In this document: one piece after another, positions 1-64,000 of the stretch
How the letters are laid out: the number at the start of each line of letters is the position of its first letter
How positions within the stretch are numbered: the stretch's first letter is position 1
Assembly (NCBI GenBank): GCA_964006375.1
Contig: OZ023265.1
Coordinates: forward strand, 171,369,156-171,433,155
From: Tillus elongatus
Taxonomy: Eukaryota > Arthropoda > Insecta > Coleoptera > Cleridae
Direction of reading: 5' to 3'
DNA length: 64,000 nucleotides
Position numbers and translations under genes: made by a program
Notes under the pieces: model-generated
The model's database searches: none
What the model was told of the DNA's origin: nothing
The model's input: only the letters and a program-made list of their open reading frames with translations

Positions 1-480
1 AAACAATAGCCATTTTCCATTCACTGTATTACGTTGTATACATATTTTTTCCATGAATGGATGATCAAAGTGGGTAATTTTTTTTGCCGGCAACATATAT
101 ATTTGCCGTTAAGAAGAGATTGGACAAAAAAAGTTCATTTGCAGTGATGTCGTTAAGTCAGTAAAAAAATTAGAAGTATCCGTTTCATTACTATCTCACA
201 AAAACATCCATTTGTTTAGCGTTTCTTAGATCTGGCTGTGGTAAAAGCGATGTTTTCAGGCATGTTAGAATACACTAAAATTGATAATATTGTCTTCAAA
301 CGTTTGATCTAGTCACTTTTATAATTAATTTTCAACCCACGGAACTTTTTTTTTTCGATGGGATCGAATGCACTTAAATTAATTAACAAAAAAAGTTCGG
401 GGCCTAGCAAGTGTGTTTATTAGTGAATTTTCATAAGAATTGTACACTATTAGTAAGATATATTATTAAAACTAATTCTT
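1..480. other. AT-rich flank with a degraded HINE end
   Basis: No coding potential is visible. At about 395-450 there is a decayed copy of the HINE hairpin end (compare 40261 and 51396). It reads on the minus-oriented side and is followed by the AGTGAATTTTC motif. The rest is AT-rich and unassigned. Confidence 0.5.
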
Positions 481-1000
481 TAAATTGAAATGGACCTTGG
501 AGATCGGTTTTAGAGTCCCAGTTAGCGATTATTTGAAAAAAAAATTATTTTATATGGTGCTAGAAAATGAAAATTTGGTCTTAGATATAATATGTAAGTA
601 CTGCAAGTGTCTACAAAAATTGTGTTACAAATTTCATTAAAGTTACAGCAGTTTTTCACAAAAAAAATAATTATTTACAAGTTGCCAAATTATAAATATG
701 GCAGGTATCTTTCCTTATTAATTGCTTGGATCGTTTTCTTTTAGTCAACCCAACCAGTTTTTGCAAACAATAAACAACGAAAAAGGTTTTTTTTAAACAA
801 ATTTGTAGTTATCCGCGAAGCTCATTATGTTATTTTTCTTTAATTTAGTACGTGCGTTTACATAGGTGTTTCTATGGTTCAAGATTGAAGATTCTAGCTT
901 AATGGGAAATTTATTGAGCTATCGGATTTGAAATATTTTTACGACTCTTTCCAACACTTATTTACGGTTGCTGTATCCATACTTTTCGAAAATGATAAAA
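480..1000. repeat. Interior of a second HINE subtype (type 2)
   Basis: This stretch matches 19050-19350 over several hundred bases, including the shared words GTAAGTACTGCAAG, TGTGTTACAAATTTCAT, GGCAGGTAT and CTCATTATG. The order of shared blocks is the same in both places, so it is a dispersed repeat rather than chance similarity. No ORF is present. It probably belongs to the type-2 HINE that hosts the transposon at 19.7-21.3 kb. Confidence 0.6.
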
Positions 1001-1320
1001 TATTGCAGCTTACTATGTAAGACCGACAAACAAGGCAACCTCCAAATCATTTTTGGATAAATGTTTAAAAATGAGATAACAATTTAAACATAAATTTTTC
1101 AATTTACCCAGATTTCTATCTTGGTTCACTTGCTTCGTCGCGGGGGATCTCCTTCCCCTTCCGCATGCCTACAATCACCCTCAATGCATAAACAAAAACA
1201 ATGTAAACAAGAAAAGTAACAACCCCTAAGAAAGTTACGGGACCTGCGGTGAATATAGAGGTTCTGCGCGCGGTAAACAGTATTTTAAGGAGGTATAGCT
1301 ACAAAATGGGATAATGGCAG
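1000..1320. other. No recognisable feature
   Basis: AT-rich sequence between two repeat blocks. I see no ORF, RNA gene or repeat here that I can name. Confidence 0.4.
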
Positions 1321-1500
1321 CTTATAGACGTCCAACTAGCTGGTTCTTTCGCACTTTCCTTTTTATATTCTTCCCCGCCCAGCACCCCTATTCACTCCTG
1401 GCCCCGTAACTTTTTTGTGGGCTGTTTGCAAGAAATCCTTCCTGTGGTTTGGACATCCAGAAGGGGTTCTAAGCATGTTTCCGAAAATAATTTTCTAAGG
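1320..1500. repeat. Dispersed repeat block shared with 19385-19560
   Basis: Both copies carry CCGCCCAGCACC, then a phrase like CTGGTCCATAACTTTCTTG, then GGCTTCTAAGCATGTTTC. Here the block ends exactly where LINE J sequence begins, near 1500. At 19.5 kb it continues into HINE sequence. It is probably a piece of the type-2 HINE interior. Confidence 0.6.
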
Positions 1501-3545
1501 TCCCAGGTTCGGAGGAGAAGGAATAACATGTGCCGGCAAGGAGTTCCACAACTTCGAAGTCCTAGGGACAAAAGAGCGGGCATAACAAGATGTTCTATGT
1601 CTGGTGACCTTGTCAGTAAAAGGGCGCATTCGCTCTGTTCCCCTGGTAGATCTGTTGGGGGCAGCAGGTGGAGGAACTATGGAAGAAAGCTCCCCTGATC
1701 AATGCCCGTGCAAATATCGATAAAAGGAGAGAGGTCACCAACGGCACGTCGGCCCGTGCAAATATCGATAAAAGGAGAGAGGTCACCAACGGCACGTCGG
1801 CGGGCAAGGGATGGCAGCCTTTGGGTGAGGGTAGGGTCACCGATGAGACGTATAATTCTTTTCTGAATGGAGTCCAGGATAGCGAGTGTAGTAGCAGCAG
1901 CGGCACCCCAGATGTGGGAGCAGTGTTCGAGGTTTGGCCTTATTTGTGAAGTTTATAAGGTATAGAGATTAGCTGGTGAAAAGTATTTGCGAGCCCGGAA
2001 GAGGAAACCTAATTTCTTAGCAGCCGCTTCTGCAATTGATGTGACATGTTGGTGCCAATTGAGATTTCGATCCACAGAAATGCCAACAAGTGAAAAGGAA
2101 TCATTACTTTGCATAACTTCTTTGCATAACTTGCTTGTTCATTGTGATGGGTCTAGGGCTGGTGTATCTCTTATGAGATAGAAAGCAAGACTGAGATTTG
2201 GTGGAGTTGAATTGTACAAGATTTCTACTTCCCCAGTCTAATATTTTTTGGAGATCCACAGAGATAGAACCCTGCATGAGTCTGCGATCCTCATCTAATT
2301 GGGCTAAAGAGACAGGCTTAGAATATTGTAGATTTGAGTGGAGGGCGCTGTCATCCGCGTAACTGTGAACTGGGTTGGATGTGCTAGAGAGGAGGTCATT
2401 GATGTGGAGAAGAAACAAAGTAGGGGCTAAAGCTGAACCTTGAGGGACTCCTGCATTAATTGGATACAGTTTAGAGAAATGGCCATCCACGACAACAGAA
2501 ATGTTCCGGTTGGAGATGAAATTTGCTACCCAGGTACAGAGTTTTGGTGGTAGCCCATAGCCCGGAAGTTTATTAAGCAGCGCTGCGTGCCAAACCTGGT
2601 CGAATGCTTTGGATATGTCTAGAGCGACAATCTGGGATTCACCGTGTAGTTCCATAGACTTGTTCCAAGAATGGGTGACAAAGAAAAGGAGGTCGGCAGT
2701 TGATCTGCGCTGACGGAATCCATACTGCCTGTCGTGGATTAGACTGTGTTTTCAAGAAATGTTAGTAATTCTGTGTTTATATACTTTTCCATCACTTTAT
2801 AGACGACTGAAAGGAGAGAAATAGGCCTGTAGTTGCTAGGAAGCGCTTTGGATCCTTTCTTGGGGACGGGTTGTATTCGAGCAGTTTTCCAGTTACTAGA
2901 GAATATGCCTCTATTATAAGATGTCTGAAACAGACGAGTAAGGACAGGAGCAAGTTCTGGTGCGCATTTTTTGAGAACAATTGCTGGTATCTCGTCAAGG
3001 CCAGAAGCTTTCCTGGTATTAGGAGAAGAGAGCAGCTTTCGTACCTTTTTCGTTTTGAAAATGATATCCGTCATTTTATGCGCGACATTGGGGACTGTTG
3101 GTGGTTGAACATTTGGAGGTGTGTTGAAAGTAGAATTGCCGGCGAACAACGGGGCAAAAAGTTCAGCCTTGCCCAGGGCGGTAGAAACAATTTCATCCCC
3201 TGAGACAAGAGGTGGGAACGTGCTCTTTAGAAATTATTCCCAATAGATTTAGCAAGAGTACAGAAGGGTTTGCTGCCGCTGGAGCTTAAGAGGACTTTGT
3301 TTTTGATGTGGTTATTAAGCGAGTTATTTGACTCAGAAAGAGTGCGGACACAGCGCTTTCTGGCGTCGTTAAATGCTTGACGGTTTTCTTGACTGGGATT
3401 GTGTAGAAGCGTTTTGTGAGCTTTGACCTTTTCAAGTCTGGCCTTGTCACAGGATTTAGAGAAGCAGGGCTTTTGAGAGGCTGAAGAGGTTTTCTGTGTA
3501 CGTGGAATAAATAATTCGATGTCAGCTTGGATAATTTCGGTGACA
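1500..3545 (-). pseudogene. LINE family J, copy J1: reverse transcriptase region, decayed
   Basis: Non-LTR retrotransposon remnant, read right to left. The upper end (about 3545-3200) encodes the linker before the polymerase. 3149-2739 encodes the RT fingers (SNYRPISLLSVVYKVMEKYI). 2655-2104 encodes the palm, with [35 protein letters not shown] and an intact catalytic SYADDS. The lower end encodes the C-terminal tail shared by other copies. No RNase H domain is seen. The reading frame changes several times, so no full protein can be made. RT motifs and the C-terminal LWNSLP-type tail suggest the CR1/L2/Daphne or jockey side of the LINE tree; I cannot place it more exactly. Other copies lie at 4.7, 6.7, 15.8, 27.7, 29.5 and 43.0 kb. 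Confidence 0.85.
1705..1800 (-). repeat. 48-bp perfect tandem duplication inside LINE J1
   Basis: The 48-bp unit at 1705-1752 is repeated without change at 1753-1800. Its length is 16 codons, so it keeps the frame. The other J copies (for example 16150-16203 and 43280-43345) have only one unit, so the duplication is specific to this copy and recent. Confidence 0.9.
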
Positions 3546-3587
3546 ATGAAATATATAGCGTGGAAAAAGGTTGTAAAAGGCGTAACT

Positions 3588-3800
3588 CGTTACAATACTA
3601 ATTACAGCGAGAACACACCTATATAGTAATACGGCTATGGTAGCCAGCCTAATAGAAGATTGTGAGATGTAGGGCAGGGTCGCCATCTCTGTGTGGAACC
3701 AGGTAGTAGGTTGTCACGACAGTTCCAAATAACACAAAATGTTATAAAATAGAGAATGTGTACAACCAATAACAGCTATACAATCGCCATAAAATTAATC
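3588..3800 (-). mobile_element. Retrozyme/Penelope-like repeat, family A, hammerhead core lost
   Basis: The reverse complement matches the hammerhead-bearing repeat at 32.77-33.05 kb and the one at 8.66-8.85 kb. Shared words include TGTCGTGACAAC, ATCTCACAAT and GGCTGGCTACC. The stem I side, TGTAATTAGTAT, is present, but the CTGANGA core and stem II that should follow are replaced by unrelated sequence. It is a ribozyme-free relic. Confidence 0.65.
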
Positions 3801-4580
3801 TTGTTATAGAAAACAATTTTATATTAATTCAACTACAAACAAATCATGATTGATGAGCTATGATATATTTACTGACTGTTTCAATACTACACTACAAAAC
3901 CAAACGCATTAGAACGTTTGCATTGTTTGCATTCCATCGTTCGGAATGCGATTTTGTTATCAGTTTTTTCTTTTTCATTATTTAACTAGGAGTTATAGGT
4001 TTTTAGAACCGACTGGAAATATAAATTGTACAACAATAACAAAAACAAAAAGTTCCCAGACAATGAGAGCTTTTTGAATGCAAATGTCTATTGTTTGGAG
4101 CGTGGCAGGTCGTTGAAAATATTGCTGGTATTTCTGAAAGAATTTGAGGGAATAATTTATTTTAATTTGGGAAGACGTTTAACAATTCATTTGTAACGTA
4201 ACTTTGACCTCGTTTAGGGTAGTTACTCCTGTCCAAAAGTTCATTCGACGTTGTTATACTTTTATGTGTTTGTTGATTGTTGACGGGACGCGCTCGGTTT
4301 GTTCCATCCACCCGTTTAACTAATGGTAGACCATAACAAATGTTCTCGCATGAGTGTTTCCCGAGTGTTTTTATTATTTAGCTCTTATTTCCTCTTGTCA
4401 TTTTCATTAATAGGACAAAATTTGTCTCGTTTATGTTTGTTCTGCGTTAATATTAGGCTAACAAATGTACCCACGATCGTTTCGTCTGAGATGCTTCTAC
4501 AATTTTTTTGTTATGTATACAGGGCGCACATATTTACTTTTGCTCACTACAGAAAACTCATACACGATATAGGCCCAGTC
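3800..4580. other. No recognisable feature
   Basis: AT-rich DNA. A 93-codon open frame at 4323-4604 has no recognisable motif and is not supported by anything around it. Confidence 0.4.
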
Positions 4581-4581
4581 A

Positions 4582-4653
4582 CCGTAGACAAAAAATCTCG
4601 TTAGGTCACAAAAAATCGCCCTAGGTCACAAAAAATCGCATTAGGGCACAAAA
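4582..4653. repeat. Short tandem repeat, about 20-bp unit, three to four copies
   Basis: The phrase GGTCACAAAAAATCG recurs with small changes at about 20-bp spacing. The array ends within a few bases of LINE J2. Confidence 0.75.
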
Positions 4654-4659
4654 AATCCC

Positions 4660-5806
4660 GTCTTTAGCCAATATGGTTCAGCAACCTACTTACTTTCCTC
4701 GCATCCCAACACACCTCAAATCCCTTGGATCTCCTCCGTACTACAAAACCTGAATGCTATAAGATATCAGTCACCGCCCCCCTTGGTCGCTCAGACCACG
4801 GCATGGTCACTGCTTCCTGCGCAATGCAACCCGATGTCACAGAGTCATCACAGCCACGTATCGTTTGGCACTACAACTTCGCGAACTGGGACGAAATGCG
4901 GTATTACTTTTCCTCATTTCCATAGACGTCTGTCTGCTTCTCTCATCCTGACCCCTCAGATATCTCACAAAACGTCACCGAAACTATCCAAGCTGGCATG
5001 GAATTATTTATTCCACATACACAGAAAACCTCTTCAGCCACTCAAAAGCTCTGGTTCTCTAAATCCTGTGACAAGGCCAGACTGGAAAAGGTCAAAGCTC
5101 ACAAAACGCTTCTACACAATCCCAGTCAAGAAAACCGTTAAGCATTTAACGACGCAAGAAACCGCTATGTCCGCATTCTTTCTGAGGCAAAAAAATCGTT
5201 TAATAACCACATCAAAAACAAAGTCCTCTCAAGCTCCAACGGCAGCAAAACCTTCTGGACTCTTGCTAAATCTATTGGGAATAATTGCTGCAAGAACACG
5301 TTGCCATCTCTTGTTTCAGGGGATGAAATTGTTTCTACCGCCCTGGACAAGGCTGAACTTTTTGCCTCGTTGTTCGCCGGCAATTCTACTCTCAACTTAC
5401 CTCCAAATGTTCAACCACCAACAGTCCCCAATGTCGCGCATAAAATGCCGGATATCATTTTCAAAACCAAAAAGGTACGAAAGATGCTCTCTTCTCTTAA
5501 TACCAGGAAAGCCTATGGCCTTGACGAGATCCCAGCAATTGTTTTCAAAAACTGCGCACAAGAACTTGCTCATGTCCTGACTCGTCTGTTTCAAACATCT
5601 TACAATAGAGGCATGTTCCCTAGTAACTAGAAAACGGCTCGAGTACAACCCGTCCCCAAGAAAGGATTCAAAGCGCTTTCTAGCAACTACAGGCCTATTT
5701 ATCTCCTTTCAGTCGTCTCTGAAGTGATGGAAAAGTATATAAACCGAATTACTAAAATTTATTGAAAAACACAGTCTAATCCACGACAGGCAGTATGGAT
5801 TTGAGT
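4660..5806 (+). pseudogene. LINE family J, copy J2: endonuclease end and start of RT
   Basis: This is the only J copy here that reaches upstream of the RT. About 4660-4850 encodes the C-terminal end of an apurinic-type endonuclease, with the TAPLGRSDHGMV motif holding the catalytic SDH. The linker follows, then the RT fingers at 5301-5630 (TRKAYGLDEIPAIV). The frame shifts near 4730 and 4860. A stop replaces the Trp after MFPSN at about 5628. Sequence identity to family J stops at about 5806, just after the QYGF codons. It lies head-to-tail with J3 downstream, separated by a HINE-like block. Confidence 0.85.
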
Positions 5807-5815
5807 GTCACCAGT

Positions 5816-6150
5816 GGCACTCAATTTTTTTTCTTTAAATGCCTATAACTTTTTATTTTAACTTAGAAGATCTAAATTTCGGCATGTAGGATAAGTTTGA
5901 TCGTAGAAACGTATACGTCAAATTTAGTTGTCACAGGCCTGTTTTTTTCGGAGATACAAAAAATTTCCGAAAGTAAACCCAAAAATTTCCTGCAAAAAGT
6001 GGTCCGATTATCCTGGTCAACGAAGCCATTCAGAAAAGGAAGGTACGGACCAAATTTCATCAAAATCGGCCCCTTATTATTTGAGTTATCGGTACTATAT
6101 ATGATATCTCATTAGTGAATTTTTCGTAAAACGAAAAATTCGCTAAAAAG
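5816..6150 (-). mobile_element. HINE-like element, minus orientation, TA tract lost
   Basis: The family signatures appear in order: the ATCAAAATCGGCC phrase, GAGTTATCGG, a very short TATATATG where other copies have a long TA tract, and a terminal hairpin with AGTGAATTTT and an inverted partner at 6113-6150. The lower end stops at the J2 boundary. The GCTGCGTCC end is missing. Confidence 0.6.
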
Positions 6151-6660
6151 TTAAATGAAAGTTTGCTTACAAAAAAAAAACACCGTATTTAAATAACACC
6201 CATACATTATGTTTAAAAAAAATTGTGGAAAGGCACGCTTAAAACACCGATCCTAACAAATACAGTGTTGATCCAGTCAACAGGTCAGTCCATAAGTAAC
6301 GGAATGAGTAACGCTAGAAAACGACAAGTTAAAACTCTCATTGACACTATGATAAATCCTGGAGGTAATATGCTGGGAGTGTGATTAATGCCAGAGGTCG
6401 GCGATTTATTTGCTTTGGAGTAGTTTACGATCGGAAAGTTCGATAGATAGCTTAAGAGCCGAGAGCTATAGTTTTATCTACCACTAGGCGATTTCCCCCG
6501 TAAACGCGAAATTTACGTGTTCAATTGTTCACTGGTACCATATCGCAGGCAATAATTTACTATTATCGACTGATTCTTTATCGTAAGTGTCACTTATTAA
6601 ATTATACAATTGATAGAAATCTATTTCAACATTATTCCCCATTGTAGTAAAACAATCTGT
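6150..6660. other. No recognisable feature
   Basis: AT-rich spacer between a HINE relic and the 5'-truncated end of LINE J3. No ORF or repeat is identified. Confidence 0.4.
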
Positions 6661-8165
6661 AATATCCCAGCAATTGTCCTCAAAAAATGCGCACCAGAAC
6701 TTGCTCCTGTCCTCACTCGTCTGTTTCAGACATCTTACAATAGATGCATATTCTCTAGTAACTGGAAAACTGCTCGAGTACATCCCGTCCCCAAGAAAGG
6801 ACCCAAAGCGCTTCCTAGCAACTACATGCCTATTTCTCTCCTTTCAGTCGTCTCTAAAGTGATGGAAAAGTATATAAACACCGAATTACTAAAATTTCTT
6901 GAAAAACACAGTCGAATCCACGACAGGCAGTATGGATTCCGTCAGCGCAGATCAACTGCCGACCTCCTTTCCATTCTTGGAACAAGTCTATGGAACTACA
7001 CGGTGAATCCCAAATTATCGCTCTAGACATATCCAAAGCATTTCGACGAGGTCTGGCACGCAGCGCTGCTTAATAAACTTCCGGCCTTTGGCCTACCACC
7101 AAAACTCTGTACCTGGACAGCAAATTTCCTCTCCAACCGGAGCATTTCTGTTGTCGTGGATGGCCTTTCCTCTAAACTGTATCCAATTAGTGCAGGAGAT
7201 TCTCAAGGTTCAGCTTTAGCCCCTACTTTGTTTCTTCTCCACATCAATGACTTCCTCTCTAGCACATCCAACCCAGTTCACAGTTGCGCGGACGACAGCA
7301 CCTTCCACTCAAATATACAATATTCTAAGGCTGTCTCTTTAGCCCAGTTAGATGATGATCGCAGACTCACGGAGAGTTGTGTCTCCGTGGATCTCCAAAA
7401 AATATTAGACTGGGGAAGTAGAAATCTTGTACAATTCAACCCCACCAAATCTCAGTCTTGCTTTCTATCTCATAACAACTTATTCAAAGTAATGAGTCCT
7501 TTTCACATGTTGGCATTTCTGTGGATCGAAATCTCCATTGGCACCAACATGTCACATCAATTGCAGAAGCGGCTGCTAAGAAATTAGGTTTCCTCTCCCG
7601 GACTCGCAAATACTTTTCACCAGCTAATCTCTATACCTTATATACTTCATAAACAAGGCCAAACCTCGAATACTGCTCCCACATCTGGGGTGCCGCTGCC
7701 GCTTCTACACTCGCTATCCTGGACTCCATTCAGAAGAGAGCTATACGCCTCATCGATGACGCTACCCTCACCCAAAGGCTGCTATCCCTTGCCCACCGAC
7801 GTGCCGTTGGTGACCTCCCTCTCTATCTCCCGCCCCCCCCTCGTTTATAGATATCTGCACGGGCACTGCTCAGAGGAGCTTTCTTCCATAGTTCCTCCAC
7901 CTGTTGCCCCCAACAGATCTACCAGGGGAACGGAACGAATGCACCCTTTTACTGTCCAGGTCACCAGACATAGAACATCTTGTTATGCCCGCTCTTTTGT
8001 CGCTAGGACTTCCAAGTTGTGGAATTCCTTACCGGCACATGTTTTTCCTTCTTCTACGAACCTCCACACCTTCGAGCCCAGAATTAACAAGTTGCCTCTT
8101 TTCTCCTTGTCGACACCCACGGTACGATAGTATTTAGGCTGTAAGCCCTCGTGGTGTGTTGTTGA
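6660..8165 (+). pseudogene. LINE family J, copy J3: RT to 3' end
   Basis: A 5'-truncated copy starting inside the RT fingers (IPAIVLKKCAPELAPVL). It continues through SNYMPISLL, the [16 protein letters not shown] block, the palm (GSALAPTLFLLHIND) and on to the element end. The catalytic motif reads SCADDS instead of SYADDS, so it was dead or became so by mutation. Frames shift near 7030, 7480 and 7620. The coding end (RINKLPLFSLSTPTVR) is followed by a short 3' UTR with CCTCGTGGTGTGTTGTTGAAA and a weak A/T tail near 8165. The 5' junction is at about 6660. Confidence 0.87.
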
Positions 8166-8430
8166 AATATATAAAAAATATCGGGGATCTAGATTATAGG
8201 GTGCAATAAATCACATACAGGCATGCGGCACGGCTTGTAAACAATATTGCAAGTAGTTGCGAATTGATTTTAAAAACCGATCGCTGAGCAAAACTTAAAA
8301 TATGTATTGACAGTTAAATTTGTCATGTTCGAGGTGACAGAGTTATAAAATATACGAATTTTACGTTTTCTGTATTATGTTCTTGGGAACAGCATTAAAA
8401 CAGGGATGTTAAACTGGTGCAAGCTAAACT
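8165..8430. other. No recognisable feature
   Basis: AT-rich spacer between LINE J3 and an RNase H fragment. Confidence 0.4.
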
Positions 8431-8439
8431 GGACTCTAT

Positions 8440-8660
8440 AGTCCCACTAGCGTGGTCATAAGTGACCGCCAGGCATTGGACAGAGACAGTGAAAGACTGA
8501 CAAACAACTCATCCGTATCGTATACAAACGGCTCGAAACAAATGGTGGGAGCAGGACTAGGAATCAGAAGACCTAACTTCTGACTCGCTATGTCCCTAGG
8601 AAAGACTTCCATCATCTTCGAAGCAGAAATGTATCTATATAGGGCCAGGTGCATTCGGAC
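8440..8660 (+). pseudogene. RNase H fragment of a LINE
   Basis: One frame reads SYTNGSKQMVGAGLGIRRPN, then a stop, then MSLGKTSIIFEAEMY. This is the order of motifs in the RNase H domain of I/R1-type LINEs: the first catalytic block (normally YTDGS, here with Asn for Asp) and the FEAEM block with the catalytic Glu. The fragment is cut off at 8660, where a hammerhead repeat begins. It is distinct from the RNase H LINE at 53.6-55.2 kb. Confidence 0.6.
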
Positions 8661-8662
8661 TA

Positions 8663-8725
8663 TAATTGGAAACGCATACCGGTTTCGCTCTCATTAGAGC
8701 TCATCAGTGCGCTATACCAAATTAC
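8663..8725 (-). ncRNA. Type I hammerhead ribozyme, core intact
   Basis: On the minus strand the motif order is: stem I strand TTTGGTATAGCGCA, core CTGATGA (8707-8701), stem II GCTCT/AGAGC with loop AATG, core GAAA, palindromic stem III ACCGGT, cleavage base A, and the returning stem I strand TGCGTTTCCAA. All conserved hammerhead core bases are present. The ACC/GGU stem III has no loop, so a single molecule would fold poorly. Two copies could share stem III, as described for dimeric hammerheads. Known carriers of such motifs are Penelope-like elements and retrozymes. Confidence 0.8.
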
Positions 8726-8850
8726 AGCTAGAATACACCCAATAGCAAGGTAGCCAGGCTCGAAGAACATAGTGAGATGTACGGCAGTATCGCCATCGGT
8801 GGCGTAGCCAGGTTATACGTTGTCACGACAGCTCTAATAAACGATATTAT
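8663..8850 (-). mobile_element. Retrozyme/Penelope-like repeat, family A
   Basis: Reading right to left, the repeat carries TGTCGTGACAAC, the GTACATCTCACTATG block and CCTGGCTACC, then a hammerhead motif at 8725-8663. It matches the tandem copies at 32.76-33.24 kb up to the ribozyme and diverges soon after the cleavage site. That is the behaviour expected of a linear copy opened at or near that site. Confidence 0.7.
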
Positions 8851-8879
8851 CAACATTTTACCAAACTTTTTTTGGAAAA

Positions 8880-9165
8880 TTGCTACCTCAATTTATTTCA
8901 AGAGAATAATTAAAGAAAGCACTGAAAACTCTTAAATAAGGAAAACCTCCTGTTGTAGACGAAATAACAGGTGTACTTTTAAAACATTGTGGTGAAAACA
9001 TAAAAAAAGAATTGTTCAATTTGATCGCAAAATAAATTAAATGAAACACGTTCACATTCGTTTTTGAAGGTGGCAAAACATGAAATATTTTATGGAAAGC
9101 CCATAACTACCAATAAACATTGCAACCTGTTATTTCCTTAGAGTATAAAACGCGTTAGAACGTCA
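8880..9165 (+). pseudogene. RTE-like reverse transcriptase fragment
   Basis: Broken frames give VVDEITGVLLKHCGENIKKE, then LFNLIAK, then a segment ending in KPITTNKHCNLLFP. The pattern KxPGxDEI...LLKHxGE...LxxLI is typical of RTE-type RT fingers. At least two frame changes occur in 280 bp. The neighbours on both sides are unrelated. Confidence 0.5.
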
Positions 9166-9759
9166 GTTTGTTTTGACGTCAGTTATTATTCATATTCTGT
9201 TCAAAATTACTCAGCACTTTATAATCCAATTTTCAATGCTAAGTCTGCGAAATGTGTTTAGAGAGAACGGTATCGTAAACTTGTGCTGGCTTTTGTAAAG
9301 GGGAACGTGGAAATGCCTTGTTAGACAAGTCTGAATTATGTAATTTCACTTATTTTCATTATTACAGTGTTAAGGCTTAAGTCAGAGTCAATTTATGTAA
9401 TTGAAGTTTACTGTTTTGGATAAACATAGTAGACTAAATACAAAAGTAGGGCAGAAGCTTGGAAAAATGATGCGTGTTCATTAACATTGATAAAAATTAA
9501 TTCCAATTATTCAAACTTCCCAAGTTTTCTCAGTTTTTAATATATTGTCTTTTGGTAATTGATTTACCGTCAGAGTGTTTCTGCAATACGATCTCGTTTA
9601 CTGAATACATATGTTGCGACTTTTTCCCTGGCTCAATGATGTTTCCTTGTCGCATAGTGCCTTTCGACATGTTTCTAGGCAATTTTACGTAGATATGAAC
9701 CCTGCACTATCATTTTCTTTTAACTGGTACTACAGTAACTTTGATGAGAGCTGAGCATA
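9165..9759. other. No recognisable feature
   Basis: AT-rich spacer with no ORF or repeat that I can name. Confidence 0.4.
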
Positions 9760-10130
9760 TTAGTGAATTTTCTTTAAAAAAATTAACTGAGAAAATTCCG
9801 ACTTTTGAATTTTGAAAACATTTCTTCCAATGAGTGCTAATTAGACCCACTAGAACATATACCCGGGTTCAGTTTTAATTTTTAAATATCTATATATGCG
9901 CGTGTGTGTGTGCGCGCGCGCGTGGGTGCATGCGTGCGTGTGTGTAACACACCGATAATATAAAAAATAATGGGCCGATTTTGATCAAATGTGGTGAGTA
10001 CCTTCCTTTTGCAAGTGGCTTGAAGAAGTTCGTTAGGCAGAAAAATCTGACAAGGTTAAATAGATTAAAGCATGCTTTGTTTCAATTAGCCAGTCGAATT
10101 CCCCCGCTCCGTGCCAGTTCTGAGCTGACA
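9760..10130 (+). mobile_element. HINE copy with a GT/GC tract in place of (TA)n
   Basis: It starts with TTAGTGAATTTTC, then the family phrase ACTTTTGAATTTTG, then a degraded form of the CATATCCGGGGTCAG phrase. The central tract at 9897-9945 is (GT)n and (GC)n with almost no TA. The other half follows (CACACCGATAA, GGGCCGATTTTGATC, AAGTTCGTTAG). The usual GCTGCGTCC end is missing and another HINE starts immediately after. Confidence 0.75.
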
Positions 10131-10230
10131 TTTAACTAATGAGAAGATCCCGACTTTTGAATTTTGAAAGAAATTTCTTCAAATGAGCGCACACTAGGAC
10201 CCCTAAAACCCATATCCAGGGTCAGTTTCA

Positions 10231-10302
<72 letters not shown>
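10131..10302 (+). mobile_element. HINE 5' half ending in a TA tract
   Basis: It repeats the family start (AATGAGAAGATCCCGACTTTTG) through CCCATATCCAGGGTCAG and a (TA)n tract at about 10236-10302. The other half is absent: an R1-like LINE follows directly, with its (ATAA)n tail abutting the TA tract. Confidence 0.75.
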
Positions 10303-11587
<1,285 letters not shown>

Positions 11588-11678
11588 GTTAGTTTCATAT
11601 AACGCCTTCGTCTTGCTCGTGAATTTTTATCAAAAGTCGTTGTTCTTACAGGATAGTAAGGCATTTTACGCACATATT

Positions 11679-11748
11679 TTTTTCCCTCAGGGCTCGTCCG
11701 TGGCCTTGCCGCCCCGATAGCACTGCAACCTTTGGTTGATTGTGCATA
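11679..11748 (-). mobile_element. 70-bp retroposed LINE tail with 12-bp target duplication
   Basis: Reading right to left it starts at TATGCACAATCAACC, includes GAGCCCTGAGGG, and ends in a short A tail. The same tail ends the RNase H LINE at 53.6 kb. The flanking TACGCACATATT at 11667-11678 is repeated at 11749-11760 as a target-site duplication. A second insertion at 22345 has almost the same 5' boundary. Confidence 0.85.
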
Positions 11749-11889
11749 TACGCACATATTGGTAGACACATTTCAAGTAAGGGTTTCCATGCCCTTATTG
11801 CATAAGAGGGACGGCTCCATCTCTGTTGACACTGCTGGTTTGCTGACCCGTTAGCCGATCAATACGCACATTTCTTCACCATACCAGCG

Positions 11890-12160
11890 ACAGGTCTATT
11901 TAGTTGGCAAAAAATTCTCTTAGCCTGGATAACTTAGAAATAACTCAAGGAGAGGTCTTATCTGCACTAAAGACTCTCGACACTGATCCTTATCGCTACG
12001 AAAATGCCGATGAGTTCGCTGCCCGATAACGTATCTGTGAAAATTCTCTCTGAAAACTGACACTTTGCCAAAAATATGGTTGTTTGCATCCCTGGTTATA
12101 ATTTTTAAATCCCCAGAGAACCTGGAATCCAGCATCTACCGCCCTACAGGTTTAAGTTAA
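11890..12160 (+). pseudogene. Possible LINE RT remnant
   Basis: One frame gives LDNLEITQGEVLSALKTLDT, resembling the EVLxALxxLDxxKSxGPD entry to LINE reverse transcriptases. A second frame gives IPREPGIQHLPPYR, which may be a damaged form of the following conserved block. The match is short and needs frame changes, so this could be chance. Confidence 0.3.
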
Positions 12161-13400
12161 GTGACGTTATACATAAGCTCTACATTTGGCGTCAGGGCAA
12201 CGGTTGTCTAATAGTTTCAGAATTTTTTTAAGGCCGCACTTTTTACATTACGTTCTGTTCTACGCTTTTGTGATCAGGGAGTATGCAAGGCTAGATGTAT
12301 TCTCACCGTAATTAGAAGCGCTTTCGAACTGTCACTTGTGCCAATTTTAACCTAAAAACCCGAGTGTATTTATTTGATGGTTGTCCGAGATTGATATCTC
12401 GTGACAGATTTCAATTGGATTTAAATCCGGCAATACTGAGGCCATAATCACCTCCCAAATCCTAACCTATTTGACATATCTCTCAGATTTATTATTTTGT
12501 AAAACAAAGAACACACTGTTTGGTTTGAAGATGAAAAGATAATCAAATACTTACTCAACTTTAATCTTCTTCTGACCACAGTCCTAGATTTATGAGATCT
12601 TCGAGTCAAAACACCGGCACTACGTTAGTTAGTTAATTTGAAGAGATCTAGATAATAGATATGAAGAATTTCCAGCCTTAGCACCACCAGAATTGAGAAA
12701 GGTTAAAAGAGGAATTTGTTATTCAATCAAAACAGATATTAAAAACACAAACGTTTTAATTTATTGACATAAATTAATAATGGAAGTTATTTAAGTCACG
12801 ACTCCTGGTAAATCAAATATAAATTGTACATTACAAAGAAAAAAAATATATAAATATCAAATGTAAAAGTAAATGTTTTTCTATTAATTCTACCAATGCT
12901 CTTAATTTTAATTTGTTAGGTAAACTTCTAATTAATTGTTCTGACCAGAGAATGTTTTGTTTTCTTAAAAATGTGTGAGAAAAATTAAGAAATTGTAAAA
13001 TTAAGTAATTGTTGACTATTGTTTAAATGAACCATTACAAGCTACTTTTTTGTACTCTAAAACATTTGAAGGTTTGAAAAATTCGCGAGGAAAATGTTAA
13101 TTAATTAAATATCACACTAATATTCTTAATTTACATATTTGACAATATACGAAAAGAAAATACAAAATACATTTATATATCGAACAATCTCACCGACTAA
13201 AATTTTGATTTTGACTGATTTAAAATTTATGTTGCAATTTAATGAGAACTTTAAATAATGTAGGAATATTATGTCTCTCTGATCTTAAAGATCACTCAAA
13301 AAGTGGAAAATGACTCACATGTAGTACGCTTGTACTTCCAAAGATTCACCAGCTGGTCTCGACCTACACCTGAGGTCCCATAGGTGTTAATTATCCTGCA
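12160..13400. other. AT-rich DNA without recognisable features
   Basis: A 25-bp trace of the family A hammerhead repeat (GGCTAGATGTATTCTCACC) lies at 12290-12310. Otherwise I see no ORF, RNA gene or repeat. Confidence 0.5.
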
Positions 13401-13406
13401 GACGGA

Positions 13407-13880
13407 ATGTGGAAACTGCACAGGGTAACATCGGTATTTAGCGCTCACCATAGGCGCTTAATTTCTCCAAGAAAAGAGTCAGGAACTGGTGGAAAACGCT
13501 TTCAGAGGTGGCGACAGGAAGAGAGTGTACGTGCCATGTACTATCAAGAGGCTAGGCAGACACTGGGGTTGAAACTTGATGTACTTGAATCGGAACAGCA
13601 AAACTGTACTTTAACGGTAAATTCTAAGACAGAGGTATGTCTTAACGTACGCGAAAAAATCGGACATAAAAACAAACTTGAATCGGAGACTGAAATTGAA
13701 AACTTGAATTTGGAAACTCGAAACCGTTTACTTGAAAGTGTTCACTTGAAACTACACCAAAAACTTGTCACTACACTGAGACGTTTATTAAAAACTCACG
13801 GTCGAATTCATTCTTCTTTCAAGCGATATGTTATAGTGCACCAAACCAAACTGAAACCCTTTGCAGCACTTGTACGATAA
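13407..13880 (+). CDS. Unrecognised ORF, 157 codons, doubtful
   Basis: An open frame starting at an ATG. It is rich in charged residues, with a Glu/Asn/Leu-rich middle (ESETEIENLNLETRNRLLES) that could form a coiled coil. I recognise no domain. There is no visible promoter, splice signal or poly-A signal that would support it. No neighbouring repeat carries the same frame. It may be a chance frame in AT-rich DNA or a decayed exon. Confidence 0.2.
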   Translation: MWKLHRVTSVFSAHHRRLISPRKESGTGGKRFQRWRQEESVRAMYYQEARQTLGLKLDVLESEQQNCTLTVNSKTEVCLNVREKIGHKNKLESETEIENLNLETRNRLLESVHLKLHQKLVTTLRRLLKTHGRIHSSFKRYVIVHQTKLKPFAALVR

Positions 13881-15710
13881 TTATACCAGGCGTATATGAC
13901 CCGCGGAAGCCAACGCTTCACCTCACTGCCTGAAAACTCCTGAACTGAACTCTGGACGTAGCGCAGTTCTTGCTTCTGCAGTGTCTGTCTGCAGACCTGT
14001 CTCGATCCAGGCATTCACGCTTTTAAGTAACCGGCTGGGTTTGTTCGGCGTTCGACGTCTTTGGCGGCGATATTCTCTCTGTCCTTTAGTTACCCATCTA
14101 CCTCCATGTGCATGAGAGAGATGCAGATATTCATGTATTTCGCGCCAGTTTCCGCAGACTCAAGTCGGAGCTTCGCAGTTCCAACGGTTATATGCGACCA
14201 GTATCTGTCAAATATACTTTATTGCTTAACGATAGCGCTTGCTTTGTCGGCCTTTCTTTCAGTTGTCAACCTGTCCCACAAATCTACGACTTTAGGCCTC
14301 TCGGTATCTTTATTAATATTTCCATCTCTAGTTTCTAATGCTTTAGATCATGTTATGTCATTAGAGTAAATATTCATCTCTGCAACGATATTTTCCTGCT
14401 TCTTGATTTCCAATTTACAAACTTCTTAGTAGGAAATTGTAATAAATACCGATCTTTTCCCTTAAGGCAAATATTCCATCTGTTGATATTTTAATTTAAC
14501 GTATATAAAGAGAATGCAGTAGCGGGCACTACGATTGTAAATGTCAATAGTGAATTTTCAATAAATCTTTTGAAAACCAAAACTTGAATTGCTCTTCAAA
14601 AATAAAGTCACCTTTTCTTATTTAAGCTTCCTTTGAGATCCTCGTTATGGCAGTAAGGGAGTTACGGTAATGAATGAAACACAACCGTTACACAATTCAA
14701 TTTTCTTCCAACTCTAACTACATAACAGGCCCATACCGTTCACCAATATTTCTGTGCATATTTCAGGCAGCAACCTACACTTTATTCAATAATATGCTTT
14801 ATTTTTCGTTTAATTACTACAAAAGTGGATATAAAATTTGCAGCATAAATTTTGACATGCTTAGTGGACATTTAAAATAGAGTTATTAAAGTAAAAGATT
14901 GGAGTTAGCTAGAACATATTACCCATCCCTATCCAAAGATAAACAGTTATCTTTATCCCATCAAAACAAGCATTCCCACTAATATGGGTAATAGTTATGA
15001 TATTTATGACTTGTATGACATTAAATCGCAAAATGTTAATCATCCTAATGCATATGGATGTTGTTAATAATGTTCGGCACTGAATTAACTAATTTGGCAT
15101 GTTACCCGTAGCCAAGCGTAATGATTTTATCATTTATGTTTACAATATTCAGTTCTCTTGAGGGTAGTTACCTTAACGCATTAAAATGTTTGATATTAGG
15201 ACATTATTAAGGTACATTAATCCCATATCAACCTATATCAGGCAATGCTGCAACGATAAATAGGTTTATCTCTTCGGATGGGACGTCCCAAATAACCTCA
15301 TGAATACTGCGAGAGACAAAGGTACTTTTTACGAGGATCATCCGAGTATTCAGCGCATTTGTAGAAGCACTTTGATCTTTTATTTCGGTACTTTCATAAT
15401 ATATTTCTTATTACATGGCGTCCAAATCTTTAAAAGTAATTTTTTCTCAAATTATATTAGATATAAGAAAAGTGGTTATTTCGACCTTTCAGGTCTATTC
15501 TAAACTAGTATTCTTTGCCGAAAATTAGAGTTAGAATTGCGTGCCTTTGGTAGAGATGGTTTGGTTAAACGAGATTTAAAAAATCAGTGTGTAACCGCAT
15601 CAAACAAAACTCACTAAAATGAAATTTATACTAGTATATTGATTTTTCGATGTCACAGTGGACCATGATTGTGAATTTTTGACGGTGATCATAATAACAA
15701 AAGAGTTTGG
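13880..15710. other. Intergenic DNA without recognisable features
   Basis: Several short open frames occur (for example 14061-14369) but none shows a motif. No TA tract, LINE or transposase similarity is seen. It may be unique host sequence. Confidence 0.4.
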
Positions 15711-15711
15711 G

Positions 15712-15780
15712 ACGCAACAAGTGCGTTATAGTAGTGAATTTTCATTGGAATTGTACTCTATTAATATGGTGGCTAATGAC
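15712..15780 (-). repeat. Isolated HINE hairpin end
   Basis: It carries GGGACGCAACAAGTGCG followed by GTAGTGAATTTTCATTGG, the conserved end of the HINE family. It is truncated inwards after about 65 bp, where a different sequence begins. Confidence 0.7.
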
Positions 15781-17150
15781 AATACAGTCGAGGCTATGCC
15801 ACCTTTTTTACACCACCACTATTAATATGACATATTTTTTATTTTTTTATTTGAACAACACACCACGACGGCTCACAGCCTAAACACTATCGTACCGTGG
15901 GTGTCGACAAGGAAGAAAGAGGCAACTTGTTAATTCTGGACTTCAAGGTTTGGAGGTTCGGCGGAGAAGAAAAAACATGTGCCGGCAAGGAATTCCACAA
16001 CATGGAAGTCCTCGGGACAAAAGATCGGGCATAACAAGATGTTCTATGTCTGGCGGCCTGGACAGTAAAAGGGTGCATTCGCTCTGTTCCCCTGGTAGAT
16101 CTGTTGGGGGCAGCAGGTGGAGGAACTATGGAAGAAAGCTCCTCTGAGCAGTGCCCGTGCAGATATCTATAAAAGAGAGAGATGTCACCAACGGCACATC
16201 GGTGGGCAAGGGATGGCAGCCTCTGGGTGAGGGTAGGGTCACCGATGAAACGTGTAGCTCTCTTCTAAATAGAGTCCAGAATAGCGAGTGTAGAAGCGGC
16301 AGCAGCACCCCAGATGTGGGACAAGTATTCGAGGTTTGGCCTTATTTGTGAAGTATATAAGGTATATAGATTAGCTGGTGAAAAGTATTTGCGAGCCCGG
16401 AAGAGCAAACATAATTTCTTAGCAGCCGCTTCTGCAATTGATGTGACATGTTGGTGCCAATTGAGATTTCGATCCACAGAAATGCCAACAAGTTAAAAGG
16501 ACTCATTACTTTGAATAACTTGGTTGTTCATCGTGATGGGTCTAGGGCTGGTGTATCTCTTATGAGATAGAAAGCAAGACTGAGATTTGGTGGAGTTGAA
16601 TTTCTTCTTCCCCAGTCTAATATTTTTTGGAGATCCACAGAGACAGCACCCTCCATGAGTCTGCGATCCTCATTTAATTGGCTAAAGAGACAGGCTTAGA
16701 ATATTGTATATTTGAGTGGATGGTGCTATCATCCTGTGAACTGGGTTGGATGTGCTAGAGAGGAGGTCATTGATGTGGAGAAGAAACAAAGTAGGGGCTA
16801 AAGCTGAACTTTGAGGGACCCCTGCATTAATTGGATACAGTTTAGAGGAATGGCGATCCACGACAACAGAAATGCTCCGGTTGGAGATGAAATTGGCTGT
16901 CCAGGTACAGAGTTTTGGTGGTAGGCCACAGGCCGGAAGTTTATTAAGCAGCGCTGCGTGCCAGACCTGATCGAATGCTTCGGATATGTCTAGAGCGACA
17001 ATCTGGGATTCACTGTGTAGTTCCATAGACTTGTTCCAAGAATGGGTGACAAAGGGAAGGAGGTCGGCAGTTGATCTACGCTGCCGGAATCCATACTGCC
17101 TGTCGTGGATTAGACTGTGTCTCAAAATTTTTTTAGTAATTCGGTGTTTA

Positions 17151-18059
<909 letters not shown>

Positions 18060-18127
18060 TATACTTTTCCATTACTTTAGAGACGACTGAAAGTAGAGAA
18101 ATAGGCCTGTAGTTGCTGGGAAGCGCT

Positions 18128-18252
18128 GTATTATTAAAACTAATACTTTAAATTGAAATGCACTTTTTAGAGGTCCTAATTCGTGCATACTTGAAGAACT
18201 TTTTCGTAAGTTGTACCATAAATACAACTATTATCATATATTTTTAGCGAAT
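18128..18252. repeat. Type-2 HINE fragment
   Basis: The phrase TATTATTAAAACTAAT followed by TTTAAATTGAAATG also occurs at 461-492. The block then reads AGAGGTCCTAATTCGTGC, like the type-2 end at 21290 and 34400. It separates LINE J4 from the RNase H LINE fragment. Confidence 0.55.
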
Positions 18253-18590
18253 TTTCATTGTTGAGGGTGGTAGATCCAGCAACACCTCCATGGCGGCAGC
18301 TGTTGGAGTTGAAGTCATGGCCCCTGTGATGCCTAGGCAAGCCATCCTTTGGATCTTGCCTAGTTTTTGTTTGGCACTGGATTGTCACTTTTTCCCACCA
18401 GACCAGTGCCGCGTATGTTAACGATGGTCTGACCACCCTTGTGTACAGCCAGTGGGCCATACTAGGTCTTAGTCCCCACGTTTTTCCATATAGCCGCCTA
18501 GTGACGGCTAAGGTCATGATTGCCTTACGCAGTATTTTTCCAATGTGACCATTCCAGGTTAGCTTAGAGTCCAAGATATTTTACCTCCCT
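18253..18590 (-). pseudogene. Fragment of the RNase H LINE (family K)
   Basis: The frame 18574-18380 reads LTWNGHIGKILRKAIMTLAV and GLRPSMAHWLYTRVVRPSLT, almost identical to 54770-55060 in the longer K copy. Both ends are truncated. The frame is lost near 18380 (compare WWPKVTQSSAKQK in the longer copy). Confidence 0.85.
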
Positions 18591-18599
18591 GGCCATTGG

Positions 18600-18985
18600 A
18601 ATGTTTCTACCTATAGAGTTAGAGCTATGTGGCTCTCGCACTTTCTCCTCCTGTAACTTTGATGAAATTTGTCATACAAGTTTCTTTTAAAGAGACTTAC
18701 ACTATCTACAGATATAACAAAATTTAGTTCTTTAGCTTTATAGAAAATCGAGTTTTGGGCATTTTCCTTAAAAGGAGTTAGAACATAAGATTTTTTTGAT
18801 AATAGAGATATATCGATGGTAACACTTCCAAAAGAATTCTTCAAATGTGCGTGTACTAGGACCTCTAAAATCGATCTTCAAGGTCTGTGTAAGTTTAAAG
18901 TATTAATTTTAGTAATATGCCGTATAGTGTACAATTTTTATGAAAATTCACTACTGTAACGCACTTGCTGCGTCCCGAATATTTT
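18600..18985 (+). mobile_element. HINE-related fragment with the hairpin end
   Basis: The lower part shares CTTTGATGAAATTTGTCA-like sequence with other HINE interiors. It ends at 18945-18980 with GAAAATTCACTACTGTAACG, CACTTGCTGCGTCCC. Neither a TA tract nor the other hairpin is seen. Confidence 0.6.
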
Positions 18986-19674
18986 TATTTACATGCTCAG
19001 TTTTTGAGCGAAAAAAAGCTTTTAATGTCTAAGGCTCAATTTTCTACGAAGTTGGGAAATTAAGATTTGGTACATCTATGTAAGTACTGCAAGTCTCTTT
19101 AAAAAAGTTTGTGTTACAAATTTCATCAAAGTTGCAAAAGTTTTCGAGAAGAACATTTAATTTTTATTTTCAAATGGAATGTACCTACCAAATTATAAAC
19201 GTGGCAGGTATTTTTCCTTATTAACCGCTTGGATGATTTTGTTTGAGTCAACCAAATTGAACTAGTTTTTTGCAAACAAAACAACAAAAAATTACAAACA
19301 AATTGGTAGCTATCCACAAAGCTCATTATGTTTTTTTTAAGGAGGCCTACCTCCGAAATAGGATAAAGACGTCTTATAGAGATCAGTCTAAGCTGTTTTT
19401 TTCGAATTTTTTGCTCCTATTTCTTTTTTATCTTATACCGCCCAGCACCTCTAATCAATCCTGGTCCATAACTTTCTTGGGGGTTGTTTGCACAATTTTT
19501 TTTGGTGGTTTGTGTATCCAGGGGCTTCTAGGCATGTTTCTGAATCAAAACTGTTTAAGGAACTCATCCAAGCTATTAACAGGATGAAAGGAATTGCCAA
19601 GTATGGTTCCGATTGGTCAAGTATTTTTTTGAGTTATCGGTTGGATACATATATAGTGTGGCACACTTACGATG

Positions 19675-21275
19675 AAGACACGCCTTATTTTCTTTATTTT
19701 TAGATATAGGGATTTCATTTTTGTACCGATGTAAAACGTCATTATGCTGTTTGAATAGCCTACCCACTTCAAATGTAAGATGTCAACCCAGCGTACTATG
19801 ATTTCAGGAATAGGGCCGGTTCTCTATATTCCGCGATGCGTTAGAGATATCAAAGAAAGTTACTTTAAAAAGTTATTCAAAGTTCAATTTTAACTGCAGG
19901 TATCGAGTTTCAAGTCAAAATTCGAATTTTCACTTCTTTCGTAAATTTTTAGACAGTCCAAATTTTTCATCGGATTTTAACAGGTAGTTTCCTGTGGAAA
20001 CAACACACAAAAGTACAAATAAATTAAATATAAAATTATTAAATGTAGTCTGCTTCAACTAGCCCACCTTCAAGCCTGATGCATTTTTCGATCCGTTTAC
20101 GATTATTGCTGGCAACTTTTCTTAGTTCTGCTATATTTATTTCATGGCAAGCCTCCCTTATTTTCTCACAAATTTTCTCGCTACTTCGGGGCCTTTCTTT
20201 GTATACCTTATTCTTAACAGAACCCCAGAAATAGAAGTCTAGTGGCGTAATGTCGGGAGATCGAGGAGGCCACTCTTCAAAAGGACTATTTCTGCCAATC
20301 CATCTTGATGGAAAAATGTAGATTTAGCCAATTTCTGACTAACTGAGAGTTGTGAATGGATGCACCGTCTAATTGAAAATACATATCTTGTCGCACGTTG
20401 TTAGGCATACCTTCGATACAGTCCCATAATTCATTATTAAAAAAATGAAGCAATCGATCTGCGTTCAAGGTGTGTAAAAAAAAAAGGACCAATTATTCTA
20501 TCTCCTAAAATTCCACACTACGTATTAACTTTTTGTGAATACTGGGCTTTACAATTGATAACCCAGTGAGGGTTTTCAGCAGACGAATATCTAGAATTTG
20601 GGGAAGATACTATTCCATTGGCAGTAAATGTTGCCTCATCCGTAAATAAACTTTTACTTAAAAAATTTCTTTTCTTCAGAAATTTACCTTGGGCCCAAAG
20701 GCAATAATCTAATCGTTTCAGATCATCACTTTTTCTCAACAAGTGCAGAAACTTTGGCTTGAAAGGCTTTATTTTCTGACGCACAAGGCATCTTCTGATT
20801 TTTTCTCTACTTAAGTCCAATGCAACAGCCTTCTGACGTAAACTCATCTGGGGATTGGCATGAGTTGAAGCCAAGATTATGCTATCATCACTACTTCTTC
20901 GATTTCTAACAGCCGAGATATTGTTCACCACACTTCCCGTTTGAGAAAATCTTGCATTCAGAGCTGTAAAGGTTTTGCGCCTAATTGGATTTCTCTGTGG
21001 ATGTCTCCGATTGAATTCATCAGCAACCTCTCTGCTATTTCGAACACCATCACCAAACAATCTTATTAATTCAATTTTTCTTCTTCTTTTTTTGATATCT
21101 CTAACGCATCGCGAAATATAGAGAACCGTCTCTATTATTGAAATCATAGTAGGCTGACATCTGACATTTGAAGTGGGTAGTGGGTAGGCTATTCAAACAG
21201 CCTAATGACGTTTTACATCTGTACAAAAAATGAAATCGCTATCTAAAAATAAAGAAAATACAGGCGTGCCTTGTA
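19675..21275 (-). mobile_element. Tc1/mariner-superfamily transposon T1 with ~120-bp terminal inverted repeats
   Basis: Left arm 19679-19800 and right arm 21150-21270 are inverted copies. Shared words include TATTTTCTTTATTTTTAGAT, GATGTAAAACGTCATTA, CTGTTTGAATAGCCTACCCA and CACTTCAAATGT. The right arm has a small internal duplication of CTACCCA. The transposase lies on the minus strand between the arms. Exact ends are blurred by decay. Confidence 0.8.
20039..21147 (-). pseudogene. Transposase of T1 (helix-turn-helix plus DDE-type domain), inactivated
   Basis: The first 209 codons are open (21147-20518). An N-terminal helix-turn-helix region (IELIRLFGDGVRNSREVADE, FNRRHPQRNPIRRKTF) resembles the DUF4817-type domain of insect Tc1/mariner relatives. 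It is followed by a second helical block and the first catalytic block LFTDEATF. A stop replaces a Trp at about 20518, and a T-run frameshift follows. The frame then resumes with YFQLDGASIHNSQLVRNWL (second Asp), shifts again near 20290, and ends with EWPPRSPDITPLDFYFWGSV (third Asp). Spacing between the last two Asp is about 42 residues, longer than the 34 of typical mariner. The C-terminus is near 20039. Confidence 0.85.
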
Positions 21276-21392
21276 TTCGGGTTCTAGAGGCCCTAATTCA
21301 CGCTAGTTAAAAAAAATTCCGAAAGTCTTGCCATCGATGTCTATTTGTGAATTTTCTTAATGAAACATTTCGTATTAAGAAAATTCACTAAA

Positions 21393-22330
21393 AACGCTAA
21401 AATAGTGCCATAATGTCGCTTCGCCTTTCTGACACCTGATATGATGATAGCCATAATTATTTTCAAATGAATATTTTTTTATTTAATAAGTAACGTATTT
21501 CAGCGTTTTTGTTACTGCAAAAAAATCCAATTTCTACAGTAGTTTATGTTACTTAAATTACATTGTTTTTATTATTTTTTGTTGTGGTCACAATTTACCC
21601 TATGAGACTTCTAATCATGCTTATGCAATTGCGACCTGGCAAGGGTCAAGCAAAACTTCACCCTTATTTATTAACTGTATTGCCAACTTTCTGGAGCGAG
21701 TTTGTAATAATCAGAATTATTGGACGAACAGCTTTCCAGATTTGAATGCAAAATTAATATGGGCTTGAGCTTTGTAGATATTAAATGTGATAGCTTTTAT
21801 TCAGCTTTTTTAACAGAAAATAATACTTTTGTGATCACCAAAAGAAATATTTTTGTCTCCTAAATTTGACATTGATGTAGATTCAAGGAAAAACTTGTTA
21901 AACGGTGTAGTTCATGACACCAATTATTTTTTGGAAGACCCTCGTAGCTACATTACTGTTTGCCCTTAATTCCACTGTATCTGAGGACGGGAAATCATTG
22001 AACAGGTCAGGCAGTAGGTCAGTCGGTCTAATCGTGATTTAGAAGCGTTAATAATGGACCCTTAATTCTCTCACACGCTGGAAGGGACCCGTCCGATGGC
22101 AGTACGGTAAGGAGGACCTACCTGTATTGTAAATTGTTAATTGTTACGACGCACCCTCATTTGCATGCTTCATAGTGGGCCGTAAAGGATGTTAGACAGG
22201 TCTTAGAGGATGAGTTTTAGTATCTAATAACAATAAATACTAGTAACATTATTCGTAAAATTTTATAGTTATTTTCCACCACGGAAGTGTCCGGTTTGTT
22301 TTAGCTTTGGTAAGTTTATTACGGTAAAAC
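21393..22330. other. No recognisable feature
   Basis: Intergenic DNA with no supported ORF or repeat. Confidence 0.4.
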
Positions 22331-22344
22331 TTAATATAGATGCT

Positions 22345-22424
22345 ATGCACAATCAACCAAGGGTTGCGGTGCTATCGGGGCGGCAAGGCCGCGGACGAGC
22401 CCTGAGGGAACAAAAAAAATAAAT
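22345..22424 (+). mobile_element. 80-bp retroposed LINE tail with 11-bp target duplication
   Basis: It starts ATGCACAATCAACC, includes GCTATCGGGGCGGCAAGG and GAGCCCTGAGGG, and ends in an A-rich tail with AATAAA. The target duplication ATATAGATGCT lies at 22334-22344 and 22425-22435. It is the 3' tail of the RNase H LINE of 53.6-55.2 kb. Confidence 0.88.
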
Positions 22425-22563
22425 ATATAGATGCTGCCGAGGGGTGTAGTTTCCATACATTTGTGACTGGGAGTCAGCTAAATCTCTTTGTGATGAAACA
22501 AAGTGTTGGTTGATCAACTGATCGCTAAAGAACAACATAATTTATGTGTAATTGGATAAGGAG

Positions 22564-22702
<139 letters not shown>

Positions 22703-22710
22703 ACGTAAAC

Positions 22711-23785
22711 ATGGAGAAAAAAAAATGACAAAGGGAAAATACACCCATAGTAAGACTAACTAAGGTTTGCTAGAAGATATGAGAAAAGAAAGAGCATTTA
22801 AAGGCATTAGAAGCATTTGAAATATGAACGTGGAGAAAATGACAGACAAAATACACCGATAATAAGGCGAACGAAGGTTTGTTAGAAGATATGAGAAAAG
22901 AAATATAATTTTAAGTCATTAGAAGCTTTTGAAATGGGGACGTCGAGAAAATGGCAGAGACGAAACACACAGATAATAAGACTCACAACGGTTTGCTAAA
23001 AGATTGAGAAAAGAATGTGCATTTAAAGCCATTAGAATCTTTTGAAATATGAACGTGGAGAAAATGACAAAATACACCGATAATAAGACGAACGAAGGTT
23101 TGCTAGATGATTGAGAAAAGGCAGATCATTTAAAGGCATTAGCAGCTTCTGAAATGTGGACGCGGAGAAAAAGGCAGAGGCAAAATTCACCGATAATAAC
23201 ACGAACAAAGGTTTGCTAGAAGAGATGTGAATAAAAAGATCATTTGAAGGCTACATACAGACTCGGAGACTACTTCTCTGGCTTTACTGTTGGGTTTCGT
23301 TTCTGTAGGTAAAGGACGGAGTCAGCGCGTGAGGTAACTGGAGCAAGCGCCCCTTCTGAATTCTAGATGTTCTAGGATGTTCTTCAACGTGCTTGACAGT
23401 ATCCTCAGATAGATAAAAAATGAGGATGCTGTCAAGCAGCGAAACTAGTCACATAAACGTTGAAGAACATCATAGAACATCTAGAATTCAGAAGGGCCGC
23501 TTGCTCCAGTTAGCTTACGCGCTGGCTACGTCCTTCACCTACAGAGACGAAACCCAACAGTGAAGCCAGATAAGCAGCCTCCAAGTCTGTATGTAGCACG
23601 GACCAGTTTCACTAAGTTAGGGCAAGAACAATCAATGAATTCATTTGAAGGCGTTAGAAGCTTTAAAAATGTGGCCGTGGTGACATTGACAAAAGACAAA
23701 ATACATCGATAATAAGAGAAAAAGGTTTGCTAAAAAATTAAGAAAAGACAGATCATTTAAACGCATCAGAAGCTTTTGATTATCG
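22711..23785 (+). repeat. Minisatellite, unit about 110 bp, six to seven degenerate copies
   Basis: The unit contains GGAGAAAATGACA, ACACCGATAATAAG, GAAGGTTTGCTAGAAGAT, GAGAAAAGA, CATTTAAAGGCATTAGAAGC and TTTTGAAAT. Five units run from 22711 to 23250. A hammerhead foldback element interrupts the array, and the sixth and seventh units resume at 23641. The last unit runs directly into the C-terminal codons of the Tc1-like transposase on the minus strand, so the array probably arose from that gene's 3' flank. Confidence 0.85.
23252..23640. mobile_element. Hammerhead foldback element, family B, with 12-bp target duplication
   Basis: The target duplication TCATTTGAAGGC lies at 23240-23251 and 23641-23652. 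Two inverted arms of about 150 bp (23252-23400 and 23445-23606) share TACAGACT, TTCGTTTCTGTAGGT, GGAGCAAGC and TTGAAGAACATC. They are separated by about 40 bp that hold remnants of two outward-facing hammerheads. The left copy (minus) keeps CTGAGGA at 23408-23402 but has lost GAAA. The right copy (plus) keeps GCTG/CAGC stem II, GAAA and the palindrome ACTAGT with C at the cleavage position, but CTGAGGA has become ATGAGGA. The right terminus is CAGTTTCAC...ATCAATGAAT, as in the copy at 48.1-48.9 kb. Confidence 0.75.
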
Positions 23786-23957
23786 GCGTCAATAACCGCT
23801 TTTACTCGTTTTGGAATTGATTTTAACAAGTCAGACTTTAACAAGAGGCCCGCACATGAATGACAGCTTGTATCGTCTTGTTTTTTGAATTACAGTCGTT
23901 TTTGCAAAGCTTAGCCTTGCAAATGCCCCATAGGTTCTCTATGGGGTTTTGATCGCG

Positions 23958-24378
23958 AGATAAATGGAGCCCAAACAATGGCCCATTATAATACAATGTC
24001 GCCTTCCCACGGTAAGAACCGCCGAGTCAGCCGCCGTCTTAACGGAGCCAAGAACTTGCAGGTTCAAAGTGCAAGTAGAACGGAATATCACTGTGAGAAT
24101 CGACATCAGCAGATTCCTTGTTATGCAGAGACAATAGTGCCACGCCTGGAGGGAAGACTACAAAGAGGCTAATCACAGAGGTAGAACCGTTCATTCTTGT
24201 TCCGAGTTAGTCATTCGCACACCGAGTGCATAGACATTAGATCACATGTAGGTTGATCGTCTTATTTTAGTATATTATATTATTCATTTTTCTTGTAACT
24301 AAATAATTAAGTATTGATTGTTCAAAGTATTAAATAAATTGTTTTAAAAAGTCAAACGTCTTAACCATGAAGTTAAGT
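23958..24378 (+). repeat. 5' LTR of the env-only element
   Basis: It starts AGATAAATGGAGCCC and ends GTGAAGTTAAGT-like sequence (here CATGAAGTTAAGT). An AATAAA poly-A signal lies near 24332. It is about 98.6 percent identical to the 3' copy by eye, with one 1-bp length difference near 24042. Confidence 0.92.
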
Positions 24379-24396
24379 GGCGCAGTCGTTAGTATT
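24379..24396 (+). other. Primer-binding site
   Basis: GGCGCAGTCGTTAGTATT follows the 5' LTR directly. Including the LTR's last T, it reads TGGCGCAGTCG, the tRNA-complementary site typical of several insect Ty3/gypsy errantiviruses. Confidence 0.75.
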
Positions 24397-24504
24397 GGTT
24401 AGAAAACCGAAAGGATATCGATTTTTAAGCGTATCGACGCCTAATAACCAATTCGAGCCAAGCAGAGCCAAGTTAAAGCAGAAATAGTGGCCAAGCAGAG
24501 CCAA

Positions 24505-26136
24505 ATGGAAGCAGCAACCATCGTATTATGGTTCCTTGCCACGGGAATAACAGCCCAAATACAAGACTTGACAGACAACCCAGGCATGTTACCAAAGAAA
24601 TTAGGCACAGCATACACTGAGACTAGCAAGTGGAATCTGATACACATACATGACTTGACACAATTACATAGAGACTACAACCAAATAAAAAGACACTACG
24701 CAAATACAGTTACCTTCATGACAAAAGATTACCATTCTGAATATCATAATTTCATATTGACATTGAATTTCACCATAGATAATGTAGACGATATATTTTA
24801 TAGGATTTTTCCGAATAACGATATTATTAATAGACGAAAACGTGGCCTAATAAACGGACTAGGTTCTATATTTAAGTCAATCACGGGGAATCTCGATTCA
24901 CAAGATGGGGAACGCATTCAACAAGCATTAGAAGTCTTAACGACAGATCAAAATAAAATTCATGAACTTTTTAGGTCTCAAAATTCAATCATGCTCGAGG
25001 CAATAGTCGAGTTTAATAACACGATAGTAGGATTGAGTCATAACCAAGGCACGATAGTAAATAGAATAAATGAATTAGGTAATACAGTAGAAAGCCTGCG
25101 AAGTGAACAATTAACTCACTATCATCGCATTAAGATCCTAGAGTTACTCATCAACAACAGAAAATGCCATCACTTTTGCAAAATTAGGAATCTTTCACAC
25201 ATCCATACTAAAACCAACATTTATAATAAAAGAAATCAATAAAATCCAAAATTATGCAACTAATGCTAAAGTAATAACAACCACTGATCTAAATCTATAC
25301 GAAAAAGTCTTTAAAATAAAAGCCGTCAAAAACAATTTCAAAATTATATTTCAAATAGAAATACCTCTGGTAGATGAATCAGAATATGATTATTATCAAT
25401 TATATACATTACCTGTCCCTAGAAAGACACACCTTTTACCATGATACTTCCTAGAACCAAATACCTTATCCTAAGCAGTAAACAATATGCCTATCGTAAT
25501 GAAGAATGTCAAAATTTAAAGAACCAAATATATTTTTGCAAAGACGACAATCCAACAACCATGAATGATCAAAACCCATGTGAAATAAAGCTAATAAAAT
25601 TTCAAAAACCTATTAACAATTGTAATCAAGAATTAGTCTAAATTAATAGAACCACAGTTTCGAGATATGGAACCAGTCAGTATATAGTTATAGCACCCGA
25701 AGAAACTAACGCCAGAATAACTTGCAAGGAACAGGAGTGGACCAACATCATCAAGGGTACAAAATTAATCAACCTGCAACCAAATTGCCAATTAACCATA
25801 GGCAACAAAATCTACAAGACCGGCCCAGCAACAGCAGAAACACAACATATATTCAACCTGCCTACACTAGAAACCCCCATTCCAGAAGATCAACCAAATC
25901 CAGGACCAGTACCCGAAATATCATTAGAAAACGTACAGCTACACAACATCAATCAAATCCAACACCAACTTCAAAAAATTAAACAAAATATACCAGGACC
26001 TATAACAATACCAATCCATCACCTGAGTATATGGACAATATTACTGTACATAGCTGTCTTAATAACCATCACAACGATAGCCGTCCGAATGGGGTTGAAG
26101 AAACGAAGAACCAGCAAAGAAGATAAAGGAACGTAA
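24505..26136 (+). pseudogene. env: Env of an errantivirus (F-protein type), frameshifted
   Basis: Envelope fusion glycoprotein remnant of an endogenous insect retrovirus. Translation most likely began at 24505 (an ATG at 24487 is in frame), giving a hydrophobic signal peptide. A furin-type site RRKR at about 24832-24843 is followed by a Gly-rich hydrophobic fusion-peptide-like stretch, as in the F-protein family shared by errantiviruses and baculoviruses. A heptad-like region follows. The frame is broken near 25190 and again near 25430, with an in-frame stop at about 25639. The last part carries one strongly hydrophobic transmembrane segment (about 26020-26095) and a short basic tail ending at 26136. 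It is not functional as it stands. Its nearest relative in the window is the env end at 49.98-50.6 kb. Confidence 0.85.
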
Positions 26137-26197
26137 ACAGGAACCACCGAGTCCGGATTTCCGTTGAAAATCCGGAACGAACCATAGCTTCGTCTTT

Positions 26198-26209
26198 AAA
26201 AAGGGGAGG
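26198..26209 (+). other. Polypurine tract
   Basis: AAAAAGGGGAGG lies immediately before the 3' LTR, in the position used to prime plus-strand DNA synthesis. Confidence 0.8.
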
Positions 26210-26629
26210 AGATAAATGGAGCCCAAACAATGGCCCATTATAATACAATGTCGCCTTCCCACGGTAAGAACCGCTGAGTCAGCCGCCGTTTAACGGAGCC
26301 AAGAACTTGCAGGTTCAAAGTGCAAGTAGAACGGAATATCACTGTGAGAATCGACATCAGCAGATTCCTTGTTATCCAGAGACAATAGTGCCACGCCTGG
26401 AGGGAAGACTATAAAGAGGCTAATCACAGAAGTAGAACCGTTCATTCTTGTTCCGAGTTAGTCATTCGCACACCGAGTGCATAGACATTAGATCACATGT
26501 AGGTTGATCGTCTTATTTTAGTATATTATATTATTCATTTTTCTTGTAACTAAATAATTAAGTATTGATTGTTCAAAGTATTAAATAAATTGTTTTAAAA
26601 AGTCAAACGTCTTAACCGTGAAGTTAAGT
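26210..26629 (+). repeat. 3' LTR of the env-only element
   Basis: It starts AGATAAATGGAGCCC and ends CCGTGAAGTTAAGT, followed by the CGCG duplication. The differences from the 5' LTR are single substitutions and one 1-bp deletion. Confidence 0.92.
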
Positions 26630-27160
26630 CGCGTAAATTTCAACGTCAGCCTAGAACTGTTGTCTCCTCATCCTGGAAATATATCATCATATTCTTCACT
26701 TTGTGACTGGAAGCAGATTCCTCCGTAGGTTTGGCACTTCGTGAGTTTAAATGATTGGTATTTTTGTTTGCCTGTCATGCCTATTGACACCATAGATTTA
26801 ACCCCCATGCGAGAGACCCCAGAACATTTTTTAATAGGATGCTTAATGTAAGCTTTCTAAGACATTTCGGTTGTTGACCATAAACTACGCAGTCAGTCTC
26901 ATCTGTAAATAACAGCCTTTTCCAGTCCTCTGTAATCTATGTGGCATATTTTCTGGCCCATGATAGCCTCTATTTCTTCATATGATCGGTTAGGAGTTGT
27001 TTTTTCTGCAGTGGAGTGGCCCGTCTCCTATCAGTTTCTAAAAGGCCCCCACGGATAGTTGAGTTATGAGTTAACACCAGATCTTGCTAAGTCTTGTCCC
27101 AACTCACGACTTGTTTCTGGAATCAAGTTACTATTTCGAAGCTATAAACTTTGTGGTCTT

Positions 27161-27727
<567 letters not shown>

Positions 27728-27931
27728 AAAGGTTACCAGACATAGAGCATCTTGTTATGCCCGCTCTTTTGTACCGAGGACTTCCAAGTTGTGGAATTCC
27801 TTGCCGGCACATATTTTCCTTCTCCTCCGAACCTTCAAGTCCAGAATTAACAAGTTGCCTCTTTCCTTCCTGTCGACACCCACGGTACGATAGTATTTAC
27901 GTTGTAAGCCCCCGTGGTGTGTTGTTGAAAA

Positions 27932-27934
<3 letters not shown>
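27728..27934 (+). pseudogene. LINE family J, copy J5: last ~200 bp
   Basis: It encodes the last part of the J protein (DIEHLVMPALL, RGLPSCGIPCRH) and the 3' UTR with GTGGTGTGTTGTTGAAAA, then runs into a TA tract. The 5' truncation point joins the mariner remnant. An apparent 210-codon ORF across mariner, LINE and TA repeats is an artefact of this fusion. Confidence 0.85.

Positions 27935-28012
<78 letters not shown>
27935..28012. repeat. (TA)n tract
   Basis: Between the LINE J5 3' end and foldback element F. Confidence 0.95.
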
Positions 28013-28015
<3 letters not shown>

Positions 28016-28634
28016 GGTGTTCAAATAAGGACACGGACCGGCTGTATCTCGAAAACCATCACAGCTGCAGCTTTCGGAAAAAAATTAGCATAAGTAAAGT
28101 GGCCATGAGAAAATGTTGGAAATTATTTTCAGCTTTCTAAATCTGCCGCTAGGTGGCGAAAATGGCATGGCTTACCTAAAATCTTTAATTTCTCGAGAAT
28201 CTTGACGCATAACATAAGCTGGTTTTAGGTAATTTGTAATCAACGTACACTTGTCTACAACCTCTGTTAAAAAAAATTTCCTTATAGACCAGTGGCGGAG
28301 GTAGGGGGCCAAAATTTTTTTTTACAAACAAATGCCTATAACTTGATAACCAGTAGACATAATTTTAAGAATTTTGGCTTGTTAGAAAGAGCTTTCATAA
28401 GAAATTCCAGGTATTAGTATTTTAAATCTACAGTCACACATGCACAAAATACATAGGGCGCTAGAATAGAGGAGTCTAGTTTTATTAAATTTTACGAAAA
28501 TTTTCAAATGGCAGCATAGTATTATAATATAACTATCAAAAAGTGAATGAAGTTAGAAAGAACTCAGTGAAAACCCAAAACGAATATGTTTTTCCGTTTC
28601 CGAGAAAACTCGAATTTTATGTATTTTGGTGCTT

Positions 28635-28681
28635 AGATAGATAGATAGGTGCTTTATTGTCCAAAGATAAAAATCTTATTG
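28635..28681 (-). mobile_element. About 45-bp LINE 3' tail inserted in the F left arm
   Basis: The right arm reads GGTGCTTATTATGCAATTTC without interruption. The left arm has about 45 extra bases after GGTGCTTA. On the minus strand these read CTTTGGACAATAAAGCACC followed by (CTAT)n: a poly-A signal and tetranucleotide tail typical of a LINE 3' end. It is an extremely short 5'-truncated insertion. Confidence 0.75.
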
Positions 28682-28802
28682 TGTCATTTCTCAAATTTGG
28701 ATATGAATATAGCAAAATCTCTATAGAATATTTGTTTTCAGGCATCGTTATACAAATTAGCATATAACATATAACATATAACAAATTTGGTTATCATAGC
28801 TT

Positions 28803-28933
28803 TTAGTGAATTTTTTTAAAAAAAAATCACTAATGAGGAGATCTCGACTTTTGAATTTTGAAAAAATTCCTTCAAATTAGCACTAATTAGGCCTCCGAGA
28901 ACACATATCCGGGGTCGGTTTGAATTTTTATAT

Positions 28934-29027
<94 letters not shown>

Positions 29028-29407
29028 CACACCGATAACTCAAAAAATAATGGGCCGATTTTGATCAAATTTGGTGAGTACCTTCCTTTTGCAAGTGGCT
29101 TGGATAAGTTCGTTAACCAGAAAAATCTGTTCAGTTGAAATAGATTAAACAATGTTTTCATTTAATTACACAGACGGATTCCCTCTATCAGTGTCAGTTC
29201 TGAGCCAGCCTTACATGTTTGGAAATTTTTCTACATTTTCACACAATAAAGTTATTTTTATAAAACATGGCACATTGTTTTTACTATATAGGTTATACTG
29301 GTAACCAAAATTGTTGCCTGCTTTCTTAAAAAGAAAACACACATATTTTCAATAAAAACATTTTAATGAAAATTCACTACCATAACGCACTTGCTGCGTC
29401 CAGAGTT
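28803..29407 (+). mobile_element. Complete HINE inside the F element
   Basis: It starts TTAGTGAATTTTTTTAAA and ends GAAAATTCACTACC, ATAACGCACTTGCTGCGTCC. The TA tract is at 28940-29023. The segment after the tract matches 9960-10130, including GTGTCAGTTCTGAGCC. Its flanks are themselves HINE-interior words (GGTTATCATAGC; TTTTTTGAGTGATACA), so it inserted into an older HINE. Confidence 0.8.
28940..29023. repeat. (TA)n tract
   Basis: Uninterrupted central tract of the HINE at 28803-29407. Confidence 0.95.
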
Positions 29408-29427
29408 TTTTATTTTTTGAGTGATAC

Positions 29428-29431
<4 letters not shown>

Positions 29432-29500
<69 letters not shown>
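29432..29500. repeat. (TA)n tract
   Basis: Joins inverted HINE sequence to the LINE J6 fragment. Confidence 0.95.
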
Positions 29501-29502
<2 letters not shown>

Positions 29503-29504
<2 letters not shown>

Positions 29505-29874
29505 GCTTTAGACCCTACTTTGTTTCTTCTCCACATCAATGACCTCCACTCTAGCACATCCAACCCAGTTCCCAGTTACGTGGACGATAGCATCCTCCAC
29601 TCAAATATACAATATTCTAAGCCTGTCTCTTTAGCCCAATTAGATGAGGATCGTAGACTCATGGAGGGATCTGTCTCCGTGGATCTCCAAAAAAAATTAG
29701 ACTAGGGAAGTAGAAATCTTGTACAATTCAACCCCGCCAAATCTCAGTCTTGCTTTCTTTCTCATAAGAGATACACCAACCCTAGACCCATCACAATGAA
29801 CAACCAAGTTATTCAAAGTAATGAGTCCTTTTTACTTGTTGGCATTTCTGTGGATCGAAATCTCAATTGGCACT
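29503..29874 (+). pseudogene. LINE family J, copy J6: internal palm fragment
   Basis: It follows a TA tract directly and encodes LDPTLFLLHINDLHSSTSNP, a catalytic motif SYVDDS, and the region up to VGISVDRNLNWH. It is truncated at both ends. A stop interrupts the frame at 29703. Confidence 0.85.
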
Positions 29875-30515
29875 AAATTTGAGAAATTGCATAATAAGCA
29901 CCAAAATACATAAAATTCGAGTTTTCTTTGAAACGGAAAAACATATTCGTTTTGGGTTTTCACTGAGTTCTTTCTAACTTCATTCACTTTTTGATAGTTA
30001 TATTATAATACTATGCTGCCATTTGAAAATTTTCGTAAAATTTAATAAAACTAGACTCCTCTACTCTAGCGCCCTCTGTATTTTGTGCATGTGTGACTGT
30101 AGATTTAAAATACTAATACCTGGAATTTCTTATGAAAGCTCTTTCTAACAAGCCAAAATTCTTAAAATTATGTCTACTGGTTATCAAGTTATAGGCATTT
30201 GTTTGTAAAAAAAAAATTTCGCCCCCTACCTCCGCCACTGGTCCATAAGGAATTTTTTTTTTAACAGAGGTTGTAGACAAGTGTACGTTGATTACAAATT
30301 ACCTAAAACCAGCTTATGTTATGCGTCAAGATTCTCGAGAAATTAAAGATTTTAGGTAAGCCATGGCATTTTCGCCACCTAGCGGCAGATTTAGAAAGCT
30401 GAAAATAATTTCCAACATTTTCTCATGGCCACTTTACTTATGCTAATTTTTTCCCGAAAGCTGCAGCTGTGATGGTTTTCGAGATACAGCCGGTCCATGT
30501 CCTTATTTGAACACC

Positions 30516-30757
<242 letters not shown>

Positions 30758-31380
30758 AAACGAAAGCTACCAAAATGATTCTATTAATTGACATAGCAAG
30801 CCTGTATGCATAACTCCGGTTTCAATGTGAAATATTGTAGGCAGGAAATTAGGTGAGTGTATGGGGCGACATTCCGAAGAACCACAATGGTGTTTGTAAG
30901 TGGGTGTTAAATAGCCTAGAGTGTATACACGACACGGGATTCTATTTGCCAGTATTTACACAAGGAACCCGCACCAAGGACCCGCCATTCTCAAATAAGC
31001 AGTCTAATCTGTACTTGACACCGTTTTACATCATCGATCAGTATATGTACTCCTTTACAACAAAATCCAACCATGTAGGAGAATTTTACTAGATATTTTA
31101 CATATACAGGTGCTTAAAAATATGTACCTACAGGGCGCGAAATAATTATTTTTGTTGGTTTATTCCAAATTTCTCTTGGAGACTGCAAGTTATTTAAATT
31201 AGTACATATTTGACTGCTAAAAAAGTGTGGACAGCTTCACCGGGGCCGTACGTATGTGCTATCAATACAATGTGGAACCGGTTGATTCGGTACGTTCTTC
31301 GATAGCTCTAATTGATTACGTGTAATTGACCGGTTGCATGTACATCAGGGGTTAGATGGTAAAGAAAACATTAACGCGGG
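30758..31380. other. No recognisable feature
   Basis: Possibly unique DNA. Short open frames show no motif. Confidence 0.4.
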
Positions 31381-31945
31381 TTAATTAAATGAATTTATTG
31401 CACAATGGGCAAAGTTACACAGACAATAATAAACAGAAGCGGTGTAATACAAAAAATACCTTTTCTTGCCTGGGACGTCGTTAATGGGCAGTTCGATGTA
31501 TGTTCGGGAACCTCCCTTCTTCACAGAGTAAATGACTTGTTGCACAGATGGAGAATAAGGAGCAGCTTCATTCTCTGGTACCCGCAGTTGGTAGCACTTA
31601 AATGGGAACAAGGCGCCACCTCGCCATATGTTCCACGTGGTTTCCAACACTTTTCAGAAGGTCACGTGGTTGCTACGGGCTTGTCTGCGTCCAATGCCCA
31701 GGGGACAACGAAGGACTCGAACTGATGAGTGTGAACTATAGAACGATCTTCGATGAAATGGGACTCTTGCAGCGTTCTTGATTCCGAAGTCTCGATGTGC
31801 TTCGGGGGTCTAGAAGGGGTAGGCGGCCTCTCTAGCCAATCAGACCGCCGTTCGAAAACGTAAATCTCCATGGTCACATCTTCGGGTTGACCATTATTAC
31901 TTGACGTGCCCAGGGTGACTAACTGTATTTTGGTGTCCATAGTCG
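31381..31945 (-). pseudogene. Unrecognised coding-like region, two overlapping frames
   Basis: Starting at an ATG at 31940 (MDTKIQLVTLGTSSNNGQPE), about 90 codons are open to 31662. A +/- frame change near 31655 leads into a second open frame (GALFPFKCYQLRVPENEAAP, VQQVIYSVKKGGSRTYIELP) that ends at 31381. AATAAA lies within the last codons. Base composition is more GC-rich and codon-like than the surroundings. No repeat in the window matches it. I recognise no domain. It may be a decayed host exon, a processed pseudogene or an unlabelled element gene. Confidence 0.3.
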
Positions 31946-31991
31946 GCACGTGCGTGTGGCAAAAAAGGTGTAGAAAATAACGACGGAACAC

Positions 31992-32740
31992 AATGATTTT
32001 CTTAAAAAAAAAAACGCGCCACTGACTTTTTTCTTTTTTTTTTTAGTACAGCTATATAGGTCAGGTCAGGTCATTTTGTTTATTTCAATAACTTCTAAAC
32101 ACAGTTAAAAAAGTATCATCTCTTATTTTCATAACTTTTTGAAAAAAGTTATTTATTTTATTGACTTCTATACACTTCCATATGCGTCTAATTGCCGCGG
32201 TTGCCTGACCCGTTTGATAAGCTTGTGATTTCTTTACCTACGTGGTGATTATTATCCCAACTATGTTGAGCACTAGATTGATTAATATTGCAATATCTCA
32301 ATGTTCTCTAAATCTAGTTTTAATAGTTATTTTAGCTTTCCCAACATATTTACACTCTATTTCATAGATCCTCGACATTTTTCTGGTTTTATCTTTATCC
32401 TTTGGTTACCAAGCAAATTTTCAATGTATTTTTTTTTTATAGAAAATTCGATCTGTAAACTGGCTTTCTTAAAAATGCTATTTAAACCCTCCGTGAGTCA
32501 TGGTTCAAATGGTAAACAGACAACGGTTCTGTTTGGTTTATCTTTTCTGAAAGTCGTAGATTCCGTTTTCACAACAACATTTTCTTTGTTGTATGTTTAT
32601 CGACTAATTTTTCCACTAGAAAGACAGAGTAATCATTAGTTCCAGTTCTCTGTTCTATCTTTCTTTATTTTTTTCTGCTACAACGGCCATTCTGCTGGCT
32701 AGTCATCGGTTGGTCTAGGATGTGTTTTTAAAAGATTATT
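31992..32740. other. No recognisable feature
   Basis: T-rich DNA. The 112-codon frame at 32301-32639 has no motif and reads like low-complexity sequence. Confidence 0.4.
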
Positions 32741-32756
32741 TTCACAGATGCCTGTG

Positions 32757-33243
32757 CATCTGTAACTATGGTGAGAATGCATCTAGCCTTTCACACATTG
32801 TCCCGGTATTATGTAGGAAAGAGCCAGGGCTGACAATTTACAAAATTGTTGGTTGCTTGTACACAGTCTCTATTTATAACATTTTGTGTTATTTGAAGCC
32901 GTCGTGACAACAAACTACCTTGTTTCGCATCGAGATGGCGATCCTGTCGTACATCTCACAATGCTCTAGGAGGCTGGCTACCTTAGCCGAATCACTTTAG
33001 GTGAATTCTCGTTGTAATTAGTATAGCGCACTGACGAGCTCTAATGAGAACAAAACCGGTATCCGTTTCTAATTATGGTGAGAATACATGTAGCCTTACC
33101 TACATCGTCTCGGCATTAGAAAAGAAAGGACCAGGGCTGACAATTTACAAAATTGTTGATTAGTTGTACACAGCCTCTATTTATACCATTGTCTGTTTAT
33201 GACAACATACTACCTGGTTGCGCACCGAGAGAGCGACCCTGGC
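32757..33243 (+). mobile_element. Tandem retrozyme-like repeat, family A, period 307 bp
   Basis: The phrase TATGGTGAGAAT at 32767 recurs at 33074, followed by the same landmarks: CAGGGCTGACAATTTACAAA, TTGTACACAG, CTCTATTTATA, GACAACA and CTACCT. The first unit is complete and ends in a hammerhead motif at 33014-33076. The second is truncated at about 33243. The first unit begins at or near the position equivalent to the cleavage site. Tandem units of about 300 bp joined at a hammerhead are the hallmark of animal retrozymes, and also of Penelope-like pseudo-LTRs. Confidence 0.75.
33014..33076 (+). ncRNA. Hammerhead ribozyme motif, core mutated
   Basis: Stem I strand TAATTAGTATAGCGCA, CTGACGA at 33031-33037, stem II GCTCT/AGAAC with loop AATG and one mismatch, then AAAA where GAAA is required, palindrome ACCGGT and A at the cleavage position. 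The G-to-A change in GAAA should abolish cleavage. Confidence 0.75.
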
Positions 33244-33409
33244 AATTACTACCTAGAGTACAAGGCCTCAGCTCTCGTGCGACGTCATAACAAGACGGCG
33301 AACGCTCTCGGTTCAGCTTTCGACCGCATATACACATTGATGTTAACGCGCATTGAAAAATTACTATAATAAGGGTTTCCTATGAAAACAGAGCTGCCAG
33401 ACCCAGAAC

Positions 33410-33572
33410 TGACTAGTCACAGAAACGTTGAAGAACATCCGAGAACATCTAGAATTTATAAGGGCCTTTTGCTCCAGTTAGCTTACGCGCTAGCTACGCC
33501 CTTTTACCTACAGAAACGAAACCAAACAGTGAAGCCAGAGAAGTAGTCTCCAAGTCTGTATGTGGTTTAAGT
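33410..33572 (+). mobile_element. Family B hammerhead element, right-arm fragment
   Basis: It begins inside the ribozyme (GACTAGTCACAGAAACG) and continues through TTGAAGAACATC, TTGCTCCAGTTAGC, TACAGAAACGAAACC and CCAAGTCTGTATGTGG, matching 23441-23600 and 48812-48900. The upstream ribozyme half is missing. Confidence 0.8.
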
Positions 33573-33579
33573 TTAAAGA

Positions 33580-34059
33580 TAAAAGAAACTATTTTAGAAT
33601 CATTTTTATAGAGACTAGGCTTGATTTTGTTTAAATTTCTGCTATCTATGCTGCGCTAAAACTGTGCTTGGGGCCGTTAAAAAAGCTACAAATATAGTGT
33701 TTTTTAATAGTAGATTGAATCCCCTAATCAATTGGCAAATTTTTAATTTCATGTCGTCTGTCATTTTCCATAATTGCGGCCGAGATTTCACGATTGTTCG
33801 GGTAGTATATTTGATGCCTGGTATATATTTAGTTTGTTTACCGTTGATGTATGGTTTATACCTGTTGTATGAATTAATCTACACGTGGCAGTTAACTACT
33901 CTGTCTGTCAGGCATTGGACTTTAACCACTAAGTCGTTTCAACGCATGTCCTTGGAATTTTATTTTTAATTTGGAAAAAACTCTAAATATTGTGTACCAA
34001 ATTATTTAAAATTCACAACATAGGTTTTTTTGCACTATTTCTAGCCACATGTAAGGTCT

Positions 34060-34060
<1 letters not shown>
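33580..34060. other. No recognisable feature
   Basis: T-rich DNA with a motif-free open frame at 33664-33969. It may be interior sequence of the adjacent HINE. Confidence 0.35.
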
Positions 34061-34500
<440 letters not shown>

Positions 34501-34757
34501 TAACAACTGTGCTGTAAAATTTGTTTTCGATTAAGCATTAAGTATTAAACATGCTACCTCTGCACGATGTAGCAGATCTGATACATTTGTATTTTTTATA
34601 AACAAAGCATAAACATTTGAAGAGGATTTTTCAGTGAATTTTTATTTAAAATAATTCACGAATAGAGAGGTATCGATGGTGAGACTTTGCAAAAATTTTT
34701 TCAAATGAGCGCGAACTAGGACCTCTATAACCCATATCCGGGGTCGGTTTCAATTTA

Positions 34758-34871
<114 letters not shown>

Positions 34872-35191
34872 TGGCGTTTAATGTCAGTCTTATATAAAAT
34901 TAATAATTTTGGCAAAAATATGGTATGTGGAGATAGAGTGATGGTTAAGATGGTGTATTGAAGTGGTTTAGATCTATCATAAACGAAGGCAATGGGTAAA
35001 GCATTAGATTGAAGAAATAAAATGAAGAATTTTTTTTACCTGGTTTGTCAAAATTTGAAGTTTGCTGAATTTGATATATAATTGTCACATTGCTTTAGAT
35101 ATAACTTTTAAATTATGCAAATGTACAGCACAAGTCTCAGATTTATTGTATAAGCATACTGTATAATTCTTATCAATGAATGAATAAATAA

Positions 35192-35196
<5 letters not shown>

Positions 35197-35266
<70 letters not shown>

Positions 35267-35271
35267 GTATG

Positions 35272-35300
<29 letters not shown>
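35197..35300. repeat. (TA)n then (TGTA)n tract
   Basis: Right part of the same split tract. Confidence 0.95.
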
Positions 35301-35302
<2 letters not shown>

Positions 35303-35755
35303 CCAACCGATAACTCAAAAAATGATTAACCTATTTTGTTTTCTTTTATTAATGGCTTGGATGAGTTCGTTAGTCAGGAAAATCGGACAATATTTCCCGG
35401 GAAAATTGCAATTGGAGTTTTCTTTCGAAAATATTTTTTTTCTCGGAAAATTACAAAGCTATTTTAATGAAATTTGGTGGATATGTTGCCTTGAGAAAAC
35501 CTTACTACATACCAAAATTCAACTTTCTAAGTTTCTAGAAAATTGAGTTTTTCAAATTTTGAGTTTTCTTTCGAAAAAAATTTTTTTCTGCGAAAATTAC
35601 AAAGTTATTTTAATGACATTTGGCGGATATGTTGCCTTGGGAAAGGTTTTACTACATACCAAAATTCAACTTTATAAGTTTATCGAAAATTGAGTTATCC
35701 AAGTTTGAAACATGTAATAAAAAATCACTACCATAACGCACTGGCTGCGTCCCGA

Positions 35756-36500
35756 ACTTTTAAAAATATTTTTCTAGTATTCTTCGGCAAAACTTACACA
35801 ACGAACTTATTTTTTGAAAAGAAAAAAAATCGGCAGTGTAGGGTTAATTTAAAATTATTGTTCCCAACTTGCAAATTTTAGGTTACTTCCGCTTAGTTAG
35901 TTATATGTTATAGTTTCTCTACGATAAATGGAATCAATTTTGAAATAATATCAAGCCTATTATAGTTATTGATTGATTCCATATTTCTACGAGGTAATAT
36001 TGCCGAAATCTAATTATCCACCCCTATTTCCCGAGAGAAGTCAGTATTCTGCGGGGCGCCTGAACTAATAATGCAATGTGTGGACGTTATTTGGAAACAA
36101 AAACGCTCTTTCGTCGGTTTAAATTGAGAAAGAATCGATTTCTCTGTGAAATGCACTTTTCTCTCTTAAAGGAAACTGTTTAAGCTCTTTTAAGTTAATA
36201 TGTTTTTCTTTAATTTTACACCGCACATGCTACCAGTTCAATTGCTAGTTTCGAATAGAATTTCAGCTAGAGTTTTAGTCTTTTTAGCTTCCCATTTTTA
36301 CTGTGATGAAATAAATTGCGGGTTAAAAGAAACCGGCTGGAAATATTCTGAAGACGTCAGACAAATATTGATATGTAGCCACCTAGATTCATTTCTTTGG
36401 ATTACATTGAATTATTTGCATGTGTTTGGCTAAACCGCGCTATAAAGAGAGAAATGGAGAAAAATAGTGACTTCACAATAACATACTCCTATTTGAGAGA
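35756..36500. other. No recognisable feature
   Basis: Possibly unique DNA. A somewhat GC-richer stretch lies at 36010-36090. No ORF is supported. Confidence 0.4.
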
Positions 36501-37227
36501 TCTATTTTATAACTTTACAGAAGTTGAGTTGAAGATACAGAGACTTCTTTTCTGGCTTCACAAATGGGCGATCCAGGAGATATGCGAAAAATATCTGTTA
36601 ATGATAGTGGCTAGGAGAAAATGCTGGAAATATTTTTTTTAGTTCCAAACTCTGCCGCTAGGGGCGCGTAATTGCTATCGTCATGTTAAAGGCATTTTTA
36701 TGGAAAATATCCCTATAAAAGCTATCAAAACAATACATCAAAAACAACTGAACCATGTTGTTGGATAATTTCACCAGATTCAGACTTTTACCCTTGCCCT
36801 TAAAATGTCTAATTTGTTTGTCTTGTTTATCTATACCTTATATAGTCTACCCTTTAATTGCCTTCCAACCATTAATTTGGAGGATTAGTACCTGTAGTAG
36901 AGTGCTCAGAATTCCGATAATCCAATAAAAAGCGATATAAAGCTTGATCTAAATTTTGTTTTTCCACGTGAGCCTTTTTAAGAGCATTTTTAACGCTTTT
37001 AACCGAATTTTCACAAGCAACATTACTTTGTGGATGATAAGCTGGACAAACCGTTGGTCTAATACCATTAGATCGCAAATAGGAAGACAATTATTCGGAA
37101 GAAAAGGGTTGCCCATTATCCGACACGATCTGGTCTGGCAAACCAACCTCAGAGAAGAGTTTTCTTAAATGATAAATTAATCTTTCTGCGGTTGTAGACT
37201 TCATTTTAGTGACTTCTAACCATTTCG

Positions 37228-37440
37228 CCTCCGTGGCCGTGCGGGAAAGTCGATTCAGACTTTCCAATACGGACTCGGGGGACGACGGTTCGAGCCTCAC
37301 CGGCGCCGGATGATTTTTCAAAAATCACTGTCGTCGTTGAGTTCGAGCTCACGGTGGAGGGTAGGTTAGTTTAGATGAGCAAAAAGGGCCAGCAATGGCC
37401 TAATTGCCAGTAAGCATCTTACCTTTACCTTTTTTTTTAC
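37228..37440 (+). mobile_element. tRNA-derived SINE with 12-bp target duplication
   Basis: 213-bp insertion in the gypsy integrase. The target duplication CTAACCATTTCG is at 37216-37227 and 37441-37452. The 5' part is tRNA-like, with a pol III A box (TGGCCGTGCGGG, 37233-37244) and B box (GGTTCGAGCC, 37287-37296). Their ~53-bp spacing suggests a tRNA with a long variable arm (Leu/Ser type). The body includes GAGTTCGAGCTCACGG. The 3' end is CTTACCTTTACC and a T run. Confidence 0.88.
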
Positions 37441-38132
37441 CTAACCATTTCGTATGGGGATCCGTGACAACCAAATATTTATTGCCAAATAACGGACCTA
37501 TAAAATCGACATGCAACCTAGCCCAGGGTTTTGACGTTACAGGCCAAGGAGATAATGTTGTCTTCACAGTAATGGTTTGTAAGGACTTACAGATTTCACA
37601 ATTATGACACATTATTTCAATATCCTTGTCCACATTTGGCCACCATATATATGAACGTGCCAAGGATTTACACTTACTAATACCAAGGTGACTCAAATAA
37701 AGTTCGTTAAGCAATCTCAGATTTTCTTTCAGGAATTACAACCCTATAACCCCATAATAAACAACCAAATTCTACACGAAGCTGCTCGTTTTTATTAAAA
37801 AACAGTCTTCAGACTTTCTGGCCAGCCATATAAACAATAACCTACCATTCTATTTAAAATGCGATCTTTTTTCGTCTCATAAGCAATTTGTTTATAATCA
37901 TTCAAATTTCTTGAATGTAGCAAATATGTGAAATGTCTTCTTCATTTTGTTCTGTTCAATTTATTGGCAATCGTGATAATGTATCAGCTGTAATATTTTT
38001 GTCCGACTTTATGAATTTTACATTATTAGTGAATTTTCTTAGAAAAAAAATTCACGATTGGGGAGATCCCGATTTTTGAATAAAATTCTTCAAATGGGCG
38101 CGATCTAGGACCCCTAGAACCCATATCCGGGG

Positions 38133-38138
<6 letters not shown>

Positions 38139-38212
<74 letters not shown>
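38139..38212. repeat. (TA)n tract
   Basis: Left flank of the mariner; no TA repeat remains on its right side apart from the duplicated TA. Confidence 0.95.
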
Positions 38213-38213
<1 letters not shown>

Positions 38214-39468
38214 GAGAGCGGGTCAATAAGTCCGTGATTTTATGAATTTCCCGCCTCTTCACAGGAAGGGCAACACTGCTCCTGTTAAGCATCTGTCAGT
38301 TAGTTTTGAACAAGCTGCGTCATTTAGTTTGTGTTAGATAGCCATTGAAAGCATACAACCTCTTGAGTTATAACGAAAATGGAAAAAAGTGAATTTCGTG
38401 TGCTCATCAAACATTATTTTTTTGCGGAAAAAAACCTTCACTCAAACCTAGGCTAAGCTTGTTAAATACTATGGGGACTGCACCATCAATTTCTATGGTA
38501 AAAAAAGTGGTTTACTGAATTTCTTTGCGGCTGTACAAGCACAAATGACACTGAATGTTCTGGACGTCCAGTTGAGGTCGCTACACCTGAAACAATTGAA
38601 AAAATTCACGATATTGTGTTGGCCGATCGGATATTGAAAGTGCGGGAGATTGTGGAAGCCATAGGCATATCACATGGCTCAGTGGTTTCGATTTTGCATG
38701 ATCACTTGGGTATTAGAAAGCTATCCGCAGGATGGGTGCCGCGTTTGCTCACAATCGACCAAAAACGCAATCGTGTGACAGCTTCGAAGGAATGTTTGGA
38801 GTTTTTGCGCCATTTCGTAACCGTGGACTAAACATGGATTCACCACAACACCCAGAGACCAAGCAGCAGTCAAAACAGTGGGTTTCTTCGTGCAAATTGG
38901 CGCCGAAGAAGGCCAAGGTGGGTTTGTCAGCCAATAAAGTCATGGCGACCGTTTTTTTGGAAGCACGCGGTATAATCCACATTGATTACCTTCAAAAGGG
39001 AAGAACAATCAATGGCGAATATTATACCAACTTATTGGACAGATTCAGTGACGATTTGAAGAAAAAGCGATCGCATTTGGCCAAGAAAAAAGTTCTTTTA
39101 CACCAAGACAATGCAAGGGTGCACACATGTGTAGTCTCCATGGCGAAATTGCATAAACTAGGCGACGAATTGCTCCCTCATCCGCCCTATTCTCCGGATT
39201 TAGCCCCGAGTGACTATTTCTTGTTTCTAAACTTAAATAAATGGCTCGGCGGAAAGAGATTTGACTCCAATGATGAAATCATCTCACAAACAAATACCTA
39301 TTTTGAGGACCTCCACAAATCTTATTTGTTGGAAGGGATAAAAAATTGGAGAAACGTTGGACGAAGTGTATAGAGCTCAAAGGACACTGTGTGGAGAAAT
39401 AAAATGATTTTTTGTCAAAAAACATGTGTTTCATTCAAAAAGACACGGACCTATTGACCCCGCTCTCG
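38213..39468 (+). mobile_element. Mariner transposon, 1256 bp, in a HINE TA tract
   Basis: Terminal inverted repeats start CGAGAGCGGGTCAATAAG on the left. The right end is the reverse complement with one mismatch and one 1-bp indel. The TA duplication is the last TA of the microsatellite (38211-38212) and 39469-39470. The length is normal for mariner. Confidence 0.93.
38379..39373 (+). pseudogene. Mariner transposase, frameshifted
   Basis: It starts MEKSEFRVL at about 38379, the usual mariner start. Recognisable blocks in order are: LKVREIVEAIGISHGSVVSI (helix-turn-helix), KLSAGWVPRLLT (linker), FVTVD at 38828 (first Asp, followed by a stop where Glu is expected, then TWIHH), VLLHQDNARVHT (second Asp) and YSPDLAPSDYFLF (third Asp, 34-residue spacing as in mariner). 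At least three frame changes and one stop. The protein is not functional. Sequence is closest to the irritans/mellifera side of the mariner family by memory of motifs only. Confidence 0.88.
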
Positions 39469-40258
39469 TATCACACCGATAACTCAGAAAATAATGGACC
39501 GATTTTAATAAAATTTAGCACGTACCTTCCTTTTGTAAGTGGCTTGGATAAGTTCGTTAGCCAGGAAAATCGAACCAGGTTTTCTGGGAAAATTTTGGGT
39601 TTTCTTTCGGAAAATTTTTTTTATTTCAAAAAATAGAAAAGATATGGTAACCAAATTTGGCACGTAAGTTTACGATATTAAAAGGAAACTATACCAAAAT
39701 TTATATTTCTATGTTAAAAGAAAAAAATATATAAAAAATATTTGGTGTCTGATCATTTCTATGAAAATGCACTACCATAACGCACTTGCTGCGTCCAGAC
39801 TTTATTGGTACGCGGACAAAATTATACTCCATCTCTGCAGACGGCTAGCTGCATATATTCGAATTGCCCTTTTGTTTCCAAAAATACTTACTAATGGCTT
39901 GGCGTAGAGTTTCAGTAAGATTAACACCGTATTATTTTTTTGATTGCTTTTATAGGGATAGTTTCCACAAAGATGCCTTCTTTTACATGACCATAGGAAT
40001 TACGCCCCCTTAGCGGCAGAGTTAGGAACTTTAAAATTATTTCCAACATTTTCTCTTATCCACTTTCATTAACAGGATTTTTTCGCAAATCTCCTGGACC
40101 ATTCATTCCTGAGATATATTACCTCTTCGCCCTTGATGAAACACCATGTATAAATAGATAATTTGTAGGATTCTACATTAAAAACGAAACCGTTTTAACA
40201 AGAATGGATAATCCTTTAATTTTTGTTCGCGGTAAGGTAAGGTGAACCTTAAAAAATC

Positions 40259-40617
40259 TCGGGACGCAGCAAGTGCGTTATGGTAGTGAATTTTCATAAA
40301 AATGTTTTTATTGCAAATATGTGTGTTTTCTTTTTAAGAAAGCAGACATCAATTTTGGTTACCAGTATAACCTATATAGAAAAAGCAGGCATCAAATTTG
40401 ATTACCAGTATAACATATATAGTAAAAACAATGTGCCATGTTTCATCAAAATAACTTGATTGTTTCAAAACGTACAGAAATTTCCAAAAGTAAACCAAAA
40501 GTGTTACTGAAAAAATCCGTTTCTTGGTCAACCTTATAGGTTAATAGCAAATTGAGCTTTTCAAATATGAAGCATTTAATCAAAATTCGCAACCACAACG
40601 CACTTGCTGCCTCCAGA
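40259..40617. mobile_element. HINE derivative with two identical-type ends (foldback)
   Basis: The left end reads GGGACGCAGCAAGTGCG, TTATGGTAGTGAATTTTC. The right end reads AAAATTCGCAACCACAACGC, ACTTGCTGCCTCC, its inverse. So both termini are the GCTGCGTCC-type end. The TA tract and the other hairpin are absent. The same arrangement occurs at 51394-51668. Confidence 0.75.
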
Positions 40618-40829
40618 ATTTCTTAACTTACAAACATGCATTATATTTCGATGGAAAATGCAAAAAATAAGGCGTTTTCGACAAAAAAAATTATTTGTAT
40701 CACCAACGACTTATGGGCCACCCTGTGATTGTCGCAATAATTTTTTAAGATGTAGCTCAAAACACCGTATAATTAATGTATACAATATTTTTTCATATCT
40801 TGTATAATAACGAATATATTGAGCTTTAT

Positions 40830-41645
<816 letters not shown>

Positions 41646-42765
41646 TTTGGTCGTTTTGTGGCTCCCTGTATACCGGTAACATACTGTATCGTCGCGCAAG
41701 AGTTTCTAAAAGTTCTTATTTGAAACAAGAAAGTTTCCCTGGAGGCGACAATCGATCACTTATCTAGAAAACCCAATAAATGAAAAACTAAATGTTCCGG
41801 TCCAGGCGGTTTGATGTAGTTACAGGCACTTGCTCAATGTTCCGTCACTTCGAGTGGCCGCAGATTGGACCAGAAGAGAAAGAACAGTGAAGAGAAGAAC
41901 GGCAGGGTCGAAAGTAGTTTCTTTTCAAAACACCATTCAAGCCAGACGACCTAGTTTCGTATTAATAATAAAACTCGATTTTAACAAAATATTGGCTGTC
42001 GCAAGAGGCGTTATCTTAAATCGTGGACAGTTTTTTTTTTGTATGAAATTTATTTTGTGCATACAACGGCTGTGATTGTCTTTTTTTTCGACGTAATAGA
42101 TCATGCATTGGCGCGTCATATTGAAGTTTTTCCGGCCATCATTAGCTTTGTGCGGTGATAATATCTTTTCAATTGACTGTAAGGGCTGAATTGTTTCTAG
42201 ATTGAATTTACATTTGACTGCGAGTTTAAATCGACATGAGAATGGGGAACCAGCGACCGAGACTGGATTTTTTTGCACGTTCGCGAATGCTACGTGATAA
42301 GTTGTCAGTGTGAAAAATTAAAACATCGGTTTTCCAACATTTTTTATGTTCCATTTCAATTTTCGATGGTAAACTCAACGCAGAGGGACTAATTGAATAT
42401 TGAATGTTGCAGGGTTGAGCGATGAGCCGGTTAAATAAACACGTTCTGATTAGTGGACCCGCTCTGTTTGCTGTAAATTGTGCTGTGTGGTGGTTTTCTT
42501 TAATAATGCCAATCGTGCTTATTAACTGGCACAGACGCGTTAGGATTGCTATTTGGAGTTGGATTTGCATTTGATATAAAAACATAATTAATATCTGTTG
42601 ATTGCACATTTTTTATAACTCCTAAAAGCTAATTTGTATTACAAAATTAGTTACAAATTAGGTAAAAATCACCTGCAAAATTGTGTATTCTTTGCAGACC
42701 ATAAACGTTCTACGTGAACGTTTGTTTGCGGTGAATTCAGATCTACAAAGTGCACCTACTAGATA
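41646..42765. other. Possibly unique DNA, no recognisable feature
   Basis: No repeat in the window matches it. Open frames on both strands (for example 42226-42609, minus) lack known motifs. Confidence 0.4.
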
Positions 42766-42773
42766 CCTGTCAT

Positions 42774-44160
42774 CAGTGGCGGATTTGCCCTAAGGCCCAA
42801 TAGGCCAGGGCCTAGGGCGGCCAGATATTACGGGCGGCCAATCGTGACAAAAAACACATATGGCGTATGACGGCCGCACTGCACGGTGCAGTCTGCACCG
42901 CATCGTATAACAATAATCTTCCTAAATCACTTTCGCACATTTTATGTATAAAATATAGATATGATACATATGTATATTATGTTGGCAATAAAGTAATTTT
43001 TTTTTAATTTCAACAACACACCACGAGGGCTTACAGCCTAAATACTATCGTACCGTGGGTGTTGGCAAGGAGGAAAGAGGCAACTTGTTAATTCTGGACT
43101 TGAAGGTTTGGAGGTTCGGGGGAGAAGGAAAAACATGTGCCGGCAAGGAATTCCACAACTTGGAAGTCCTCGGGACAAAAGAGCGGGCATAACAAGATGT
43201 TCTATGTCTGGTGACCTGGACAGTGAAAGGGTGCATTCGATCTGTTCGGGGCAGCAGGTGGGGGAACTATGGAGGAAAGCTCCTATGAGGAGTGCCCGGC
43301 AGATATCTATAAAAGAGAGAGAGAGGTCATCAACGGCACGTCGGTGGGCAAGGGATGGCAGCCTTTGGGTGAGGGTAGGGTCTCCGATGAGACGTAAAGC
43401 TCTCTTTTGTATCGAGTCCAGGATAGCGAGTGTAGAAGCGGCAGCTGCACCCCAGATGTGGGAGCAGTATTCGAGGTTTGGCCTTATTTGTGAAGTATAT
43501 AAGGTATAGAGATTAGCTGGTGAAAAGTATTTGCGAGCCCGGAAGAGGAAACCTAATTTCTTAGCAGCCGCTCCTGCAATTGATGTGACATGCTGGTGCC
43601 AATTAAGATTTCGATCCACAGAAATGCCAACAAGAGAAAAGGACTCATTACTTTGAATAACTTGGTTGTTCATTGTAATGGGTCTAGGGCTGGTGTATAT
43701 CTTATGAGAAAGAAAGCAAGACTGAGATTTGGTGGGGTTGAATTGTACAAGATTTCTACTTCTCCAGTCTAATATTTTTTGGAGATCCACGGAGACAGAA
43801 CCCTCCATGAGTCTGCGATCCTCGTCTAATTGGGCTAAAGAGACAGGCTTAGAATATTGTATATTTGAGTGGAGGGTGCTGTCGTCCGCGTAACTGTGAA
43901 CTGGGTTGGATGTGCTAGAGAGGAGGTCATTGATGTGGAGAAGAAACAAAGTAAGGGCTAAATCTGAACCTTGAGGAACTCCTGCATTAATTGGATACAG
44001 TTTAGAGGAATGGCCATCCACAACAACAGAAATGCTCCTGTTGGAGAGGAAATTTGCTTTTTCATTATGTAGTCTATATGATGGGTGCTGAGAAAGGGGC
44101 GGCTGGTACTTACTACATGGCATGGGGCCTAGGGCGGCCAAGACTGCAAATCCGTCACTG
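42774..44160. mobile_element. Non-autonomous hAT element containing LINE J7
   Basis: The terminal inverted repeat CAGTGGCGGATTTG (left) pairs with CAAATCCGTCACTG (right). An 8-bp target duplication, CCTGTCAT / CCTGTAAT with one mismatch, flanks it at 42766-42773 and 44161-44168, as expected for hAT. Both ends also share the word GGCCTAGGGCGGCC. The non-LINE part is only about 330 bp and non-coding. Confidence 0.82.
43005..44056 (-). pseudogene. LINE family J, copy J7: best-preserved palm to 3' end
   Basis: Uninterrupted for about 340 J codons, with small frame slips near 43290. Blocks: SNRSISVVVDGHSSKLYPIN, GVPQGSDLALTLFLLHINDL, catalytic SYADDS intact, DLQKILDW, LVGISVDRNLNWHQHV, PNLEYCSHIWGAAAAS. 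The C-terminal tail is split over two frames (43236-43045 shows the original tail ending KLPLSSLPTPTVR). The 3' UTR ends TGTTGTTGAAATT plus an A run. It is 5'-truncated at 44056, where hAT sequence resumes. Confidence 0.9.
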
Positions 44161-44306
44161 CCTGTAATAAAATAATATATAAATTTAAACAAACGCGCTA
44201 TACGGGTGCATTTTTTCATAATTTCACAGAATTTATGGTATATTTTAAAATCAAATCTGCCAGCAGGAAAATAGCTCGTCTATTTTAGCGTAATATCTCA
44301 TGTAAC

Positions 44307-44696
44307 GTCTCGGTGGTTCAATGTTAGGAACAGCTGCATCTGAACCCAAGGGTACTGGGTTCGATTCCCAGTAGGTGACACTTTCACTTTTTCAGTACAT
44401 ACTGTAAAATTAATACCAATCGATGTTGTGACATTATGTCGGAGCAAGTTGAATGCCTGCATGTTCGGCCCTTCAGCGGGGGCGTAAAGCCGTCAGTCTC
44501 GTGTACCATGCGATGTTGGACACGTTAAAGATTCACACCCTCTTTACAGAAAGATAGGGCTTTGGCGAAATTTCCAGGATAGTGCGGTGAAGCTGCTTCC
44601 TGGCGTCGGTGATTGGCCGTAGTCGCAGGAGTAGATCGACGTTAAAAAAAGAGGTTTCATATGCTAAGTAGTCTCCATCGCCTCAATGTAATGTAA
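44307..44696 (+). mobile_element. tRNA-derived SINE, ~390 bp
   Basis: The head has an A-box-like GGTGGTTCAATGTTAGGA and a perfect B box GGTTCGATTCC (about 44348-44358). It is followed by a body with CGGGGGCGTAAAGCCGTCAG-like sequence, TCTTTACAGAAAGATAGGG and GCCGTAGTCGCAGGAGTAG. The end carries ATGTAATGTAATC, a short pentamer tail. A target duplication is not clear; ATGTAA occurs on both sides. It does not resemble the SINE at 37.2 kb. Confidence 0.75.
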
Positions 44697-44989
44697 TCAT
44701 CAAGCTTTGAATGAAATACAAAATAATTTTAAGTTGATAAAAGTAGAATAATGTTCCGTCCCATTTTCGACCTTTGAGTTTACCTCACTTTTTTTGAAAT
44801 ATTACAACATTCAAATATTATTAAAAACTATTTATCCATGAGTAAAACAAGTAAAACAAGTTAACTTGAATTCTAAACACACATTGTCAAAACTGTTCTA
44901 CAGAATTAGTTCTTTCGGCTTATTTTAATGATTCTTTGAAATGTGAAACACATTAATGCTGCATTGTTTGGATTAAATGTTCTCTATGA

Positions 44990-45178
44990 TTTATTTCTTC
45001 TTTCTAAACGAGGTCTTTTATGCGGCGCCAGTTATAAAAGTCCACAGGAGTAAAGTCTGGGAACCTAGATGGCCATGATATCGGTTCATTTCGCCCTATC
45101 AATCTATTAGGAAAATGCTTGTCCAGAAATTTTTGCACTTGGACACTACAGGGCGCAGGGCAGTCATTATTTTGATAT
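44990..45178 (-). pseudogene. Tc1/mariner-superfamily transposase fragment
   Basis: The frame reads NDCPAPCSVQVQKFLDKHFP, NRLIGRNEPISWPSRFPDFT, PVDFYNW. This matches the segment between the second and third catalytic Asp of the T1/T2/T3 type (QDGxPxH...FPxxWIGRxxPIxWPxRSPDxTPxDF). The LINE at 45.2-46.9 kb has its tail at the upstream boundary, so the LINE inserted here. Confidence 0.75.
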
Positions 45179-46860
45179 AATAATAATAAGCATAGCATTT
45201 ATTGTATTCAAGAACCAATAGTTTTATTACAAGGATCAATAATGGCGCTATTAATATAAATTCAACTATAGAAAAAAATATATAAACAATCGTTATGAAA
45301 AATATTTAGAGTCTATAAACTAAATCTAAAAACTATTAACTACAAAAATAACTAGTATTCTAATATCAACCGAAATAATTAAAAACAAATTTATTCATTT
45401 ATTATAAATGCCCGTACTCTTAAACAATTGATCAAAAAGTGATCTAAGGATTTTATATTTGGAACACCCAGATTATTTAATACACCTACCAGGTGTTTAA
45501 TACCCGTACTTAGGAGATGAGGTGTAACAGATTCATATATAGGACAACTGAAGAGTGCCTCAACGTTTCACATTCCTGCAGGTTACAAATTGAACAGTTT
45601 GCTTCAGTGTCAATCTTGAAACACACCCCCTTGTATGCAAACCTTAAACAAAATTTGGACGACAGACGCATCTGTACAATTATTGTGATCAATGGCATTG
45701 GGGCACACAGGCGCAAATAATTTTGTCCAGTGTGATGTGTTGTAAATAGCTGGCATAAAGCAGGATACCCAGAGAGTTGTAAACGAACAAGATCATCCGT
45801 GATAAGTTTGGACTCGAACCTATCGAAGAGACTACGTTTCACACGCTTCAGCACACCCAAGGTCAGAGAATCCCACAGTAAACCTTCGTTGATATAATTA
45901 AAGAAATATCAACCTAGCGAAGCAAGGAGCTGGGTACCTCCCCGAGCCCATAAGAGTTTTACAAGCCACGTAATACAATGTTTAAAAACCAACAAAGAAA
46001 GAGCTCTAAAGCCAGTCTCAGGTCTCACTATATAATCAGGAAAATTTATTCGCAGCGAAAATAGCATCTTGACAGACCGCACCTGTATTCTTTCAATCAT
46101 ATCAAGATACCTATTAGCCCAGACTTCACAAGAACTCTGCCAACCGCCCAGAACGATGGACTCGTGGAGTCTAACTCTGTCCTCCCGGCAATCAATTTTC
46201 GACCTGGCCATAATAGGCTGCGCTACTACTTTGAGCGCTTCTGGATATGACCGACGCCGCCATGTGAAGAAATGTGCAAGATGAAGAAAAACAGACCTTA
46301 AGATAGACGAAAAAAGCACATAACTTTCGTCTTAAGTTGGTTCACCCGTAGCCCATTGTCCTTAGAATACTGGGTCAGAATGTTTAGCTTTCTCTGCATG
46401 TCAACTGGAGAGTCGGCTAATAACACCAAATCATCCGCATACAGTAACACAAGTACGACTAAGTTACCATCAACATTTAATCCTTAAACCCCCTCGCACC
46501 GAAAATAATAGTCGATATCTGCAAGAAAAAGAGCAAAAAGGAGAGGACTTAAAGGATCACCCTGCAAAACGCCATCAGATATATTTATCTGCTCAGACAA
46601 CCGGTTTCCAACCCTAATCATCAAGGATGCATTATCATAGAGCGACCTGAAGACACGGATGATTTTTGAAGACAAACCCAGTGCAAATAGTTTATTCCAG
46701 AGAATGAAGTGGTTCACGGAATCAAACGATCGTTTGAAATCGTCGAACGCCACATAGACTTTGTGACCCTTGAGACGGAGGTGGGGTGGAATAATGATTT
46801 TGATATATGGTCTGTCTCTCGACGTCAAGAGGCACATATTGTGTTGTAAGTTAGTTTAAA
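45178..46860 (-). pseudogene. LINE family M: RT palm to 3' tail
   Basis: 46837-46484 encodes the palm: KVYVAFDDFKRSFDSVNH (catalytic Asp in VAFDD), SDGVLQGDPLSPLLFALFLA. After a stop, 46480-46400 gives LYADDLVLLADSPVDMQRKL with the catalytic YADD intact. 46319-45909 gives WANRYLDMIERIQVRSVKM (thumb). 45860-45510 gives the C-terminus with a Cys-rich CSICNLQECETLRH. The 3' UTR ends AATAAATGCTATGC followed by (TTA)n at about 45178. No RNase H is seen. The clade is uncertain. Confidence 0.85.
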
Positions 46861-48123
46861 GTAGTTTTAAAAAGTTTCATTCCATTTATATTGTCATACA
46901 AAATTGTGGACCTATGAAAACCCTTCCTATTATTCGAGGATCCACGGTGACATTGAATTTCCACTGAAACTTAATTCTCTCGTTTCTTGTATGGATATTC
47001 CTCAGCTCAGTAATGTAAATTAAGAAAATGTGTTGTACCTTCTCAGCCTTTGCACCCACTTATCTATTACCAAGCTTATAATTCTTGGAGACTTACCCTG
47101 AACATTTCTTAACTTAATAAAATGTCTACAAATAATGATATAGTGTGATACACGAATCGGAAGGCAATGGAATTAGGATGTTTTTAAGAATATTGGAATA
47201 ATATGTTGCGATACTTAAAAAAAGTGACGTGAACTCAAATGACGAAAATGGGATGGACCATTTTTCTTCTTCCATCAATCTAATATATTTTTAGTATTAC
47301 ATTCAAACGTTGATTATTACATTACATAAATGCAATATACATTACTAGACATATGAGAACACTACGATAAAATAAACTGGCCATTTTTTCTACTGGCAGA
47401 TTTTTTTCAAAATTAACCATACATTCTGTAAGATTACGAAAAATGCCTATATCTCGAAAAACCGAAACACTTGGCATATAAACATGTATGATTACTTGGG
47501 TTGCAAATGGATCCTACCGTCACCTATTTTCAGGTCAGCATCGCTGAACCAAATACTCTGTATATAGATGAGTAAATTTTCAACGAACCATTTTGTATAA
47601 AGAAAACCGCAGGTCTAGGTTGTAAGTAAATCATTGGTAAAAGCAAGTAAACATATCTTCTTGCGAGATAGATCAAATGGTAATATTACATCATAATCAA
47701 ATCTAATCATAATTTAGAATCAAAGAAAAATAAATAAATTCCCAAACATCATCCGCTAATTCATTTCCATTATTTTCCACTGAACTTTAATTCTCAATGT
47801 TTAGATTTGACGGCGGGTATCCAAAGCACGGTCACGTTGCAGCTCACATTTAATTAGTTGGGGATTTTTATTTTTATCCGATATAAACACCGCCTGCCCG
47901 GATTGCTCGCTAGGTGCTTTATTAGACCAACTGCCAGCGCCTGCGCATCTACCGGGTTATTTAATTAAAGCACACTCTGAATAAGAAACAATGTAGCAGT
48001 GGCTTCCGTTTGCTGCAGCAGCAAGAATTTATTAATGATTCTTCTTGAAAAAAACAATTATATCCATAGCCCGGTTCCAGCTGGTCGTAGCTTCAGGGGA
48101 GAAAGATGGCTCCAAGAAATAAT
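46861..48123. other. Possibly unique host DNA
   Basis: No match to any repeat in the window. 47810-47990 is unusually complex and GC-balanced, including CGGCGGGTATCCAAAGC and CAGCGCCTGCGCATCTACC, in otherwise AT-rich sequence. There is no ORF. Confidence 0.4.
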
Positions 48124-48269
48124 TTCTTTGGGTACTACATACAGACTTTGAGACTACTTCTCTGGCTTCGCTGTTGGTTTTCGTTTTTGTAGGTGAAGGA
48201 CATAGCTAGCGCGTTAGCTAACTGGAGCAAGAGGCCCGTATGAATTCTGGAAGTTCTAGGATGTTCTTC

Positions 48270-48318
48270 AACGTTTCTGTGACTAGTTTCGCTGCTTGAC
48301 AGTATTCTCAGACAGGTT
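48270..48318 (-). ncRNA. Hammerhead motif, left arm, core mutated
   Basis: On the minus strand: CCTGT, CTGAGAA (48311-48305; G8 changed to A), stem II weakened, GAAA intact, palindrome ACTAGT, C at the cleavage position, ACAGAAACG closing stem I. The mutation at the invariant G should inactivate it. Confidence 0.7.
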
Positions 48319-48792
48319 AAAATTGAATTAGTACGAAATCATGACAACTACAAATAAACATCTGTTGCTATGTTATGATATGATGTTTTGATCAAATTGA
48401 AAATAAAATGAAACACAGATGACAGATGAGGCTTACAAAATGTCTACGTGATGTATGTCAAAATTTAACATAAAAATAGAACTAGCCTATAATAACTATG
48501 ATAACAGTTATAACAATAAAATAACTAAACAATAACAGTATAAAAGGTGTCTCTATATAACGAAATTATTGACATACATCAACTCATTATCTTATTACAA
48601 CTTTTTTGAAAGAATAGTAAAATTTATTTTTCTTTGACTTATTTAATTAGAAAGAAGAATATCCAAGAAAGGGGAATTCATTAAGTCAGTTTGCTCGTTT
48701 AAAACAAGGTAGCTATTGATCAAAACATCATATCATAACATAGCAACAGATGTTTATTTGTAGTTGTCATGATTTCGTACTAATTCAATTTT

Positions 48793-48840
48793 AATCTGTC
48801 TGAGGATGCTGTCAAGCAGCAAAACTAGTCACAGAAACGT
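48793..48840 (+). ncRNA. Hammerhead motif, right arm, core mutated
   Basis: TCTGT, CTGAGGA at 48800-48806, one extra T, stem II GCTG/CAGC, then AAAA in place of GAAA, palindrome ACTAGT, C at the cleavage position, and ACAGA pairing with TCTGT. The two arms carry different core mutations. Confidence 0.7.
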
Positions 48841-49110
48841 TGAAGAACATCATAGAACTTCCAGAATTCATAAGGACAGTCTCCAAGTCTGTATGTAGTA
48901 TGGACCAGTTTCACCAAGTAAGGGCAACAACAATCAATGAATTCTTTGGGTGCGCCGCAAAAGATGACAAAGTTACTGCTTCTCATCCATTAAATATCTT
49001 GATTTGAGAGCATCTAGTTTAAGAGGGTATTTGACACGACGAGAAATAAGTTATGAAGTTATGTAAAGGCAATGGTCGATGCAATGAGACACTATAATAT
49101 ATTAGCTGAT

Positions 49111-49327
49111 AAGTACACTGGGAGAGCCCAAATCACCACAACACATTTTAAAAAGACCTGACGATCGTTTCACTAACCAAGTTAGCGTCATCAGAGGATG
49201 AAACATTCTGAATGTTTCATTCTCTGATGAAACGATCGTCAGGTCTTTTTAAAATGTGTTGTGGTGATTTGGGCTCTCCCAGTGTATTTATCAGTGCTCA
49301 TCACAGGTTCCAATCTTCACTTAGTAG
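49111..49327. mobile_element. Hammerhead foldback element, family C, with 14-bp target duplication
   Basis: The target duplication TATATTAGCTGATA is at 49097-49110 and 49328-49341. The element is 217 bp. Inverted arms share ACACTGGGAGAGCCCAAATC, ACCACAACACATTTT and AAAAGACCTGACGATCG. The centre holds a left hammerhead on the minus strand and a right copy from which stem II is deleted (CTGATGA directly followed by AACGATCG). The right end reads CAGTGCTCATCACAGG and ATCTTCACTTAG. Related fragments lie at 56118-56205 and 59607-59774. Confidence 0.82.
49154..49200 (-). ncRNA. Hammerhead motif, family C
   Basis: Minus strand: ATCCT, CTGATGA (49194-49188), one extra C, stem II GCTAAC/GTTAGT with loop TTG, GAAA, palindrome ACGATCGT, C at the cleavage position, AGG pairing with CCT. 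All core bases are present apart from the extra pyrimidine before stem II. Confidence 0.7.
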
Positions 49328-49549
49328 TATATTAGCTGATACTAAGGTGGATTCCTTTGCTTTGTCTCCGAACTATTCATGAAAGGCTAGGAACAGTTTT
49401 CTCTATTTCGCATTGACGCCCAATCGATCTGTTGGAAAAAAATACGCTATTTGATGAATGTCTACGTTAAGCCAAAGTGAGGAGGTGCTCCATCTTGTTT
49501 GAATCAGACATCCTGATAATCACGGTAGAGATTTTGTACTACTGGCGCG

Positions 49550-49953
49550 AGTTAACTTTCTTGTTAACCTACTTGAATTTTTAAAAGAATTTATTGATTA
49601 TAGTTACACAAAATACTTATAAATAATAATAAAAATGATAAAGATAAATTATGACAACTTAAAAGAGACTTAAGCAATAACAATGTAGGAATGTTCGTCC
49701 GTGGTCTGGTAACTTCCATATATAGTCTCTGGTGGGGCGTGGACCGAGAGGCGGTTTCCACACTAGGTTGTTGTTTTGAAGGTGATCTTGGCAGGTGGCC
49801 GCTTGCTGAGTTGGGTCTAGTTGTTTACCCATCTATGAATAGTCTATTCTTCTAATTGCGCTGCTATTAATTAACCCATTCGTCAGCGACCTTGGGTGTT
49901 GAATCGGGATCTGTACTTCTTATATACATTGTATGAGTAGGCTATTGTTATCT
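49550..49953 (-). repeat. 3' LTR of the second errantivirus
   Basis: On the minus strand it starts AGATAACAATAGCC after a polypurine stretch (AAAAGATGGAGG) and ends AAAGTTAACT, about 404 bp. AATAAA lies near its end. Its sequence differs clearly from the LTR at 24 kb apart from the AGATAA start, so this is another family. Confidence 0.82.
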
Positions 49954-49977
49954 CCTCCATCTTTTAGAGAACGAAAC

Positions 49978-50605
49978 CTATGGTTTGTTCCGGATAGTCA
50001 TCGGGAATTCAGTAATTGGTTTGGAGTCAGCAGTTTTCGTTTTTGACTTTTGCCAGATGTATCTTGAAGTTATTGTGATTATTGTTATTATTATCACAAT
50101 GTATAATATAATTGTCCATACACTAGGGTGGTATATGGGCAAATTGATGGTTCCTGGAATTCTGCCATTGATGGATTGTAACTGGGATTTGATATTGTTC
50201 CAGTCGTGCAGTTGGACATTTTCTAATTTTAATTCTGGTAATTTGTCTGGGAATATGGGTGCTTTATTTGTTACCAATTCGATGTTTGGGAGATTGAATG
50301 ATTGTTGTGTTTCCGATGCCATTTGGATTGAGCTAAATCGTTCGTTTTTGATGATGAGTTGGCATTTGGGTTTCAGAGTTGCTAATTTTGTTCCGCTGAT
50401 TATTTTGGTTTCTTCGTTTTCTTCGCAGCTAAGTTTGATCTTCGTTTCTTCTGGTGCCACTATTATGTATTGCCATATTTAGAGACTGTTGTTTTTGTTA
50501 TTTTGACAAGTTCTTGCTTGCAATTATTTATCGGTTTCTTGAAGTTGATCAGTTTAATTACGCATGGGTTGTTTTCGTTTGAAATTGGTATGTCTTGTGT
50601 TGCTA
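49978..50605 (-). pseudogene. env: Env C-terminal part
   Basis: Surface-exposed stem and membrane anchor of an errantivirus envelope protein. It resembles the end of the env at 24.5-26.1 kb (shared ITCKE/LSCEE-type and LENVQLH motifs). One hydrophobic transmembrane segment lies near 50060-50120, followed by a basic tail. The first part is in frame from about 50605 and is interrupted by a stop near 50478. The N-terminal two thirds, including any cleavage site and fusion peptide, are deleted. Confidence 0.8.
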
Positions 50606-50614
50606 CTGCTGACA

Positions 50615-50828
50615 TCCATAGTCATTAGGGTTGTACGTCGGTCTTCTCATTGAGTATTGATTTGAAGGGCTTCCCGGAAATTGTGGGTGAGACGTTTGGG
50701 GTCTGTTTGAATTATAGTTAAAAGGTGCACGATAATTTTGTTGTTGGAAAGGTTTCTGAAATTGAATGTTGCTAAAATTTGGGGTATTTCTTTGGAAAAC
50801 CGGTTTTTGTTGCTTGTCGTGCCTGTTA

Positions 50829-50869
<41 letters not shown>

Positions 50870-51160
50870 GAAATTTGACCTTTGTAATAATCTGTCTCTA
50901 TATTCATAATTTTCCTCGGAAAATATAAATTTTAACGCTTGTCATATGCTATTAGGGCGAGTTGATCGAACCACCATGCCAAGCGGATTTTTCAAGCCCC
51001 CAATAAATGCTTTGAGTGTCTGTTGTATGTACATGTTTTGTTTTAATGCTAAAATTCTCTCGTTACGTTCATTTGATATTAAATTAGAGATAAGTAATTG
51101 TTCAATGTGCCTACAACGGTTACTGAACGCCGCAACCAAATTTGATACACTGTATTAAAA
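50615..51160 (-). pseudogene. gag: Gag fragment with poly-Asn tract
   Basis: The start reads RCRHIEQLLISNLISNERNE and QTLKAFIGGLKNPLGMVVRS, the capsid-like end of insect gypsy Gag. After a frameshift near 50940 come FIFSEENYEYRDRLLQR and a run of Asn codons from the (ATT)n microsatellite at 50824-50868 (minus strand AAT). A Gln/Asn/Pro-rich tail follows. It joins env sequence at about 50610. Confidence 0.72.
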
Positions 51161-51393
51161 TGTCATAAAATCGTTGACTAGGGCTACGACAATGATTCAT
51201 ATCGACCTCTCTTTAATTCCACTTAAATTTATCGCTCAGGTGTCTTAGCGGTTAGATGACATACGTTTACTACATAACTTGCTTATTTAATTCGTCTATC
51301 AACGGAACATAGGTCCTAAGCTAATTTCATGCAAAGGAAAACATTCATTGTGCAGACTATACTATATCTACCAAATTTGATCTTACATTAAAA
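51161..51393. other. No recognisable feature
   Basis: Short AT-rich spacer between the Gag fragment and a HINE derivative. It may contain further decayed gag leader sequence. Confidence 0.35.
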
Positions 51394-51663
51394 AAGTTCG
51401 GGACGCAGCAAGTGCGTTATGGAAGTGAATTTTCATAAAAATGTTTTTAATAGCAAATGCCAGCAGGTATCAATCTGATTACCGGTATGGCCTATGTAGT
51501 AGAAACATTATATTGTATCAAAATTACTTATTGTTTGAAAATGTACAAAAACTTTCGAAAATAAACTTAAATGTTGGTTTCCTAGCCAACAAACATTACG
51601 TTAATAGCAAATTGAGTTATTGAAATTTGAAGGATTTAATGAAAATTCGCTACCAAAACGCAC

Positions 51664-51668
<5 letters not shown>
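51394..51668. mobile_element. HINE derivative with two identical-type ends, cut by a TTA-tailed insertion
   Basis: Left end GGGACGCAGCAAGTGCG, TTATGGAAGTGAATTTTC. Right end AAAATTCGCTACCAAAACGC, ACTT, where (TTA)n begins. It matches 40259-40617 along its length. Confidence 0.72.
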
Positions 51669-51702
<34 letters not shown>

Positions 51703-51740
51703 GTTTATTGATATTAATTTTACAGTGCATCGTTTAACAA
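51665..51740 (-). repeat. (TTA)n tract ending a probable LINE tail
   Basis: On the minus strand the sequence reads AATATCAATAAACT followed by about 13 AAT units, then HINE sequence. A poly-A signal followed by a trinucleotide tail suggests a short LINE 3' end inserted into the HINE. Confidence 0.55.
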
Positions 51741-52055
51741 AGAAGTTTTAAACTTGTGCATGTCCAGGATGCAATTTTCATAGGTTGTGTCCAAACAGTT
51801 ACATTAGCAAAATTTCCAGGACGTTGACAAATTAAATTTTGACATGATCAAAACCTTCATTTAATTCCACCATTTACTCACTCCATCTTCAATTCTAACC
51901 ATTACTATCGCTTCCAGAAAAACACACACCTTTAACAACCATTATCCGCTTAAACTTTTTTTTATTTTTTTTACAATATTTGCTAAAATAAACCAAAAAA
52001 TACACACTGATACTTTGAAACAAAACAGACGTCAAAATGACATAATAGTTAAACC
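51741..52055. other. No recognisable feature
   Basis: AT-rich DNA, perhaps 3' UTR of the TTA-tailed insertion. Confidence 0.35.
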
Positions 52056-52059
52056 ATAA

Positions 52060-52672
52060 ACTTAACTAAAGCTACAGCGAAAGCCACAACTTAACTAAAC
52101 CGACAGCCAAAGCATCAGAGAAAGGGTCAATTTGAAATGAATTTTCTGTAAATATTTTAGTAAAATGAAGGGCAATGATGGTTGAAGCTTAAACTTAAGG
52201 GTGCGCAGAACACTCTTCTTGCAACATTTTCTTTTCACAATCCGTATTTGTTTCACGTTCTTTGCCAAAACATTGACGTTTCAAATCGCGACTTTGACGT
52301 TTTGAGGAAAACTCCAAAATGTTTTTCTTTAACTGCCCATAAATTTTTTGTCTTTAAACTTAGAGACCTAAATTTTGGTACGCAGTTCACCCTTTAGAAT
52401 ACACACATTTAGAATAACACGCGTACAAAATTTGGTTGCCCTTACTTTGTTATTTCCGGAGATATATATTTTTTTAGACAGAAAACACAAAATTTTCCGG
52501 GAAAACCTGATCCGAATTTTCTGGCTAAACGAACTTATCCAAGCCACTTGCAAAATGACGGTACTCATCAAACTTGATCAAGATCGGATCATTATTTTTT
52601 GAGTTATCGGTACGATATGTATATATCTCCCCATTAGTGAATTTTTTTTAAAGAAAATTCACTAAAAAGACC
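52060..52672 (-). mobile_element. HINE copy, long-interior subtype, TA tract collapsed
   Basis: It shares GACGTTTTGAGGAAAAC, the TTTTCCGGGAAAACCTGATC-like phrase and GAGTTATCGGTACGATA with the 41-kb and 63-kb copies. The central tract has shrunk to GTATATATC and the segment with CATATCCGGGG is deleted. The terminal hairpin is at 52635-52672. Confidence 0.72.
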
Positions 52673-52689
52673 TAATTCACTTTAAAAAG

Positions 52690-52738
52690 TTTTTATCAAA
52701 ATGCGCTACCATTAACGCACTTGCTGCAGACTTTTTGA
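52690..52738 (+). repeat. Isolated HINE hairpin end
   Basis: AAAATGCGCTACCATTAACG, CACTTGCTGCAGACTTT: the conserved terminus next to the preceding HINE, leaving fewer than 20 bp between them. Confidence 0.7.
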
Positions 52739-52739
52739 G

Positions 52740-53455
52740 TATCTAGTCTCCAAGACCCTAAGAAATTCGAGTGTATAGTTTGAACGAGGATAACAGGAGG
52801 GTTATAAATCTAGTGCTATTTGCCTTTTGAAAAATAAACTAACGACAGCATTTCCCAAATTACATAAAAATTTCGAATACCCGCATTTAGTAAGACAAGA
52901 GTAAAGACCGGGATTTATGACAATGTTTCATGTTCGCATAAGAAATGAAGAACAGCAGAGGATACACACGTTCGGCGTCTGGTATAATATTTAATAAAAT
53001 ATTCTCCAATGCCGGAGCGCCGCGCCACTCTTCTCCACATTTTCAATTTAGTGGTGTCGCCGGGCTTTCACATGAAAATCAATTCGACGTTATATTTGAA
53101 GAGAAAACAAAATCTCGAGAAAGAAAATGAAAGGATATAACGTGAAATCGATGCTTCCCGTCGACGTCGTAGTCGAATTTAATGCGGAATCAAAATACTT
53201 TCACGTCCTGCTCACCTGTCTCTTAACGTACAACATCGATACAATAATAAATTGAAAGATAAGATGCGAATAAACAGCTTTTATTTATACAAGAAATTTG
53301 AAAAGCGTTGCGACACCGTGGATGAACTCGACAAAACCAAATGAATGGGAATTTTAATACCCGACTTAATTAGAAGATTAGAAAGAAAGACGTAATATAG
53401 CGTCATATTGATTTCTTGCAAAATAAGAATACAGCAAGTATTTAAAAGTATATCT
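52740..53455. other. Possibly unique DNA
   Basis: A GC-richer patch at 52960-53060 (GCCGGAGCGCCGCGCCACTC) lies in a 61-codon frame without known motifs. No repeat in the window matches it. Confidence 0.35.
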
Positions 53456-53461
53456 TACGTA

Positions 53462-53588
53462 AGGCTAGATGTATTCTCACCACAATTAGAACAAATACAG
53501 TCTCTATTTTTATAACATTTTGTGTTACTTGGAGCTGTCGTGACAGCATACTACTTGGTTCCGCAACGAAATGGCGACTTCTGTCTTT
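53462..53588. mobile_element. Family A hammerhead repeat, inverted junction fragment
   Basis: The first 35 bp (AAGGCTAGATGTATTCTCAC) are the inverse of the 32.77-kb unit start. The rest (CATTTTGTGTTACTTGGAGC, GTCGTGACAGCATACTAC) reads in the forward sense. Two oppositely oriented pieces are fused. It stops at the tail of the K LINE. Confidence 0.65.
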
Positions 53589-55190
53589 TTTTTTCCCTCA
53601 GGGCTCGTCTGCGCCCTTGTCGCCCCGATAGCACCGCAACCCTTGGTTGATTGTGCATACCCTTAGTCTTACTCCACCCATTCCAAGATCACTGTGCCTT
53701 GAACTAGTCTGCACAGCTATTGGTAGGGTGAAGTTTTATATTGCTCTGTCTCCGGTCTAGAGTGACCGTAGATCAGTTGTCTTTTCCGGTCCAGAGCTAT
53801 ACACTCACACAAGATGTGCTGGGCTGATTCCTCCCCCTCGCCGCAGAGTCTGCATGCGAGGTCCCCTTCGAACCGCCCCATTTTATGCAGGTGTTTCTTG
53901 ACGGCCATGTGTCCCGTCAAGAGACCTGTTGTGTTTCTGAGCTGTCCTCTGCTAAGGTTTAGCAGCTCCACAGCTCTCTTTGAACTGGGTCCGTCAATTA
54001 TTGACTTCCCATGCCTGAGCCCTGGACAGTCCGCCCAGTACACCTTGTGTTGGTTTCTGACCCAGGACTTAATGGCTCCCCTGGCAGTGCTCTTTGACAC
54101 GCCCAGAGCCGGTTCTGGTCCCATAAATGGTTCTGCTGACCCTCTCTTCGCGAGACTGTCAGCTTCTTCATTGCCTTTAACCCACGAGTGACCCGGCACC
54201 CAGATGAGGGTCACCTCATTCTGCCCAGCCAGGTCGCTCGTCTCGTCTCGGCACTCACTCACCAGCCAGGAATTTACCCGTGGGCTACTTAGTGCCTTAA
54301 GGGCTGCCTGGCTCTCTGTGGCTATGAGGATCCGCTTGTTGGTGTATCCCCTCCTCTTGTTCTCCCGCACACAGTGCAGGATGGCGTACATCTCGGCCTG
54401 AAACACCGTTGCATGGGCTCCGAGGGAAATACTATGACTTACCCTCGGTCCTTCTGAGTAAACACCTGCCCCCGTCCCACGCTCCACGCCAGATCCGTCC
54501 GTGAACCAGACGAGCGCGTCCCGTGGCATGCCCGGCGTCTCCTCCCGCCATACCTCGCGATCAGAGATTTCCACTGTAAAGTTGTTTTCCCTGCACATTC
54601 GCGGGCTCGCGAAGTATGACCTCATTTCTAGCATGGGCTCCTTCACGATCTCCTGAATTTTGCAGTGGCCCCTGAAGCCTGGGTTGATCTTCAGTCTACC
54701 ATTGCAGGCTAGTCTGTATAGTCCTAGCCTGGCCTCTCCTATAATAACTAAGTGTAGGGGGTGTAGATCCAGCAACACCTCCATGGCGGCTGTTGGGGTT
54801 GAAGACATGGCCCCTGTGATGCCTAGGCAAGCCATCCTATGGATCTTGCCTAGTTTTTGTTTGGCACTGGATTGTGTCACCTTAGGCCACCAGACCAGTG
54901 CCGCATATGTTAACGATGGTCTGACCACCCTTGTGTACAGCCAGTGGGCCATACTAGGTCTTAGTCCCCACGTTTTTCCATATAGCCGCCTAGTGACGGC
55001 TAAGGTCATGACTGCCTTACGCAGTATTTTTCCAATGTGACCATTCCAGGTTAGCTTAGAGTCCAATACGACCCCAAGATATTTTACCTCCCTGGCGATT
55101 GGAACGCTCCTACCGTATAGAGTGAGAGTTCTGTGGACTTCTGTCTTACAACTCACTATGTAGATCTTAAATTTTTATTCGACACCCAGT
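53589..55190 (-). pseudogene. LINE family K with RNase H, nearly intact 479-codon C-terminal half
   Basis: An open frame runs 55156-53717. It starts inside the RT thumb (VKYLGVVLDSKLTWNGHI; KLGKIHRMACLGITGAM). It continues with a full RNase H domain: VWFTDGSGVERGTGAGVYSE (first Asp), FQAEMYAIL (Glu), IATESQAALKAL, WVPGHSWVKGNEEADSLAKR (last Asp). It ends with a CCHC-type zinc knuckle (CRLCGEGEESAQHILCEC). RNase H after RT is a feature of the I/R1/LOA side of the LINE tree. The ORF is intact from the truncation point to its stop. The 3' UTR (53716-53590) ends GAGCCCTGAGGG plus about 10 A. It is 5'-truncated near 55190, where a plus-strand jockey fragment begins. Confidence 0.92.
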
Positions 55191-55196
55191 TCTGGG

Positions 55197-55832
55197 TTGA
55201 GCGTTTTCAATAGACTAAACGAACTGGTTACTTGGATGGACCGATGGAAAATCCAAGTCAACTCAGACAAAAGTAAACACGTTACATTCACAAGACGAAT
55301 AAAAATCCCATTACCACAAACAGCCCTTACAATAAACAACGTCTACATACCCACAAGCGACGAAGCAACATACTTAGGACTCACACTTGACAGAAGACTT
55401 CGCTACACCAAACATATCATTAACACGTGTAACAAAGCCAAAGCCCTCCAATCACAACTATACCCGCTAACAAACAGACGTAGCAAACTAAACACGAAAA
55501 ACAAATTACTTATATACAACACAATAATCGAACCGACGTTAACCTACGCAGCACCTGTCTGGGCCCACACAGCCAGAACCAACAGACTAAAACTTCAAAG
55601 GATACAAAACAAATACCTACGACACGCTCTCGACATACCCTGGTTCGTCAGCAACCGACAAATATACGAAGACACCAAAATTACAAAAACAGAGGACAAA
55701 ATAAACGAACTGACAACCGAGACACTCATGAATGCCTCCGCACACACGAACAAAACCATTACCGAGGCCTTCAACTATGACTACGACTACCTCTTCAATA
55801 TTAAGAGACCCAAACAGATACTCAAACAATAA
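55197..55832 (+). pseudogene. Jockey-like LINE, RT C-terminal part
   Basis: 212 open codons: LVTWMDRWKIQVNSDKSKHV (after YADD), YLGLTLDRRLRYTKHI, IEPTLTYAAPVWAHTARTN, RIQNKYLRHALDIPWFVSN. These are the palm/thumb blocks of jockey-type reverse transcriptases. The catalytic part is absent because the copy is 5'-truncated. Codon use is biased to A- and C-ending codons, unlike families J and K. It lies tail-away from K with fewer than 40 bp between them. Confidence 0.85.
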
Positions 55833-56400
55833 CAAAGATGACTTGACCGATTAAAAACCACCTAACAACTGAAGTCTATTTCATCGGCTCATGATTGCGG
55901 GATAAAAGGAGAACTCTCCTGGTCCATCTTCAAGTCATGACAAGTGACGTTTTCAATAATACCAATAGTGCACTTTACCGAAGAAAAGAAAATACATATT
56001 CTAGCTATGGTTGTAATAGAGACTGAAAAAAGTTTTTGTTTTAACATGTCGGAGTCTCTCCTAGATAATGCAGTGTTTAAAGATAGAGCTCTATTTGTAA
56101 TCGACTGTCAGTAAGTGAAGATTGGAACTTGTGATGAGCACCGATAAAGCACAATTGGAGAACCCAAATCACCACAAAGCGACCAAACACATCCCATCTG
56201 ACAAGTCTTCGAATGTCAAATTCCGCAGATGCTTTACGGTGAGTGGCGTATCAGACGTTTCTGGAGAACTACATGTATTTAAATTCTGACAATTGGTATC
56301 CGCACGTTTTTGATACTGATCTTTCTAATTAAAATATTTTCAATTAGCCTGCAATTCCGGTTATACCGGAAGTCGACACAAACTTTGTTTTTTAAATGGA
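55833..56400. other. Spacer with a family C hammerhead-element fragment
   Basis: 56118-56205 carries GTGAAGATTGGAACTTGTGA, TGAGCACCGATAAAG and AACCCAAATCACCACAA, the right end of the 49.1-kb foldback element in inverse orientation, without a ribozyme core. The rest is unassigned. Confidence 0.6.
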
Positions 56401-57491
56401 ACACCCTGTATATTATTAGCTTTTTGAATTACACGTTCAATTTAAGGGCCACTTTGGTGACAACATATTCGGGGTAGTTCGTACCGTTTCGGATTTATTT
56501 GCCATTTTGTAGAAAAAAAATTAGGATTGAAGCGCTTTAGAAAATTTCCGATATCTTTAAAGACATGCAAGATAGAAACATGTGGTTTTCACTATCCCAT
56601 AGAGCTTAAACATTCCTAGATACTGTTGTAAACACAATACGATTTTAACATAACTGTTATTTATAACATACATTTGAATTTGAAAATTTTCAATCATAGA
56701 TAACTTGATATTTTTAATGGGACGGTACCCATATATCCCCAGTATCTGTTCAGCGTTAAATTCCCCATATTTTAAGTATACATTACCCTATACCTGTCTC
56801 CTACAGTTGTCTTTGAAAATTGATTCGAAAATAGTAATAATTAGCGGGGCGATGTCATTTTTTTGTACATACCAACAAAAAAAAAACAGTATAAATAAAA
56901 ATATTTCACGTTCAAGTTAACAATTATAATACAGAAATATTGTTACTGTGTTTGAAAATTATGTACTATTTAAATTATTGTAAAAAAAAATCAAAAAAAA
57001 TCTAAGGATAACAACAGTGATATAATTACCTTACACAATCTTATAATTCCTCGAAGTATTATTACAGCACGAGTGACAAAACAACTCACACCTCCTAAAC
57101 TAGTAACTGCTCAAAATGTTGTCCATTAACACTCAAACATTTTAATATTCGTGTCGTAATGCCGCTAGTGGTTGCTGACAGAATCTCATTCCTATCTAAC
57201 TCCTCAAACGCTCTTCTTACTCTGATTTCTAATTCTTCGCGTGAATTGACGGGCGCTTCATATACTTTGGTTTTTATCTTTCCCCAAAGATGGAAATCAA
57301 GCGGGGTAAGATCTGGACTTCTTGCGGGCCATATCCAGGAACCGCACTTTCCAATCCATCAATCTTCAGAGAGATCGTCGAGTGTGTTAGATATTTCTAG
57401 TGTAGAGTGAGCAGGCGCTCCGTCATGTTGATATCAACAAACCTCTGTGGTAAAACAGACAAGGCTATACTTCCAGACTGCATTTATTGAT

Positions 57492-57545
57492 AAAGGCCCT
57501 ACGCGTTTCGGCTCATATAACCTAAGCCATCTTCAGGGGCTTCGT
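57492..57545 (-). ncRNA. Hammerhead-like motif, family D, left arm
   Basis: Minus strand: AGCCC, CTGAAGA (57536-57530), extra T, stem II GGCT/AGCC, GAAA, palindrome ACGCGT, A at the cleavage position, GGGC pairing with GCCC. Core bases are complete, with one extra pyrimidine before stem II. Confidence 0.65.
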
Positions 57546-57771
57546 TCTGTTTTTTTATAACATCACGTCTGTTTTTCAGCTTTTAACTGTCCTCCATCTC
57601 GATTGTGAGATTTTATTTCTATTGCCGTGTGTCTGTTGCTGTGATTTGAGGTCTTTGTGCTTCTAATTTTGCCTTCACCCATTTAGTGCAAGGAAACAAA
57701 GACGACAGTCGATGAAAACAGCTACTATGATAGATCTCTTATACAGTTCAGTTCCTGTTATAAAAAAACAG

Positions 57772-57826
57772 AACGAAGCCCCTGAAGATGACTTACGTTA
57801 TATGAGCCGAAACGCGTAGGGCCTTT
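57772..57826 (+). ncRNA. Hammerhead-like motif, family D, right arm
   Basis: AGCCC, CTGAAGA at 57782-57788, extra T, stem II with one mismatch (GACT against AGCC), GAAA, palindrome ACGCGT, A, GGGC. Confidence 0.6.
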
Positions 57827-58180
57827 ATTAATAAATACAATATGGAAGTACAGCATTGTGTTTTACCTTATAAGTATGTCTATCGCAGGCGTCATGACGT
57901 TCAGAAGTTATATGGTACCAACAAGTTCTATCTTCTGATAATGGTAAATTATCTAAAAAGTCTGTAACTATTGTTCTTAATATTTCCATGTAACGATTAG
58001 AAGTTAAGGTTCCATCATAAATATGAGAGTAAAAGTTATTACCTTTCAATAAACAAAACACATTGAAAATAAATTTTACTTGAAATCCCCTTTCCTAATA
58101 GTGTGAGGGTTTTGATTTGCCCAAACATGACTGTTATGACTATTGAAAACCCCTTCACGAAAAAATATCGATTCGTCAGC

Positions 58181-58182
<2 letters not shown>

Positions 58183-58258
<76 letters not shown>
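58183..58258. repeat. (TA)n tract inside a transposase gene
   Basis: Interrupts T3 coding sequence just before the first catalytic Asp, with no HINE sequence on either side. Confidence 0.95.
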
Positions 58259-58264
<6 letters not shown>

Positions 58265-59606
58265 ACAATATCCTTGAATATGAATTAACACCGTTTCACA
58301 AAACTGGATTCTTACTAGCATCTTTTGGATGCAGAGCTTGCACTAAAGTAAACTTGTAGTTGTGCATTTTGTGCTTCCACAGGATTCTTTCTACAGAGGA
58401 GTAAGGAATACCTTTGTCGTTCACTGCAGTGTAAATAGAGGCATGTGGATATGCTTCGAAATAAGCCAGGACAGTTATTTCGTTATCTTCATCTCTAGTC
58501 ACTGGACTGGGATTAACTTTGGGTGCTTTAAAAGTAACAAATTCTAGGAAATTTAACTCAATTCTTCTAAACTTCTTTTCACTCATGTGTGGCAGATTAG
58601 GATTTAACTCATTAAGCCTTTTACACATTCAAGTAATAACACATTCTTCTACACATTCAACTAATAATTCTCCATGGATGTAAAATTTATTGAAATAATC
58701 TGCATTGGAATAATGATTTTCCATATTAACTGTGAACATTAATACACTGACATTTATCGAATAATTTAGAATGACAAGTATGTAATATAAATTGTTCATC
58801 ATGGCACACTTGCTTTAACGTTGACGTTCAACCACAGTATAAGGAAAAATTATGCTGCGTTATGTTTTTGAATGTCTCTAAATGCCTCAAAAACTGACCT
58901 TTTAGCTATAGGAAATATCCAATATAGGTCGGAAAGTTATCAAAAAAGGAATCGGTTCTAACTGCAAGTTACTGTATGTCCCTTTTAAAATAAGACACTC
59001 ATTAAAGGCAGAAAAAGTGAAAGGTTGGCGCCATCCTGCTGACCATTACTATTTTCAAATAAATTTTCAAAGAAAACTATAGGAGACAGGTATAGGGTAA
59101 TGTATACTGAAAAGATAGGGAATTTAACGCTGATACAGATGTTGGGGACATATGGGTACTGTTCCTTAAAAAAAAATCAAGTTATCTATGATCAACAATT
59201 TTCAAATGTATGTTGTAAATAACAGTTAGGTTAAAATCGTATTGTGTTTACAACAGTATGTAGGAATTTTCACGCTCTATGGGATAGTGAAAACCGCATC
59301 TAGCATGTCTTTAAAGATTTTTTTTAAAGCGCTCCAATCGTAATTTTTCTCCAAAATGGCGAATAAATCCGAAACGGTACGAACTAGCCCGAATATGTTG
59401 TCATCAAAGTGGCCCTTAAATTGAACGTGTAATTCAAAAACGTAAAAATTGGTGATCTTTAAACAACGATTCTGTAAGTAATGCGCTTTATAGGGAGCAA
59501 ATGTTGCACGACATGGAATAGTATTTATATTAACAAATAAGCCCTTTCTAACGCGGGTTCAAGTCTTGGTGGTCACTGAATTTTGTTTAATTTAATTAAT
59601 TTATAA

Positions 59607-59774
59607 GTACACTTGGAGAACAAAAATCACCATAACACATATTTTTAAAGGCCTGACGATCATTTCACTAATAAGGTTAGCGTCATCAGATGATGAAAAA
59701 CTCAGAATTTTTCATCCTCCGATGAAACTAACTTTCTTATCAGTGCTCATCAGAAATTCAAATCGTCACTTAGT
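59607..59774. mobile_element. Family C hammerhead foldback fragment
   Basis: It matches the 49.1-kb element: AGTACACTTGGAGAAC at the left, a hammerhead on the minus strand at 59650-59695, a damaged right arm, and CAGTGCTCATCAGAAATTC, GTCACTTAG at the right end. Confidence 0.7.
59650..59695 (-). ncRNA. Hammerhead-like motif, family C, decayed
   Basis: CTGATGA at 59689-59683, extra C, a weakened stem II (GCTAA against TTAGT), GAAA, a broken palindrome ATGATCGT, C at the cleavage position. Stem I barely pairs. Confidence 0.5.
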
Positions 59775-59860
59775 TAATAAGTTTAATGAATTTTAACCGT
59801 TCCATCATTAATACCGGCGTAGAGACTTTTTCTGTGGCTTCAGAAGTGCTTCTTGTGTTC

Positions 59861-59900
59861 TCTGCAGCCGGTTTCGCTTTTTACGGCATCGTCAGGGGAA
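59861..59900 (-). ncRNA. Hammerhead-like motif, weak
   Basis: Minus strand: CTGACGA (59895-59889), extra T, a two-pair stem II, GAAA, ACCGGCT. Stem I does not pair well. Kept because it repeats the CTGANGA-pyrimidine-stem-GAAA pattern of the neighbouring families. Confidence 0.35.
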
Positions 59901-60457
59901 AGAAAATTATCTGTGTGAAGTCACAAAAAACCCATCTATGTCTGTGTTTAGATCAGATTGTATGTACATGTACAAAGAAATAGCGAATTTTCATACAAAA
60001 ATTTTTTTTTACTTAATTTAAAAAAAGTTTCTGATTTTCTCGAAAGAAATATTGGTTTCGAATTCTTGTCTAACAGTGTTTAGCGAAGTTTTGATGAGGC
60101 ATTTTTTTTCAATAGCGAAATTTGTTAAAAATAATGTTATAATGTATTTTGGCACAATAAAAATTGTTTTAGATTTTCCTGAAAAGTATTTTATCAATTT
60201 TTTTACGCAACATTTTTGCAAAAATTATATTTTTCAGCGATTTTGTGGAATCATTTTTTTATACAGAATCTTGTAAACAATATTTTAGCGCATTTTTTTG
60301 GATTATTAATTTTTTTTTAGCGGAAACACCTTTTTTGACGAATTTGAAAAAAGTTGCTTATGAGACCACGACTTTGAGACTTCCGAAAAGTTTCTCCAGA
60401 TGAGCGTGAATTGAGAACCGTACAACCTATATCCGTGTCAGTTTCATTCCTTACATG

Positions 60458-62470
<2,013 letters not shown>

Positions 62471-62559
<89 letters not shown>
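62471..62559. repeat. (TA)n tract
   Basis: Between transposon T2 and the family E hammerhead foldback. Confidence 0.95.
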
Positions 62560-62560
<1 letters not shown>

Positions 62561-62586
62561 GAATAATATAAAAATAGATATATCAA

Positions 62587-62657
62587 GATTATTACTGGAA
62601 ACACGTACTAGTTTCGCTCTTATTTGAGTTCATCAGTGTGTTACACCCGCAATAATC
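62587..62657 (-). ncRNA. Type I hammerhead ribozyme, left arm, slightly decayed
   Basis: Minus strand: GATTATTGCGGGTGTAACACA region, CTGATGA (62636-62630), stem II ACTC/GAGC with a mismatched first pair, loop AAATAA, GAAA, palindrome ACTAGT, A at the cleavage position, CGTGTTTCC, AGTAATAAT. Stem I pairs less well than in the right arm. Confidence 0.75.
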
Positions 62658-62910
62658 AAAACATACCTAAATTAATTGGCTTTACGTAGCCAAATTCTGA
62701 ACGAAACGTGAGATGTACAAGCTACTGACATCTAGAACAAAACAAGGAACTTTGTCTGTTAGACGACTCCGATACAAATGTTGTACGTCAGGTGCCGCCG
62801 TACAACCGCAAACGATCTTTTAAAATCATCAGCCCTGCCACTATATTCCTATAAGGAACGGTAGGTTCAAAATTTGGCTACGTAAAGCCAATTAATTTAG
62901 GCATGTTTTG

Positions 62911-63079
<169 letters not shown>

Positions 63080-63145
63080 GTACAAAGACTCTTAGATCAT
63101 TTCTATGAAAATTCGCTAGTATAACGCACTTGCTGCATTCAGACT

Positions 63146-63268
63146 TTTTAGTGAATTTTCTTAAAAAAAATTCACTAATGAGGAGATCCCGACTTTTGAA
63201 TTTTGAAAAAATTTCTTCAAATGAGCGCTCATTAAGCCCCGCAGAACACATATCCGGGGTCAGTTTCA

Positions 63269-63342
<74 letters not shown>

Positions 63343-64000
63343 CACACCGATAACTCAAAAAATAATGGGCCGATTTTGTTTAAATTTGGTGAATAAATTC
63401 CTTTTGCAAATGGCTTGGATAAGTTCGTTAGCCAGAAAAATCTGCCAAGGTTTTCCCGGAAAATTTTGTGTTTTCTTTTGAAAAAAATTTATATCTCCGG
63501 AATTAACAAAGTAAGGGCAAATTTGGTACGCGGGTTTATGTTCTTATATGTAAGTTACCTACCAAAATTTAGCCATGTAGCTCAAAATACAAAAAAGTTA
63601 TAGGCAATTAAAAAAAATAAATTGGGGTTTTCCTCAAAACGTCAAAGTTGCGATTTAAAACGTCAAAATCAGCCACATTTACGCAAAGAACTTGAATCTA
63701 ATATGGGCTATGGAAATAAAATGTCTCAAGAAGAATGTTTTACAAACCCTAAAGTCTTAGTTTCAACCGTCATTGTCCTTCATTTTACTAAAATGTTTCC
63801 AGAAAATTCATTTCAAATAGACCCTTTCTCTGATGTTTTAGCAGTAGTGTTGGCTATAGAGTTTATCGTTTAATGGTATATCAGTTTTGTCGAAAAAACT
63901 CAATAAAGCTCAATATAGCCGTAATTATAAAAGATATGAAAAAAAATTGTATATATTAATTATAGGGTGTCTTGAGCTACATCTGAAAAAATATTTCTAC
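63146..64000 (+). mobile_element. HINE copy, long-interior subtype, running off the window
   Basis: It starts TTAGTGAATTTTCTTAAAA and its hairpin partner, then GAGGAGATCCCGACTTTTG, CATATCCGGGGTCAG, (TA)n at 63272-63338, TATCACACCGATAACTC, GGTTTTCCCGGAAAATTTTG, GACGTT-inverse words and ACTTGAATCTAATATGGGC. It matches the inverse of 40.83-41.65 kb. The 3' end lies beyond the window. Confidence 0.85.
63272..63338. repeat. (TA)n tract
   Basis: Uninterrupted central tract of the last HINE. Confidence 0.95.

Follow-up and report, generated by a model that had tools for sequence, protein, structure and literature searches.

In a window of 64,000 nucleotides of the Tillus elongatus genome (the whole stretch of DNA analysed; contig OZ023265.1, positions 171,369,156 to 171,433,155), several families with hammerhead ribozymes or their remnants occur as inverted pairs facing outwards. 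How such pairs arise bears on two open questions: how Penelope elements complete their insertion, and what moves the hammerhead repeats of animals. The inverted outward-facing pairs of the original prediction were present at all of their places, and the foldback families A-E had many copies in the 1.72 Gb genome that was searched. Among 155 examined insertions of the five families, 64 inverted pairs faced outwards and 0 inwards; for D, these numbers were 7 and 0 among 38 insertions. The core pattern of A and E gave 1,209 matches in the genome compared to 0 in the reversed control, and the C palindrome with exact ends was found in 592 copies compared to 0 in the control. As predicted, the pairs are not a product of chance decay. 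Loci that were met twice were entered once (A, from 24 to 22; E, from 36 to 31), as was the E tandem pair L033/L043. Six E loci were derived from the family A pattern search, and low-identity matches within TA runs were excluded from the E rows.

The families had been described as unrelated, which was too strong. The arms of B and C read as the 5' regions of Penelope-like elements (PLEs), and those of D possibly do so too, whereas A and E are, judged by their sequence, ribozyme repeats of the same type as animal retrozymes. Both of the latter contain tandem units of 304–323 nt with a type I-like hammerhead, within the range of ~150–450 bp tandem repeats by which retrozymes are recognised (the E reference monomer had 304 nt and replaced an earlier one of 336 nt, in which an extra stretch displaced site 2, defined below). 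For B, C, and D, the hammerheads are putative and follow from our own reading of the core motif, with no tool match. In Rfam, nothing reached the gathering score in the window and B gave no match. Three hammerhead matches at E≤10 (3.1e-5, 0.0048, and 3.8) lay below that score, all in A or E. The microRNA labels returned by Rfam (such as MIR9486 and mir-297) were also below their gathering scores, and were dropped because the palindrome and the TA runs explain them.

A PLE-type frame was read for B alone among B, C, and D. Upstream of one B arm (L079), a 280-aa frame of reverse-transcriptase type had 97 relatives at E≤1e-3, many of them with RVT_1 and some also with GIY-YIG. The B frames gave no match in Pfam at 1e-3, where the weak GIY-YIG hits (E 0.011 for L079 and 0.0011 for L068) were both below the cut-off, and none in NCBIfam; the PDB search returned two matches with E 0.44 and 0.62. 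B showed 10 head-to-head pairs with one tail, as well as direct copies in L062 and L066, which is the pseudo-LTR arrangement of PLEs. As suggested, a Penelope-like enzyme is the likely mover; a PLE-type frame lies upstream in copies that bear the CAGTTTCAC...AATCAATGAA end. The claim that the arms contain no ORF was correct only in part, since the arms of B and C appear to hold a frame start (an ATG inside the ribozyme core, read by eye in B) and other B copies have the PLE-type frame upstream.

The outer ends of the foldbacks were fixed at two sites (site 1 and site 2), and the inner junctions were variable. The stretch between the two sites (the tail) is carried by one end. At the B copy at 23.3 kb (L061), the left inverted arm (23252..23458, minus strand) ended at site 1 without the tail, and the right arm (23421..23640, plus strand), with the ribozyme core and the PLE frame start, ended at site 2 with the tail; this insertion is bounded by the 12-bp target duplication TCATTTGAAGGC (23240..23251 and 23641-23652; no strand). 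The B copy at 48.1 kb has a long left arm (48134..48718, minus strand) ending at site 1 and a right arm (48716..48941, plus strand) with the tail and site 2 and an internal gap near 48876, between 10-bp duplications TTCTTTGGGT (48124-48133 and 48942-48951). In the C copy at 49.1 kb, the left arm (49112..49209, minus strand) ends at site 1 and the internally shortened right arm (49210..49327, plus strand) ends with the tail at site 2, between 14-bp duplications TATATTAGCTGATA (49098-49111 and 49328-49341). These three predicted duplications proved correct. The second C copy, at 59.6 kb, consists of a left arm ending at site 1 (59609..59690, minus strand; 84% identity to the 49.1-kb arm) and a right part ending at site 2 (59691..59774, plus strand; tail 59741-59774). 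The D copy at 57.5 kb has a left arm at 57449..57562 (minus strand) and a right arm at 57740..57870 (plus strand); no target duplication was found by eye in its sequence.

The same combination of ends recurred in the C and B units examined. One end of each kind was present in 21/21 C units, which were chosen via a palindromic query, and in 10/10 B units, where the query itself fixed the right end at site 2. Among the C units listed, the exact 6-nt tail start occurred on both sides in 1/99. This pattern bears on self-priming, in which a cDNA that has folded back serves as its own template and yields a head-to-head palindrome, as has been proposed for a rotifer Penelope on an antisense template (PMC3846280). 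The second arm should then end at the start of the first, yet the ends differed in all 21 C units, and on their inner side the arms of a pair usually stopped at unequal points. Self-priming is thus an unlikely origin of the pairs, but it may contribute to their joining, since at many C joints one of the arms terminates internally in a short hairpin.

Ordinary twin priming, as known for LINE-1, also predicts outward-facing arms. There, the second DNA end can start copying at any point of the RNA with which it happens to pair, so that the left ends should be scattered; here, they were fixed at one of the two sites in 10/10 B and 21/21 C units. We consider this explanation improbable, a little more so than self-priming.

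The arms of one insertion were slightly more similar to each other than to those of other insertions. In B, the identity was 0.900 within and 0.879 between insertions (3 of 2000 permutations; 9/10 pairs used), and in C it was 0.973 and 0.965, respectively (5 of 301; two arms wrongly cut). This difference might mean that one RNA molecule was the template of both arms, but a shared age of the arms could produce it as well.

Target duplications accompanied most insertions. Duplications of at least 8 bp flanked 19/21 C units compared to 4/420 mismatched pairs; 16 of the 19 were 11–15 bp long, and two lay in TA runs. For B, duplications of at least 7 bp were found in 9/10 units and in 1/90 mismatched pairs (the control also had 1/90 at ≥8 bp). 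C is palindromic and seemed at first sight to be flanked by TA, as expected for MITE-like inverted-repeat elements moved by a transposase. However, the terminal inverted repeats of such elements are equal and their duplication is short and fixed, whereas the duplications here were mostly 11–15 bp and of variable length, and the ends were unequal in every one of the 21 C units. This reading of C was dropped once it was clear that the duplications are longer and that only one tail is present, and we regard it as hardly credible.

The variable parts of the foldbacks likewise bear on the original prediction that they are small units moving as such. The 592 exact-end C palindromes are similar in size, and 12/19 C pairs enclose only 24–49 bp, as movement of whole units would have it. 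On the other hand, 19 distinct inner junctions were counted among the 21 C units, one of them common to three units, the C pairs enclose 24 to 3,666 bp overall, and the B units vary from 274 to 1394 bp in length. Each foldback looks like an independent insertion, and 19 of the C units have a target duplication of their own. The foldbacks are probably not a self-propagating class, but primary products of PLE insertion, and we give movement as units about as little credence as twin priming, if not slightly less. Random inversion breakpoints had been named as the finding that would speak against the original prediction; the inner breakpoints were indeed variable, whereas the outer ends were fixed.

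The retrozyme-type families showed a similar pattern of ends. The E copy in the window has a left arm of about one whole repeat unit (62560..62857, minus strand) and a right arm (62858..62979, plus strand). Both outer ends are at site 1 and abut (TA)n runs, and because of these flanking runs, the duplication is unreadable. This is the sole same-site pair among the assigned E pairs. The window also contains a 123-bp A foldback (53456-53578) that was absent from the earlier list; its left arm (53456..53492, minus strand) ends at site 1 and its right arm (53497..53578, plus strand) ends near site 2. With end types assigned by eye, several of them from printed flanks (including the short inverted arm of L037), one end of each kind was found in 14/15 assigned E pairs and 7/8 assigned A pairs, i.e., in 21/23 together. 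The same-site exceptions were the E pair in the window and one A pair. Four E and three A pairs were left unassigned; in three of these E pairs, the left end lies at another common position, near m290. Duplications of at least 7 bp were present in 4/8 A pairs compared to 0/56 mismatched pairs, with the A boundaries set after the ends had been seen. The automatic duplication search gave chance or TA-run matches at many A and E loci, and these were left out of the counts.

For A and E, another retrotransposon enzyme might insert the repeats, with the similarity of pattern arising by chance. No PLE protein is tied to either family, which also counts against extending a PLE mechanism to them. Their two sites are ~150–180 nt apart, compared to ~34–45 nt in C and B, which is further than the PLE tail, and TA runs are favoured by E (26/31 loci) but not by B (5/30) or A (2/22). 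In contrast, these families share with B and C an inversion that is outward only and a pair of fixed ends, each represented once per insertion. We consider a different enzyme for A and E possible but doubtful.

The outward ribozyme pairs probably arise directly when a Penelope-type enzyme copies RNA from each side of a cut in the DNA, with a different starting point on the RNA for each side. A reverse transcriptase with a GIY-YIG endonuclease would make one foldback per insertion, beginning with a staggered cut of which the target duplication would be the trace. Each 3' DNA end would then serve as a primer for reverse transcription within the element RNA, with site 1 used by one and site 2 by its partner, so that one end carries the tail. 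The site pattern itself is observed, and it suggests an enzyme dimer acting on one RNA. The arms would face outwards because both copies grow towards the 5' end of the RNA, and the ribozyme would lie at the inner side because it is located 5' of the start sites. The copies presumably either terminate early or run to the 5' end of the RNA before they are joined, consistent with the variable joints. A single-unit mRNA would yield only a short frameless foldback, because the PLE start sites appear to lie just inside the frame, and a tandem transcript would yield a long copy. The tandem repeats of A and E may be inserted by a reaction of this kind as well, with circular or multimeric RNA as the probable template. 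We lean, by a small degree, towards the full proposal, i.e., that the two ends are primed from two fixed sites, probably on one RNA held by a dimer, and that the same reaction inserts animal retrozymes, in which case hammerhead circular RNAs would be moved by the PLE machinery. If start sites are paired in a fixed way, both opening questions can be tested in further genomes rich in PLEs and with the in vitro assay that already exists.

Head-to-head PLE repeats and two start sites are already known, whereas near-obligatory pairing of the sites and the link to retrozymes were not found in the literature. The anole Penelope (Poseidon), as described in the accessible portion of PMC11167929, has a tail delimited by two internal start sites and a hammerhead that overlaps with the start codon. 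Its protein, a predicted dimer, cuts both DNA strands, extends them, and prefers AT-rich DNA. The same portion does not report strand-specific start sites, nor does it connect the pair of sites with the two ends of an insertion or with foldbacks. Against the rule proposed here, it states that the start sites do not appear different between the top and bottom strands and that the tail is optional. Penelope of Adineta vaga, with inverted pseudo-LTRs and a 31-bp tail, resembles the present units in its head-to-head repeats with a short extension at one of them, its solo repeats, and its target duplications of 8–10 bp (PMC3846280, available sections). In that element, the tail is described as optional and self-priming is put forward as the explanation, whereas the units studied here nearly always have one tail, and many of the short ones are without the body of the frame. 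Fixed start-site pairing would turn the optional tail into a mechanistic marker. Animal non-LTR retrozymes are, according to the available parts of PMC7229834 and PMC7761336, tandem repeats of ~300 nt with a type I-like hammerhead and, like the A and E copies read here, no evident frame. In these parts, inversion and fixed ends are not described (the terms "inverted" and "target site" occur 0 times in that of PMC7229834), a mover is merely suggested, and no motif is said to reveal the machinery used (PMC7761336). The small ribozyme repeats of A and E carry the same foldback fingerprint as B and C.

The genome spans 1.72 Gb in 30 contigs, and the window corresponds to C4:171369156-171433155. 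For families B, C and D (foldback families with hammerhead-like cores read by eye) and for E, inverted pairs facing outward were located in the window at the positions first reported, and target duplications of 12, 10 and 14 bp were verified. An additional foldback (53456-53578) belonged to family A, which, like E, consists of retrozyme-type tandem ribozyme repeats of 304-323 nt. Remnants of A were present at 32763-33237 (+), 8636-8842 (-), 3595-3774 (-) and 12280-12320 (-), and one of B at 33412-33566 (+). Genome-wide, the A/E hammerhead core pattern gave 1,209 matches (reversed control, 0), and C palindromes with exact ends numbered 592 (control, 0). First-look candidates, with 40 scored per search, amounted to 2,595 for B, 1,178 for E, 1,939 for the C palindrome, 909 for one C arm and 827 for D.

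Arm orientation was classed for partners within ~1.5 kb (loci) or 5 kb (tables) in a non-random sample of best-scoring or first-listed copies. With all five families pooled, 64 pairs faced outward vs 0 inward, among 155 insertions. Outward pairs numbered 19 in C (0 inward and one direct partial; 34 insertions), 7 in D (0 inward; 38 insertions), 9 in B (0 inward; 30 loci), 10 in A (22 distinct insertions) and 19 in E (31 loci). Direct copies were also present, namely the A and E arrays and B at loci L062 and L066.

The outer ends fell at two fixed positions. In C, site 1 ends at ...CCAAGTGTACTTAT and site 2 at ...CTTCACTTAGT, ~34 nt further, and all 21 units carried one end of each type (binomial at 0.5, 4.8e-7). 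The palindrome query lacked the tail, the stretch between the two sites, yet the tail end was recovered. When the initial 6 nt of the C tail were required on one side, the pattern matched 287 times genome-wide; among the matches listed (100, representing 99 C units), the tail start occurred on both sides in 1, a count that overlooks a decayed second tail and covers only units with a tail. In B, typed at nine of the 30 loci and the 48.1-kb window copy, 10/10 partners ended at site 1, ~45 nt short of site 2, the query itself having fixed the right end at site 2. The E sites lie near m75 and m226 of the 304-nt monomer. For A and E, end types were called by visual inspection, non-blind: E gave 14 mixed pairs, 1 (1,1), 0 (2,2) and 4 without assigned type, the inverted arm being absent from 12/31 loci, and A gave 7 mixed (one in the window), 1 (1,1), 0 (2,2) and 3 without assigned type (A and E together, 21/23 mixed; 3.3e-5). 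The left ends of three E loci (L021, L040, L053) lay at 289-290 of the monomer and may mark a third start site.

The foldback units are insertions, not REARRANGEMENTS. Duplications of at least 8 bp flanked 19/21 C units vs 4/420 mismatched pairs (one of 8 bp, 16 of 11-15 bp and two of 21 bp inside TA runs). In B, duplications of 6-14 bp were found in 10/10 units, and of at least 7 bp in 9/10 vs 1/90 mismatched pairs; in A, with boundaries set by hand, duplications of 7-15 bp were found in 4/8 vs 0/56. Those of E were unreadable because (TA)n runs adjoin most of its loci, as at 62470-62559 and 62980-63073 beside the window copy. A (TA)8 or longer run lay near E in 26/31 distinct loci, near B in 5/30 and near A in 2/22, an apparent preference of E for TA microsatellites.

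The inner junctions were variable. B units measured 274-1394 bp. Matched C arms were separated by 24 to 3,666 bp, and by 24-49 bp in 12/19 pairs. Six C pairs enclosed 0.9-3.7 kb, and long or full-length elements may lie within them. One C arm extended to about AGAAT in 18/21 units, and this fixed inner end suggests the 5' end of an RNA, although the palindromic query with which these units were chosen favours compact forms; the other arm matched the full arm at only 11-43 of 53 positions. A short hairpin was often present at the joint, and 19 different joints occurred among the 21 units, one being common to three. Most of the C arms listed on contig C1 were 99% identical over 82 bp, and family C therefore looks young.

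Within the window, a further ribozyme-like core (CTGACGATG...GCGAAACCGG; 59836-59900, -) adjoins the 59.6-kb C copy and apparently represents another family. Reading frames at 24448-25242 (+), 25642-26136 (+) and 49978-50478 (-) resemble envelope-type proteins of insect gypsy-like elements, and those at 20518-21192 (-), 38717-39373 (+), 60965-61486 (-) and 61720-62256 (-) resemble mariner-type transposases. Large inverted repeats (2171-7475 and 1775-8178; arms 316-453 bp, 92-93% identity) overlie frames that resemble non-LTR reverse transcriptases.

As read by eye, the B arm start, CTGAGG-ATG-CTG-TCA, opens a reading frame, with the ribozyme core overlapping the start codon; the C arm has the same arrangement, with CTGATGACG. 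PLE (Penelope-like element) hammerheads reportedly cleave as dimers. A sense frame lay upstream of the B arm at several loci. One such frame (280 aa), whose own Pfam match was weak, had 97 relatives at E<=1e-3; RVT_1 was annotated in many of these and GIY-YIG in some, and several named relatives were from insects. A genome search for GIY-YIG gave 14,221 first-look candidates; all 150 scored were above the cut-off, and none of these 150 was placed next to a particular ribozyme family. From their sequence, the B and C arms may be read as PLE 5' regions, and PMC11167929 describes the same layout, a hammerhead over the start codon, in an anole PLE.

The originally suggested small mobile foldback class gives way to another reading: with target duplications of their own and variable joints, the foldbacks are more readily explained as the outcome of insertion by Penelope-type retrotransposition. 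According to PMC11167929, the anole protein cuts and extends both strands, two internal start sites bound the tail, and a dimer is predicted. Two DNA ends would use site 1 and site 2 within one concerted reaction. With single-unit mRNA as template, short foldbacks would result, the start sites being close to the 5' end of that RNA. A and E could pass into the same kind of reaction; arms spanning one to several units (the window E copy, L001, L017, L036/L046) fit a circular or multimeric template.

Head-to-head inverted pseudo-LTRs (pLTRs), one of which optionally bears a 31-bp tail, are described in PMC3846280, where self-priming is offered as their cause. PMC11167929 reports no apparent difference between strands in PLE start sites, and PMC7761336 considers PLEs the probable agents moving animal retrozymes but states that the machinery is not revealed by any motif. 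Neither a one-of-each rule nor PLE-type ends on retrozymes was found in the literature searched, outside which most subscription papers fell. The near-obligatory pairing of both start sites, also in retrozyme-type repeats, seems to be new.
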